Source: Utricularia gibba
Taxonomy: Eukaryota; Streptophyta; Magnoliopsida; Lamiales; Lentibulariaceae
NCBI GenBank assembly: GCA_002189035.1
Contig: NEEC01000002.1
Span: forward strand, 2,728,001 to 2,792,000
Length of the DNA: 64,000 bases
Direction: 5' to 3'
Shown: positions 1 through 64,000 of the stretch, in pieces
Numbering within the stretch: position 1 is the stretch's first letter
Layout of the letters: the number at the start of each line of letters is the position of its first letter
Program-made: the position numbers and the translations under genes
The notes under the pieces: model-generated
Told to the model about the DNA's origin: nothing
Seen by the model: only the letters and a program-made list of their open reading frames with translations
Databases searched by the model: none

Positions 1-160
1 AGATCAATAAAGTTGGATTTAGTGTGATTACCTTATATAAATCCCAATAATTTTTTAATTTCATGTCTAATAAGAGATGCCATATTTGTCAATATCTAGC
101 AATCCTTGTATCTGTCCCAACAACACGGTTGGTCTTTTCCACATTAACACAATGTGTTTA

Positions 161-610
161 TTATTCTTTACTTGTAGAGGTTTTTTCATTAAATTTCCTT
201 TTAATTTCTAGAGACCAATTTGATAATTCCAAGTTAAGAAATCCTTTAAAATAATTTTCCTTTATATGAACTTTCTTCTTGCATTTGATACAATATCTCA
301 TCTTCTTATCAATAGCATTTTTAATGTTGTTTTCATGAACCATGATAGTATTTTCTGGAAAACTTCTACTCATTAATGTAGAATATTCACATTAGCATTC
401 AAATTTGCGTATTAGGCCTCATATTAAAATGATGTTGAATGCTAATTCTAGAGATGTTGGAAGTTGTGTTGCTAGTATTAGATTTCTAGCAATATCATAA
501 CTTTTATGCGGTTCTAACAAGAATTGAGTTAATCTTGCAATTGCTAAATCTCCGTCTGTATCTTGTTTTTCCATGACAATGTTTGTACTTGAAAACTAAT
601 ATCAATGATG
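161..610 (-). mobile_element. Degenerate Ty1/copia gag remnant
   Basis: Reading the reverse strand from about 610 to 161 gives pieces of a copia-type gag protein. One piece reads QFLLEPHKSYDIARNLIL, resembling the conserved gag stretch with a FL-x-L-x-x-x-Y-D-x-x-R-N pattern. It is followed, after stops and frame changes, by CIKCKKKVHIKENYF, a decayed CCHC zinc knuckle in which the last Cys is Tyr. No protease, integrase or LTR is visible nearby, so this is an isolated fossil, possibly continuing left of the window. Family assignment is by motif recognition only. Confidence 0.5.
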
Positions 611-1561
611 CAATTTCATTCCATAAACTCCTCACCTTTAGATAATAATATATAATATTTATAGTTTTCTAGTTCGAGATATACAATTATGTAAACAAAT
701 AAAAAAAAGAGCAAAAATGCTTCTTTTCCTAAAATACAATTATGGAAGAACACAAGGTTATTATTCCTCCTCAAATATCATTATGTCATGTTTCATCATA
801 TTAGATTTAATTATTTAAACTTATTTAAAATCTTATATACAATTTAAATCAAGTTCTGTTTAGAATAAAACCTTTAACAAGCAACTACCTGAAATAAACC
901 ATATTCCAAATCCACATCTAAGAAATAAATATTCGCATCAAAATCAATAGTCACAATTGAAAGTTGATATTGGAAAGTTCCTTCTCGAGAAGACCCCAAA
1001 ACAATCTGCAGAAGAGAACAAAGAGAAGAGGTTAGTGTAGAGGTCTCAAAACATCATCCTATAAACAAAAAGGTGATTGGTATAGCAGCCAGCTTCTTTG
1101 TAGGATTCAATCGGATCCCTTGTCAAAACATTGGGAATTTTTATGAACTCCCAAGCAGAAAGGGAATTAACCAAATCCAGAAGGATGGATTGAAACCCTC
1201 ATGTGTTTTCATGCGGAGCACTTACAGCATTAAGAGAACGAGGAACTGCACGATACCAAGCATCTAACTACAGTAGTATCCGCAGAAGGAAGCGCTGGCC
1301 AACACAATGGCATACTTTTTGAGTTTTAGAGACCTACCCAGGAGTGAGCAAACACTTGAAAAGTCAACTTTCTGCCACGATTAGGTAAATTGTGAACATA
1401 AACAAGGTGAGCAAGTAGGGAGTTACCTACAAACCATAACCCATGCAGTAACCCAACGTGCTCCAGTTTCAGCCACTGGAGAATACCAAGGGCATTTTGA
1501 AGAACATCCAACACCGGTAGATGAAGAGATGCACAGACCTTGAAGAGATTATTCTGATGCG

Positions 1562-4500
1562 TCACTTGTCGAATTTCATTTCAGTGTATCTGCAACACGG
1601 TAAATGTATTATAAGTTCCATTAATTCCCAATGTTTACGCTGTGATGCAAGCACCACTTACCTACGAGGATTCTTTTGCCTTGGTACAAGCTCTTCAGTC
1701 GACAGCTCTACAAAAATAAGCAGTGAGCTCTATAAGGGGAATGAAAACGCAAGGCAATTTGAAGATGCAAAAGACTTCATACATTACCAGCATTTTTTGG
1801 AGGCATCCCTTCATTATTAGCTTTTTCCCCATTGTTTTCTTTGCTGCAACCGCATGAGTACAACATCAATTAAATTATATTTAGTATCAAAGGCTGAAAA
1901 AGGAGGCTGATATTGACCGAGATAAATAATGCATACAAATGAAGTAAGCATCACGTACTTCAGAGAATGAGACGATGTTGAACGAGAAACATTGGAATTG
2001 TAAGAACCATCAACAGAAATATAAGGTGGACAGTAGGCTGCACCCAACGCTCCAGCAGCACCCGCCAAAACTGGCAGCCTATGATATATTTCCAATTGTA
2101 AAAATCACAGAATTATCATGGCTATAACAAAGAAGAAAATTCTTGTTTCAAAAGGAGACAAGAGCATGATACCATGTCATTTCAGAGCTCCCAATACCAT
2201 GTTGTGGCTGAGCCATGTATCCAGGAAAGGCCATGCCCACAGCAGGAACACCCATTCCACCAGGATGTTGACCTCCAAATTGCATAACTGTAACACATGC
2301 AACGTATTAAATTAGAACCACCCAAATTACTTGAGTCGAGCATAAAAGAACATATTTGTAGGTCTTCAAAGTTCCTAAAGCTACATTCAAAAAAATGGTA
2401 GGCAATACCTGGCAGAAAAGTAGGGAAGTTCTGGTCATTGTGGCTCCTGCCAATACTTCCTGATGCACCAATTACCTGTGCACTACCAAAGACGAAGGAG
2501 CTTTTTGCAGTGCCTTGCATGAGATCTTTACCCTTTGGATTCATTTCAGAAGCAGAATCAAGCTCTTCCTGTTCTAGTGTACTCATATTACCAGAGGCAT
2601 TGAGTGATGAAGAGGCTTGAGATCCAGAGGGCAAACACGGAGCAAATTTCTGCGCAAGCCTTTGTGGAGGAGGTTGAGAATGATTATGGCTCAGATTCCT
2701 TTGATTACTTTGAGGCAGGCTTGACGAGGGTGACCTTTTGTTCTGATTGCCAGACAAAACTTGATGATAGGATACCTGCACTGGTGAGCGCGAAACTCTT
2801 CCATGAATCCTCAACTGATTATGTGCAGTAGGCAAGGAGCCCGGTAGTGGCATCTGCATAGAACTGGGTGGTCTTCCAGCAATTCCAACAGATGAATCAT
2901 CCAAGTAAAGCTTGTCAAAGTTAATTGAATCAACCACATCTTCCCCCCTAATCATCCCAGTGGATTGTCTCATGCCAAAACCCTTATTGGCTACTGGCTG
3001 CTTATCATTTCCATTAACAGACACTGACTGAGGATCCCTTCTACTTGTCATACTGTTATCTTTTGTGGAAGACCCGGTGGGATAAAATGGAGGAGAAGAA
3101 ACATTCAAAATGGAGGCAACTTGCTTTTTGGGCAGGATTTTTTCAGGTTCTGTATTGGATGAATGTTCACCTGTTATTATGGAGCTAATGTGGGAACTAC
3201 TGCCAACAGGTTTTGCAGACCTAAAGAATGGACAGGAGCAAGATTGTAAACCAAAAAGAAAAGACGTTTACATTTCATCCTAAGTGCAATTGCAAACTAA
3301 ATGGAGAGGTAAGTATTTTAACTCACAATTTCTTGCTTGTCATCCTTGAACCATCATCATCCTTAAAAGATGGCTGATACTTCCGACGACCTTTTCCCCA
3401 TGAACCCTTAGATGCATTACCCTGATTATTACTTGGATTGCCATAGGCAGAACTTTCTTTCATCCTATTTTCACTTGAGTATACACGATCTGTCCCTTGA
3501 CTTCTTCCACGGCCTCTATGACGACCCCTAATTCCTCTTTTATGCTGTAAGAACATCATGAAAGAAACACAGTTCAAACAAACTGCAACAAGAGCACATA
3601 CTGATACCTATACACACTAAATAGATAGCTCTCACTTCTCCATGATGCCTTTCATGCGATGTTAGCTCCTCAAACTTGTCATGCCCCCATTTCTTTTCAT
3701 CCTTTGATTCCCATAACCTTCTTCCACCAAGCATCCGCCTAATAAAAAAACATCCATCAGACACCCGTTTCCTAAGTACCTCCACCGCATCTCATTGGCC
3801 TCAGCTAAGTGGTACAGATACAAGCATCATGCAAATGTTAGAACATTACCTTGCACCAGAAAAATATAAAATATAAAAACGTCAATCAGAAAATTGAAAA
3901 GGCTCTTCGGGATCGTGTTTTAGCAGAAAATTGCAGAAATCATGTCCACACAGCATACTCATGAAATCTTCACGGGCATTCTATCAAAGAAAAGTGCATA
4001 AGAAAAACTGGGGAACAGTCCTAGTACAAGGTAAACGGACTTAGGTTAGGTGCGTTAGTTACACACAACACATACGAAGCAAATTGACATACCTATGCCG
4101 CCCTCCCGCATTGTCTCGAAATCTATCGTCGTGCATATAAAACGCCCCTGCTCTCGGCACAGAAAAGGGTTCCACCTCCTTCCGTTCTTCAACTTGAGCA
4201 CCAGCAACGTTATTCACCAGATCAGCGTTCTCACCCGCCACCGTCTTCCCTTGGGAAAGGCTGTCTTCACCATTATTTTTAGAAATCCCCACTACATCAA
4301 CCGCCGTAGCCTCAACTCCAACCCGAATTTCCGCACGAACACTTTCTCCGTACTGCAGTTTAACATCTTCCACATACTCCTCATAATACTCTTCCTCCTC
4401 CTCCCCCATGTCTTCCTCATATTCGGCCACCTCACCCTCGGATTCCTCTGAATCATCTATTCTACGATAGGGTTTTTCCATTCTATCACCCCATTTTTCC

Positions 4501-4600
4501 CCAACCTCCTCTTCGTCGTCGCTCGCCTCTCGCCGCCGCATCTTCAACGACAGCTTGGCGTCCTCCGGATCACTCTCGTACTCAACTTCCCCTCCGCCAT
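1562..4600 (-). CDS. MLN51: MLN51/CASC3 (Barentsz) exon-junction-complex protein, 9 exons, frameshift at start
   Basis: This is the plant homologue of MLN51/Barentsz, the exon junction complex subunit that clamps eIF4A-III on spliced mRNA. Coding exons on the reverse strand are 4600-4093, 3738-3636, 3544-3327, 3220-2409, 2287-2173, 2078-1959, 1843-1788, 1707-1662 and 1589-1562. The acidic N-terminus (ESDPEDA, then RRREASDDEEE) leads into the SELOR/Btz core (VPRAGAFYMHDDRF, RRLWESKDEKKWGHDKFEEL, then an RG-rich RGIRGRHRGRGR stretch). The conserved plant tail has MQFGGQHPGGMGVPAVGMAF and LPVLAGAAGALGA. All phases agree and give about 668 aa, close to the family size. The only ATG at the right place (4600-4598) is one base out of frame: the G run at 4592-4589 has four G where five would give a start of MAEGEVEYESDPED type. 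No in-frame ATG exists before the upstream stop. Identity is certain; the start is inferred. Confidence 0.93.
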
Positions 4601-4699
4601 CACCGGCAAACCAACAACAGAACAAAAATAGCAGTACAAATCACAAAGCAAGCGCCTCTATTACCTGTTCCTGGAAACCCCGAGATCCCTTACCCCCTT

Positions 4700-6650
4700 C
4701 AGGTAATCTAAAACCGACTACAGGATAAAATTAATGTGTTTGAATTTGATATATGATTTTATTTGAAAATTATTAATAAAATATTAAAGTTTTATATTTT
4801 ATTTATAAAATAAAATTTAACTAAACACTTGTCAATGTTAACACTTTAACGTCTATTATTTTCTTTCTTATTTATATTACAAAATATCTTTCTTTATAAA
4901 TGAAATATTTCTCAGGATGTATTTGCTTTGAATAAATTGACATATCTAAATAAAATTGAAATTAGAATAGGAAATTGTGTTTATTTCATAGAAATATTAT
5001 ATAGGAAAGGGATATCTTTTACTAAGAAAATGTTTTTTAAAATCATATTTAGTTAATAAATTAAAATTATGACAGAAAATCTTTTTATAAGTGATTATTT
5101 TTGTAAAACAAAAATTACGTACTTTCTTATAAAAACGATACAAAAATTACCTAATAAAATTAATATCAATTTATTTAAAAAAAATTAAAGAAAAGTTTTT
5201 ATAAAGAACAATAATATAAAAGAATGATAAGTGTTGAAGATAAATTGAAAAAAAATCGTAAAAACAAAAACGGTTTTCCATGACTCAAATCTCTGATTAT
5301 CATAATATGATATTAAGGAAGATCAAATTTATTTTATATTACCTATGATATTCAAATCTCAACCCTCCACCTCCCATTATATCTCCAATATACTAAGAAT
5401 TTAAAATCTATTATAATAAGGATATAAAAAATGTGGATTATAAATTTGAGATTTCAAATATTTAGTATATTAAAAATGAAATGGAATGAGTACATGTGGG
5501 ATTTGGAAATACCAAGTGATTTAAGATAAATTGGAATATGTGGGCTTAGAAACAGGTGTATTACAAATTTAGATATTGTTGATGAAGTGTATGTAAAAAG
5601 TAGTCATCCTCAAAATTTTTTGGATTGAATATGTGTGAGAGAGTGGGTGAGTGATCAATTTTGTAAATATTTCAATAAGAAATTAATATCTATATTTTTA
5701 GAAGCTTAACTTTTTGTAATTATTATAATTTTGGATTTAGCTCATGCATGCTGAAGGGAACATTAAAATGGTATTAGTTCTTGAATATTAGGATACCAAA
5801 AAGAAAAAAAAGGAAAATTGAAATTGAATTAATAGGAAAATGTTTGAAAATATGTGTGGTTGATAAATTGAAAGTGAAATAAAAATATTTTTATGAGATT
5901 TGTTTTTGTATAAAAATTATTACACCCTTTTGTGCCTTCAAAAATTGAGAATAAGGTTGTATGAAAGAAGTAAAAGAATAGAAGAATCGAAAGAAAAAAA
6001 ATGAAATGAGCGGATTGAAATGAAGTCAAATAGTTATAACGAACAATTGAGAAAAGAAAATGGTTTCAATATAGGATGAATTAAAAAAGTGACTATACGT
6101 CATAAATTATATAAAAAATCATAACTTTATATATAAATATTTTGTGTTGGTAGTTAAAAGTTCAATATAACATTAAAAAGATGCAACATTATCTAATGCC
6201 AAATGTGATATCGAAACCACACCCTCCTGCATTTGATTTCCCAATTGAATATTTGAAATTTATAATTTTTATTTTCCAAATTCCAAAAATAAAAAATAGT
6301 ATATGATTTTCTTAAAAATCAATTTTCACCAAATCATGATTAACAAGCACACCCAAAGTCACGATAAAGCCCCGAGTGTCGCTCGATCGGTTTTCTTGGC
6401 ACCTATAGGCTGTAGATTATATTTAAATTCATCGTAAAATCATAGCAATATTTTTGCAATAACTCTTTAAATTATGGGGGGAGACGGGAAAGGATTGAGG
6501 ACATGAATGCTTCATTATTTGTACTATGATGTCAACTTTATGAGGAAAATTAATCCAACGTTTGTTTTTATATTTGAAAAAGAGACAATAAAAAACTCTC
6601 GTTAGGGATTTGTTGTTTGGAATCTCCTTCCCTAATCTCTCGCTCGTCTC
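4700..6650. other. AT-rich intergenic spacer, no gene seen
   Basis: This 2 kb spacer separates the divergently transcribed MLN51 and SYS1 genes. It is strongly AT-rich with many homopolymeric A and T tracts. Short ORFs in it have no recognisable motif or codon structure. I see no tRNA, LTR or terminal inverted repeat. The promoters of both flanking genes must lie at its two ends. Confidence 0.6.
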
Positions 6651-6799
6651 CTTCACTGTGACTGCAGAGTGCAGATCGGAGTAGTTGAAGGCTTATCATT
6701 TCCAGTTCCTTCGTTTTGCTGTGGTGGAAACTGTTTGAACCGTGAAATTTGGCATATTCTTGGAAAATCGAAACAGACTGAGGGTAGAAATCGGAAGTC

Positions 6800-7945
6800 A
6801 TGTTCTATGGTGCTGTGGTGTGGGATCCATGGCTGATTGTGGCTCAAATTGTTTCCCTTCAATGCCTGTATTATTTGGGGCTTGGGGTATTTTCCTCTCT
6901 TTTAGTTGGCACTCGGGTCGCCAAGATGAGTCTTGTGTATTTCTTTGATTATGCTACCGTCAACGCATCGACGACTACTGGCTGGTGTGTTATCGTTTCG
7001 TTTTTTCTCAGCTGTATTGCTGGGTGAGTTTTCAGTTGCTTGACTTTGTGAGGGTTTTCGTTGATTGATTGACGCGGTCATGAATAAAGTATTCTTTTAC
7101 GATTCATAAGATTCATGTTTGTCTTTTTTCTTAATCATCACTTGAGCATTTGCCTCCCTGTTCCATTCCCTTTTAGTATTCCTAGATAATGGCTGCAAGG
7201 TCCTGATTGGTTTGTGTCCTCATAGTTTAGGAGTATGTTTAAACTTTCTTCGACTTCAACGTTCTCGGTGGAATTTGTCATTGCGTTTCCCAAATCCACC
7301 TTTCCTCATTTTGATGTGGAGTTTACTTGTCTCATAACTAGATGAAACATTTGAAGGACATCGAAGAAGCAGACTTTGTGATCCCTTGTGGTTTTCTTTT
7401 AACCATTATGATGCGCATTTTATGGGTAGAATCCTCGTTTAATTGTTTTCATCATGTATGCAAGTTTGTTTCTTAAAACTGTTTATTGTCATGGTAAGTA
7501 GAAAAAGAGACGATCATGACATTTCTATGTGTTTTCGTTTGTGACAGAGCTGTCTTCTTAGTCTATTTAGTTGAAAGGGCAAAGAAATGCCTTGATTTTG
7601 TGGCAACGCTTTACATCATCCACCTGCTTATTTGCACTGTGTATGGAGGCTGGCCATCCTCAGTGACATGGTGGGTTGTGAATGGCACCTGTCTTGCTGT
7701 TATGGCATTGTTAGGTGAGTACCTCTGCATGAAACGGGAAATGCGAGAAATTCCCATCTCAAGACTTCGAACAAGTAAGCTTTCCCCCTTGTTTTTGAAA
7801 CATTATTGTGTGAAGTGTCCGTTTTTCAGACGCTGTTTTGTTCATCTTCTCAATAATTCATTCCTGGATACTGATGTCAGCGTAAAACCAAGCTCTTCTG
7901 TCTTATTACTTATGTGGGCATTTTTCCTTTGAATCAGGTGCTTGA
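6800..7945 (+). CDS. SYS1: SYS1 homologue, Golgi four-pass membrane protein, 3 exons
   Basis: SYS1 is a small Golgi membrane protein that recruits the ARL3/ARFRP1-type GTPase to the trans-Golgi. Exon 1 (6800-7023) begins MFYGAVVWDPWLIVAQIV and exon 2 (7548-7774) continues AVFLVYLVERAKKCLDF, then YGGWPSSVTWW and ALLGEYLC, all family hallmarks. Four hydrophobic segments are evident. After LRT the frame runs on through intron-like sequence. A GTAAGC donor at 7775 and a CAG acceptor ending at 7937 would add an 8-nt last exon ending Ser-Ala-stop, giving 152 aa, the usual length. The start has ATG directly at the conserved N-terminus. An alternative acceptor at about 7880 also gives an early stop. 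The last exon is therefore less certain than the rest. Confidence 0.92.
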
Positions 7946-8778
7946 TAAACTACCTTTTTGCCTCCGAATCCCTGGTTGTCGTATGAAGTATGCTGACTTA
8001 GACGAGAGATTTCATCAATCCTTTATATACACTATTCTCCTTTGCAAACTGACCATAACAAGTACCAGAGGTCATAAAAGATAAAAATTCTCATGAATTT
8101 GAGCATTAGCTGCAGCATCCCACATAGCAATGGATGTTGAATAATATTCAACTTGCTCTGCAAACCCTGTGCCATATTTATCCATGCTTTAGTATGCTAA
8201 TCTTCTTGCCTGAACCTGCGGCCTTTCCTGAGTTTGATGAATGATTTAGGCTATGTTTTTGAATCATCCTCGACTCTAAACCTGAATGCTCAAATGTGAG
8301 TTTGGCTTGATCCTGCAAAATTACAAGGCCTCTTTGTTATGACTTCTGTTCATAGAAAAAAGGTTCTAGGTTATCCAACGTAAATGATTTTTGTTTCAAT
8401 ATAAAATTTGTCATCTTCTATTGAGGAAATTATCTTCGATACTAATTTTTTTTAAATTTAATATGTGATAAATGAAGTATTGATGATTTTGGAACTTTCC
8501 ATTTGGAGAGGCGGAAGCCTGTTTTTAGGATTGTTCGCACTTGCGCTGGAATAATTCCATGGAAGGATCGAAGAAGATAGGGAGGGTGCAATGCACGTGG
8601 CACATGGGATTATTTATTTATCGCGAATAAAAAGGTACTAGAAGGAAGGATATCGCCGACTTCTGTGTCGTATGCTTCCTCCGTACGGTCAGAACCAAGG
8701 TCGATACGATCAGCCATGGAATTTTATTCACGGAACTCTTGATCTTCTAAAGACGAACGGGGGGCGGTCATCTTGTTT
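7946..8778. other. Intergenic region between convergent SYS1 and purine permease
   Basis: The stretch holds the 3' untranslated regions of the convergent SYS1 and purine permease genes plus unremarkable AT-rich sequence. No ORF with recognisable content, RNA gene or repeat was seen. Confidence 0.5.
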
Positions 8779-9933
8779 TCACGGCTGAGTTAGATCTGAG
8801 CTCAGTTTCTGGTTATCGTCATCCGCGGCGGCGCGTTCTTTCTTCATTTTCCTTACTTCTCCGTAGGAGTAGGAAATGAAGCCCCAGAGACACAGGAAGA
8901 GGGAGATTCCCTTCTCAGGATGGAATTTCTCGCCGTAGATGAGTACGGCAAGGATCTGTGTGATCGGAATCGTCACGGTGATGATGATGCTTGATAGAAG
9001 CGACGACGCGTAGAATATTACTCCGATTACTCCTAGAAAGAAGCATTGCCACACAATCGGACTGAGCCCTAGCAGAATATAGTATCTACTTTCCCCAATT
9101 GACTCCCCTCGCTTCTCTAGGAATCGCCTGGAAAAGAGAAAATCGTCAATCTGGAGTCAATTCCTGTCAAAAATCGTTGACATGGCGGCGAATTTGACCT
9201 GAAAATCGCGGTTCGCGAGCATTGCGACGGTGCAAAAGGCGGTGGCGACGAAGCAGTACACGAGTTGCATCTGGAGAACGAGGGAGTAAGTCATCGTTTG
9301 CTTGGCTTTCATGTACGTTAGTTGCACCAAGGGTAACATGAATCCGTACAGGGCGGCTCCACCAAGAGTCATCAGGAATCCGGCGAGATACTCCCGCCCT
9401 GATTCCCCCGTGGGGCGATCGCCGTTCGCGTGGAGCCCCAGCACCACCGCCCCGGCCGTCAGCAGCACCACCGCGTTCACGGAGTACGCCGTGAACTTGT
9501 GCTTCACGATTAGGTACGAAAAGGTGGAGGTGAACACCAACTGGGTGGCTACAATCAGCTGCGCGGTGGACACCGGCAGCTTGTTGACGCCGTAGGAGTA
9601 CATATAGTTGTCGAAGCCTGTGGCAACTCCGATCGCCACTGCGGCGGCGAGCACGTGAGGCTTCATGAAGAAGCGATCGCCGGGAGGGCGGCGGCGGTAG
9701 GCTACAGCGAGAGGGATGAGAATAATCGGCCATCCTCCGGTCTGTAGCCAGCACGCGAGCCAGATCCGGTGGCCACCCCGGATGTAGTAAAGGCGCATAA
9801 TCAAAGGGCCACCGCAGTTGCCGACGGCTAGGAGAATGCCGTTGAGAGCGAGGAACAGGGTATTCCTCATGGAAGACGGTGGGGCGGCGTCGACCGCGGC
9901 AGCCGAGGAGGAATCTACGTCCATCGGTGGCAT
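8779..9933 (-). CDS. PUP: Purine permease (PUP family), 2 exons, one-base frameshift in exon 2
   Basis: The product is a purine permease, a plant plasma-membrane or tonoplast transporter of the drug/metabolite superfamily that imports adenine, cytokinins or related compounds with protons. Exon 1 (9933-9199) encodes a short Ala/Ser-rich N-terminus and then about seven membrane helices, with the motifs NGILLAVGNCGGPL, YSYGVNKLPVST and TQLVFTSTFSYLIVK. The intron is only 71 bp (9198-9128). Exon 2 (9127-8779) starts AIPREAR and continues, one frame over, ESIGESRYY, WQCFFLGVIGVIF and ISLFLCLWGFISYSYGE, completing about ten helices. The break lies in a G run read as CCCC at 9105-9108; three bases would restore the PREAR-E-x-x-x-GExxYY family pattern. 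Total length about 360 aa fits the family. Substrate cannot be predicted. Confidence 0.88.
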
Positions 9934-10439
9934 GAGCGAGTTTGGATGAGCGGAGTTCCTTTCAGCTTTCTTCCGTTGCTATCCTCTCTCTCCCTATGAT
10001 CTGCGAGGTGAGCCCACTACGAGTCCAGCGTTTTAGTACAGATTGCAAAAGCACACCAAGTTTGACACTCAAGATGAAAAGGAAGAAAGGAAGTTGGCCG
10101 GAGTGTTGTGTAGTGATGCATAGTTCAATCATGCTCAAGGTTGCTTTATTGCCTCTTCGGCCCCATTCGATGACCTCATCGCTGAAATCATCATCTCATT
10201 TTGGGGATACCCACAAGAACAAAAGAGCGGTGCGGTTGCATCAGAAAGACCGGCAACCTTAAGATCAGACACTTGGATTCGATTCAGGATTAAATGACTA
10301 AATAATGAACAGTACACCGATTCTCAGTGTACGGTTCAGGCGAAGCCAAGTCCAACACTCATTGGCTCCTTGGGCCTGACTGGTAAGAGTTGGTGGGCAG
10401 AGTGGTAAGCACATGGCAGAAGTAAATGTTATCCTCCAA

Positions 10440-11430
10440 ATTCATTCTTGGAATAACGAGTGAGGAATGAGGCAGAAGCACTCCGATTGCTGCTTACTTT
10501 TCCGGCTCATCTGGGTTCTCTGTATCAGGATCCGCTTCTTCTCTTCCTCACCTTCCTCGTCTTCTTTGGGAGGAACATCCGGCAATGGCGGAGGCAGAGG
10601 AGTTTTGGTTGGGCTCAACTGAGGAGAATGTCATGTCAGGTCTTTTTCATTGTTTTGGTCTTTCACACTCCTGTGTTAAAATCAGCATAATGCATCGAAG
10701 ATGCAAAGTGACTTAACTCACACATTGTAAGGGAAGGGGAAATGTGGTTTCAGAAGAATTGTGGCCTATTAGTATGTTAAGTCGTCAAGAGTGTGGGTGC
10801 CATTCCCACGTGAAAACTTCAAATCTTGTAATGAAAACATTTACGGAGGCAAAGCCCGAATGTCGGGCATTCTCGCAGACAAAAAATGGTACGAGGAAGA
10901 GGAATAGTAATCACAGATCCCAAGCAACAATGAATTGGATAGTAGCTCGTGAACAGTATGGGTCAACGTGGTGAGAGATCATGAGTTTCTCACAGAGCAA
11001 TTTGGTATCTGGGGCGCAAAGCTTGCATGAATCTCCTGCAACCCATCTCAATATTTTTCCAGAACTTCTTCTAATTCAAATATCGCTACCTCTTGGGGAT
11101 GTCAGAGGAAATTCTTCATACCAAGAAATGTGAAGCGGATGATTCGGTGCAAAGAAAAGGGCAGAAAATTGAAAAGTGGAGAGCGGCGGGTCTTCTTCTC
11201 CCCTTCTGGAGCCATACTAAAAATCAGTGACTTCCGGAGGCATCCAACCACTCCCGCTACGCAGCTCCTGCGAAAACCGCTCAATTGGTGAAACCACAGT
11301 ACGGGCTCCGAAGACGCAGCGAACGCCGATGATGTAAAACTAGGTGAGGACAGAAGGAAAGACACTCTCGTCGAAGTTCAAGATGATAGTGATGACGATA
11401 AGAACGCCATGCAAAGGGGGAGACGCGAAA
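10440..11430 (-). other. Unresolved coding-like island upstream of ESP1
   Basis: Between the divergent purine permease and ESP1 genes, the reverse strand holds an open stretch at about 10625-10440. It reads SPTKTPLPPPLPDVPP, then a charged EDEEGEEEKKRILIQRTQ segment, ending with a stop. It has the composition of a real acidic and Pro-rich exon. Farther upstream, about 11430-11100, an ATG-led Ser-rich stretch resembling a plastid targeting peptide (SSPSFTSSAFAASS) is interrupted by a TGA after ten codons. I could not join these into one gene and recognise no family. It may be a small lineage-specific gene, a frameshifted gene or a pseudogene. Confidence 0.25.
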
Positions 11431-11621
11431 CGAAATTCCCCAGAGGCCGAAACCACCACTCCAAGATGTATCCCGACCCGACCCGGCCGACCCGCATTCA
11501 CGTAGTGACTAAAAAATGGGCTTTAATTTAGGCTAATGAAGACGGCTCCAGCCCAAATCGCTAAAACGTGAGAAATATTTTGGCTTCGTCTCGGGCCTTG
11601 CGGGTGGAGTCAAGGGTGGGG

Positions 11622-13720
11622 ATGGCCGGACGACAAGTTTCCGGCGAGGCGATACCGCCGAGCTTGGCCGGAATGTCCAAGAATCAGTTATATGACATCA
11701 TGTCGCAGATGAAGGTTTGTTTTTGCTCTTCCATGGGGCGAATTTTAGAGTTGCAGATGTTCTTGATTTACAGCCTTCCCGCATTTTTTGTTTTCTACGG
11801 AAAATCGGTATTGATTTGGAAATTTTCGATTTTTTTATCACTTTCAGACGTTGATAGAGCAGAACAGGCAGCAAGCTAGGCAAATTCTCATACAGAATCC
11901 AGCCTTGACGAAAGCTCTTTTTCAGGTTCTTTGTTTCCCTATTTTCTTTTTTGAACCCGAATTCTGTTTGTCTCTTTCGTTTGTTATGCTTTTGGAGAGG
12001 ATATTTTAGTTGCTATCAGAAATTGGGAGTTTCCTTTGGGTATTGTGTATAACCAGCCGGGTTCTTATATCATGATTTTTGTTAGCTTATTAAACACGAG
12101 AAAACCCTCCTGAAACGCCCTAAACTGATAGCTTTGGAATGGTTGATTTTGGATAATGAAACCAGATGATGGTGATGCCTGATTACCTAACGTAAAAGCT
12201 TTGTATACTGCCACATTCGAAATCTGCATTAAAAGTTTCACTATAGGATTCAGTATAGTATTTTATAGTTTGTATTGTTTTCCGGTGCAAGAGTATCATA
12301 TTCATCACAAGTGTTTGACAGTAAGTGGAATTCAGCCTTGTTGCCGTTTATGTTGCAGAGAATGTTAAGAGCTTAAAATCTTTCACAATGTGTTTAGGTT
12401 TTGTTTTCTCTCACTGTACGGGAAAAGTGATATTTTTGCGATTCAGGATTTGTTTTCATTGTCCTCTCCTTTTTCCTGCAGGCGCAGATTATGCTTGGAA
12501 TGGTTCAGCCACAGCAAGCTGTATGTCATGTCTCTCTGTTCACCTGGACCTTTCGTGCTTCTTCTTCTTCTCCAAAATGTGCTTTATGTTTTTCAATTGT
12601 GCTCAGGCCCCAGCTGTTACAGCACCAGCCACGTCGAAGCAGCAGCCAATGGTTGCATCGAATTTCCAGTCACAGTCCGTTGCAACTTCAAATCCTCCGT
12701 CCATGCCCTCACATCCTTCGCAATTACAGCAACCAAAAGGCAATCTCGGAGCTCTGTCAGCTGCATTATCTTTACCTCCGCCTCCTCAAGTTCCTAATCA
12801 ATTGCCACAACATGTTGCTTCGCAACCAGCCTCACTTCTTCAACCGACTACACAGTTACAGCAGCCAATGCAAACCACTGGTTCCCAATATTTGCCCGCG
12901 AGACCACCACTGCAAGGCTACCCGCATCAAGCTCATGCTCAGGTGGCACCGTCTGTGGGCTTTCAGCATAGTGGACCACAGCTCCATCCTTCTCAACACA
13001 CTTTCCGCGTGAGCTAAGTTCCAATGTGTTATCTCAAAATATTTGCATGATGCAGAATTTATGATCTCTTGGTTACAGCCAGGTACAAAATCTCCAGGCG
13101 GTCTCGGGGCTTCATTTCCAACGGAGCAGCTACCCCTTCCAAATCAGCCTTTGAGCCAATCTGCATATCAGGTTTCTGTAGCTACATTACCTTTCGCTCA
13201 CTGCAGGATTGTAGATTATGCATATTAAGCCATTAAGCTAAATCATATCCCTTCAGCCACTATTAATTCTTGAAGGACAAGTCCGAGTGTTTCTTGAAAT
13301 GGCCGTCTAAGCATGCAGCCTTCTTTTGTTTCTAGACAGGGAGCCCTCACTTGGGTATGGAGTTCAATCAGGCTGGAATGACAAAGCCAACAGATCGACT
13401 TACAACATGGCCACCTTCCCTTCAAGAAAGTAACATTGGCGGTCAGCTTCCTCCACCGCCCCCATATCCTGCTCCGGCAGGTCCCAGCAGCCAGCTTCCA
13501 AGATCATCAGCGGTAACTTGCCCATTCCGTTCAACAGAATATACCGTGCACTCTTTTTCAGCTATCTCATTTCTACTATTCGTAAGTGCAGCAGCTGACT
13601 CCTGAGCTGGAAAAGGCATTGCTGCAGCAAGTCATGAGCCTCACGCCAGAACAGATCAACATGTTACCACCCGATCAAAGAAATCAAATCCTTCAGCTGC
13701 AGCAGGCGCTTCGTCAGTGA
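11622..13720 (+). CDS. ESP1: ESP1-like CstF64-related protein lacking an RRM, 7 exons
   Basis: This is the plant CstF64-like protein known in Arabidopsis as ESP1 (Enhanced Silencing Phenotype 1), linked to pre-mRNA 3' end processing. Exons are 11622-11714, 11848-11925, 12482-12520, 12607-13008, 13079-13171, 13336-13512 and 13592-13720, all in phase 0, giving 336 aa. The N-terminus carries the hinge domain (LAGMSKNQLYDIMSQMK, then QARQILIQNPALTKALFQ and IMLGMVQ). In CstF64 this hinge binds CstF77 and symplekin. A long Gln/Pro/Ser-rich middle follows. The C-terminal helical domain is clear (ELEKALLQQVMSL, TPEQINMLPPDQRNQILQLQ). The RRM present in true CstF64 is absent, as in ESP1. The start ATG precedes the conserved hinge directly. 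All exon boundaries are read from sequence and agree in frame. Confidence 0.93.
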
Positions 13721-14193
13721 AAGAGTGACAGCAGTTTAAAGTGCCTTATGGATTGTGGATTGTAGTTAGTTTGCGTAATTCTTGGGTAGAGGATGCAGAC
13801 ATTTTCTTTTCCTGTGTCAAAAATTCTTGTAGCACAAGGTATCAATATTTAACAAATCTGGCAATGGGAAGACCCTTGAAAATCCAGAGTCAGAAATAAT
13901 TTGAAGTAAAATGAATTTGTACATAACTTCAACATCCATTCGTTGTGAGAGCACATGACAAGATTATATAATGACAGTTAAAACTTTTGGAAGGATTACA
14001 AGCATAACCACCATTAACTCAACGGGCAAGAAACTGCCAAAGGTGCAGTGCAGCAGCATGCTTATGTGCAGTCTCCCTTTCCTTTGAACCAGATGGCTCT
14101 GTAAAATTTCAACAGTCTGAATCACCATACAAAAACCAATAAAACGATGCCTTTCAAAAAGAAGTGAGGGAATCGATCAAGAGTCCACCCTCA

Positions 14194-15615
14194 CTACATA
14201 AGTTCTTTGCTGATGGGATCAACAACGAAATGTACTGACAAAACCTTGTCGACAAAGGGGTGGAACTTTGAAGTCCACATCTGAAGAAGTCACAGAAGAG
14301 GTGTCAAGAAGCAAGTGGCAAATGATTGGAATTCATAATTCTCTTTCATGGGCCTTCAGATGGGTTATGAGCAGAGAATCATTAGGAAACATGTGTGTTT
14401 ACTTACAGCATTGTACTCGGAACTTCTCATGAAAATCTTCATGGCCTCAGCTAGTGAAGCATAAACACAGTAAAATTTAGCATTTTGAGTGATATTGAAC
14501 CTGGGTGTGAAGGATGAATCAGAGTTGACACTCACATGATCGGAATCGAATCACTGCCCCGTGAGAATACTCACTATTCTTCATATTAAAAATTGAACCT
14601 TGAAATAGCAGAATCGAAGAAAAGGTGAGCAAGGCCATTATGGTCGATATAGGATCGTTGAAATTCACCTTCACTTGCTTGAACAATCAAAGAAGGAAAC
14701 TCCATTGCCAGGTTTGCCAGGGAAGTCATGGCATCTTCAGCCTGCTCACCAAGAGAAGTACTTCGAAATCCTAGAAGAAGAATCAGCTCAACACCATAGT
14801 TGAAATCCTGTCATGAATCATGATGGCATGAAAAAGTGCCATGAAAATCATGAAGGTGAGTATTGTTAGCACCGTTCCGAACCTCTCCCCGGCGAAATAT
14901 TGGCAACATATCATCTTCTATTTCCGATTCAAAGTCCATATTCATGATACCCTACCAAATAAAAATCCTGAAATTAGAGAAACATGATGGTAAGCTTTTT
15001 CAACCGGACATCACTTTCACAACTGAATGACATATTGGCGTTTGCATGTTATCATACATGAGAATAAGGAACCACATGTTCCTTAAGAACCCCTTTATAG
15101 GAAGGGTGTTCATAGAACCTGAAGAGATCTTCCTTAGTCCGAAATCGCATAAAGATTGCATGAGTGTACTGTTCAGGATTCTGATCAGAAACACGGCCTG
15201 CAGAAATCAAACTCAGGACAAGCAATCTCCAGAATCAAATCAGTTACTCCGAAACAACCTAAAGATGTGGCAACAATGCCTGGCATCTGGTACTGCGTGG
15301 TGTAAAGAAAATCCAGCATGTTCTTTTCCTTCTCTTCGGACAAATCTTCTTTCCCTCTTACTAGGCATACATGCTCGACAACCTTTCTGAAGATGGTGTG
15401 AGGAATATGAATCTTACGGAACACACAAAATAGCACTAACAACCCAAAGCCCGTTCATTCAACAAAAAGCATCACCGTTTTCTTTGATAAAGTCCCAGGT
15501 TTCCCTTCTCCATTGCTAAAGCGAGAAACCCTTTATCCTTTTCAGCCCAGCGATACGAATGACCTCCATAATCTGCCCCAAACGACAGAAGTTGAGAACA
15601 ACTGCGGTCACCCAT
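14194..15615 (-). CDS. Stress-responsive A/B barrel (Dabb) domain protein, 8 exons
   Basis: The product has tandem dimeric alpha-beta barrel (Dabb) domains of the plant UP3/At2g31670-like group, whose biochemical role is not well defined. Exons on the reverse strand are 15615-15476, 15386-15259, 15197-15058, 14951-14883, 14807-14669, 14598-14536, 14450-14407 and 14280-14194. The phases sum to 810 nt, 269 aa. The first barrel reads KVVEHVCLV, DFLYTTQYQMPGIVATSLG, YTHAIFMRFRTKEDLFRFYE and VLKEHVVPY. A linker with ESEIEDDMLPIFRRGE joins the second barrel (FNYGVELILLLGF, EYSHGAVIRFRS, IFMRSSEY, VLSVHFVVDPI). The ATG at 15615 has an in-frame stop four codons upstream. Several relatives are plastid proteins, but no transit peptide is present from this start. 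The gene is convergent with ESP1 (474 bp between stops). Confidence 0.87.
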
Positions 15616-15820
15616 TGAAATCAATTACGAAAGATGGGACCTTTTACATTTCTCACCACCGTTGGGAAATTTTTTCCCATCCTCAGTACGCAAGCGGGTT
15701 CTACGCAAGGCTTCAGCGCCAGAGCAATAAGGAGATGAAACCTGAGTGAGAGCCTGCATTCCAAGAAGTTGGCTGCAAACTTCTTCCCTGGGTATGTCTC
15801 CGACTCGTGGAAGCAAAGGA

Positions 15821-15919
15821 TTATGAATGAAAATTGGGTGGACGAGGATTTCCAATTTCCTCCATGCCCACTTCTTGGATAAAGTGCAACGATGGAGAAG
15901 TCGATTTACATCTCAGCAT
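15821..15919 (-). other. Upstream ORF in the leader of the Dabb gene
   Basis: A 32-codon ATG-initiated ORF lies about 200 bp upstream of the Dabb start on the same strand, in what should be its 5' leader. It begins MLRCKSTSPSLHFIQ, basic and Ser-rich like an organelle targeting peptide, and ends in TAA. It could be a translational uORF. It could also be the true first exon if an unrecognised intron joins it to the main ORF, but I found no splice pair that keeps frame. Confidence 0.3.
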
Positions 15920-15959
15920 ACACAGAGCTTTTCTGGAACGACAGTCACATATTAACGCA

Positions 15960-16440
15960 CATTTAATTGAAAATGATTATAAAATGATTTAATAAAATCA
16001 CAATGAAATGAACATAATTTGTATAAATTAAAATGGAAAAATTGCACCAATTGTCCATACTATTTACCTAAATAACATAATTGATCCTCAAAATAGTGTT
16101 TTAATTTTCAATATTTAAAAAAATTATAATTGATTCCTATTGCTCTAAAATGGACAAAAATAATCTTTTATTGTTTCAAAATCAGAGAAAAAAAATAATC
16201 GCAACTATTTACATTAATGGAAAAATCAATTTCTAATATAAAACTATTTTTCCCCAATTTAAACGAATACAACTTTTCACCAAATAAAACTATAAAAAAA
16301 GTGTCCCCAATTCAAATACAACTTTTGAAAGGTTGCCTTCCAATTATAGTTAACAATATATTTTTATTGAATTAAATTGATAATTGATTTAAAAATTTAA
16401 TTTTAGATACTTTTTTTTCAGGCCATTAGCTACAGTAACC
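15960..16440. other. AT-rich spacer between divergent Dabb and PPR genes
   Basis: About 480 bp of A/T-tract sequence separates the two divergent transcription units. No ORF, repeat or RNA gene is recognisable. Confidence 0.5.
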
Positions 16441-16683
16441 CCCTGCGGCCCATTATTCCACAGGGTTTTGGCCCAGGGGATCGTCTTCTTTTCTTCTCTC
16501 GTTATCCCCTTCGTTTCATATCTGTTGTCGCTTCGCCACAGGTACGCCGGCCTTCACCTTCCACCGGTTTTTGCCAGTTTCAGTGAACGATTTCTGATGA
16601 TTCACCTCTACTTCTACTTGGTGATAGGCTTTTCTTTCATTGTTGATTCCTCGTACCGTATCTTGTGTGGTATATACAGTTAA

Positions 16684-18189
16684 ATGACAGCATTTCAACC
16701 TAATATTCTTACGCCATTCATTACAGGCTCTTGTGTACCTTTTCCTTTGAGAATGCTCTGTTTGAGGCATTCTCTAGCCTCCGTTAGCATCGGGTTGGAA
16801 TCAGTACTACACTTGAAAAACAGAAACTGCATGCGAGTGGTTAGCTCTTTCCTCTAATCAATTCGTTCGCTATACTGTTTGACAATCAAAATTTGTATTT
16901 GAAATGTTTCTTGTGGAGCTGAGAAGGTTGTGATTGACGAATGTACATTTTTTGTCGGGCACGCCTACACCTTTTCCCTAAACGAATGCTTGCTCCTAAG
17001 GGGATTTGAACCCCAATCTCTACACCTCCGCGGTTGATGTGTTTTTTGTACCTTATGTGGTCGAGGTAGTCCTCTGGGCTGCAAACAAGGACTTAACATT
17101 GCATATTAATAGCATTTCTCAGGAATGTGCTGCAAAAGGCCGTAGACCGAGGTATCCTCGGGTATGGAAGACAAGAAAAAGGATAGGAACCGTTTCCAAG
17201 TCATTGAAGCTCGTAGAATGTGTAAGGCTTATCCCTTAACACTGGCAGGGTAGCGTTTCCTAGCCATATGTGAGTATGTGAATCTGTTTGCTATTTCAGG
17301 TCAAAGGTCTATCAAATGTGAAGGAGGAGGTATATGGTGCTCTTGATTCCTTCATCGCTTGGGACTTGGAATTTCCCTTGATTACCGTGAAGAAAGCCCT
17401 GAAAAGCCTCGAGGATGAGAAGGAGTGGAAGAGGATCATACAGGTAAATATTCATAAATCAATCGTAGGACTGTAAATTTTACCTTGACCTTAATTTAGA
17501 AAGTGCACCGTTAGTTCGCATGTATTTTCAGATTCTATCATATGACTAGCCCTCCTCCCCTAGGTTACCAAATGGATGCTTAGTAAGGGCCAAGGAAGAA
17601 CAATGGGAAGCTATTATACTTTGTTGAACGCATTGGCTGAAGATGGCAGGGTTGATGAGGCCGGGGAGCTTTGGCAGGGATTATTTTCCAAGCATTTGGA
17701 CAGCATGCCACGTATGTTCTTTCAGAAGATGATTTCTATATACCATAAAAGAGAAATGCATCAGAATGCACTTGAGGTACCATAAGCCCTCTTCCTAAAG
17801 TATCTTGATTAGTTGCTTAGAAATTCCATCACAAGTTCTACCAGGCTGCTGCATGACCACAGATATTCGCTGACATGGAAGAGCTCAGCGTGAAGCCGAC
17901 CATGCAGACAGTTTCAATGGTCGGGGATACTCTGACGAAGTTGGGGATGTTGGACAAGTATGAGAAACTGATCAAGAAGTACCCTCCTCCTAGATGGGAG
18001 TATCGATACGTTAACGGCAAACGTGTCAGAATGAGGCCAAACACTGATGATGGCAAAGCTGATAACATCGCTAGTTTGGATGATGGAGAACAAGAAGAAG
18101 ACGTCCATGATTTGACTGATAGTGAAGATGATGTATCTACTGATGATTGCAAAGAAGGACAAAGCTTGTATGCACCTGATATTCATTGA
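16684..18189 (+). CDS. EMB1417: EMB1417-like PPR protein, probably plastid, 5 exons
   Basis: This is a short P-class pentatricopeptide protein of the group containing Arabidopsis EMB1417 (At4g21190), an organelle RNA-binding protein needed in embryogenesis. Exons are 16684-16839, 17123-17221, 17300-17443, 17564-17776 and 17863-18189, all phase 0, 312 aa. The first exon encodes a Ser/Leu/Arg-rich, acid-poor leader typical of a transit peptide. The body has [40 protein letters not shown] and [23 protein letters not shown]-like helical pairs follow ([38 protein letters not shown]) and then [17 protein letters not shown]. The tail after it is acidic. Exon 1 is assigned from its ATG, its in-frame GTTAGC donor and leader composition, and is less certain than exons 2-5. 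Confidence 0.88.
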
Positions 18190-18364
18190 TTTGGTTCTAA
18201 AGCATCAACTTCCACAAGACAGATTAACATCAGTTGATTACCTTACGGACTACCCCTGCGTGCAGATGAATCAACCAGCAGTTTACTCACTCATTGATTC
18301 AGCTAAAAGTACATGTCTCACCGAAGCAGTTTCGAATTCGACACAGCGGGGTATCTAAATGGCT

Positions 18365-19782
18365 TCACCGTCTCTCCCAGTCTTTAAGCTTCTTGCTGCC
18401 TTTGGGTTTTTCAATGGGCAGATTCATTCCAGCCATCTTTTGATTATATTTGGCTCTAAGAGGATCATTGAAAGTCCACCTGCATCACCAATAATAACAA
18501 CACAGGCGTCAGCTAGTATTGTACCCCAAGGGAAAACTGGCCAAAATGTGATGCATCCATAAGAGCAGACTCAAAAGAAATAGCGAAATTCGACTTACGG
18601 ATTATTCCAGTCAGTTGTATCCTCATTGACAAGATGAGTCCATTTGGTTCTTCCACTGCGACCAAAGTGCTTAACCTGCATAACCTTTGGCAATATGGTT
18701 TTATCCATCTTATCCTCCCCTGTTGGAGCAGAGAAATCCCGTGTGTAAATGCCATCAGCCCCTGCAGTCCCGGTGTGATCATCCGGATTCGCCTGGAAGA
18801 AAGCACCCTTGTGATAATATTTCTGCATAAACCTCCATTTTGATTTGGACTGCGTAGTTGGTTTTGGATTCCTTCTTTCCCACTCCCTACGCTCCTCCTC
18901 TGTCATGCTCCTAACTTTCTCAACTTCCTCCCTTTCCTTCAGCATTGCATCTCTAGCCTCTCTATCCCTTTTGATCCTCGAAATCTCCCTCCCTTTCCAT
19001 GCCTCGTACTCCTCTGCTTCATTCAGGTCATCATCTGTATCAACATCAGCAATATTAGCTTCTAACTCCATGTTTTTCTGGATCTCCTGATCCTCCTTAA
19101 TCTTCTCCACAACTATTTCCTTGGTCTCCTTCTTCCGTTCTTCCAGCCTTCTCCGGACTGCTTCCTCTAATGCTCTTTCCTCCTCTTCAAGCCTTTCACG
19201 TTCTGCAATAGTGTCCCTCTGTAGCTTAGGAACGAACACAGGCTTAATCATTGCAATCCCCATAGTTTCCTCCTCTGGATCAGTTTCGTATTCGGATTCC
19301 TCCTCCTCTTCCTCCTCTTCGGCTTCTTCCTCTTCTTCCTCCGGCAAAAGGGCTGCTTCCTCTTGCTGCCTTAACAAAAGCTTCTCCCTAATCCTCCTCC
19401 TTCTATCATCCAGCGCATCCTCATCTTCTTCCTCCATATCTAAGCCTTCCATTCTCCGGCTTTCCTCCTCCACAGTTGATACGATCTCCGCCTGCCGTAT
19501 TCGCCTGTGATCTTCCCTGACTTCATCGCGGTTATCGACTCTACTTTCCGCCAGACGACGCAAACGAGGGTCGTCCTTCCGCATAGCATCAGAACCACCA
19601 TCCGCCTTGCTTGGAAAAGCTGTATCCCTGGTTGTCCGAATATCCCCATCTTCATCACTGTCGTCGGCCCACTCCGGTGCTTTCCCTGGCCAATACCTTT
19701 TCACCTTCGTTTGCCCAATTTTTCCTCTAAGCTTCTCCCTAACCGCAATCACGGTGTCACTAACCCCAGCTACGACCGACAT
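18365..19782 (-). CDS. MFAP1: MFAP1 spliceosome B-complex protein, 2 exons
   Basis: MFAP1 is a component of the spliceosomal B complex needed for activation of the pre-mRNA splicing machinery. Exon 1 (19782-18599) holds most of the protein: MSVVAGVSDTVIAVREKL, GKIGQTKVKRYWPGKAPEWA, a long charged coiled coil with poly-Glu blocks, the ESEYETDPEEE motif, MIKPVFVPKLQRDTI and KWRFMQKYYHKGAFFQ. Exon 2 (18479-18365) ends LRAKYNQKMAGMNLPIEKPK then GSKKLKDWERR and stop. The intron uses GTAAGT and GCAG. Length is 432 aa, as in other plants. The ATG at 19782 matches the conserved N-terminus. It converges on the PPR gene, with only about 175 bp between the two stop codons. Confidence 0.96.
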
Positions 19783-20327
19783 CAGAACCACTTATCACCG
19801 ACAACCCTAATTCCAAAAAAATCGAATGCACGAATATCGACCCCCAGAACTTCCGGGGGAAATCAACCGTAGGATTACGTGAAGAACACCCTAAGCAATT
19901 GGAACCCCGCCTTAAGAATCGTTACTCGTACGAGTAACGCGGCGAAAAACAAAAGGAAACGAAGTTTCGCCGGAGACGAAGAACGAAAAACTGAAGATAA
20001 TCGGGAATATGACTTGGGCTGTATATATATTTTTTATTTTTAATTAATATTTATTTTTCCTCAAAAAAAAAATATTTAATTGAAAGATGTTCAATTTTAA
20101 CCAATTAATATGTATTTGATAAAAATAGATTGGTTTTTTATTTGATTTCAAAATTTTTGAACGGATTAATGGAAAATCGAAAATCACGTGAGGGGCGTGC
20201 TACTACACATAACCGACCCTAGCGTGCCACGTAGCAGTCAATTTGTGAATGATTATCCACCCTGGCAATTCCTTAAGATTCATGAGTTGCTGTATTTGGA
20301 TTTCCGCGTCTGCAATTTGGATTTCAT

Positions 20328-20336
20328 AAACCCTAA
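20328..20336 (+). promoter_or_regulatory. Telo-box (AAACCCTAA)
   Basis: A perfect AAACCCTAA telo-box lies about 80 bp upstream of the RanBP1-domain gene start. In plants this element is common in promoters and leaders of translation and growth-related genes. Function here is inferred from position only. Confidence 0.4.
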
Positions 20337-20418
20337 TTTCGACCTCTCCGTTCCCAGCTGTGGACGAAACCGACACGAAGCCTAATTGAAGGAACGAAGT
20401 AGGTCGGATTGAGGAATC

Positions 20419-22829
20419 ATGAGAGGGATGAAACGTCCTGCGATCTTCGATTCGACGCCTGACTTCAATTCTAAAGACTCCATTGTAAGTTCTTCTGTTG
20501 TCATGTATTGTTTGCATTTGCTTTACCTATAAGGACGACGAAGGTTGAGCTGATTGGGAGTGCAGCAGACCGATAGATTGGTTTGGCCCCGCCGTTCCTT
20601 GCACCCGCGGCCGAGCAATCGCTTCAGCGGCCGCCCCTTGATGTGCAGAGAGCCGAATCTTCAAGGCGGCATGTCAGAGCTCTTAATAACCAGTTCGCGA
20701 AGTTAGTATAATGTTATGTTGGTTTTAACCTTCCCAGCTTCTTGCTCAAGCCTCCGTAATTTTTTTCACTCTTCGTATAAAATTTTGATTGCTGCTTTTT
20801 TATGGTCAAGGCTTAATTGGCCTTTCGGTTGGGAGTTAGCTTTAATGCTAATTTGTCTCCGGAATGGGGTCGACTCACTGTTAGAGCCCTACGATTTTAA
20901 TTGTGATGCCTTTTTTTCTGTCTCATTTTGCAACTGCAAATTGCATCTTTTCTGGAATATTAATGCAAATGCTCACACCGTAAACCTTGACTTCGTCAGC
21001 TGGATACAAACCCAATTACAGAACCATCCTGACGAGCTGTGGGAAGATGGAGTGCAGGACTATTTAAATCATGCTAAAGGCATCATGGTAAGCAAAGGTT
21101 TCTTTTTTAATTATTCCACGCTCAGGATGCTGCAAGCACTGTAAATTTCTGATTTTAAAACTATCATGCAAAAATTCAATTCATTTTCTCTTCAACTGCA
21201 GGAAACTTTCAGTGATATTGTTGGTTGGATGAAAGCAAACAAATCGATTGTGAGTGCCGGAGAACAACATCCTGCAGATGCTCAAGTTAAAATCACTTCA
21301 GAAAATGATGAAAGCAGTCGATTAGAAAGACCTGACCTTCCTAAAGTTGCAACAGGAAGTTTTGGGGCTCCATGGGGTCAGGAATTTTCAGTAACACTAA
21401 CAATGCACCATTCTCATTTAGAGGTATTCTTTTCGCTTGTGCTTTATTTGATACCCTGTGTGGCATCTGCTGATGCTGTTCTGTTATTTTGGTGTTATTT
21501 TCTGCTTGATTCATTGTGATCGCAAATAGTAATGTGTATTATTCTTTTTGGTTATCTTAACTCTCTTTGATTTTTCTTGTCTCAGGGTCTGCTACTTCAG
21601 TTCCCTCAAATGATGCAGCTTCGAATGAAGCAGATGCTGGTACGATTCAATTTTTTTTTTTTCTGCTTTGATCTATCACACAATGCAAACAATTCTGCAC
21701 ACTAACCTAGATCATCAGAAGAATAACTATCATTCAACGTTTAGTTATTTCATTTTACTCTCGTAGTTCAGGATATTAGTATGTCATAGATACTTCATGT
21801 TTTCTTACGGTGTTTTGCTCCATTTTTTTTATCCAAATTATGCAATCATTCCTTGGTGTATCACTGCATAAAATGTCTTGCAATATCAATACGTTAAGCA
21901 GTTTCTGTTTTTTGTAACTTGTTTCAATCCAGATGATGGAATCGAAGCTCCAAGTAGCCCATCTTTGAAAAGAAGTGAAGAGAGCGGAATAACAACTGTG
22001 CACGAAGTAAAATGTAAACTTTACATAAAGGTAAATATCCTTACATTGCATGTTATTGGGAGTCATGAAATGAAACATATATTGAGGCTCGGGAACTAAT
22101 GGTAGGATATCTCCTAGATGTTTGGTTTTCTTAGTGAATACGATAAGGAAATACTGATGTATGAACGTTTGTTGGAAAATGCTTGATTTTCTTTTTCCGG
22201 TGATTTTCTGCCGTGTGCTCTAACTTTCTTGATTGCATCATATTTCTCCAGTCAAGTGATCCAGCGGATAAAGATGCTTGGAAAGATAGAGGCATGGGTC
22301 ATCTAACCATCAAATGCAAGGAAGGATTTGATAAGGGGACCAGAGAATCTAAACCCTCCATTGTCATGCGCAATGATGTCGGTTTCACTCCTGTTTGATT
22401 ATTGCAGGTTGTTGTGTTTCTAATATGCTAAACACATATTTCTGTGCATACATTTCACTTGCTGCAGGTGGGGAAACTTCTGCTTAATGCATCGTTGTAT
22501 CCAGGCATCAAAACAATTTTGCAAAAGAACTCTATAGTTGTAATACTCCATACGGTACGGCTCCTACACTTGTTTGTTATGCTCTACCATTTTCTTGTTC
22601 CATTTTGGGTAGTTGTAATCCTATGTCGTAAGCATGAGAGTTAATATGCGCAGCACCAATAAAATGCTTCACTGTGCCATCATTTTAGCATTGTTGTCTC
22701 ATTGTTATGAAGGCCGATAGCGATAAGAGCGATACTGCTGTTGCCCACACCTTCCTGATAAGAACCAAGAATGAGGAAGCCCGGGACAATCTTGCAGCTG
22801 CTATTGCGGAATGTGCTCCTGCAGGTTGA
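20419..22829 (+). CDS. RanBP1-domain, NUP50-like nuclear pore protein, 9 exons, frameshift in exon 4
   Basis: The protein resembles plant RanBP1/NUP50-like factors (At4g11790 type) that bind RanGTP at the nuclear pore. Exons are 20419-20484, 20577-20701, 21000-21087, 21202-21423, 21586-21639, 21933-22030, 22252-22377, 22468-22554 and 22713-22829. The N-terminus MRGMKRPAIFDSTPDFNSKD is followed by RAESSRRHVRALNNQF, NHPDELWEDGVQDYL, an FG-like linker and the C-terminal RanBD (TVHEVKCKLYIK, WKDRGMGHLTIKCKEGF, KPSIVMRND, GKLLLNASLYPGI, AHTFLIRTKNEEARDNL). Exon 4 changes frame once: after FGAPWG the next frame reads SGIFSNTNNAPFSF and matches all later exons. One more G in the GGGG run near 21373-21378 restores a 327-aa protein. 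The exon 7 donor is an unusual GTCGGT. The gene is divergent from MFAP1. Confidence 0.87.
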
Positions 22830-24225
22830 GTATCCCTCAGTGTTTTGTTGTATCCTTGATCTCCTGTTGTATTGTGTCGCTGCTGAGAATTTGGGGATTT
22901 AACTTTTGGGAGATTTCCCATTGAGAACAACCTAAACCTTTGCCCCATTTTCAGTGTATGGACTTCAATCCCTTGCCATTTACATGATATCTGTTATACA
23001 TGAAGGTGATTCTTTTTTCAGATGTACATAATTTTTTTATAAGTATAAAAGTAAAAAATAAAAATGGAATTTTTTTAATGAAAATAGGAATAAAAAATCT
23101 ATAAGAAATTATGATTCGTTTATTTGATTATATTAAATATAATTAGAAGTTATTAAATTGGTTTCAATTGATTATATGAAAATAGGATATTAAAATGAAT
23201 AATAATTTCAACATCTTTTAAAAGTTGAGTGGCGTTGGGCGGTGGGCACCTGGGCTCCCGTCAATTTGATGTATGCGCACCCCGGCGATCCCTACAAGTC
23301 AAGAACGGCGTCAGCAGCTGCGCACGACCGCCGCCGCCGCCACCCTTTGAAATTTCATATATCTGTTTACAGAATAAACAAACCGGTACAACACCACGTG
23401 TATTTTTTTCCCTCATTCGTCGTTCTGTTTCTTAGGTTCCCTCAATTTTTTTTTATTCATTAGGCTTGTAAAAAGTTAAAAAAAAAAGAAGAAGAAGAAA
23501 GTTATGGTACTTGGCTGATTACCTCGTTCTCGGCTCATGAAATTTGCATGGCATGCATTACATTTTTTATTTGCATATTGTGGTGTTTTAAATGTGAGTT
23601 TCGAAAAATTTTTCCAAAAACGAAATTAAGAAAAAAATGACCAAATTTGAGGGTGTATTAGAATTTTGACTAATCATCTTATCACTATATGAAAAAAGTG
23701 ATCCATCTGTAATATAAATTTTTTAAATATAGATTGTGCTGATAGTCATTTTTCTAAATGACTTTCAAATTTAGAGAAATTTAAGAATATTTGTTTCGGA
23801 AAAAAATCTGAAATGCAAAATCAGATAATACTAATTATTATAATGGTAAAATCATAAAATCGAAAAATATAATCTATTTTAATTCAATTCAATTCCAAAT
23901 AATTAACGTTGATGCCCCCACGTAGAACGCAACGTTATTTATTTATTTATTTTCGGAAAAGATCCACCATAAAATAATGATTCCCATTGATACATGAATC
24001 CGAAGCCCTGTGCGGTGTGGGCGTCATGTCCCATGATGATTGGACGGACCGGACCGGACCGAACCAAAGGTGGGGAATCCGGTCTAGGTTCTGGTGTGGA
24101 AGGGTTGGTGAGGGGGAGTCGGAGGTGCAGTTGACGAGGTCTGGTCGAGGGGAGTGAAAGAAATGGGAAATTGCTGTGATGACCCCAGCTGTTGTTCCCT
24201 GAATTTTCTTTTCTGTGTGTTGGTT
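22830..24225. other. Spacer upstream of HMGS
   Basis: The segment contains the 3' region of the RanBP1-domain gene, AT-rich sequence and a GC-richer patch at 23225-23400 with a CACGTG G-box at 23395-23400. A second GC-rich patch at 24010-24200 includes short direct copies of GGACCGGACC. ORFs in the GC-rich patches show no recognisable motif. This is the upstream region of HMGS. Confidence 0.45.
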
Positions 24226-24230
24226 TTCTT

Positions 24231-24237
24231 TATAAGG
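24231..24237 (+). promoter_or_regulatory. Probable TATA box of HMGS
   Basis: TATAAGG preceded by a pyrimidine-rich stretch lies about 160 bp upstream of the HMGS start codon, a normal plant TATA-to-ATG distance. Assigned by motif and position. Confidence 0.5.
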
Positions 24238-24394
24238 ACAGACTAGGCCCGTTACAACACACAGCTTGGGATATACTGTTGGCCTGAGTTGTCCTGCCTG
24301 GATTCTCCTCCTCCTCCTACTTCGTGCCATCCGTACTACTACGGCAACAGGGCCGGGATTTGAGCGGGGGTTGTTTTTCAACTGCACCAAGGCG

Positions 24395-27325
24395 ATGGCT
24401 AAGAATGTGGGGATTCTCGCAATGGAGATTTACTTCCCTCCCACTTGCATCCAGCAGGTGAAGCGGATTTTCTTGCTGTCTTTTGGAAACAAATGTGCGA
24501 CGTAGTGCCCGTTTAGCTAATTTTTTTGGTTCAAGAGATCACTTTTTTCTGGGTTCTTCGAAAAATTGTTTCTTCAAGGGAGGATTGGCTATGCAGAAAA
24601 TCGGATCATGAACATTGATTTTACAATGCTTCGTTGTGTTTTCTTTTTCTATTTTGCCCGTTTACGAAAGCAAATGATGGTATGGCGATGCTGTCACCGT
24701 TCCAACGAAGTGATAGGGGCCATGATTTGTACAGCGTTTCCTTTTATTTTGGAATCTTTTCTCCTTTGAATGTAATTCCGAAATAAAGATCAATGTTTCT
24801 GAAATTCCTGTGGAACGGTTTATGTGCCTCTTGCAGGAGGTGCTGGAGGCTCATGATGGAGCAAGCAAGGGAAAGTACACCATTGGGCTCGGTCAAGACT
24901 GCATGAGTTTTTGTTCTGAAGTAGAAGATGTAATTTCTATGAGGTATTCATATATCTCGGCGTCTTTACTTACAGAAAGTAAATTTGGGAATCAGAGCAT
25001 AGATTTGCTCTCCTTACTCTTTTCTTTCCTTTATGGCTCATCATTTAGTTGTCTGATTTGCAATAAATGCAAGGCAGCCCATGGTCAGACACATTATTCA
25101 GCATCTTAAGTAGTTCCACAAAATTGGTGGTTGATCAATTTGTGTAATATTTCTATAGCCTGCTTTTAGAGCAGGCTCGTTTGGAAAATTTTTCAATGAC
25201 TTATCTTGCATGGTATTTCTTTTTCATTCTATTTGGATGTTCTTCGTATTCTTATTTGCCATTTGGACTTCAGTATGACAGTTGTAACTTCACTCTTGGA
25301 GAAGTATGGTGTTGATCCGACGCAAATTGGGCGACTTGAAGTTGGAAGTGAGACTGTACTTGATAAAAGTAAATCCATAAAAACATTTCTGATGCCAATA
25401 TTCGAGGTACTCCATAGTCTAATTGTTAGTCTGTTTCCATCATGGAGTTGGAAAAAAATTTCTTTCTGTGTGGATCGGATCATCTTCAAAAGAATCTTGA
25501 ATGTGTAACTGCAACAACACATTTTCTTTTCTATTTCCTGACCATTTATTTTCGTGCGATTTTAGAAATGTGGAAACACGGACGTAGAAGGCGTTGACTC
25601 AACAAATGCCTGTTATGGTGGCACTGCGGCCCTATTTAACTGTGTCAACTGGGTTGAAAGTAGCTCATGGGATGGGCGATATGGTCTTGTTGTCTGCACA
25701 GACAGTGCGGTACTAGCTTCCACATAAACTCTGTACAACCTGAATGCTCACCAGATAAAACAGACATGGCTGTTGAAAATTCTTCTTCTGATATTACTTA
25801 TGTCCCTCTGATAGGTATATGCTGAAGGCCCAGCTAGGCCAACGGGGGGTGCTGCAGCCCTTGCCATGCTAATCGGTCCAAATGCTCCCATTACCTTTGA
25901 GAGCAAACTTAGGGGGAGTCACATGGCGCATGTCTATGATTTTTACAAGCCAGACCTCGCCAGTGAATATCCAGTAATTACTCTTTACCTCATGCAGAAT
26001 TCCTGTCACCGCAGCCACAACAATTATGCAGAATTTGCTTTCTGCTCTAGGTCGTAGATGGAAAGCTCTCTCAAACTTGTTACCTCGTGGCTCTAGATTT
26101 GTGTTACAAGAGCTTGTGTCACAAGTAAGTATTCTGTCTTCATCATGATAATGGTGCACTGTTTTCTTAATCCTCTAACTGTTGCATATGGTAGGTATGA
26201 GAAAATGGAGGGCAAGCAGTTCTCTCTCGCTGATGTTGACTATTTTGTGTTTCATTCTCCTTATAACAAGGTACAGCATGCAAAGCCAATGATGCATGAT
26301 TTTGGGTTTTTCAACTTAATACAACTTCAGAGTTCACATATATTCCTCAATTGTTGCAGCTTGTGCAGAAGAGCTTTGCAAGATTGTTTTACAACGATTT
26401 CTTGAGAAGCTCCAGGTGAAAATTTTTCCTGTCTCAAATGAATTTTGTGCTTTAAGTTTCCCGCTTTTGTCTCATCTGTTCTATCAACATATTTTCAGCC
26501 ACATTGATGAGAGTACTAAGGAGAAGTTGGCTCCATTTTCCTCTTTAAGCAACGTAGAAAGCTACCAAAGTCGTGACCTTGAGAAGGTATTCGAGTCTGG
26601 CAACTGCCCGTCTCTCCTCTGTACCTGATTGGTTTATCCAAATATAAGGACTGCATGTGATCTTCAATGTGCTTGCAGGTTTCGCAACAAGTTGCAAAGC
26701 CATTTTATGATGCCAAAGTGCAGCCTTCGACACTCATCCCGAAGCAAGTGGGAAACATGTATACTGCATCACTGTATGCTGCTTTTGCATCCCTTCTCCA
26801 TGCCAAAGCCGGCTCGTTGGTAAAGTGCTGCTCATCTTCTTCCTTTAAACAATGTATCTGAGTGTCATAATTTGCTCAGCACATGTTCTTCAGGCCGGAA
26901 AGAGGGTGGTATTGTTCTCATACGGTAGCGGTCTGAGTGCCACCATGTTTTCCCTCCATCTCAACGAGGGCCAACATCCGTTTACTCTTTCCAACATTGC
27001 GAAAGTGATGAATGTTTCCCAGAAACTGGAATCGAGACACGAGGTCCGTTCCAAGCACATCCTATAATATTTTGAATCTTCCCATGGTTGTGGGACGTGG
27101 TGTGTAAAGGATGATACTTTTGTGCAGTTCGCACCAGAGAAATTTGTCGAGACGATGAAGCTGATGGAACACAGGTATGGAAACAAGGATTTCGTCACAA
27201 GCAAGGACTGTAGTCTCCTTGCACCAGGCACGTTCTATCTGACGGAAGTGGATTCCAAGTACCGGAGGTTCTATGCCCAGAAAGCAGTTGAAGTCGAAAA
27301 TGGCTCCCTTGCTAATGGCCACTGA
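24395..27325 (+). CDS. HMGS: Hydroxymethylglutaryl-CoA synthase, 12 exons
   Basis: HMGS condenses acetyl-CoA with acetoacetyl-CoA to HMG-CoA, the second step of the cytosolic mevalonate pathway. Exons are 24395-24457, 24837-24943, 25274-25406, 25566-25709, 25815-25973, 26051-26124, 26195-26270, 26360-26415, 26499-26586, 26679-26819, 26894-27043 and 27128-27325. Phases close perfectly to 462 aa, the usual plant length. It starts [19 protein letters not shown]. The catalytic cysteine sits in [19 protein letters not shown] at residue 117, the expected position. Other conserved blocks are [35 protein letters not shown] (active-site His), [17 protein letters not shown] and [17 protein letters not shown]. 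The tail contains [15 protein letters not shown]. No frameshift or missing key residue was found. It is convergent with IRKI, with 350 bp between stops. Confidence 0.97.
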
Positions 27326-27674
27326 AGATAGAAGAGCGATGCCGAATAAACCAAATCCCAGAAGCAGCAGCAGAACTAGCTACCACCTTCGTTTTCATCT
27401 GTGATCATTATTGTTGTTATTTCCATGTGTTGGCAAATACCAAGGCACTTGGCGTAGTTTGCCTTATGAAATCCCAACTTCTGGTTCAGTTATTAACAGT
27501 TCATTGAAGAGCAAAGCCAGGAGCTTAATTTCAATGCCCAACAGCAGCATTTCCATTGATTTATGTGTTTCAACAGGCCTAGATGTTGCCAAGCGTGGCA
27601 TTACGGCAAGCCCAGGAGCAAAAGCAAAGCCAAAAGCAACAAAAGATCAGAGGATGATCGTCTTCTCTCGAACT

Positions 27675-29240
27675 TCAACTGGAGTTCATTGATTCTGGTT
27701 CTGTAGCTGGGATTCGATGTTCACATGGAGGCGTAGCAGTCAAACGTTCGTTACCACGACCGTTGCTGTTACTGCTACTGCAGACAACGCTGTTATAATA
27801 CCGACACAGAACTTTGCACTTCACCACATTGTCGTAGACATAAAATCCAGGAGTAACCATGATCCTGACCATTGAAGGTATGAGCTTTTTAGCTCGATCT
27901 CTCCCCATATCCTCCATGTAAGCGGGATCAAATCCGGCGCCTTTATCCACTCTGAAAATAGGTAAAGATGGGTGAAGCGAATTGGCCAGTAGGTGAACGA
28001 GCCAAATCGCTTTTGAAGCTCTGAAAAAGGCGTGCAAAAGTGGTTCAGGCCAAGCGCGGCTCCACCCGAGCATACCCACGATTTCGCTCATCTTTCTGTC
28101 GCAGAATTTGCTGAACTCCTCGCTGAAATTCTTCGTTCCTTTGCCTAAAACTTCTTCCCATGTTAATTCATGGAGACGGGTGAACATTGCGAAGCTCGCT
28201 TCGCAGTGATCGATGGGATTGAGAACTGGGTTTGAGGAATTCTTTTGAAATCCAGCTGATTCGAAGTCTTCGTACAGCGCTTTGTTCAGTAAAGCTTCGA
28301 GGTAGACAAGGGATCCTCTGGGATTCTTCGACAATGAGATCTTGACGTCGTAGGGTTGTAATAGAAGCGAAATCCTATCGTCCACCTTGCCACCGGCTTG
28401 TCTGAACTGCATTATCAGAGTTCTGCTGAGAATCCGAACTGATGATCTTGCTTCTGAAATCAGGATTAAGAAGTGTTGAATCACTTTTCGTGGATCCCCA
28501 ACTTTGATGCTAGCGTAATTCTCACGGGGAGGAGGTTTAAGCTGCTGATTTTGATGATTCTGCGACTCGGATTTAGCATCGAGCCCAGATTTCAAGCTGT
28601 GGCAGTAGATTTCAAGCTCGTTCAGCTTCTTCTCTAGCTTAGCCATGGATTCTTTCAGGCTTGAAGCTTCGAGAAGGGCTTCATCCCTTTTTCGTGAAGC
28701 GTGAACAAGTTTGTTGGAGAGCTCTGCAACCACGATCTTCCAATGATCCTCTCGAGAGAGAAGGGATTCGCTTTCAGATGATCTCGGGCTCTTCTTCGCC
28801 GACAATGAACCCAAAATTGACCTGAAAATCCTGTTAGGGCTACCAGACGAAAGACGGTTGTTTTCCAGAGGGACGACAGATATCTTCTCACGGTTACTTG
28901 GCCGGCATTTGCCGCACAAAACTCCGACGGGAACGCTGCGCTTTTTCGAGCAAACTTCACTCGCAATGTTTTCAGAATGCAGAGGCGTTGGTTGATGTTT
29001 GTAACCGCTCCCAGTTTCTCCGATGAATACGCTTTGAGGACTCCCTATGCGACTGCTTTTTCCCTGTGAAAACTCCTCTTCTTCGTTCCCTTCCTCAATC
29101 TGCAAACACCAAAAACCTCAAAATCCAGTCACAGAAACCGCAATCTCGATCCGGTACCCATAAAACAGAGAAAAACATACTGTAGTGATGATGTGAGCGA
29201 GGGAGCATATCGAGGAGGAGGGTAAAGAAGAAGCCGCCAT
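27675..29240 (-). CDS. IRKI: IRK-interacting protein-like, DUF641/GIL1 family, 2 exons
   Basis: The protein belongs to the plant DUF641 family that includes GIL1 (gravitropic in the light) and the IRK-interacting protein IRKI, which is known to bind a leucine-rich receptor kinase. Exon 1 (29240-29181) encodes MAASSLPSSSICSLAHIITT and exon 2 (29099-27675) the rest, 494 aa in total. After a low-complexity N-terminus comes a coiled coil around residues 150-200 (AKLEKKLNELEIYCHSLKSG). The DUF641 core then shows VIQHFLILISEARSSVRILS, YLEALLNKALYEDFES and HELTWEEVLGKGTKNFSEEF. Further blocks are FFRASKAIWLVHLLANSLHP and the C-terminal VMVTPGFYVYD-like VRIMVTPGFYVYDNVVKCK. The frame is intact. The choice between IRKI and another DUF641 paralogue is a judgement from overall resemblance. 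Confidence 0.87.
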
Positions 29241-29499
29241 GGATATCGTCTGCACCGCGAACTCCAACCGAAGATTCAATCTTTCTTCCCAAATCGACGG
29301 TTTCCCCTCACCCCACAAGCACAAAGCCTACCATTACCATCTTCCCTTCGCACTTTGCCGAATCCACAAAGCTACGCTCATCCATACACCACCCAGGTTG
29401 CAGGACCTTGCAGACATTAAATGCAAAAGGCATCGGAGGTAGACGCGCCGATTGAGCAGCGCACGGTCGATATATGCGTTTCAACACGAGCAATTTTAC

Positions 29500-30266
29500 T
29501 TCAAAAAATAGAAATAATTTTTTAATACAGTTTCAGTAATTTGTTTTTTTAAATAGTTTTGTTACCTAAAAGCATTTGTTATTTTTTAATAAATTACAGA
29601 AATTTGATTAAATTTTATTATAATGATTTCAAAAAAATAAAATCAAATAATATCGTATTTTGGGGATATAAGATAGTTTGTGAGTACGATGATACGTGTC
29701 ACTTTATGAGTGGCTGTAGTTGAGTTAAAGAATCTGTAATAATCGAATAACAATTATCATTAGTAGTAATAAAAGCTATGAAATTATAAAGAAGTAGCTT
29801 GACATTAGCAGTTGACACAATGAGCCATAGAAATGTCTAGAAGGATTGATAGTGAGTGATGGGTGAGCAGAAATATTCTAATTTTTAAATAATGGATAAT
29901 GAAAATTTTTTTATCTCATTTTTTAGATTTTTTTAATATAAGAGATATTAAATATTGATGTGGCTAATTTATATAAAAATAAAATATTTGAAAAAATATG
30001 GATTTTTTTCAGAAATTTTATTTAATCAAATTTCATTCATTATATATTTAAGATGATGTTTAAATATTATAATATTTATATTTATATTTATATTTATATA
30101 TAAATCATTGTTTAATTAACTAACATATATCTACCCAGTTATGAATGTAACTCACATATTTATTATGATAATGTGAATAGTATACACAAATGGAGTGGAA
30201 TGGGAGATTAATTGTATATCAATCACATACTCATGTTTTTATTCTCAAATATTAAACATTATATAT

Positions 30267-30340
<74 letters not shown>

Positions 30341-31900
30341 ATTACAATATATTTAAACATATTAATAACTTAACATCAAATATCATTTTATAATAATTTT
30401 GCTAGTACACATAAAACATCGAAATTATGAAATAAAATCATATCTATAAGAAATTATTAGTAAAATTTTTTTTCAAAACAATGACTCAAAAAAATCGAAA
30501 ATAAAATAAAAGATTGATTTTAAAAAAAAATATGAAAAATGGTTTTAAATATAAGATCCAACTTACTCAAAACTCTTTATATTTTTGTGTATAAACCTTA
30601 AGTACTAATCTACTTGCGTAAGTTTTAAATATGCTATTCTAAAAATATGCTATTCAATGACTCTTATAAACACTGTTTCTCATTTCGTTGCATTATATAA
30701 TCAATCACACTAAATTCATTTTATCTCATGTGATATAATTCATGTTCTTCCTACATTTCAATCTAAGACTTCTCTTTAGATGCTTGAGGTCAATTCAAGA
30801 TTCTCCCACATTTCCTTAATGTTATGTAACATCAAAGAACACACTAGTAAAGAAAACATTACGAAAAATATAATCAAATTTCAAATTAAATATTGAAAAA
30901 CATTGTAAAACAATCATAAGTGTGAGACTTGTATAAATAAGGTTTTATTGTAAATCCTTAACCAGAAGCGCCTACACGTATACGCTTAATTGTAACATGA
31001 AAATAAATATGAAAATAAGAAAAAAAAAATAAAAAAATTGTAATCCAAAGACATCTCTAGTGATTTAGAGAGTAAAGTATTTATATGAGAGTAGATTCGA
31101 ATCTTATATTGAACTTGATTTATGAATTTATATAAGATATTTTATTCAAATCTTTTATCTGAATATTTAAATATCATCTTCAAATTTTATTTTATCTATG
31201 AATTTTAGACCAAATCTTTATTTTTTAACTGAATTTTGGATTAAGATTCATGGTCTATCAAACCCTTAAATTATTATGTCTTAATTTATACTTTAATTTA
31301 TTTAAAAATATTTTAGAAATTCATAAAATATAATTTTTATAAAAAAAGATAAAATTAATATAAAATATGTAAAATCGATTTAAAATAATGAGAAATTGAA
31401 AAAAACATATTTTGTAATGATATCAAATCAATTATTAACCTCTAATATAAATAAAGATAGATCATGTTATTCATTTTTTTAATATTAAAGGGAATTTTAT
31501 GAAATATTGAAAATAGGCATCAAGGAATATAAGTGATAATATGGAAATAAAAAAAATTTACAATAAAAAGAATGAATATTATCGTTTTGTACTAAGAAAT
31601 TAGCTTGAGTATCTTTTTTATTGTTATTTAGTTTGACTTATTTAATAGTTATATTTGTGTTTTATCATGAATGAAAATTATTTTTATAATTAATTCATAG
31701 TGCTAAATATCAAGATAATTGTGTGTTAATTAATACAAATTAATCTTTTATATTCGAGCACTTAGTATTTATGAATCTTATATCCGAATCAATATCAGAT
31801 TGTGCTAGGGCCGCGGTTCTTGCTGGACCGGGACGGACAGGGCTTACAGGCTGAACCGGCCCGAGCTCACTTCTCGTTTTTTTATTCAACTATCGAAATG
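29500..31900. other. Long AT-rich spacer, no gene
   Basis: About 2.4 kb of extremely AT-rich sequence lies between the divergent IRKI and MLF-family genes. It includes an (AT)n microsatellite and a short TTTATA-type repeat near 30070-30110. No ORF above background, LTR or inverted-repeat pair was recognised. Confidence 0.6.
30273..30338. repeat. (AT)n microsatellite, about 33 units
   Basis: An uninterrupted AT dinucleotide tract of roughly 66 bp. Such tracts are length-variable between individuals and prone to assembly collapse. Confidence 0.95.
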
Positions 31901-31906
31901 ATAACT

Positions 31907-31915
31907 AAACCCTAA
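31907..31915 (+). promoter_or_regulatory. Telo-box (AAACCCTAA) upstream of the MLF-family gene
   Basis: A perfect telo-box lies in the GC-richer region where the MLF-family 5' leader begins, about 570 bp before its ATG. A probable leader intron ends at the pyrimidine-rich CAG at 32463-32465. Function is inferred from motif and position. Confidence 0.35.
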
Positions 31916-32482
31916 AAAGGATTTTTTTCCCTAAGAGGGAAATAGAAGTTTCTCGACAAGTGGGAGGGCTCAGGGATGCGAGACGGAGGTGATCCGTTTC
32001 TCTTTGATACGGAAGAAGGTTTTGTTGATGATCGATTAACAGATTAACTACGAAGAGGCTCTGTTTCGTTCAATCCCTTGCATAGAAAATCGATCTGCTC
32101 GCTTTTGAGATATTTTAATCGTTGATTTCGTCGGTAATATCAGTTTATATTGAATTTCTGAGGTAATTTCGTTTTTCGCTTCCTCAATTTTCCGTTGATT
32201 GTTCCGGCTGATATCTTGTTTTATTGATTGTTTTCATCCTTCGGATTTCCACGGTTGGTTTTGTTTTATTGATTGTTGATCTTGGATTGCGGGAAGGGAT
32301 TTTACCTTATGGTTAGCACAATCTTGATTTCTCCGACCTCTGTATTTGCACTTGATTAGAATCTCATTTGTTGGAATTTCGGGCTGGTATTTCGTTTTAA
32401 ATTAATTCTAGAACGTGTCTTTAATTACCTGGTTATTTATGCCAGTTAAATGTTTCTTCCCCCAGGATACTGGAAGTAAGCA

Positions 32483-34077
32483 ATGCAGGGAGGCAGACAT
32501 CCGTTTTTTAACTTCGGGTGTCCTTTAGGCAGTTTTGGTGGATTCCCTGGCTTTGGCGGACTCGGCGGTTTTGGTGGCTTTGAAGACCCAAGGAGTCTAA
32601 TGTCTAGCATTTTGGGTGGACATGATCCATTTGACGATCCATTTTTTGCTTCTCCTTTTGGTTCAATGTTTGGTTCAGCTTTTTCCCGTTCTTCTGGATT
32701 TGCTTTTCCAGAAATCCCTAGATTTATTGGTCATGAGCCATCTGTGCCCACCGCTTGAGGGGGCCTGTGATTGAGGAGTTGAGCTCAGATGATGAGGAGA
32801 GCAGGAAGGAGGGAGGGGATATTCCAGGGCATATTGTCCATGAGGCTCTTCCGTCTCGCTGTTCCAGGGGGCCAATAATTGAAGAGTTGAGCTCAGATGA
32901 TGAGGGCAGAAAGGAGGAGGAAGAGAAGTGCGCGAACAAGAATCCAAGAAAGCATGGCAGATCAGTGAAAGAGCCTGCTGTAGAGGGTCATAATGATGAA
33001 TCTCGTGGTATGTTGTGGTCATCATTACCTTTATGGTTGCTCTGGCTTTATTCGTTCCTTTCCGATTTTGATGTTTCCATTTTATTGCAGAGAAAAAGAA
33101 GAAGTATACCTCAAGTCTCATGAACCATGCGCATGAGTTACAATCACAGCCATTCTCGCACAGTTTTTGTTTTCAAAGTTCGACTGTTTCGTACGGTGGT
33201 GCAAATGGTGCATACTATGCTTCTTCAAGAACAAGAAGAACAGGAAGCGATGGAGTAATGCCCCTTTCGCAAATTTTAGGTTTCTCCTTGCGTTTTGTAT
33301 GTTTTTGATACTCACTTGTGTTATAGTTGATGTTTGAGGAATGCAAAGAAGCTGATTCATCCATTCGTGAAGCTACTCACAAAGTGACTAGGGGGATCCA
33401 CGACAAGGTATTGCTTCTCAATCCTCCTCCCAATACATTATTTGTATGTGACACTTTACCTTTTTATTCATGGTTCAGGGTCATTCCGTAACTCGGAAAT
33501 TGTCATCAGGCGGCCACGTGGACACAATGCAGACACTTCACAACTTGGATGGAGGTAGTTTTTTAGTCTGTTAGAGAATGTACCATGCCAATCCAGTAGG
33601 TTTTTCAAACATCTGCCGTTTCATACTTAACAGATGATCTCGTTCACTTCAATAAAGCATGGAAGGAAAATGTTGGAAAGCATCTTCCTTTATATCAAGA
33701 TCAAGGTAATAAGATCACACCCTTCTTTGGCGTGCTTTAATTTTCTTCTTCGGGGCATTATGCATGGTTGCAAACTAGGAATGAAATGCAATATTGCTTT
33801 ACCATAGGTCCCATGTTGTTAAACATGGTTTCGCTAACTCATCTCAGGCTCTTACTGCGGCCCAATTCTTGAAATTTCAGGGTCCAGAGATATTCCTAGC
33901 CAACAGCATCCTCACAGTGTTGGCTGGGCACTCCCTTCGACAGAGAGATCACATATTTCAGAATCGAGAACCACAGCACCTCCCACTCTGCACGCGAAAC
34001 GCAATGCCAATCACATAGCCAGGGCATCGGGGTCGCAAACAGGTCATGCTGCCTCTCGTTTTCAGCATCAAGGATAG
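32483..34077 (+). CDS. Myeloid leukemia factor (MLF1) family protein, 6 exons, frameshift in exon 1
   Basis: The protein belongs to the conserved MLF family, whose animal members shuttle between nucleus and cytoplasm; plant function is poorly defined. Exons are 32483-33007, 33091-33254, 33327-33407, 33479-33554, 33634-33705 and 33881-34077. The N-terminus is Gly/Phe-rich (MQGGRHPFFNFGCPLGSFGG, HDPFDDPFFASPFGSMFGS). An acidic region with GP-x-IEELSSDDE occurs twice. The MLF core follows (FQSSTVSYGGANGAYYASS, RTRRTGSDG, FEECKEADSSIREATHKV, RGIHDKGHSVTRKL, DTMQTLHNLD, FNKAWKENVGKHLP) and a tail with GWALPSTE. A TGA at 32756 interrupts exon 1 because one base is missing just upstream; one extra C in CCC at about 32747-32749 restores a 371-aa frame. 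Leader and first exon are probably separated by a 5' UTR intron. Confidence 0.85.
32732..32945 (+). repeat. Near-tandem duplication of about 108 bp inside the MLF-family exon 1
   Basis: Two diverged copies, starting at CATGAG 32732 and CATGAG 32839, each encode HE-x-x-x-P plus RGP-V/I-IEELSSDDE. The upstream halves are 107 bp apart and the downstream halves 108 bp apart. This shows directly that copy one has lost a single base. The unit was in frame when it duplicated. Confidence 0.7.
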
Positions 34078-34099
34078 CAGTCCCAGAGGCAAACGTGGC

Positions 34100-35700
34100 T
34101 GTGGAAGGCTGAGCATGAGTCCATGTGATGATCGATCTCTCTTCGCCCCCTGAAGCCTGTTGCGAGCAGTCATATCGGCTGTCTTCTATATGTAGTAGTT
34201 AGTAACTGACCGTGTCGAATGGGATCCCTGCATCTGTTGTTTGATGCGATACTGGACAGGTTTGTCCTATTGATTTCAGTACGAAAGCGCTGCATTTAGC
34301 CCGGTGTTTTGGGTTGAACCTAGGGCTCTGCTCGATATAACTTGAACCCGTAATTTTTAGGTTTTTTAATACTTTTTATAGAACGTGAAAAAAAGCGTTG
34401 GATTTAATAATTTTAGAAAAATTACAAAAAATAAAAACTAAAAATACTAAATTTAGATGGGATCAACATTATTTTAATGAATATGCTATTGAATAATTTA
34501 ACAACATATTTTCAATATTTTAGAAATAAATTCTTCATTCATGTAATCTTGAACATGTCATAAAAACAAGGATTAAATAGTAGCTACTATATTCCACTAT
34601 TATTTGCATCTTATTGCTACTTGTATGCATAAATTGTTGTTTTTGACTTCCAACCATATCTAAACATAATATTTGATATGGAATAATATTTCTTAATGAA
34701 AATTTTAATATACTATTTTTAAACCTAGTTATCGAACATACATTTAATTCAATGGCATGTATTAAAAAATCATTTTTTCAAACATACTTTTATTCAAAAA
34801 TTTTAAAAAATATTTATGTAAACAACTATAACTCAAACCCTCGAAAATGCATCATCTTATCAAAAAACCCTAAATAATTTAAATGAGAATTTAATTGTGG
34901 GCCGAGTCAGGCTCACGGGTTGAGCCGGCCGATGTCTTATTAGGAACGGAACGATTTATTGGGCTTCATCTGTTATGGGCCGATCACTCAATGCAACCCG
35001 ACGACAAACGAGGATGAACGTGTAGTGTAAGTGCAGGGATAATTTTTTTGCGGAGTTTACAGTTTTGACACCCATATGCTCTCGCATCGCCACGTGTTCT
35101 CTCTCCATCGCCACGGTGGTACTTCGCCGGTCCTCCCAGATTTTTGAATTCCAAATTTTTATTCTCCATATTGTCGTCCCGGTCGTCCTCGTGCACCCAT
35201 ACAGCTGGTGGGAAATCCTTTCCTGCATTCTTTTCTTCATCGTTCTTTTAAAACGATTCTTCGTTGTCGGGTGAAACATAGAATTGGGCCGGTTGATTGT
35301 GGTAATGCTTTAATGTGAGTGTTCGGATAGTTTGATGGCCTTCATCTGTCGTTGCTGTTTCCGTATTTTGGGCATTTGGAAAAAGTGTGATTTTATGTCT
35401 CTTGGAGCAGTTTATTGACATGAATTGTTTCAAAAGATTGAAACTTTCAATCATATGTTGATACTTGTTTTGGAGAATTGCGGTTGGAAGAGTTTCGGTT
35501 TTCTAATGGATTATAATTATCGTTCTGATGGTAGGAAATGCATCTTCAACGTTTCCAGAGGATAGCTGCTTCCCCTTATTGCTCATCCTTTACATTTTGA
35601 AGTGTTCTTGGATTGTGTCAATGAATATTTTATGTGAAGTTGCTTTCTTTTGTGTCAATGAAAATGTTTCATCTTTTAAGACATCGATTGATGAGTTAGT
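34100..35700. other. Spacer and probable IBA57 5' leader
   Basis: The left half (34330-34930) is AT-rich with no recognisable gene. The right half (about 35000-35800) is more balanced and probably contains the IBA57 promoter, 5' leader and a possible first exon with leader intron. I could not identify a mitochondrial presequence exon with confidence. Confidence 0.4.
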
Positions 35701-35824
35701 TGTGTAGATTGTATTAAATGCATCTCATAGAATCATTGTTGCTCGATGACAGGAATTACTTCTTCCATTCAGCAGGTTTTTTTTTTCATCTGTTTCAAGC
35801 AAGCGTATATATATATTTCTGGAT

Positions 35825-37304
35825 ATGTCTTCTGGTTTGATGACCTGCCTTCTTAAATCCCGATCCGTGATCCGCTTTAGAGGGCCTGAAACAATTAAGC
35901 TTCTCCAGGGGATGGTAACAAATGATTTGAGAAGTTTAGACAATCCAGAACCTGTTCCTAAGCATGACTTCACACCCAACATGCCAGTGGCTGTTGCACC
36001 TCCTGTATATGCTGCTATGTTAAATCCAAAGGGTAGGTTTCTTTATGATTTGTTTTTCTATAGACCGCCCCAGCCCAATGCAAAACTCAACCGCACCGGG
36101 TCAGGGCCAGGACCTGACCCGGATGAAATGGAGATTTATGCTGATGTTGATAAGGATGTTGCTGATGAGCTCATAGCTACCTTGAGAAGGTGAAATTAAC
36201 AACATCCTTTTTCCTTTTCCGTGATTGTTAACTTCTCTCTATCCTTGATGACTTTGATTTGGCTTAGCAGATATCGTTTGAGGTTAAAGGTAGATATTGA
36301 AGATGCAGCTGGGGATTTTTCTTGTTGGCAATGCTTTGGAGAACCTCTTTCAGAGTGTGACATTTCTCTACAAAAATTGAAATCCGGTTCGGTTGGCTGG
36401 GGTGGAACTGTTGATGATATAGCTGTTTCCTCTTCGGGAGGCAACAGCCTCGGCTGGAGCTGGAGTCGTGATCCGAGGCTGGCTTGTCTAGGATACCGAG
36501 GCATATTCCCATCAAATGAAACTCGTGAGTCCATTCGAAGCACCTTATGTTTCATCTTTCCAAGTCTTTTATCAGCTGTTTTATACTTCCAATAATGAGC
36601 TTTTATCATTCATGTGTAAGTGAAACATGCTTCCTGCGTTTATGTGCACCTTTCACAGCACCTCTTGTTGAGGCTGATCAGGAAACAGATGAAAGAAACT
36701 TCCTTCTCTGGAGAGTGGAGAAAGGGGTAGCTGAAGGCTCCACAGAGATCCCAAAAGGTTCTGCTCTTCATCCCCGTTTTTCATAGGCATTTATCATGAT
36801 GATTGGTGTTGAAAGCTCCATTTGAGTTAGACACAGGCATTTCTATTTCTATTCTCTGATGTGTCGCAGGAGAAGCAATACCACTGGAGTACAACCTTGC
36901 AGGTTTAAATGCCATAAGCTTTGACAAAGGATGCTACGTAGGCCAAGAACTCATTGCTCGCACTCACCACCGTGGAGAGATCCGTAAACGGCTGCTGCCG
37001 CTGCAATTCTTGAACGATAACCAGAAAGGTGACAACATGATCTCCCTGTTCTTCATCGCTTACTTGTTCCTTGACTTGCGCGTCTGTAGAGATGGGGCAG
37101 GAAGTCACTCCCGGTTCAGAAGTGGTGACTGTTGAATCCCAAAAGAAAGCTGGGGTGGTCACCACTGTCGTCGGATCTCGCGGCCTCGGACTTCTTCGGC
37201 TCGACGAAGCTTTTGGGGCGGCGGAGGCGTTGACGATCGGCGGCCAGGAAGATGTGCGCGTCAAGACATTCAAACCAAAATGGTGGCCTTCTCAGTGGCA
37301 TTAG
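35825..37304 (+). CDS. IBA57: IBA57-like mitochondrial Fe-S assembly protein, 5 exons
   Basis: This is the homologue of IBA57 (putative transferase At4g12130), a folate-binding GcvT-fold protein that works with ISCA proteins to build mitochondrial 4Fe-4S clusters. Exons are 35825-36189, 36271-36524, 36659-36757, 36870-37028 and 37090-37304. Phases agree, giving 363 aa from this ATG. Recognisable blocks are [89 protein letters not shown] and [20 protein letters not shown]. The family signature KGCYVGQE (about residues 259-266) follows, and the protein ends WWPSQWH. From the ATG at 35825 the protein lacks an obvious mitochondrial presequence. A further upstream exon may exist. The frame is intact throughout. 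Confidence 0.93.
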
Positions 37305-37309
37305 CCAAC

Positions 37310-37640
37310 TGCACTGCGCTATCGGTCGGAACCACACTTGCGTTGAAATAAATGTTACCCTTCTCAATGATAAGGGTATAGTGTGTACCATTTATTTTAT
37401 AATTTTTATTTAATTCATAATTATAAATTATTAGGTAAGTAGAATTTAAATAAGTAACTGTGATTGTGAGTATATTTGTTGAAAAAGTTGGTAACTTATT
37501 TTGACAAGTAGGACAAATGCAACTTATAAAATAATTTGAATTTTAAATAGGAATATAGTTAAATTTAAAATAAATACAAGTTAGTAAAAATTTGAATAAA
37601 GATTACATATAAGTAAAAATTGGGATGGTTTGTATTTAGT
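37310..37640. other. AT-rich 3' flank of IBA57
   Basis: About 330 bp of AT-rich sequence between the IBA57 stop and the retrotransposon insertion point. It presumably includes the IBA57 polyadenylation region. Confidence 0.5.
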
Positions 37641-37646
37641 AATTTT

Positions 37647-37949
37647 TGTTGATTAAAAAAAAATAGAATCTTGATAAGAAACAAATGGATAATACTTATG
37701 AGATCAACTTGGATGAAAATTGACTCATGAACAATAAGAATAACTGAAAATCTAATTCATACGTGTTCCTAGTAGTGTTTATATATACCCAATACCTAGA
37801 TTATCCATCAGTGGACCACAATCATTAAAAACACACAGAAAAGCCTAACTACTCGAACCCAACACTTTTTTAATTAGAACATGACTTTATGATACAAGAT
37901 TAGTGCTTCCAATCATTTTCAAGCTTTGGATTGAGGATGATCTCCAACA
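37647..37949 (-). repeat. 3' LTR of the copia element
   Basis: A 303-bp repeat starting TGTTGATT and ending CTCCAACA on the forward strand, aligned end to end with the copy at 41731-42030. The G/A tract (CCCCCCC on the forward strand) immediately inside it at 37951-37957 is the expected polypurine tract. Confidence 0.9.
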
Positions 37950-39839
37950 CTCCCCCCCAAACCGAGATCTCCCAACTTGAGAAAGTCTTCCATAGTCATG
38001 AGATTCATGTTCTTCCTTGCTAGCTCAAATTGAACTCTGTTCAAATTTTTGATGAGCCCATCATCAAACTGATTCCCACTCTCAACATACTACACTTTAA
38101 TCTTCTTCTCCTTGATGTAATTCTTTATAACATGATACCTGATTCTTATGTGTTTGGCTTTGCTAAAGTTTGTTGGATCTTTAGCAATGGAGATTGCAGC
38201 TCGATTATCCATAAGCAGATATGTAGCTTCCTTCTAAATGAATCCAAGTTCGTTTAACATTTATCTCAACCAAACGCAATAGTTTGAAGCATGTGTTGTA
38301 GAGATGTATTTTGCTTCAGCTGTTGGTTGTGCTACCACCTTTTGTTTCTTCGAAAACCAGACTACATGGCTCTTATTTAAGAAGAAGAGTGCACCAGATG
38401 TACTCTTGCTATCTTTAGCCATACTATAATCACTATCTGAATAGGCTCTAAGTTTGAAGATTGGTTTTTTACCTTCATAGGGATAGAACAATCCGAAATT
38501 AGTATTAGATTTTATGTACCTGAAAGCTCTTTCCACAACAGCCATGTGAGTTGTTGGATTGCTGAGGAAGCGAGATAAGACATTTACACAAAAACACAGG
38601 TCAGGCCTTGTATGCTGGAGATAGATGAGGCTTCCAATCATACTTCTATAGGTATTAGCATCCACATTTCTTCCCTGGTTGTTTTCTCCAAACACTTGTT
38701 TGTAATCCAAAGGAGTTTTTGAAGGATTGACATCTTTGAACCCAAACCTTTCAAGAAGTTCATACTTCTTCAAGAAGATGACTGTTGATAAGTCTTCTGC
38801 ATTCGTGCCTTGCTCCTCTTCTAGAACTCTGAAATTCTCATCTGAATATTGATCATTGGCCTGATGTGATTGTTCATATAAGGGTTCTGAGATTGATTCT
38901 GAATTCTCATTGGGTGAGTCGTTTTCATTTGTGACCTTCTCCTCTTCTGGAGGTGGAGAATGCTCATCTGAATACTGATCATTTACTTGATTTGAATCTT
39001 CATGGAAGAGTTCTGAAATTGATTTTGAGTTCTCATTCACCTGTATATTTTCAATTCTATCTTCAGTTTCTTGGTTTATTGAATTCCTGGAAGAGATGTT
39101 TTGAGGCATGTGTGTCCAAAGGTCATCTTTCACGTGAGTGTTATGCCCTTCAAGATTTTTATGAGCTTCTGCATCATTCATAGAAATGCAATCATCAATC
39201 AAAGTGTACTTTACACCTTCATCAAAAGAGACATCATAACTAAAGATGAATTTCTTCTGGTCAGGTATATAAACTTTGTATCCCTTGGTAGTGTTGCTAT
39301 AACCAACAAATACACTAGGTACATATTTCTTATCAAGTTTTCCTCGTTTTTGGTTTGATACATGAGTAAAACACAAATTACCAAAGATTCTGAGATGATC
39401 AATCTTTTTAATATAACTATGCCATTTTTCACGGCGATTTTTCCATTAATTGCCCTAGAAGGAAGCAAGTTCAATAGATATACAGATGCAGATACCGCTT
39501 CAACCCAGAAATTTACAAGAAGATCTTTCTCAAACAATAGGCATCTTGACATATCAAGAATTATTCTGTTTCTCCTTTCACATATACTATTCTGTTGTGG
39601 AGAATATGGTACTGTGAATTGATGAATGAATCCCTCATTTTCACAAAACATTCTCATGCTATTATTGTAGAATTCACCTCCATTGTCTGAACTAATCATC
39701 TTTAAGGAGCATCCACTCTGATTCTCAATCATCACTTTGAATTTTCGAAAGATATGAGAAACTTCTGACTTGCTTTTAAGAAAGTAAACCCAAGAATAGC
39801 GTGAATAATCATTAATGAATGTAACAAAATATCTACTCT

Positions 39840-39854
39840 CCCCCCCCCCCCCCC
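39840..39854. repeat. Poly-C tract of about 15 inside the integrase region
   Basis: A run of about fifteen C (G on the coding strand) splits the integrase coding region between the GAG-pre-integrase part and the catalytic core, where family members have a short Gly-containing junction. It looks like a homopolymer expansion after the element died. Confidence 0.7.
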
Positions 39855-41718
39855 AAATGAACATTCCTTAAATGGTCCACAAACATCGCACAAGTTCTAA
39901 TTTCTCCTTTGCTACTGAATCATTGAAATAAAATGGCTTTCTACACTGTTTACTTTGATGGCACACTTCACATATAGCATCAGCAAATTTGATATCTTTC
40001 AATTCCAGTACTTCGTTATTCTTCTGCAATATTTTCAGATTGTTGAAGCTATAGTGCCAAAGGCTGCTTTGATTTTGAAGTGAGAAAATAAAACTTTTAT
40101 AATCACTGACCATGATTTGGTTGAGGTTGTAGGTGGTCAACACAGCATGGAATTCAATCTTTGTTTTTGGATCAATAACTTTAACTTTAGCGGTTATACC
40201 ACAAGCATCCTTCATCAGCTCAATGTTAAAAACGTGCCTGCTCAATTGACCAAAGCTCAATAGATTCTATTTGAGGTTTGGTGAATAATAAACATCATCA
40301 ACTTGAACAATGACTTCTTTTAGCACGAGTAAAATGCTTCCTTTGCCCATAATGCCAATATTTTCACCAGTGCAAGTGCTTACCTCATTCCCAATCTTTT
40401 CAAGCTGGAGAAATGATCTTGTATCACAACATACATGATAGAAGTCACCAGAATCCAAGTACCACCCTTTAGCATCTAAGACTACTATCATTAGAACACA
40501 CTCATAATAACAAGGATCTTCAAAAGATATTTTTGGCTGGTCTTCAAAGTAGGTAAAGGATGCATGTGATTTTTCATCCTTGGAAGTAGTCTTCTTGTTA
40601 TGATCAACTTTGATTGGATTAGACATTCCACATACCTTGTCAAGATGGCCTCTTTGATTATATTTTGTGCACGAAACATCAGGCTTCCACCAACAAAACT
40701 CACTCCTGTGATTCTGTTTGTTGCAATGCTTGCAAGCATTTGTGTTTAAAGTCCAACAATATTCACTCTTGTGGCTGGATTTATCACAATGCATGTACTT
40801 CTGATTACCCATAATTGAAGTTGGGATTGACATTGGTGATTGTTTGAAGGCTGTTGACTTGACATCATCGACATTGTTAGTTGCACCTGAGTTTATATTC
40901 ATATTCTGCATTTTGGTGAGAAGAACAGCTTCAACATAAATTTTCTCAACCTCATAACCATCTCTTAGTTCCAATCTCTTTTCTGGAGATTGAAACTCAA
41001 TCATGAACTCTCTAAATGTTGGCTCTGGTGTAACATGATATTCAGGATACAGCTGATGGAGTTTTACTTCAATAATGTCAAGGATTTTTCTTTCTGTCTC
41101 AAATGCACATAACTTTGGCTTGAATCTTGCAGGTAGGTTCGTGATTGCCTTGCTAATCACCTTTTTATCCTCAAGTTTTTCCCCCAATCCTCGAATATCC
41201 TTCACAAGCTTCACAGTACGTTCATAATAGACTTGTATGGTTTCATTGTCTAACATTTTGTTCATCTCGAAGTCCTTCAGCTTGTTTTTGCATATTATCT
41301 CTCTGAGTTTGACATCACCATCATAATGGGATTTGAGAGTATCTCATATTTCTTTCGTTGATTGATACTTTGCAATATCATCAAATAGATGTTCAGAAAT
41401 AGCTTGACATAAGGCATCAATTGTTTTATCTTTTCTCTGTTGAAGATACTCAACTTCTTCTTGCTGTTCTGGTTTAGATTTGCTTGTTACTGTAATAGCC
41501 GGTATCTCTCTTTCAACAACATCCCAAATCGAAGGTAGCTATGCATCTTTTTGACCCAACTTCCATACTCAGAACCATCAAATATCAGAGGCCCCCTACC
41601 AGATGCCATCATAGCCATCATTTGACAAGCTTCGGGTTGATATTTGGCAAACCACAAAGTGAAAAAGGCTAAACGGTAAATAAAATATTGAAATGAACAC
41701 AGGTTTGAGAACGTTACT

Positions 41719-41730
41719 GCTCCGATACCA
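41719..41730 (-). other. Primer binding site (tRNA-Met type)
   Basis: On the reverse strand TGGTATCGGAGC follows the 5' LTR with no gap. It differs by one base from the usual copia site TGGTATCAGAGC, which pairs with the 3' end of initiator tRNA-Met. Confidence 0.8.
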
Positions 41731-42030
41731 TGTTGATGCAAGAAAGATAGAGTTTTGGGAAGGAACGAAGTGATAATGCTTATGAGATCACCTTGGATGA
41801 AAAACGACTCATGAACAATAAGAATGACTGAAAACCTAATTTACACGTGTTTTTAGTAGAGTTTATATACTCAATACCTATGTTAACCATCAGTGGGCCA
41901 CAATCATTAAAAACACACAGAAAAGCTCAACTATTCGAACCCAACACTTTTTAACTAAAACATGATTTTATAACACAAGATTAGTGCTTCCAATCACTTT
42001 CAAGCTTTGGATTAAGTCTGATCTTCAACA
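41731..42030 (-). repeat. 5' LTR of the copia element
   Basis: A 300-bp repeat starting TGTTGATG and ending CTTCAACA on the forward strand. In element orientation this is the upstream LTR and would contain its promoter. Confidence 0.9.
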
Positions 42031-42039
42031 ATTTTAACT

Positions 42040-42630
42040 TTTTTTTTAAAAAAAGTTTACATACTATATTCTAAGGTATGATTTGAACATTTTTTTATGT
42101 TGCATTCTTATTTTTTAAAATATGAGAACGAGGGCTGATTTTTAGCAGAATATAGAATTTGAAATAAGAATATTATGTTACAAAATGAGAGAATAAAACT
42201 AGTTAATTTGATAAATGATTAAAATATATCAGTACTAAAATCATAATATGTTTAAATAATTTATATTTATATGAATATGTGTCATTTATTTAAAAATAAA
42301 AATATTTTTCATGAATAAATTTTACAAATATATATTTAAATAATGTCATATTTAATATATATGATAAAAATAATTGAAATTATTGTGATTAATAAAACTC
42401 AGGAAAAAATTAGAAAATTAAGTAAGTATTTTATAAATTATGTATATATTAAAGAATATATATGTTAAATAAACATCATTTTCAATAGAATCCTACATAA
42501 ACATATTAAACACAAGTCAATATTTTTAATTTTTTAATTATTTTTTTTTTCAAATCGTTTGAATTGAGTTATTCGAAGGAAAATTCACTGAAAACCAATT
42601 ATTATCCATAAAGGAAGGAAATCGTTTTTA
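42040..42630. other. AT-rich spacer downstream of the receptor kinase gene
   Basis: The stretch between the retrotransposon and the LRR receptor kinase stop codon is AT-rich. It holds only the probable 3' end of that gene; nothing else was recognised. Confidence 0.5.
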
Positions 42631-42682
42631 CAAGCTACATGGAAATTTTCAGATGGTCATCGTCGCCGTCTTCCATCTCGGC

Positions 42683-44795
42683 CTACTTTCCGGGGATCAC
42701 TGTATTCAAGTCTCCGACCACAGTGACCATGGACGGTCTGTTTTCCGGCAATGGGCTGGTGCAGTCCAGGCCGATTTTAACTAGCCGCGCGGCTTCCCAT
42801 GGCCGGAACCCTGGCTCCTGGTTGGGGCCGATGAGCGCCTCCCATTCTCCGGCCTCCGCGGAGGCTCTTGCTGAGACAGAAATTATCTTCTTTCCGGAAA
42901 GAACCTGAAGAACAATACCCCCAAATGCGTAAACATCGGTCTTCTCCGTAAACCTGCCGGTGGTGACGTACTCTGGCGCCATGTATCCCAAGGCGGCGCT
43001 CGCTTTCAGCGCTGAGTATACGACGTCGTCTGCTAGAAGATTCAAAACTCCAGAGTCGAGAATCAGTGGCTTCCAGTTCTCGTCCAGCACTACTTTTTCA
43101 GCGGATATGTTCTTGTGAATGAAACGCGGTTTCCCTGGTTCGTCTCTGTGAAGATACTCTATACCATTTGCTATTCCTTTGATGATGGAGATTCTTGTAG
43201 GCCAATCAAGGAGCTTACTGTTTTTATGATCATCGAGGTACCTGCACAAACTACCCTTTGGAGCAAATTCGTAGATTAGGAAGCATTCTCCTCGATCTCT
43301 GGAGCAGCAATATCCCTTCAAACTCACGAGGTTTTCATTGTTGAGTGACTTCAGTAATCCCAGTCCTTTGATGAACGCATCTTCCTCTGTTTTGCAGCTC
43401 ATTTTGTTCATAGTCTTGATTGCTACAATGGATCCATCCCTCACAACCCCCTTGTACACTGCTGTGAACTTGCTCTTCCCCAATAGATTCCTCTCTGAGA
43501 AATGTTGGGTTGCTGATTCAACCTCGTCCAGGTTGAACTTGTATCCCAAATGCGAGCCTTCCCATGACGAATCAAAGAATCTTTTGGTGAATTCTTTGAC
43601 TGGTTTTTGGCTTGGTGAAATCTCAAGTGAATCAGTGTTGTTTCCTTCTCTGGGCTTCAATTGCTGAAGCATGAAAACCGATATGAAGATCACAGAGGCA
43701 GCAGCTACGGCTGCACAAACAAGGGATCCTATCACAATTCCAATCTTTGGGAATCTTGATGACGACTTAAGAGGTGGTTCTTTCGTGAAATTCACTGGTT
43801 TAGGGATAGTGATTGAGGGCGCTTCTGGAGATGAAGCAAAAACTGGACTGGCAGTCCCACTATCCCACAAGGAACAAGCTCTTAGAGAAGGGAAACCAGA
43901 GCCACATAAACCAGTGTTGTTTCCAATGTTTAAGCCTTCCTTCATTCTCAAAAAGCCTTCATCATCAAGAAGAGTGTAAAGTGTTATCAAGATCTGTTAA
44001 ACCTGGGATTCATTAAACAGAGATCAAGAACTCACCTCTAGGAACAAATCCAGAAAGGTTGTTGGTTTGAACATCAAAAACTTCCAGAGATGGAGTGCTA
44101 GCAAGTTGGGATGGAATCGGACCAGTGAGCTGATTGAAGCTCAAATAGATCCTGTTCAGTGTCCCTGATTTCGCTAAGCTTACAGGGATATCCCTGTTAG
44201 TTGATTACGTTCTAATGCAAGAACTGTCAGCTTGTTCATGAATCCTAATGTTGTAGGTATCGTCCCTGTTAAACTGTTGCAGCATAACTGCAGAACTGCA
44301 AAATTCGTTTGACATTTTCAGTTGCTTTAAATTTTTACTTGCTCATTTGCAGGAAGTTTACTGACCTTGAAGGTTGGGCATGCTCCCAATTTCAGGGGGG
44401 ATAGTTCCAGTAAGATTATTGACATCCAGATAAAGATCTGTCAACTCAGTAAGATTAGCAATCCCTTTGGGAATCTCCCCACTTAAAGCATTGTAGTGCA
44501 AGTAAAGACCGGTGAGGTATTTGAGCTCCGCCACCGCAGGGGGCACTTTTCCGGTGAGGCCTTTTCCCTGGAGGGAAATATTGACCACTTTCAGGCGCTC
44601 ATTGCAAGCCACGCCCTCGAAAGTGCCTGCGCAGGGATCACCGTCTGGCTTCCACGATGACAAGTACTTGTTTTCTGGGTCAAGAGCGGCCTTCATCTCC
44701 ATCAACGCACTGAGCTCTGAGTTCCCCCATGTGAGCTTCGTTGTAAAAGAATAAACAAGAAACACAGTGAAGAGGAAGCCCTTAGGAATCTGCAT
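42683..44795 (-). CDS. LRR receptor-like pseudokinase (At5g51560-like), 3 exons, frameshift and odd acceptor
   Basis: A membrane receptor-like kinase with a signal peptide (FLFTVFLVYSFTTKLTWG), an LRRNT region (SALMEMKAALDP, SSWKPDGDPCAGTFEGVAC) and about five leucine-rich repeats. A juxtamembrane GLCGSGFPSLRAC motif, one transmembrane helix near residue 300 and an intracellular kinase-like domain follow. Exons are 44795-44366, 44295-44036 and about 43983-42683. The kinase domain keeps the VAIK lysine and the APE motif. It has HKN in place of HRD and DSG in place of DFG, so it is probably catalytically weak or dead, as in its relatives. Exon 2 is broken after NQLTG: the GGG at 44194-44192 should be GGGG. 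For exon 3 the acceptor that keeps frame is AA instead of AG. With one base restored the model is 663 aa. Confidence 0.85.
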
Positions 44796-44799
44796 TGGT

Positions 44800-45830
44800 A
44801 CGAGGAAACTCCTGCAGGCGCAGAAGCAAATACTGCTTTAAATTCTGGTATGTGAACACTCTCCCAATCTTGGAAAAGAATCTGGGGAAGAAGACAAGGG
44901 ATGTTCCGGGAAAATCCGTAGATCTTTGTCTTCGAGTGTTCCAAAAACGATAGATGAATGGGGACGCCAACACCCAATTCACAAAAGCTCAAAATGGAGG
45001 AGAAATCAATGACCCTTCAGAAGTGACTCTTGAGGGCGAGAATGTAAGAGAACCAGTACCACCCATTGATGGATGGTATGCAGCTATGACCACTGCTTCT
45101 CTATTGCGTTAACTGGTTAAGTACCATGTTCTTGGTCTGCAGTTGCAATAAATTCACTCCATATCGGCCCACAGTACTAAATGCATCTACCTCTTTGCCC
45201 ATGTCTATGCCCTTTGCTGATAAGAACACTACATTCCAGTAGAGCCCACAAACTCAGATATTCAGTGATGATGAATCGATCATCACCCATCCTGGTTCCC
45301 CGTTTCCATCGTCATGTTCATGGTCATAGTCCCATTTAAGAGAAGTAAATCTCTAATCACTGTAACTCGCCCCACCCCCAGACAGCATCCCTACAAGTTT
45401 GACCATGGAAGGGAGATGTGGTAAGGCCATGAGGAGCTCTCTGCACTTCCAGATGTGGGCACCTCCAGCAGTGAATGGTATGTCGTCCTCGTGATCCTTA
45501 CAGCTGATGTCTTATTGCTCAAATTGTCAAGTGCAAATTTTACTTCACAAAAAGCTACCTTAGGGAAGGAAAGGAAGTTTATGAAATGAAATAACAATGC
45601 TTGGGTGCCGTGAAAAGTCATCAGTTTTGCAGTTTTACATTATAAAAATGTAACCACAAAGAAAAGAGACACCTTGAAAGAACTGTAGCATAGATCTCAC
45701 AAATGCAGGGATCCTTGTTCATTCAGTAACATATGCGGAGTAACTAAGAAACAATGTACCCACAGAAACCAAATTGTCAGCAGATGATCGGGAGTTTATG
45801 AGGAAACGCAATAATGAAGCAATGGCTACT
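44800..45830. other. Receptor kinase leader and GAE 3' flank
   Basis: Both flanking genes are on the reverse strand. This 1 kb therefore holds the receptor kinase 5' leader and promoter (about 44800-45300) and the GAE 3' untranslated region. No additional gene was recognised. Confidence 0.45.
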
Positions 45831-45835
45831 ACTTT

Positions 45836-47139
45836 TCACCAAGAACTCTTCTTCTTCTTCGAGTCACTGTAACTAAGATACCAAGTCACAAACTTCTTCA
45901 GCCCTGTCTCCAAATCAGTAGTCGGCCTATAACCAAGCTCAGTTGCTGCTAAACTGATGTTTGCGTGCGTGAACAGAACATCTCCATTTCTCGGCAACTG
46001 CAAGACCTTCCTTTTCGCCTTTACCTTCAACAGTTTCTCCAAAATGCTGACAAGCCTCCATACTGGAACAGGGTTGGTGTTCCCCAAGTTATATATTCGA
46101 AATTGCGCTTCACCGTGCTTCTTCCCTCCACTTCCAGTGCTCTTCTTTGCAGTATCGAGTGCAGCTAAAGAGCCCTTCACTATGTCATCAATATACGTGA
46201 AGTCTCTAGCAACAGTAGCATGATTAGGGCCTTCAAAGATCTTGATCTCTTTCCCTCTGAGTATATCCTTGGTGAAGAAGTAATACGCCATGTCGGGCCT
46301 CCCCCAAGGTCCATAAACAGTGAAAAATCTCAAACCCGTGATTGAAAGCCCGTAGATATGGTTATAAGTGTGAGCTATTTCCTCACCAGCCTTCTTGGTG
46401 GCTGCATACAGACTAGCAGGCTGATCAGTTCTATCCTTTTCGGAAAAGGGGACTCTTGAATTGAGGCCATAGACAGAGCTTGAAGAAGCCCACACAACGC
46501 TCGGCTGCGGATTTTCATTTTTGCATACTTCCAGTAAGGTAACAAAGCCATTGACATTACTCTGAAGGTAAGAAGTGGGGTTTTGCATTGCATACCGAAC
46601 TCCGGCCTGGGCTGCCAAATGCATTACATGGGTGAAATGCGCAATTTGGAAGAGCTTGTTCAACAAATCGGAATCATTGATATCGCCTTCGACGACGTGA
46701 ATGCCTCTGCGCTCGAGAAGATTTTTCCGGGCTCTTTTCAGGCTTGTTTCGTAGTAACTGTTGAAATTATCAAGCCCAACGACGCCATCCCACGTCTCCT
46801 GAGCGCAATGGAGACATGGGTGCCAACAAAACCAGCAGCCCCAGTGACCAAAACAGTAAACCCAGAACTAGAAATGGGTCGGGCTGATTTCCGGACTTTC
46901 ATCTCCCAGTTGGCCTTAATATCGCTCGTGTGAAGGCTCCGGCGTTTACCGGCGGAGGAAGACGCCGGCGGCGAACATAGGAATAAAAGCAATATAAATG
47001 ATAGAAAGAGGGAGGACCAAAGAGTAAGCTTCGGGCTGAAACGGACACGGTTGAAGGCATACGGCGATGACTTGAATTTCCCCGGCGAAGATGGAATGAT
47101 GGGGTCCAAGTGCGAAAGCATGGGCTTCATTTGCGTCAT
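45836..47139 (-). CDS. GAE: UDP-glucuronate 4-epimerase, single exon, one-base frameshift
   Basis: GAE is a Golgi type II membrane protein that converts UDP-glucuronate to UDP-galacturonate, the precursor of pectin. After the start (ATG at 47139, with others at 47130 and 47121) come HLDPIIPSSPGKFKSSPY, a membrane anchor (LTLWSSLFLSFILLLFLC) and the NAD-binding GxxGxxG of VLVTGAAGFVGTHVS. The catalytic ASSSSVYG and YAATKK (YxxxK) follow, then GLRFFTVYGPWGRPDMAYYF and VARDFTYIDDIVKG. The gene is intronless, as is usual for the family. The frame breaks after LRRRG: the G run at 46791-46789 has three G, and four would give RRRGDGVVGLDNFN as in relatives. Restored length is 434 aa. The second part reads open from there to the stop. 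Confidence 0.92.
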
Positions 47140-47493
47140 CCTCCAAAAATGAAATTCAAAAGCAAGAGCAGGAACCCACTTTCCCAATCCTTCCTCAAAT
47201 CAATCGGGAAACCGGGTGGAGGACAGCGACAGATCACAGACAACAGAAACAGGACTTGATGCAGTTACTCAATCCAATGGAGAGATCAAGGTGAAATTGG
47301 TCAGCCCAAAACGGCATGGAGAAAGAACGAGAGAGACGATGAAGCAGGAAAACCTTCCTGCTTTCGCTGGAAAACCAGTAAGCCAGGAAGTGAGTGACAA
47401 GCCCGGTATAAATAACCCAAACCGATTCATAATTAGCACAGGATTTCACGCGTTTGAATTGGTAACGATGACCCATTCAATGGATATCCATCC

Positions 47494-47520
47494 ACCTCCT
47501 CCTCCTCCTCCTCCTCCACC
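47494..47520. repeat. (TCC)n microsatellite
   Basis: A run of about eight TCC/CCT units upstream of GAE, in its probable promoter or leader region. A short ORF over it is low-complexity and not credible as a gene. Confidence 0.8.
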
Positions 47521-47559
47521 ATCATCTCCTTCTCGAACCATCATCACCTAAACTGTCAT

Positions 47560-49400
47560 GCACATCCTCCCTCAGATTCTTCTATCCATAGCATGTGTAT
47601 CTATCCTTAGTCCTCATGTTGATACAAAAGACAAAATTATTATTTGAATTCCAAAATGATACATACACATAATTCAAAAAGATGATGATTTAAATCCCAG
47701 TCTCAACAGTGATATTTATTCAAAAAATGAATAAGTATTATTTTTTAATTCAAATAATATTAATTTGGGTTCAACATATTTTTTTTCGTTGAATACGGAA
47801 TTAAATATTTAATATAAATTCGAAATTTCCATATTAGCTGTGTTTTGATATGATGGATTTCTAAACTAAACCTATCAAATATCATAAGCTAATTAGTTAA
47901 CAGACAGGGGCTTAGTGTGTAACGAGGAGTCAATTCCCCTAAGATTAAGGCATTAATCATTCCTAATACCTACGGTGATTACGAGGAGCCACTGGCCAAT
48001 AATAATCTACTCTTAAATTCATCAAAATTTTGAATTTTCAGAATAATTTTAATATATACCAAAAAAAAAAATTCCACCAACTTTAACTTGTGTATGAGCT
48101 TTTACATTTACTACATTTGTATGGAATGTTGGTCAAAGCAGAGAGTTGCCTTGTTTTTTGAGTATTCATAACTTGGAAAGTTTTTGACATGTTACACAAC
48201 ACACATCCAGAGATTTGGAAAGTTACCTTATCAATACTCGGTTGGTACATTTAGTTGGGAGGAAATTGCACCAAAAAATCTAAATGTTTTAATATTTTGG
48301 TAAAATTGATCTCCACTTTTTAATGCGAATTAAGTATTTCGTTCCTATTGACAAAGTCAGTCTCTAAAATTTGAGTATAATTAGTTTTCAAAATTTTATA
48401 TATTGAGTATAATTAATCTCCAAAATTTTATATTTATAATGTTTTTGATCTCTTACTTTTCTAACATTGGGTAGAATTACTTCCTTACGATTCAAAACTA
48501 TACACAGTTAATTTGAAGATTAATTTTATGAAGTTTTAGATGATTGGAGGTTACTAATGATAATTATTTCAAATAATGACACAATAAATATTAAATTATA
48601 AGTAATTAATTTTACTACTGTTTTGAAATAATAAATAATAATTATGTTTAAATAATAAAGAAATGAATAAAACAATTCAATAGGTTTTTTAAATCCAATA
48701 TTTTGCACTGGAAAATAAATTGAAAGAGGTTTTTCAAACGGAACGTCTTGCCGTGAGGAGTGAGATCACAACACTCGTACGGCGCGATGACGCTCACAAT
48801 CATGCGGATGCTCCTCCTGTTGCACGTGGTGGACTTGTACGATCCCCCCGACTTCCATCCCTGCCAGACCTCTATAATTAATTATCCCAAAATTCTTTAA
48901 ATAAAATAATGAATGACATAAACAAGAAAAAAGAAAAATAGAAAGTCCAAGGTGAGAAGAAACTAGTGAACACCTCGGTTTTGGAAGAGTCTTAATAGTA
49001 CGAATCAATGCACGCGGTGTTGCCCCGGGACGTGGTGGTGGTGTGCTAACTTGAACCAGGCCGGCCGAAGACAGATATATCCTCTGGGCATTCCGCACCA
49101 AAACCCAACTGCAAACCGAACAAAATCCTGACTGGATTCAGGGGTTTAGGAGTTCCAAAGGGGAACTTCTACGTCAATGCATACCAAAAACTACTACCAG
49201 TGGTACCTTCAGAGAGAGTAACACAACACGTTTAAAATATTGAAAACAGGGAGTTGCCTTGATTAAGTCTAATATCACTTTCTATTATATTAAGACAACA
49301 ATTTCATACATAGTATGTTTATTTTTTTCACATAGTTAATGATAGACGACCACTTTTCTATACACCTTGGAATTGGTTCCAACACACACACAGACACTCA
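47560..49400. other. AT-rich spacer with an unresolved GC-rich patch
   Basis: Mostly AT-rich sequence. A GC-richer patch at 48750-49100 has open reverse-strand segments (for example VQVSTPPPRPGATPRAL), but they lack an ATG and have no convincing splice structure or known motif. Nothing else was recognised. Confidence 0.4.
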
Positions 49401-49404
49401 ATGT

Positions 49405-49725
49405 TAGAAGTTTTCCAAAAATTGCTTACAATTACAAGAGGGTGATTATAACGTAGATGAGGGAGCTCTCTTTTAGGTTCATCTTTGATTGCTTGGCGAT
49501 TTGGCCTTTCCTATAGAACAAGTAATTTCTTGTTTGATCCTCTTTCCTAATGATGAGTAGTACTCTCAATTGCCATCTTATGGCCTTTTTATTTTTTTTG
49601 TCTTCTTTAGTTTTACATGGTGTATCCGGGCTGCTGGTCATGTCATGGGCAATTGTACCAAATTGGCTCATTACATCCACCTTGGTTCTATCAACGAAAA
49701 AGCAGTTCGGCTGTCTCTCCTTCAA
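49405..49725 (-). repeat. Copy A of a diverged duplicated segment
   Basis: This segment resembles the one at 50045-50340 over roughly 300 bp. Reverse-strand translations align, for example TSSPDTPCKTKEDKKNKKA against TSSRDTTHKPEEDKTEAQE. The unit is of unknown nature, possibly a decayed gag-like or other transposon fragment. No termini were found. Confidence 0.5.
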
Positions 49726-50044
49726 GATATGATGATCCTCTCAAGCAGGTTCTATGGGAGAACAACCTTTTCAATGAATGAAAACCTCAGGGTGGGCAGT
49801 AGTTCTATGGATTTCCAAAATGGCCCAAGGTTAGATTTTCACGACAACTTGCCAATTCTTGGGTAATGGATTAACGGTACGAGAAGTCCCTTTGCGAGGC
49901 CTTAACTTGGAGATGTGAGAAACTGGATGCAAACAAACATAGAGGGAAGATCAAGCTTTTATGCAAGATTGAAAAATTTGCTCGATGGAATTTGCTCGAG
50001 GGCCCTTAGAATTATGCTGAAAGGTCAAAGAACACTCTCACAGA

Positions 50045-50340
50045 ATGCTACAAGTTTTCTGAAAACTGCCTAAAAATTACAAGACAGTGACTATAATCAG
50101 ACATAAAACGTGGATGTGAGTTGTCTTCTGGGTTCATCCTTGGTTACTTGAAGATTTAGCCGTTTTTCGGAAGATGCAATATCTTGTTTGATATCCTTTT
50201 CTAATGATGTGTATATACGCTGAAACGCCACCTCTTGTGCTTCTGTTTTGTCTTCTTCAGGTTTATGTGTTGTATCTCTGCTGCTGGTTGCCACGAGTGG
50301 CGGTCTCAAGTTGGCTCGTGACAGAAATGGTAAATGTGGT
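50045..50340 (-). repeat. Copy B of a diverged duplicated segment
   Basis: This is the second copy, in the same orientation, about 640 bp from copy A. It has a slightly longer reverse-strand ORF (RIYTSLEKDIKQDIASSEK region) with charged, coiled-coil-like composition. I do not recognise the family. Confidence 0.5.
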
Positions 50341-50597
50341 GGTATTTAATTATTGTGGTAAGGTTAATGTCTCAACCAAGAAGCGGTTCACATCATGGCA
50401 TGGTGCAGATAAGCTGAGTCAATCAAAACATCAAATTGGATGGTCTTGCTTCTCGTTCTGCGCAACGCATTGTGCTACAATCCATGCTCCTATTAGGATT
50501 GGGATAACAAAGAACGTCACAGCACCAAGACAGGAGAGCACTGCTATCACAATAAATTTTTTCAAAACCATATAAATGTTACCTGATGTTATTCAAC

Positions 50598-51121
50598 TCA
50601 ATTCAGCTGTCTGGCTTTGCGAGCACAGTCGGCAAAATCTTTGACAAACTGGGCGCACTTTAAAGGGGCGTCGGCATGCTGCTTATAGCAGTTGGTACAT
50701 GCGTCCTTCTCATTCAAACATGGCATCGGCTTGCGATTTGGGAGCTTAAATTCTTTATCATGAAGATCCTTAGCTCTTTGAGTGACTTCATTTACCATGT
50801 TCTCCTCTCGTTTCTGAAGTTTCTCCAAGACCTGTTCACTTTCCTTGAGGACAGTGCGGATGGCATCTATCTCAGGATTCACGGGGTTCTGAGTTACAGC
50901 AGGAAAGTACGCGGGAGGAGGCTGGAGGGGCCATCCACCGGAAAGTGGATCATGAAGTTTCTTCAAATCATTGGATGGCAGATTTTGTTTTGCACCTTCT
51001 GGTTTGTGTTCCTGAGCAGTCTTGGTTTTGGCTTCCTAGTTTTCTTTTTTACCGGTTCAGTTTCACTGAGCAACTTTCTGGCCAAGCGGCTGCTGATATG
51101 AACCGTAAATGGTTCATCCAT
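50598..51121 (-). CDS. Twin CX9C (CHCH) mitochondrial protein, one-base frameshift
   Basis: This is a small plant CHCH protein, probably of the mitochondrial intermembrane space and oxidised by the MIA40 pathway. The C-terminus has the twin CX9C pair: C-LNEKDACTN-C and C-AQFVKDFAD-C, joined by YKQHADAPLK. Before it lies a coiled coil (ESEQVLEKLQKREENMV) and the family stretch VTQRAKDLHDKEFKLP. The start is ATG at 51121 (DEPFTVHISSRLARKLLSET). The frame then breaks: an A run at 51029-51026 of four needs five for the downstream frame (AQEHKPEGAKQNLPSNDLK) to follow. Restored length is 174 aa. It resembles MIC19/CHCHD3-like proteins only in general layout, so a MICOS role is not claimed. It is divergent from the DnaJ gene. 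Confidence 0.83.
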
Positions 51122-52203
51122 CACTCAAGCAGCTTCTATGTACTCTGAAATATGAAGCACCATGGTTGAAAATGGAGTTAGTCCAGTGAACGGAAACAAC
51201 ATAATCACAAAAAAAAAATGCAAGAAAATCCCAAGCATAGCTCGGTACTGCAGGAAACTAGAACCCTTTGTACTAAAACACTGCATACTCAAATACAGCA
51301 GAGGCAAAGGCATTGAAGGAGATAATACACTTTTTTTAAACCGTCTTAAATCTTCCATAGGTATCCTTGTAACTGAACATCAAAATTCATACTGGCATCA
51401 AGGCCAAGCATCCCATAAACATCAAAATCAATAAATTCTGTGGAGCACTAGCGCGATGCCTACTCTATGCTACAGAGCAAAATATGAAAGTAACGAATCA
51501 ACCACTCCAATGGAAAATAAAAGAATGTAAAAAGTCAAAAAATACAAAAAGAAAACGAGATCTTCAATCCAGAGGCATAAATATTTGACAAGTTTAAGAA
51601 GTAATTCAGCCAAAACATTCTGCATCAAACAGAAATCTAGGATATTCACCACTGAAAAAGAAGCACGCAGCAGTAATTAATCTTCAGAGTAAAGCGGATT
51701 TCCTACACGCCAACCCTATTTCAATTTCCACAAAACTCTCAACAATTACCACAAACAACTTCCAGGACGCCTCCGCCGAACTGAGGATCCACAGGAGAAA
51801 AGATCAGTTACCTCTCGACTCGACGGAAAAGACTTCCCCTGAACTTCTCGAGAATATCGAAATTAGACTCGACGAAAACTGCAATTCCTAGGATGGCCCA
51901 TGATGTGGCCCGTGTTCCAGGCCCGTTCGTTTGAGCTTTCAGGCTTGCCCAGGCCCAGGATCTAATTAACATGGGCTGACGGCAATTATACGCAACTAGA
52001 GAATTTTATGTTTATTTATACACTTTTTAATAAACTAGGGATTTTTATTTTGTTACCTTTGTTCTTCAAGTAAGCCTAAACCCAAGGACAGCGATAAACC
52101 TTGGGAGGAAAGAAATCGGATTTCTTTGTGGAATCGTCTAAGCGTTGATCTTTTACTACACTCCGAGTTATTACTCTCTGCGGATTCCACTCGCAGGAGA
52201 AGG

Positions 52204-55200
52204 ATGAGCAAGAATGGAGACCCGGACAACAAGCAGCTCTATGCGTTGCTCAATGTGTCGCCGGAAGCATCCACGGAAGAGATTCGAAGGGCTTATCGCC
52301 AATGGGCGCAAGTTTATCATCCGGACAAGTACCAGTCTCCGCATGTATACAACTGATAACTCCTTTTGGTTTACTACCTTTTTGTTTTCAATTTTGATGA
52401 TTGGGTTGCAATTTTCTTGTATGCCTCTTTCGAGGAAGTTGGGTTGTTGTGGGTTAACGTTGCTGGTAGGATCTCATTGCTGTAAGGGTTTGTTTTATCA
52501 TGAAGATTTAGGAGAATTAAGTAGTTATGATCTTTTAAGGATCAGTTTCTATTGCAATTATGCAGATGAAGGACATTGCAACAGAGAATTTTCAACGTGT
52601 ATGTGAAGCTTATGAGATTTTAACAGATGAAAATAAAAAGGACTTTATATGATATATATGGAATGGAAGGCCTGACTTCCGGATTGGAGCTAGGCCCTAA
52701 ACTGAGCAAAGTTGAAGAGATCAAGGAAGAACTCGAGAGACTGAAACGCCTGAGAGAGCAAGAAAAGTTTTCTGCACGTACGCGTTCTACTGGTTCGATT
52801 CTGGCAAATTTATCATGGCCTAGTTTTTTAGATGGAGATGGCCTTATGAGAGGGTATGATCACAAATCCTTGTAATGTCTTACTGAAGATGCTCTTGTGG
52901 GTTGTATATGCGTGCATTTACATTTCTTGTAAACCATCATATTGACTCCATGCCAACTTAATTTTTGAAGGGTGTAGTAAATTCGAATATCTTGAAGTAT
53001 TGCTTATGCATTATATCTTCGTAGCTCAAGTTCAGCTCTCTTGTTATCAGCGTGTATCTTGAGATAATTGACTTTACTGGTACTCCTTTGTTTTCTAGGA
53101 TGGGTATGGCTAGTGAGTTTCAGTCTCAAGTATCCAAGGATACTGCTTTGGTTATTGGTGGTAATTTGGCCGTTAATTCTAATGCTGGTGGAGGTGCAGC
53201 AACTGCAGTTCTCAGGCATCAAATTTCTCCAGTTTCATCATTGGAATTGATGGGCTCCATGGGGCTTCAGTCACTAATAGGAGCACAAACATCTTAGTAA
53301 TATGTTTTTCAATTCTGAGAGAATTTCTTATTCAGTTTAGATGCATTTATTCATTTTCATTTGGATTCTATTGACAGCCAATTATCTGTTCACTCATCGG
53401 CAACAATGGGTGTTACAATGTCATTGAGAGATGGCTCACTGAATCTCTCAAACACCTGGAGCCGTCAGCTCTCAGAAACGACAACGGAAATGTATGCTTA
53501 CCCATTTGGATTTATTACTCTTTGCTTGTGGATTGTAGAATGATCTATTATGGTGTTCCGCTATAGTTCTATTTATTATCTGATAATGGAATGACTTGTT
53601 TACTGTAATTATCAACATCAAAAAATTTGGTGTCTGGATTGGGGTTACTATCATGTTAATGCATTGATTAAAAGTATAGGTGTCTGTTTTCCTTTTTTAT
53701 TGTGTACTACTTTTTTTATTTATCTCAGATACAACTTTCCTTGGGTCCGGATTCATCCATTGGCATTGGGTGGAGAATGAAGGAGCAAAAAAGGTCTGCT
53801 TCGGGAGAGGTCAAGGTGAAAATTCTATGTATTGTGAGACAGTTCTGCTTGTTATACACTTTCTCGCCAATTGAAGCTCATTTTCAAATGATTAATACTT
53901 TCAGTTAGTGTCAGAGTTAATGAATGTCTTATGAATTTTTTTCAAAACTCTTTAGATTGGTACAAATTCATTCGGAGCAACTGCACATTACACCCATCAC
54001 TTCTCGTCAAAATCACATGGACGAGTTTCTGGCTTGGTTGGAAGGTTGGTTTGTTGCTAGTATTTCTGTATGCGTATAAATATGTTGATAAACGAATATT
54101 TGAACTGTGTTCAATATGAATTGCTGTCCTGAAAAACTCTGATGCGTTATGCATTTTGCAGCAACGGACTTGCACTTGAGATTGGGGGTGAAGAAAGATA
54201 TCTGAATTAAGCACTGTTCGGATGCTATATTCAATTGGGCTGCAGGTCTGAATCTATATGTCACATAGCAATTATCTTTATGGATGTTCATGGTAATGCC
54301 AAAACTTATTCCATATCCAATATGCGATTTTCCATTTAAGATGACTTGTCTTTTAACAGGGCCTGGTTTGGAAATTTGAATTGCACCGTGGTGGGCAAAA
54401 GTTGGTCATTCCTGTAAGCGCTTGAAAGTGATTAAAATGCGGGGTTTTGATGTTTGTTTGCTGTTCTGTGTGATTTGATCCTTAGAATATTTCCAGTAAG
54501 ATGGTATTTTTACTTGCAGGTATTACTGTCCAATGTTTTGAGTCCGGCTTTTGCAGCAGGAACTTTCATTGTTCCAGTATCTCTTTATTTTTCCCTAAAG
54601 GTTCGTTAGTTGAGCATCTTCGCTTCTTCAATCAAACCCTGCTGCCTTTTTTTTTTTCTTTTTTTTTTCCTATGCCAAATGAAAATTGGTTTGATTAAAA
54701 CTTTTTTACGTTGATGCTTAACAACGGTTGCTTATGAGGTTTGATGGTGATGATTCCCACCTAATGCATTTCAGAAGTTGGTTTTGAAACCATACTATCT
54801 TAGACGGGAAAAGAGGGCTGCATTGGAGAACACTGAAAACACAAGGAACCAGGTATGGTGATCAAGGTTTTCTTTTTGCAAATTGCTTATCCATTGAGAC
54901 TCGGATTTTCAACTGTTGTTCAACCTGAATCTTGAAATGTTCCTTTGCCTGAGCTATTTAAAGGTGCAAGAGTCGATGACAAAAGCCAAAAAGGCTCAAG
55001 AACTGCTGAAGAATGTTGCTGAGAGGAAAAAAATAGGCAACTGGAGATCAATGGGTTGGTTATACTTAAAGCAGTTTATGGCAGTCGCAAAGCCATTTCA
55101 GATGCTCAAAAATCAAAGGAAACGCAAGATGAAATAGCACTCCAAATCATCGATGTAGCCATACCTCTTACATTTCTTGTAACCGATTCAGGGGAACTCA

Positions 55201-55525
55201 AGGTATTCTCCTGCTCTGCTGTTCCTGTTTATGACGGCTGCATTCCAGGGATACTCAGAAATCTCGTATTTAATTTCTTTCGGCAGCTACACGACGGTAT
55301 AAAAAAGTCCGGGATTATGGGGTTTTGTGATCCTTGTCCTGGAGAACCAAAGCAACTGCATGTTGAGTATGCCTATGGTAGCAAGAAATACGAGGTAGGA
55401 GATCGTTATCTTCTGTATGCGTTTGAATCTAATTTATTGATTGACTAGATGTTGCCACTGATCTCCAGGTTGCCGTTGATGATTCTAATGAGTTACGAAT
55501 ACCCCAAGAAAGCCACCGAGTTTGA
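52204..55525 (+). CDS. ATJ13: ATJ13/OWL1-like DnaJ protein (DNAJC11 family), 13 exons, four one-base frameshifts
   Basis: The homologue of Arabidopsis ATJ13/OWL1, a J-protein with a DNAJC11-type C-terminal domain involved in very-low-fluence light responses. Exons are 52204-52344, 52566-52853, 53099-53296, 53378-53491, 53729-53815, 53956-54044, 54162-54245, 54360-54413, 54520-54600, 54775-54852, 54964-55202, 55287-55394 and 55469-55525. The J domain has HPD in [13 protein letters not shown]. Later blocks are [72 protein letters not shown] and RIPQESHRV. Splice sites are canonical, but the frame fails at four places: AAAAA at 52635-52639 (one A too many), GG near 53486 (one short), GTGAAG near 54189-54192 (one G short) and A7 at 55027-55033 (one short). 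Correcting all four gives one continuous protein. It is either a recent pseudogene or an intact gene with sequence errors. Confidence 0.85.
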
Positions 55526-55769
55526 GCATACAGTTATAGGCAAACTCTTTAGATAGGAAGTTTGGACTTGCAGCTTCATCTCTTCAACGCCAAAGATTTT
55601 TGATCGAGATCTTCGTCAATAAGTCATTTGGGTGCATGTGTTTTCAACCTTGTGCTCACATTCGATATCTGACCGATGAAAGTGCTCTCGTACAGCATTA
55701 TTATCTTTATGATACATTGCTTGGAGATACTGTTGCTGTTCATTTCTCCAGCAGAGCATGGAGCATCAA

Positions 55770-57874
55770 TCACCCCAACCAAGGGCTGTCCTGAAACGAA
55801 CAATGGGCTCCTCTGCGAGGCCACTCTGCATCCACTGGTCTTGCAAACACCGGGCTCCATGTTGTGGTTCCATCTTCGTATGAGTTGTGGGTGATCCGGT
55901 GGATGTCAGATCCATCAGCTTTGATCACAAAAACATCGCCATATGGCTGAAAATGATGTGGGTTGGAGATGGGTTCTGCTGAAACTCCGGCATAATCGGA
56001 GACGAACACAATGTGTTTTCCATCTGGGCTGAACCAGGGGTGGTTGATCCGACCACCGGTGCCACTCTGCATCACCTTGTGAAGCCCTGTTCCATTAGGG
56101 TGAATCTTGAAGAGCTGGAAGCTTTCTGAGTCGGGATCCTCCCGGTTGGAGGAAAACACGATCCAATCTCCATCCGGCGACCAGTTACACATGGTGTCCG
56201 TCCATGGACCTTCAGTTAAGCGCTGCAGCTCTCCGTTTTCGCCATTTACGGCATCCATGATGTAAAGGTTCTTGTGACCGGAACGGCCCGACCGGAAGAC
56301 GATCCATCTTCCGTCCGGCGAGGGTGACGGAAATGCATTGTTCCTCCCTCCCAGGGACAGAATTTTGTAGCTCGAACCTTCGCCGTCCACATCAACTGAA
56401 ACAATGTTGACTTCAGCGCTCTCTTCGGCGAATATAGAGCCTACGCTTGTGTAAACCACGCCATTCCTTTTCGGATCCCACGCGGTGGCGAACGCCGGTC
56501 GGTTCAGCACTTGGCGAAGACCGGTGCCATCGCTGTTCATCACATAGAGACCTGAACCCGCATACGAGTCCGGCTCCGTCGTCAATTTCACGAATGCGAT
56601 CCTCCGACCGTCCGACGAGTACGACGGAAACGACCCGTCGATCTGAACCAGCGACAAATTCGGAATCGGGCTCCGAACAGTCTCCACCAGTAGATCGCTG
56701 CTCCTCGCATTTTCCGTTGCTCCTCTGCACTTATGGTACCCGACTGTTAATGAGTCGGGCGAGATAAACGGGTTGAAATGATGGGCACTGGGTGTAATGG
56801 ACCGGGTCGTGAAGATAAAGCTCTTCGAAACGATGTCGTACAGCTCCACGTGTCGAAATTCGGTGCCACGCCTCCTCGTCACCACGGCAATGAAGCTGGT
56901 GTTGGCCGGAGATGCCGCCGGTGTAAAAGCATGAAGACCGGGTCTCGTCACCCGTTCAACGGAGACGGATCTCGCATTGGGTTCATCTCCACTGATCGAA
57001 AATGAAGCTGTAAAAATACTCCACCAACCATCTTCACACCGCCTATGAAAATACAGCGTCGAATCATCTGCCCAGCTCGGCCAACCGCCGTGGTCTACGA
57101 TCTTGATTCGCTTCGATCCATCTTCCGTCAGGAAGATATAGATATCTGTACCCAATTCCTCGATCTCCCCTGCCAGCCCTTCTCACCGTACGACGCTACC
57201 GCTGTCCAAACCCCGGACGGCGAAACGGCGGGACTGAAATCTGCCACCCCTCTCGGCGTCAGCCGCCGCGTCGAGCCGGTGGGGAGCACAGTAGAGTATA
57301 CCGCCGTCCAGCTCTCTCGAGGCTCACCCGGATCCTCGTGAGTTGAAACGTATATCAAATTTTGCCCAACCAAGCTCGGCCGGTCCTTCATCGAACGGCC
57401 GCCGCCGGAATGTTCATCTCCGATCAGAAGTATCTGACTCCGTTTCGATTCAGCAAGCGAACGAAACCCAACCCGTAATATATCCGGGTCCTGGTAGAGA
57501 TCCGACCCTGAACCACTGGACACAATTGGGGCTTCTTCTTGAACGGAATCCAAATAAACCCCCGAGGACCCATTCCGCTCCGATACGTAAACAACATGAG
57601 TTGCCTGCACAGATGGAGCAGGCGATCGGGGGAGCGACGAAATTGACGACTTGGACGGAAAATAGCCGTTAAAATTGATGGACACGCCGTCGGTGAGGCG
57701 GGTTTCTTTGAGTGAACCAGACGTCGCAATTGAGTAGATGTCGAATGAGTAACTGGATCTCAACCATGTAGCAAAGGCAATGCTGCTCCAACCACCACCG
57801 TCCTCCCAGGAGCTCGGAAGCGCGGAAGCCGTGAATACGAACAGGAACCAGCAAAAAACGCTGGTGGTCTTCAT
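55770..57874 (-). CDS. TolB-like beta-propeller secreted protein (At1g21670/At1g21680-like), single exon, one-base frameshift
   Basis: A predicted secreted protein of about 701 aa with a signal peptide (MKTTSVFCWFLFVFTASALP). It has repeated TolB/WD40-like propeller blades: RLTPRGVADFSPAVSPSGVW, AFPSPSPDGRWIVFRSGRSG, MCNWSPDGDWIVFSSNRED and HPWFSPDGKHIVFVSDYAG. Each blade carries the PDG-x-x-IVF-x-S pattern. Members of this plant family have no firmly assigned activity. An ATG fifteen codons upstream (57919) is possible, but 57874 leads directly into the signal peptide. The frame breaks once after EKGWQG: the run CCCC at 57167-57170 (GGGG on the coding strand) should have five, after which EIEELGTDIYIF follows as in relatives. 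The gene is convergent with the DnaJ gene, 245 bp between stops. Confidence 0.86.
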
Positions 57875-57959
57875 CTCCCGCCGAGTAGCGCTGTAAATCA
57901 ACGAAGGTGCATTGTGCACTTTAACGGGGACTGGAAGGCTCCCCCTAAATGGGCTTATG

Positions 57960-60900
57960 GTTTCCTTCTCCGATGGGCCTCAATTCAAAATGTAGTAACA
58001 TTTTTTTTTTTTTTACGATGCGATCAACTAATTCAATTATTTAAATTTCCAATTCGGGTAAAACGATTCTCATTAATTTTTTGTTAATATAATTGATTCT
58101 CAAGATCTACAAAAATTTATATGTTATAAATTATATGTTTAGTTTTCGAATGTTATAATTGATTCTCAATATTTAATGTACGAGATATTCATAAAGTTTA
58201 ATATATTGGACAAAATTTGTTTTTCATTATCTGTTATCTCATGTATTTTTATTTATATTATTTAATATCAAATATAATTGATAATTAATATTTAAAAATC
58301 GAATATACTTGATATCTATTATTTTAATATTTGATAAAATTTATCTACACTTGGCATCCAACGCCCACCATGGGTTGTCACTTGCCTACCCAATGCATGA
58401 GAGGCATAGTTTATATATTTCTAATTTATTATTGTGATTTACATTCGAAATACGTAAATTATGGTCACAAATTGAAATATTAGGATATTTACATATTGAT
58501 AAGTGTCACCAAAACACTCTTGCATTGCTCCCATTCCCATTAAGACTAAAGTTCTACCATGTGCAAATGATGAACACTCTTCTCTGCTAAGTAGATTCCA
58601 TATGTTTAACGCTAGTGTTGACTATTTTTATACAGTCTATATAAAATCCTTGGGCCAGATCTACTTAACTTGTATATAAGTTGGGTCAGATATATTTAGT
58701 TGGCCCAAACTAAATATTAAACCTGCCCAATAATCATATAATTCCAATATCCAATGTATTGTCTTTAGGACACCATTACAATTCCTAGCCCACTTGCATA
58801 TTAGTGACTCTTAACTAGGAGTTGAAAATCAAAAGATGGCAATGTTTAGGTACTTTGCCATCTCATGATTTCAATTTGGGTTATGTTGTTTTCAAGACAT
58901 TGTCATTCTTTTTAATTCAAAATATGCAAATGAAGACCCAAAACTCAAATCATAGGATGAATATTCACATCATTATAATTTAATTGATTAATATTAAAAA
59001 TAGTGAAAACAAAAGATGATAGATGTTATTTACAAGATTACATAGAAAGTAGTCTTTAAATTCTTCACTTGCATTTTGCAAACCTCTTTGCTATCCCACA
59101 GAACACATGATGATCACAATGCTTCAATCCAAAATGGAACAACTTGTCTTCAAGAACGAATCAAATGACTCCAATTTGCAAACCTCTTCCTTGATAATTT
59201 GATTGCTTCTCATTCCAAACAATAAAAGTAATGCCCCAAATTCAAATTCTAAGACTATGAGCACAAGTGTGATTAAAAGGTTTCAAACCAAAAGGAAACA
59301 TGGTATGCATGTTTCATGTTGGGGGTCTTTGTTCATGATGTCCTACTTAGCATATTCAAATCCTAAGAGGATACTAAACTAATAAAATAAGAATAACAAA
59401 AGGATCACAAATGATATTCCTCCAAACTATAATATATAATTTTAGAAAAATTGCCTAGGTACTAATTACTCATCATTTATGCAAATGACACCATTGGTAC
59501 AAAATCAAACCTTAATTTTTATCCAAATTCCTTCTCTTTCATGGGCTACTTGAATTCGTGTATAAATTAATATTTTATAATATGAACCAATTTTGTCAGA
59601 TAGTAGTAACTAAATATGTCAGTGATCACTAAATTTGTCATTTTAACTAAATAATGAGAACTAAACACATCATTTTGATAAACCATAGAAATTTTTGACC
59701 TGAAAGAATTATACATTTTTTTTGAAGAAAACTTTGATCATTGATTTCAAGATTACCAGCAACATGAAACCTTGGTTTTGTGGGTTTGTCTGTTTTTTTA
59801 TATCCAAAATTCGAGACTATAGAAACAACTTTTAATGAAGGCATAGTGTAAAAATTTAAGATGGGAATTGAAGATGTCTAATTTGGGTCATATTAGCACG
59901 CGGTTTCCTGTATTGTGTTTGTGGGAAAATTGTACTTGTGTTGGGCAAGCATGGTCTGCTAATTAAGGATTTAATACGTGATTAGTTGAATTATGGGTTA
60001 CCGAATTAATTAATTGTGCTAGCTAGGGTTTAGGCTCCATTTGTTGAACCGTGTGCTGCCTTATCTTGACCGCGGATTGCATTCACACCCCCATAATGCC
60101 CTCCGTGGAATAGTCCACACTCCACGCTCATACAGAATTTCCCAATATTTTTGATTTTAGAGTTTTTTTTTTTGAGATCAAATATCTTGCAATTTGGGGA
60201 TGGAGGACCAAAATTTCCGTGAAATTTCAAAAAAAATTTGCATCGAAAATCTGAAATTTTGACGAAATCTAAAACCTTACTACAAAGAGTAATATAATTT
60301 AATTCATTAAGTGACTATTGTGCATTATCCTTTCTTGAGTATTAAATGCGTACAGTATTTTCTAAACTGGAGATTCTAGAATATGATTTTATCTTAAATT
60401 ACGTGCCATCGGTATTATCTGAATTTGTCACACTCATAAGTCATAATGAGAGGTGTAAATTTTAGACCGGCATCCAGTTTCATTGTGATTTTTTATTTTT
60501 ATTCTTCTTCTACTTACATTGAATATAAAAATATTATTCACAAAATTTCTGAAAAAAAAAGGGAACATAACATATAATTAATTCGAGTAATGCTAAAGTT
60601 TGATTCATTGAAGAGGCTGGGAATGTGTAGGTAATCGGATACTAATTCCCTGGCTTTGCCTTTCTGCATCAACCTTTCTTTCCTCAAACTATGGGCACCC
60701 AACAACTAACAGCATTAGATGCTGATTGCCTCCATGCCCTTTCAGAAAATGCTTACCTTCAATATTAATCTTAATTTTTTTTGTGATTTAATATGTAAGG
60801 AATAAATGATGGATGATTATTTTATTGTAATAAACGTAGGTAGCGTTGGATTGACGAAAATCCAATAAAAAGAGTATAATTTAGTTAGATTTGCATACAT

Positions 60901-62200
60901 AAATTAATTTTTGTAGAAAGAGAGTGTAAGTTTGAACTTTAAATAAATCCTCATTCATAGGAGGTTTATTTACACATATGACCCAATTGTAGTATAATTT
61001 ATTACATATGTTCTAAAGTACATCTAAACTCATCAACTAAGCACTATTTAATAGTTGTAAGTCATGTTGGATAGGTTTACTTACTCCTTTAAACACATTT
61101 GTATCAAGAATTATATTTGTCACTTATTTACATTCACCCCTTTTAAACATCTAACGTTCTCTCGTTGATTGTCTTTTCATTCCACTATTATCATATGCTC
61201 AATTTTGGTTTTGATATCAAATATAACTACATACGATATTGTTCATTTTGAATACTTAATCTTCTCAATGTTAAATTATTTCCTTTTGGAAAAAAGATAG
61301 TATGATTTGCATGATACTTGCAGTAATATTTATCAAAACCATTATCTCACATGAATTTTCTGAATGAATTAATGAAATTTTACTTCATTTTTTCATCTAT
61401 TTTAAATATGCTTTTAATTATAATCTAATGAATTAATGGATGCTATGGAATGATCGCAACCTTGTAATTCTTTAGAGTTTGTGAAGCAACTTGGGAACAG
61501 TTGTCAAATATTTGAACAATGACAGAGGAGGGAGGATCAATCCGGAAAGGGGAAGAGGAACCATATGCCGACACCTGATATAAAAAGACAGTGAATGGAG
61601 GAGAAGGCGTTTCCCTGAAATAATGTGGATTCCATCCCCAGGGTCTTGCCAGCAAACACACAACACACCCCACAATAAGATAATCATATTATAGGATCAA
61701 CAAATGTGCTCCACTCAATGCTATCATACTCTTCCTTCATCCTTCTCGTCTATAAAGACAACACACTCACTTCCTGTTCATAGTCAGGTTTCAGCCGGGA
61801 GCAGGGTTTTGTCCCTTCTGCATCCCTGGGTAAATCCAACTACTGTCTTTTAGTCACATGATCAGCGATGGAAAACTTGTAGCCGTGCACGTTTCAAGGT
61901 CCTTGAGTTTGTTGAATGTCGTGGTCGCTGTGTGTATTATCAGGGAGGCCCCTTGCTGTACTGTCTGATGGGCTTCACGGTCACGAGTGTCTCTCATATA
62001 CTTCTTTATTGTTAGTATTATTATCGCCGGGGATATGGCTTTTGGGTATTGAAGAAAAAAGGGGTTTTGATTCTTTAATGCGAGGAGGAAGAAGAGGGCG
62101 CACGTGTAGTGTATCTGTAGGTCTGAGAATTTTCACCGTGTTTGAATTTACCTCCTCATCAGTAAAGGATGTTGAAGTCAAACGGTGATGATGAAAGTCG
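57960..62200. other. Large spacer upstream of the AAP gene, no gene recognised
   Basis: About 4.2 kb of mainly AT-rich sequence. Scattered ORFs of 60-80 codons have no motif, codon bias or splice structure that I can support. No LTR pair, terminal inverted repeat, tRNA or snRNA was recognised. The right end (61700-62360) is the AAP promoter and leader. Confidence 0.55.
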
Positions 62201-62255
62201 ACAAGAACTCACTTACGTCGCCTTGCACGGCGTCGTTTGAGCATCCTGTTATTTG

Positions 62256-62263
62256 TATATATA
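62256..62263 (+). promoter_or_regulatory. Probable TATA box of the AAP gene
   Basis: TATATATA followed by a CT-rich stretch (CCCTCTCCCTCCC) lies about 100 bp before the AAP start codon, a typical plant core promoter arrangement. Confidence 0.6.
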
Positions 62264-62364
62264 CCCTCTCCCTCCCATCATTTCTGCTCGCACCTTCTTT
62301 CCAATAATCTTGGTTCCGTTAACTCATCTGTTGTCTCTTTTTGTTTGCGGTGATATAATCGAAG

Positions 62365-64000
62365 ATGAATGATGCCTGCGTCCACAGCGAGCACCGCGTT
62401 CTGGATATCTCCGGTGCTGCAGTCGACGGCTCACAAATCTATGACGACGACGGTCATGTGAAGCGGACTGGTACGGTGTCGGTGCTCCTTACAGCAGTAG
62501 TGGTCGCCGTTTGGCCGGAGACTCGCCTGTTTTGAGTTTCTTTCTGTGTTTTGTGTTGCAGGGACTGTGTGGACTGCGAGCGCTCATATCATAACCGCTG
62601 TTATTGGGTCTGGCGTTTTGTCCCTTGCTTGGGCCATCGGGCAATTGGGATGGGTGGCCGGTCCGATAATCATGCTGCTCTTCTCCTTCGTCACTTACTA
62701 CACTTCCACCCTCCTCGCCACGTGCTACCGTAGCCCTGATCCCGACACCGGCAAGCGGAATTACACTTACATGGACGCCGTCCGAGCCAACTTGGGTAAG
62801 TAAAGTTTTTCACTTTTTACCGTGTCACTACTCACTGGGGTGAACTGAGATTCTATTCTGAGTCGTGTGTTGATTGATGTTGCAGGGAGTGTGCAGGTGA
62901 AGGCTTGTGGTGTAGTGCAGTACGTGAATCTGTTTGGGGTTGCGATCGGGTACACGATTGCTTCCTCAATCAGCATGATGGCGATAGAGAGATCGAATTG
63001 CTTTTACTCCAAAGGAGATGACAGCCCCTGCAAAGCCAACAGCAACCCCTACATGATCGCCTTCGGAGTAATCCAAATCATCTTCTCCCAGATCCCGGAT
63101 TTTGATCAGATATGGTGGCTTTCCATCGTCGCTGCTGTCATGTCCTTCACTTACTCTACCATTGGTCTCGCCCTCGGTATCGGAAAAGTTGTAGGTAAAT
63201 CCCTCAACTGCAAAAATCTTGAGTTTTGGACCTCTGCTGAGTGAATATACCTTCGATTTGCAGAGAATGGGAAAGTGAAGGGAAGCCTGAGTGGGATCAG
63301 CATCGGCACAGTTACTGAGATAGATAAAGTTTGGAGATGTTTTCAGGCTCTGGGGGCCATTGCTTTCGCTTACTCCTACTCCATGATTCTGATCGAGATT
63401 CAGGTCAGTTTTCTTGAGCATCTTTTGGGGATATTATTGTGCAAAGCAGGACGAGTGACAGAGTGAGGAAATTGGTTACAGAACACGGTGAAATCGCCGC
63501 CGGCGGAGCACAAAACGATGAAGAAAGCAACTTTGTTGAGCGTAGCGGTGACGACGGTTTTCTACATGGCGTGCGGCTGCTTTGGGTATGCCGCGTTCGG
63601 CGATTTGGCGCCGGGGAATCTTCTCACCGGGTTCGGATTCTACAACCCGTATTGGCTGCTGGATATTGCCAATGCGGCGATCGTCATTCACTTGATCGGC
63701 GCGTACCAAGTATACAGTCAGCCGCTGTTCGCATTCATCGAGAAGGCGATCTCCAGATGGTTTCCCAAGAGCAAATTCATCGCATCGGAGATCAAGGTTT
63801 GGGTCCCCGGCGTCAATACCTATTATAAGCTCAGTCCCTTCCGCCTTGTGTGGCGGAGCATCTTCGTCGTCATCACCACCGTGATTTCAATGTTATTGCC
63901 CTTCTTCAATGACGTCGTCGGGATCCTTGGGGCACTAGGGTTCTGGCCGCTGACGGTGTATTTCCCGGTGGAGATGTACATAAAAACGACCAGGATTCCG
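62365..64000 (+). CDS. AAP: Amino acid permease (AAP family), 5 exons seen, 3' end outside the window
   Basis: A proton-coupled broad-specificity amino acid importer of the plant AAP/ATF1 family, at the plasma membrane. Exons are 62365-62470, 62562-62795, 62886-63194, 63264-63403 and 63482 to the window edge. All phases are consistent and the frame is intact. A hydrophilic N-terminus (DDDGHVKRTGTVWTASAHII) leads to TAVIGSGVLSLAWAIGQLGW, TYYTSTLLATCYR and NYTYMDAVRANLG. Further on are YTIASSISMMAIERSNC, GVIQIIFSQIPDFDQIWWLS, ALGAIAFAYSYSMILIEIQ and MKKATLLSVAVTTVFYMACG. GCFGYAAFGDLAPGNLLTGF and FWPLTVYFPVEMYI follow. About nine of the expected eleven membrane helices are present. Roughly the last 70-90 residues lie beyond 64000. 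Sub-type within the AAP family cannot be fixed. Confidence 0.94.

Follow-up and report, generated by a model that had tools for sequence, protein, structure and literature searches.

Among described systems, those closest to the present locus are the indel errors of long-read-only assemblies and the pseudogenes that arise after gene duplication. Long-read indel errors are the target of correction tools (PMC12007338); correction of a PacBio mouse assembly with Quiver and Pilon reduced the count of transcript placements affected by frameshifting indels from 8,566 to 335 (PMC6553538). The Utricularia gibba assembly (101 Mb, contig N50 3.4 Mb, with unitig_8 at 6.8 Mb) was made with HGAP from PacBio reads at 88x, and the last step of HGAP is Quiver polishing (PMC5793159, PMC8333044, PMC6265445). 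The DNA analysed here, referred to as the window, is a stretch of 64,000 bases, C451:2728001-2792000, in a plant assembly of 100,091,633 bases and 516 contigs; contig C451 itself has 6,822,880 bases.

Three-frame translation of the window locates a reading-frame change in all nine genes named in an earlier note, at or a few bases from where that note had placed it (Table 1). Twelve break sites had been counted; 11 are found, and the difference lies in the DnaJ gene, which has three instead of four. Most breaks had been described as losses, and nine of the 11 indeed read as −1. The further claim, that they lie mostly in short G/C homopolymers, holds in part: seven of the 11 can be placed in G/C runs of at least three bases, although the placing is partly a matter of choice where the exact base is ambiguous. 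Runs of this kind make up 7.5% of the sampled coding bases, yet take 7/11 breaks (binomial 3e-6). Gene names are backed by domain matches for GAE, the LRR kinase, the purine permease, MLN51/Btz, the TolB-like PD40 gene and DnaJ/DNAJC11; the RanBP1 match is below the cut-off, the CX9C piece has weak matches only and the MLF piece has no Pfam match, so that these names are those of the earlier note.

Table 1. Reading-frame breaks in the window (window positions).
Gene	Position	Strand	Break and basis
MLN51 (CASC3/Barentsz family)	4586..4592	-	G run that follows ATG GCG GAG; lacks one base for the conserved VEYESDP frame
Purine permease (PUNUT)	9105..9108	-	second exon changes frame, by +1 or -2
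RanBP1-domain/NUP50-like	21370..21378	+	one base short in or near GGGG run; frame pieces 21289-21378 and 21378-21425
MLF family	32746..32752 (~32749-32752)	+	CCC run one base short; paralog comparison
LRR receptor kinase	44189..44194	-	run of 3 (CCC at 44192) vs 4 (CCCC) in C2 duplicate; LRRNT_2, LRR and kinase domains on both sides
GAE (UDP-glucuronate 4-epimerase type)	46787..46792	-	run of 3 (CCC at 46789) vs 4 (CCCC) in C2 duplicate
Twin-CX9C-like small protein	51020..51029	-	one A/T short (TT at 51024 vs TTT in C2 duplicate); frame pieces
DnaJ/DNAJC11 type, site 1	52632..52641 (~52633-52637)	+	+1 in A run; frames 52566-52640, 52639-52854
DnaJ/DNAJC11 type, site 2	54180..54192 (~54182-54192)	+	-1; frames 54169-54207, 54192-54245
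DnaJ/DNAJC11 type, site 3	55025..55033 (~55026-55032)	+	-1 in A7 run; frames 54964-55032, 55032-55202
TolB/PD40 beta-propeller	57166..57172 (57167-57170)	-	CCCC run one base short; PD40 domain match

The breaks are very likely residual single-base consensus errors, mostly short-homopolymer losses, of a long-read assembly that was probably PacBio-only and of the HGAP/Quiver type; most of the broken genes are very probably intact in the living plant. The errors would stem from sequencing and polishing, and the same cause presumably applies at sites that have no supporting duplicate or paralog. Like the indel errors known from long-read-only assemblies, the breaks are one-base shifts in runs, spread over many genes and accompanied by few substitutions; unlike those errors, many of the window runs comprise just 3-4 G/C bases, here judged from the assembled sequence alone. 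No paper on Quiver and deletions in G/C runs came up in a literature search. The artefact is of an already known kind, an ordinary data-quality problem that involves no new biology.

The most direct comparison comes from a duplicate block, C2:1030001-1110000, in which seven genes align with the window in the same orientation and with 70-91% DNA identity. The LRR kinase, GAE and twin-CX9C genes had each been read as one base short, and in each case the run in the C2 duplicate is one base longer. In GAE, the piece downstream of the break matches the epimerase domain PF01370 from profile position 16 onwards. A further one-base difference in the LRR kinase, at 43962, was set aside, as this position is intronic and near an acceptor. 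For the TolB and MLF genes, the shortfall of one base proposed earlier is borne out by paralogs that keep a single frame. The TolB paralog (L054, on C375) is open from before the site to after it; the MLF paralog (L061, on C98) runs in one frame through LRGPVIEEL, where the window shifts from frame 3 to frame 2. The longer run or open frame in the copies at these five sites favours error over decay. At the RanBP1/NUP50-type site (~21373-21378), the loss of one base agrees with a single line of support, namely splice-phase closure with the next exon at ~21588.

Some breaks might instead reflect mis-read gene models, in which alternative splice sites, wrong starts or unusual introns take the place of base changes. 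For the set as a whole there is only a very slight chance of this: the GAE and TolB breaks each fall within a single continuous coding exon that is matched on either side of the site, and the run lengths in the LRR kinase, GAE and CX9C genes differ from those of the duplicate. Two sites give this explanation some substance. The MLN51 gene, in which the Btz domain (PF09405) is matched, does contain the frame break that had been attributed to one missing G; however, its C2 duplicate likewise lacks one base in the frame opened by the same ATG, and carries one further one-base loss, so that error is not singled out. A break common to both duplicates counts against random error unless the run is error-prone, and going by the two sequences the site would represent either the same error made twice or a start codon wrongly assigned. 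The purine permease matches PF16913 in its first exon, and its intronless paralog L057 holds one frame. Comparison with paralogs upholds the frame change in the second exon, but the one extra base proposed for it is less definite, since +1 and -2 both fit. There is an in-frame AG acceptor 13 bases further downstream than the expected one, and its use would also restore the frame.

The order of domains and the splice phases, for which GT/AG junctions were identified by eye, gave the sites in the DnaJ gene. The J domain is matched, and a DnaJ-like_C11_C domain follows directly after site 3. Three of the four sites claimed earlier are recovered; the fourth is unneeded, as the remaining exon phases close at GT/AG junctions. 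A candidate for it at ~52850 was dropped, a phase-2 junction closing at that point. A DNA search of the genome found no second copy of this gene.

The principal alternative is that the breaks are real: recent loss-of-function mutations would have struck copies made redundant by two genome duplications, and several genes would be young pseudogenes. The U. gibba genome has indeed undergone two recent duplications as well as contraction (PMC8333044), and, as expected of post-duplication pseudogenes, it holds duplicate copies, several window genes among them. Pseudogenes are recognised by relaxed selection together with nonsense changes, a combination seen in neither GAE nor the LRR kinase, the genes with a duplicate that the selection tests cover. 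Past its break, GAE has a dN/dS of 0.056 between window and C2 duplicate; for scale, the unbroken genes MFAP1 and IRKI give 0.073 and 0.084. Values for the LRR kinase are 0.20-0.27, on both sides of the break. The CX9C gene gives 0.68 past the break, from 23 codons, a sample too small to judge. No coding stops occur in the codons compared between the duplicates; a lone stop in each LRR kinase copy proved not to be coding and came from intron bases taken into the comparison. Amino acid changes are not clearly more numerous in the window copy of GAE, with seven residues specific to the window and five to C2.

GAE and the LRR kinase thus continue to evolve as functional proteins, and this persistence of purifying selection again favours error over decay. 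Unlike post-duplication pseudogenes, the broken genes lack stops, have low dN/dS where tested and show similar rates on both GAE copies; moreover, the DnaJ gene has three breaks in spite of having no detected duplicate. Low dN/dS alone cannot rule out very recent breaks, but these are disfavoured by the number of breaks and their genome-wide spread. Taken with the evidence below, real loss of function has a small chance of being the explanation.

That spread was assessed in a census outside the window, confined to conserved domains, in which frame shifts were read from the coordinates of adjoining matches. It covered KCS, HSP70, GAE paralogs, polyubiquitin and histones, and found 14 breaks in 76.8 kb (0.18 per kb), all 14 net -1 modulo 3. 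KCS genes contribute three breaks in 28.3 kb; one broken copy also bears in-frame stops, a point in favour of decay, and may be a true pseudogene. HSP70 genes have six breaks in 32.0 kb, of which two at one place on C255 are less certain and one is common to a twin contig; GAE paralogs have three in about 7.5 kb. In a polyubiquitin gene at C255:2252733-2253879, two -1 shifts flank units 97-100% identical to ubiquitin. Counting against the error reading, three other polyubiquitin genes are open, and none of 13 histone H3/H4 copies is broken. The recurrence of one-base net losses across the genome, polyubiquitin and HSP70 genes included, nevertheless favours error over decay. The earlier judgement that independent decay of so many genes is unlikely is thereby strengthened, given also the constraint on GAE and the LRR kinase.

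The window itself is denser in breaks: its coding sequence, estimated at 19 kb, holds 11, or about 0.6 per kb, some three times the census figure. At the census rate 3.5 would be expected (Poisson P about 0.001, with the 19 kb again an estimate). This excess counts against a plain error reading; it could arise in part from search sensitivity, the census being limited to conserved domains, or from local quality or low coverage.

Contigs that cover the same DNA offer a further view. Contig C81 (37,439 bp) repeats part of C451:6670001-6677000 and is probably redundant. Over 6,936 bp of overlap, the two contigs have no substitution and two one-base differences, both in A runs. This disagreement makes consensus error in the assembly directly visible, and a difference in homopolymer length alone once more favours error over decay, although it lies elsewhere than the window sites and in longer A runs than most of the window G/C runs. 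The claim of uncorrected homopolymer error in place of decay is accordingly supported at five sites by the runs or frames of duplicates and paralogs, and further by selection, by the census and by this contig pair. A second pair, the HSP70 twins at C241:14001-20000 and C304:2234001-2240000, differs by 16 substitutions in about 1 kb and by none in the remaining 3.5 kb. By match coordinates, both twins carry the same frame shift; the clustered substitutions make the pair unsuitable as a yardstick of error. There is hardly any chance that some run-length changes are real and that the plant tolerates or corrects breaks in many genes, with slippage during translation or transcription as one conceivable route.

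By the census, a break would occur about every 5-6 kb of coding sequence; most of these breaks are probably false, and at this rate an appreciable minority of genes could receive a wrong call. Anyone counting gene losses or pseudogenes in this assembly would arrive at too high a number unless short reads or transcripts are used to check the calls. The truncated U. gibba DCL3 was considered as a victim of such errors and rejected, the truncation being reported to have the backing of RACE and RNA-seq (PMC8333044). Elsewhere in the window, positions 37647-42030 hold the remains of a Copia-type retrotransposon, whose LTR-like repeats are 83-91% alike and spaced about 4.08 kb from each other; a run of 15 C lies within this stretch, at 39840-39854.
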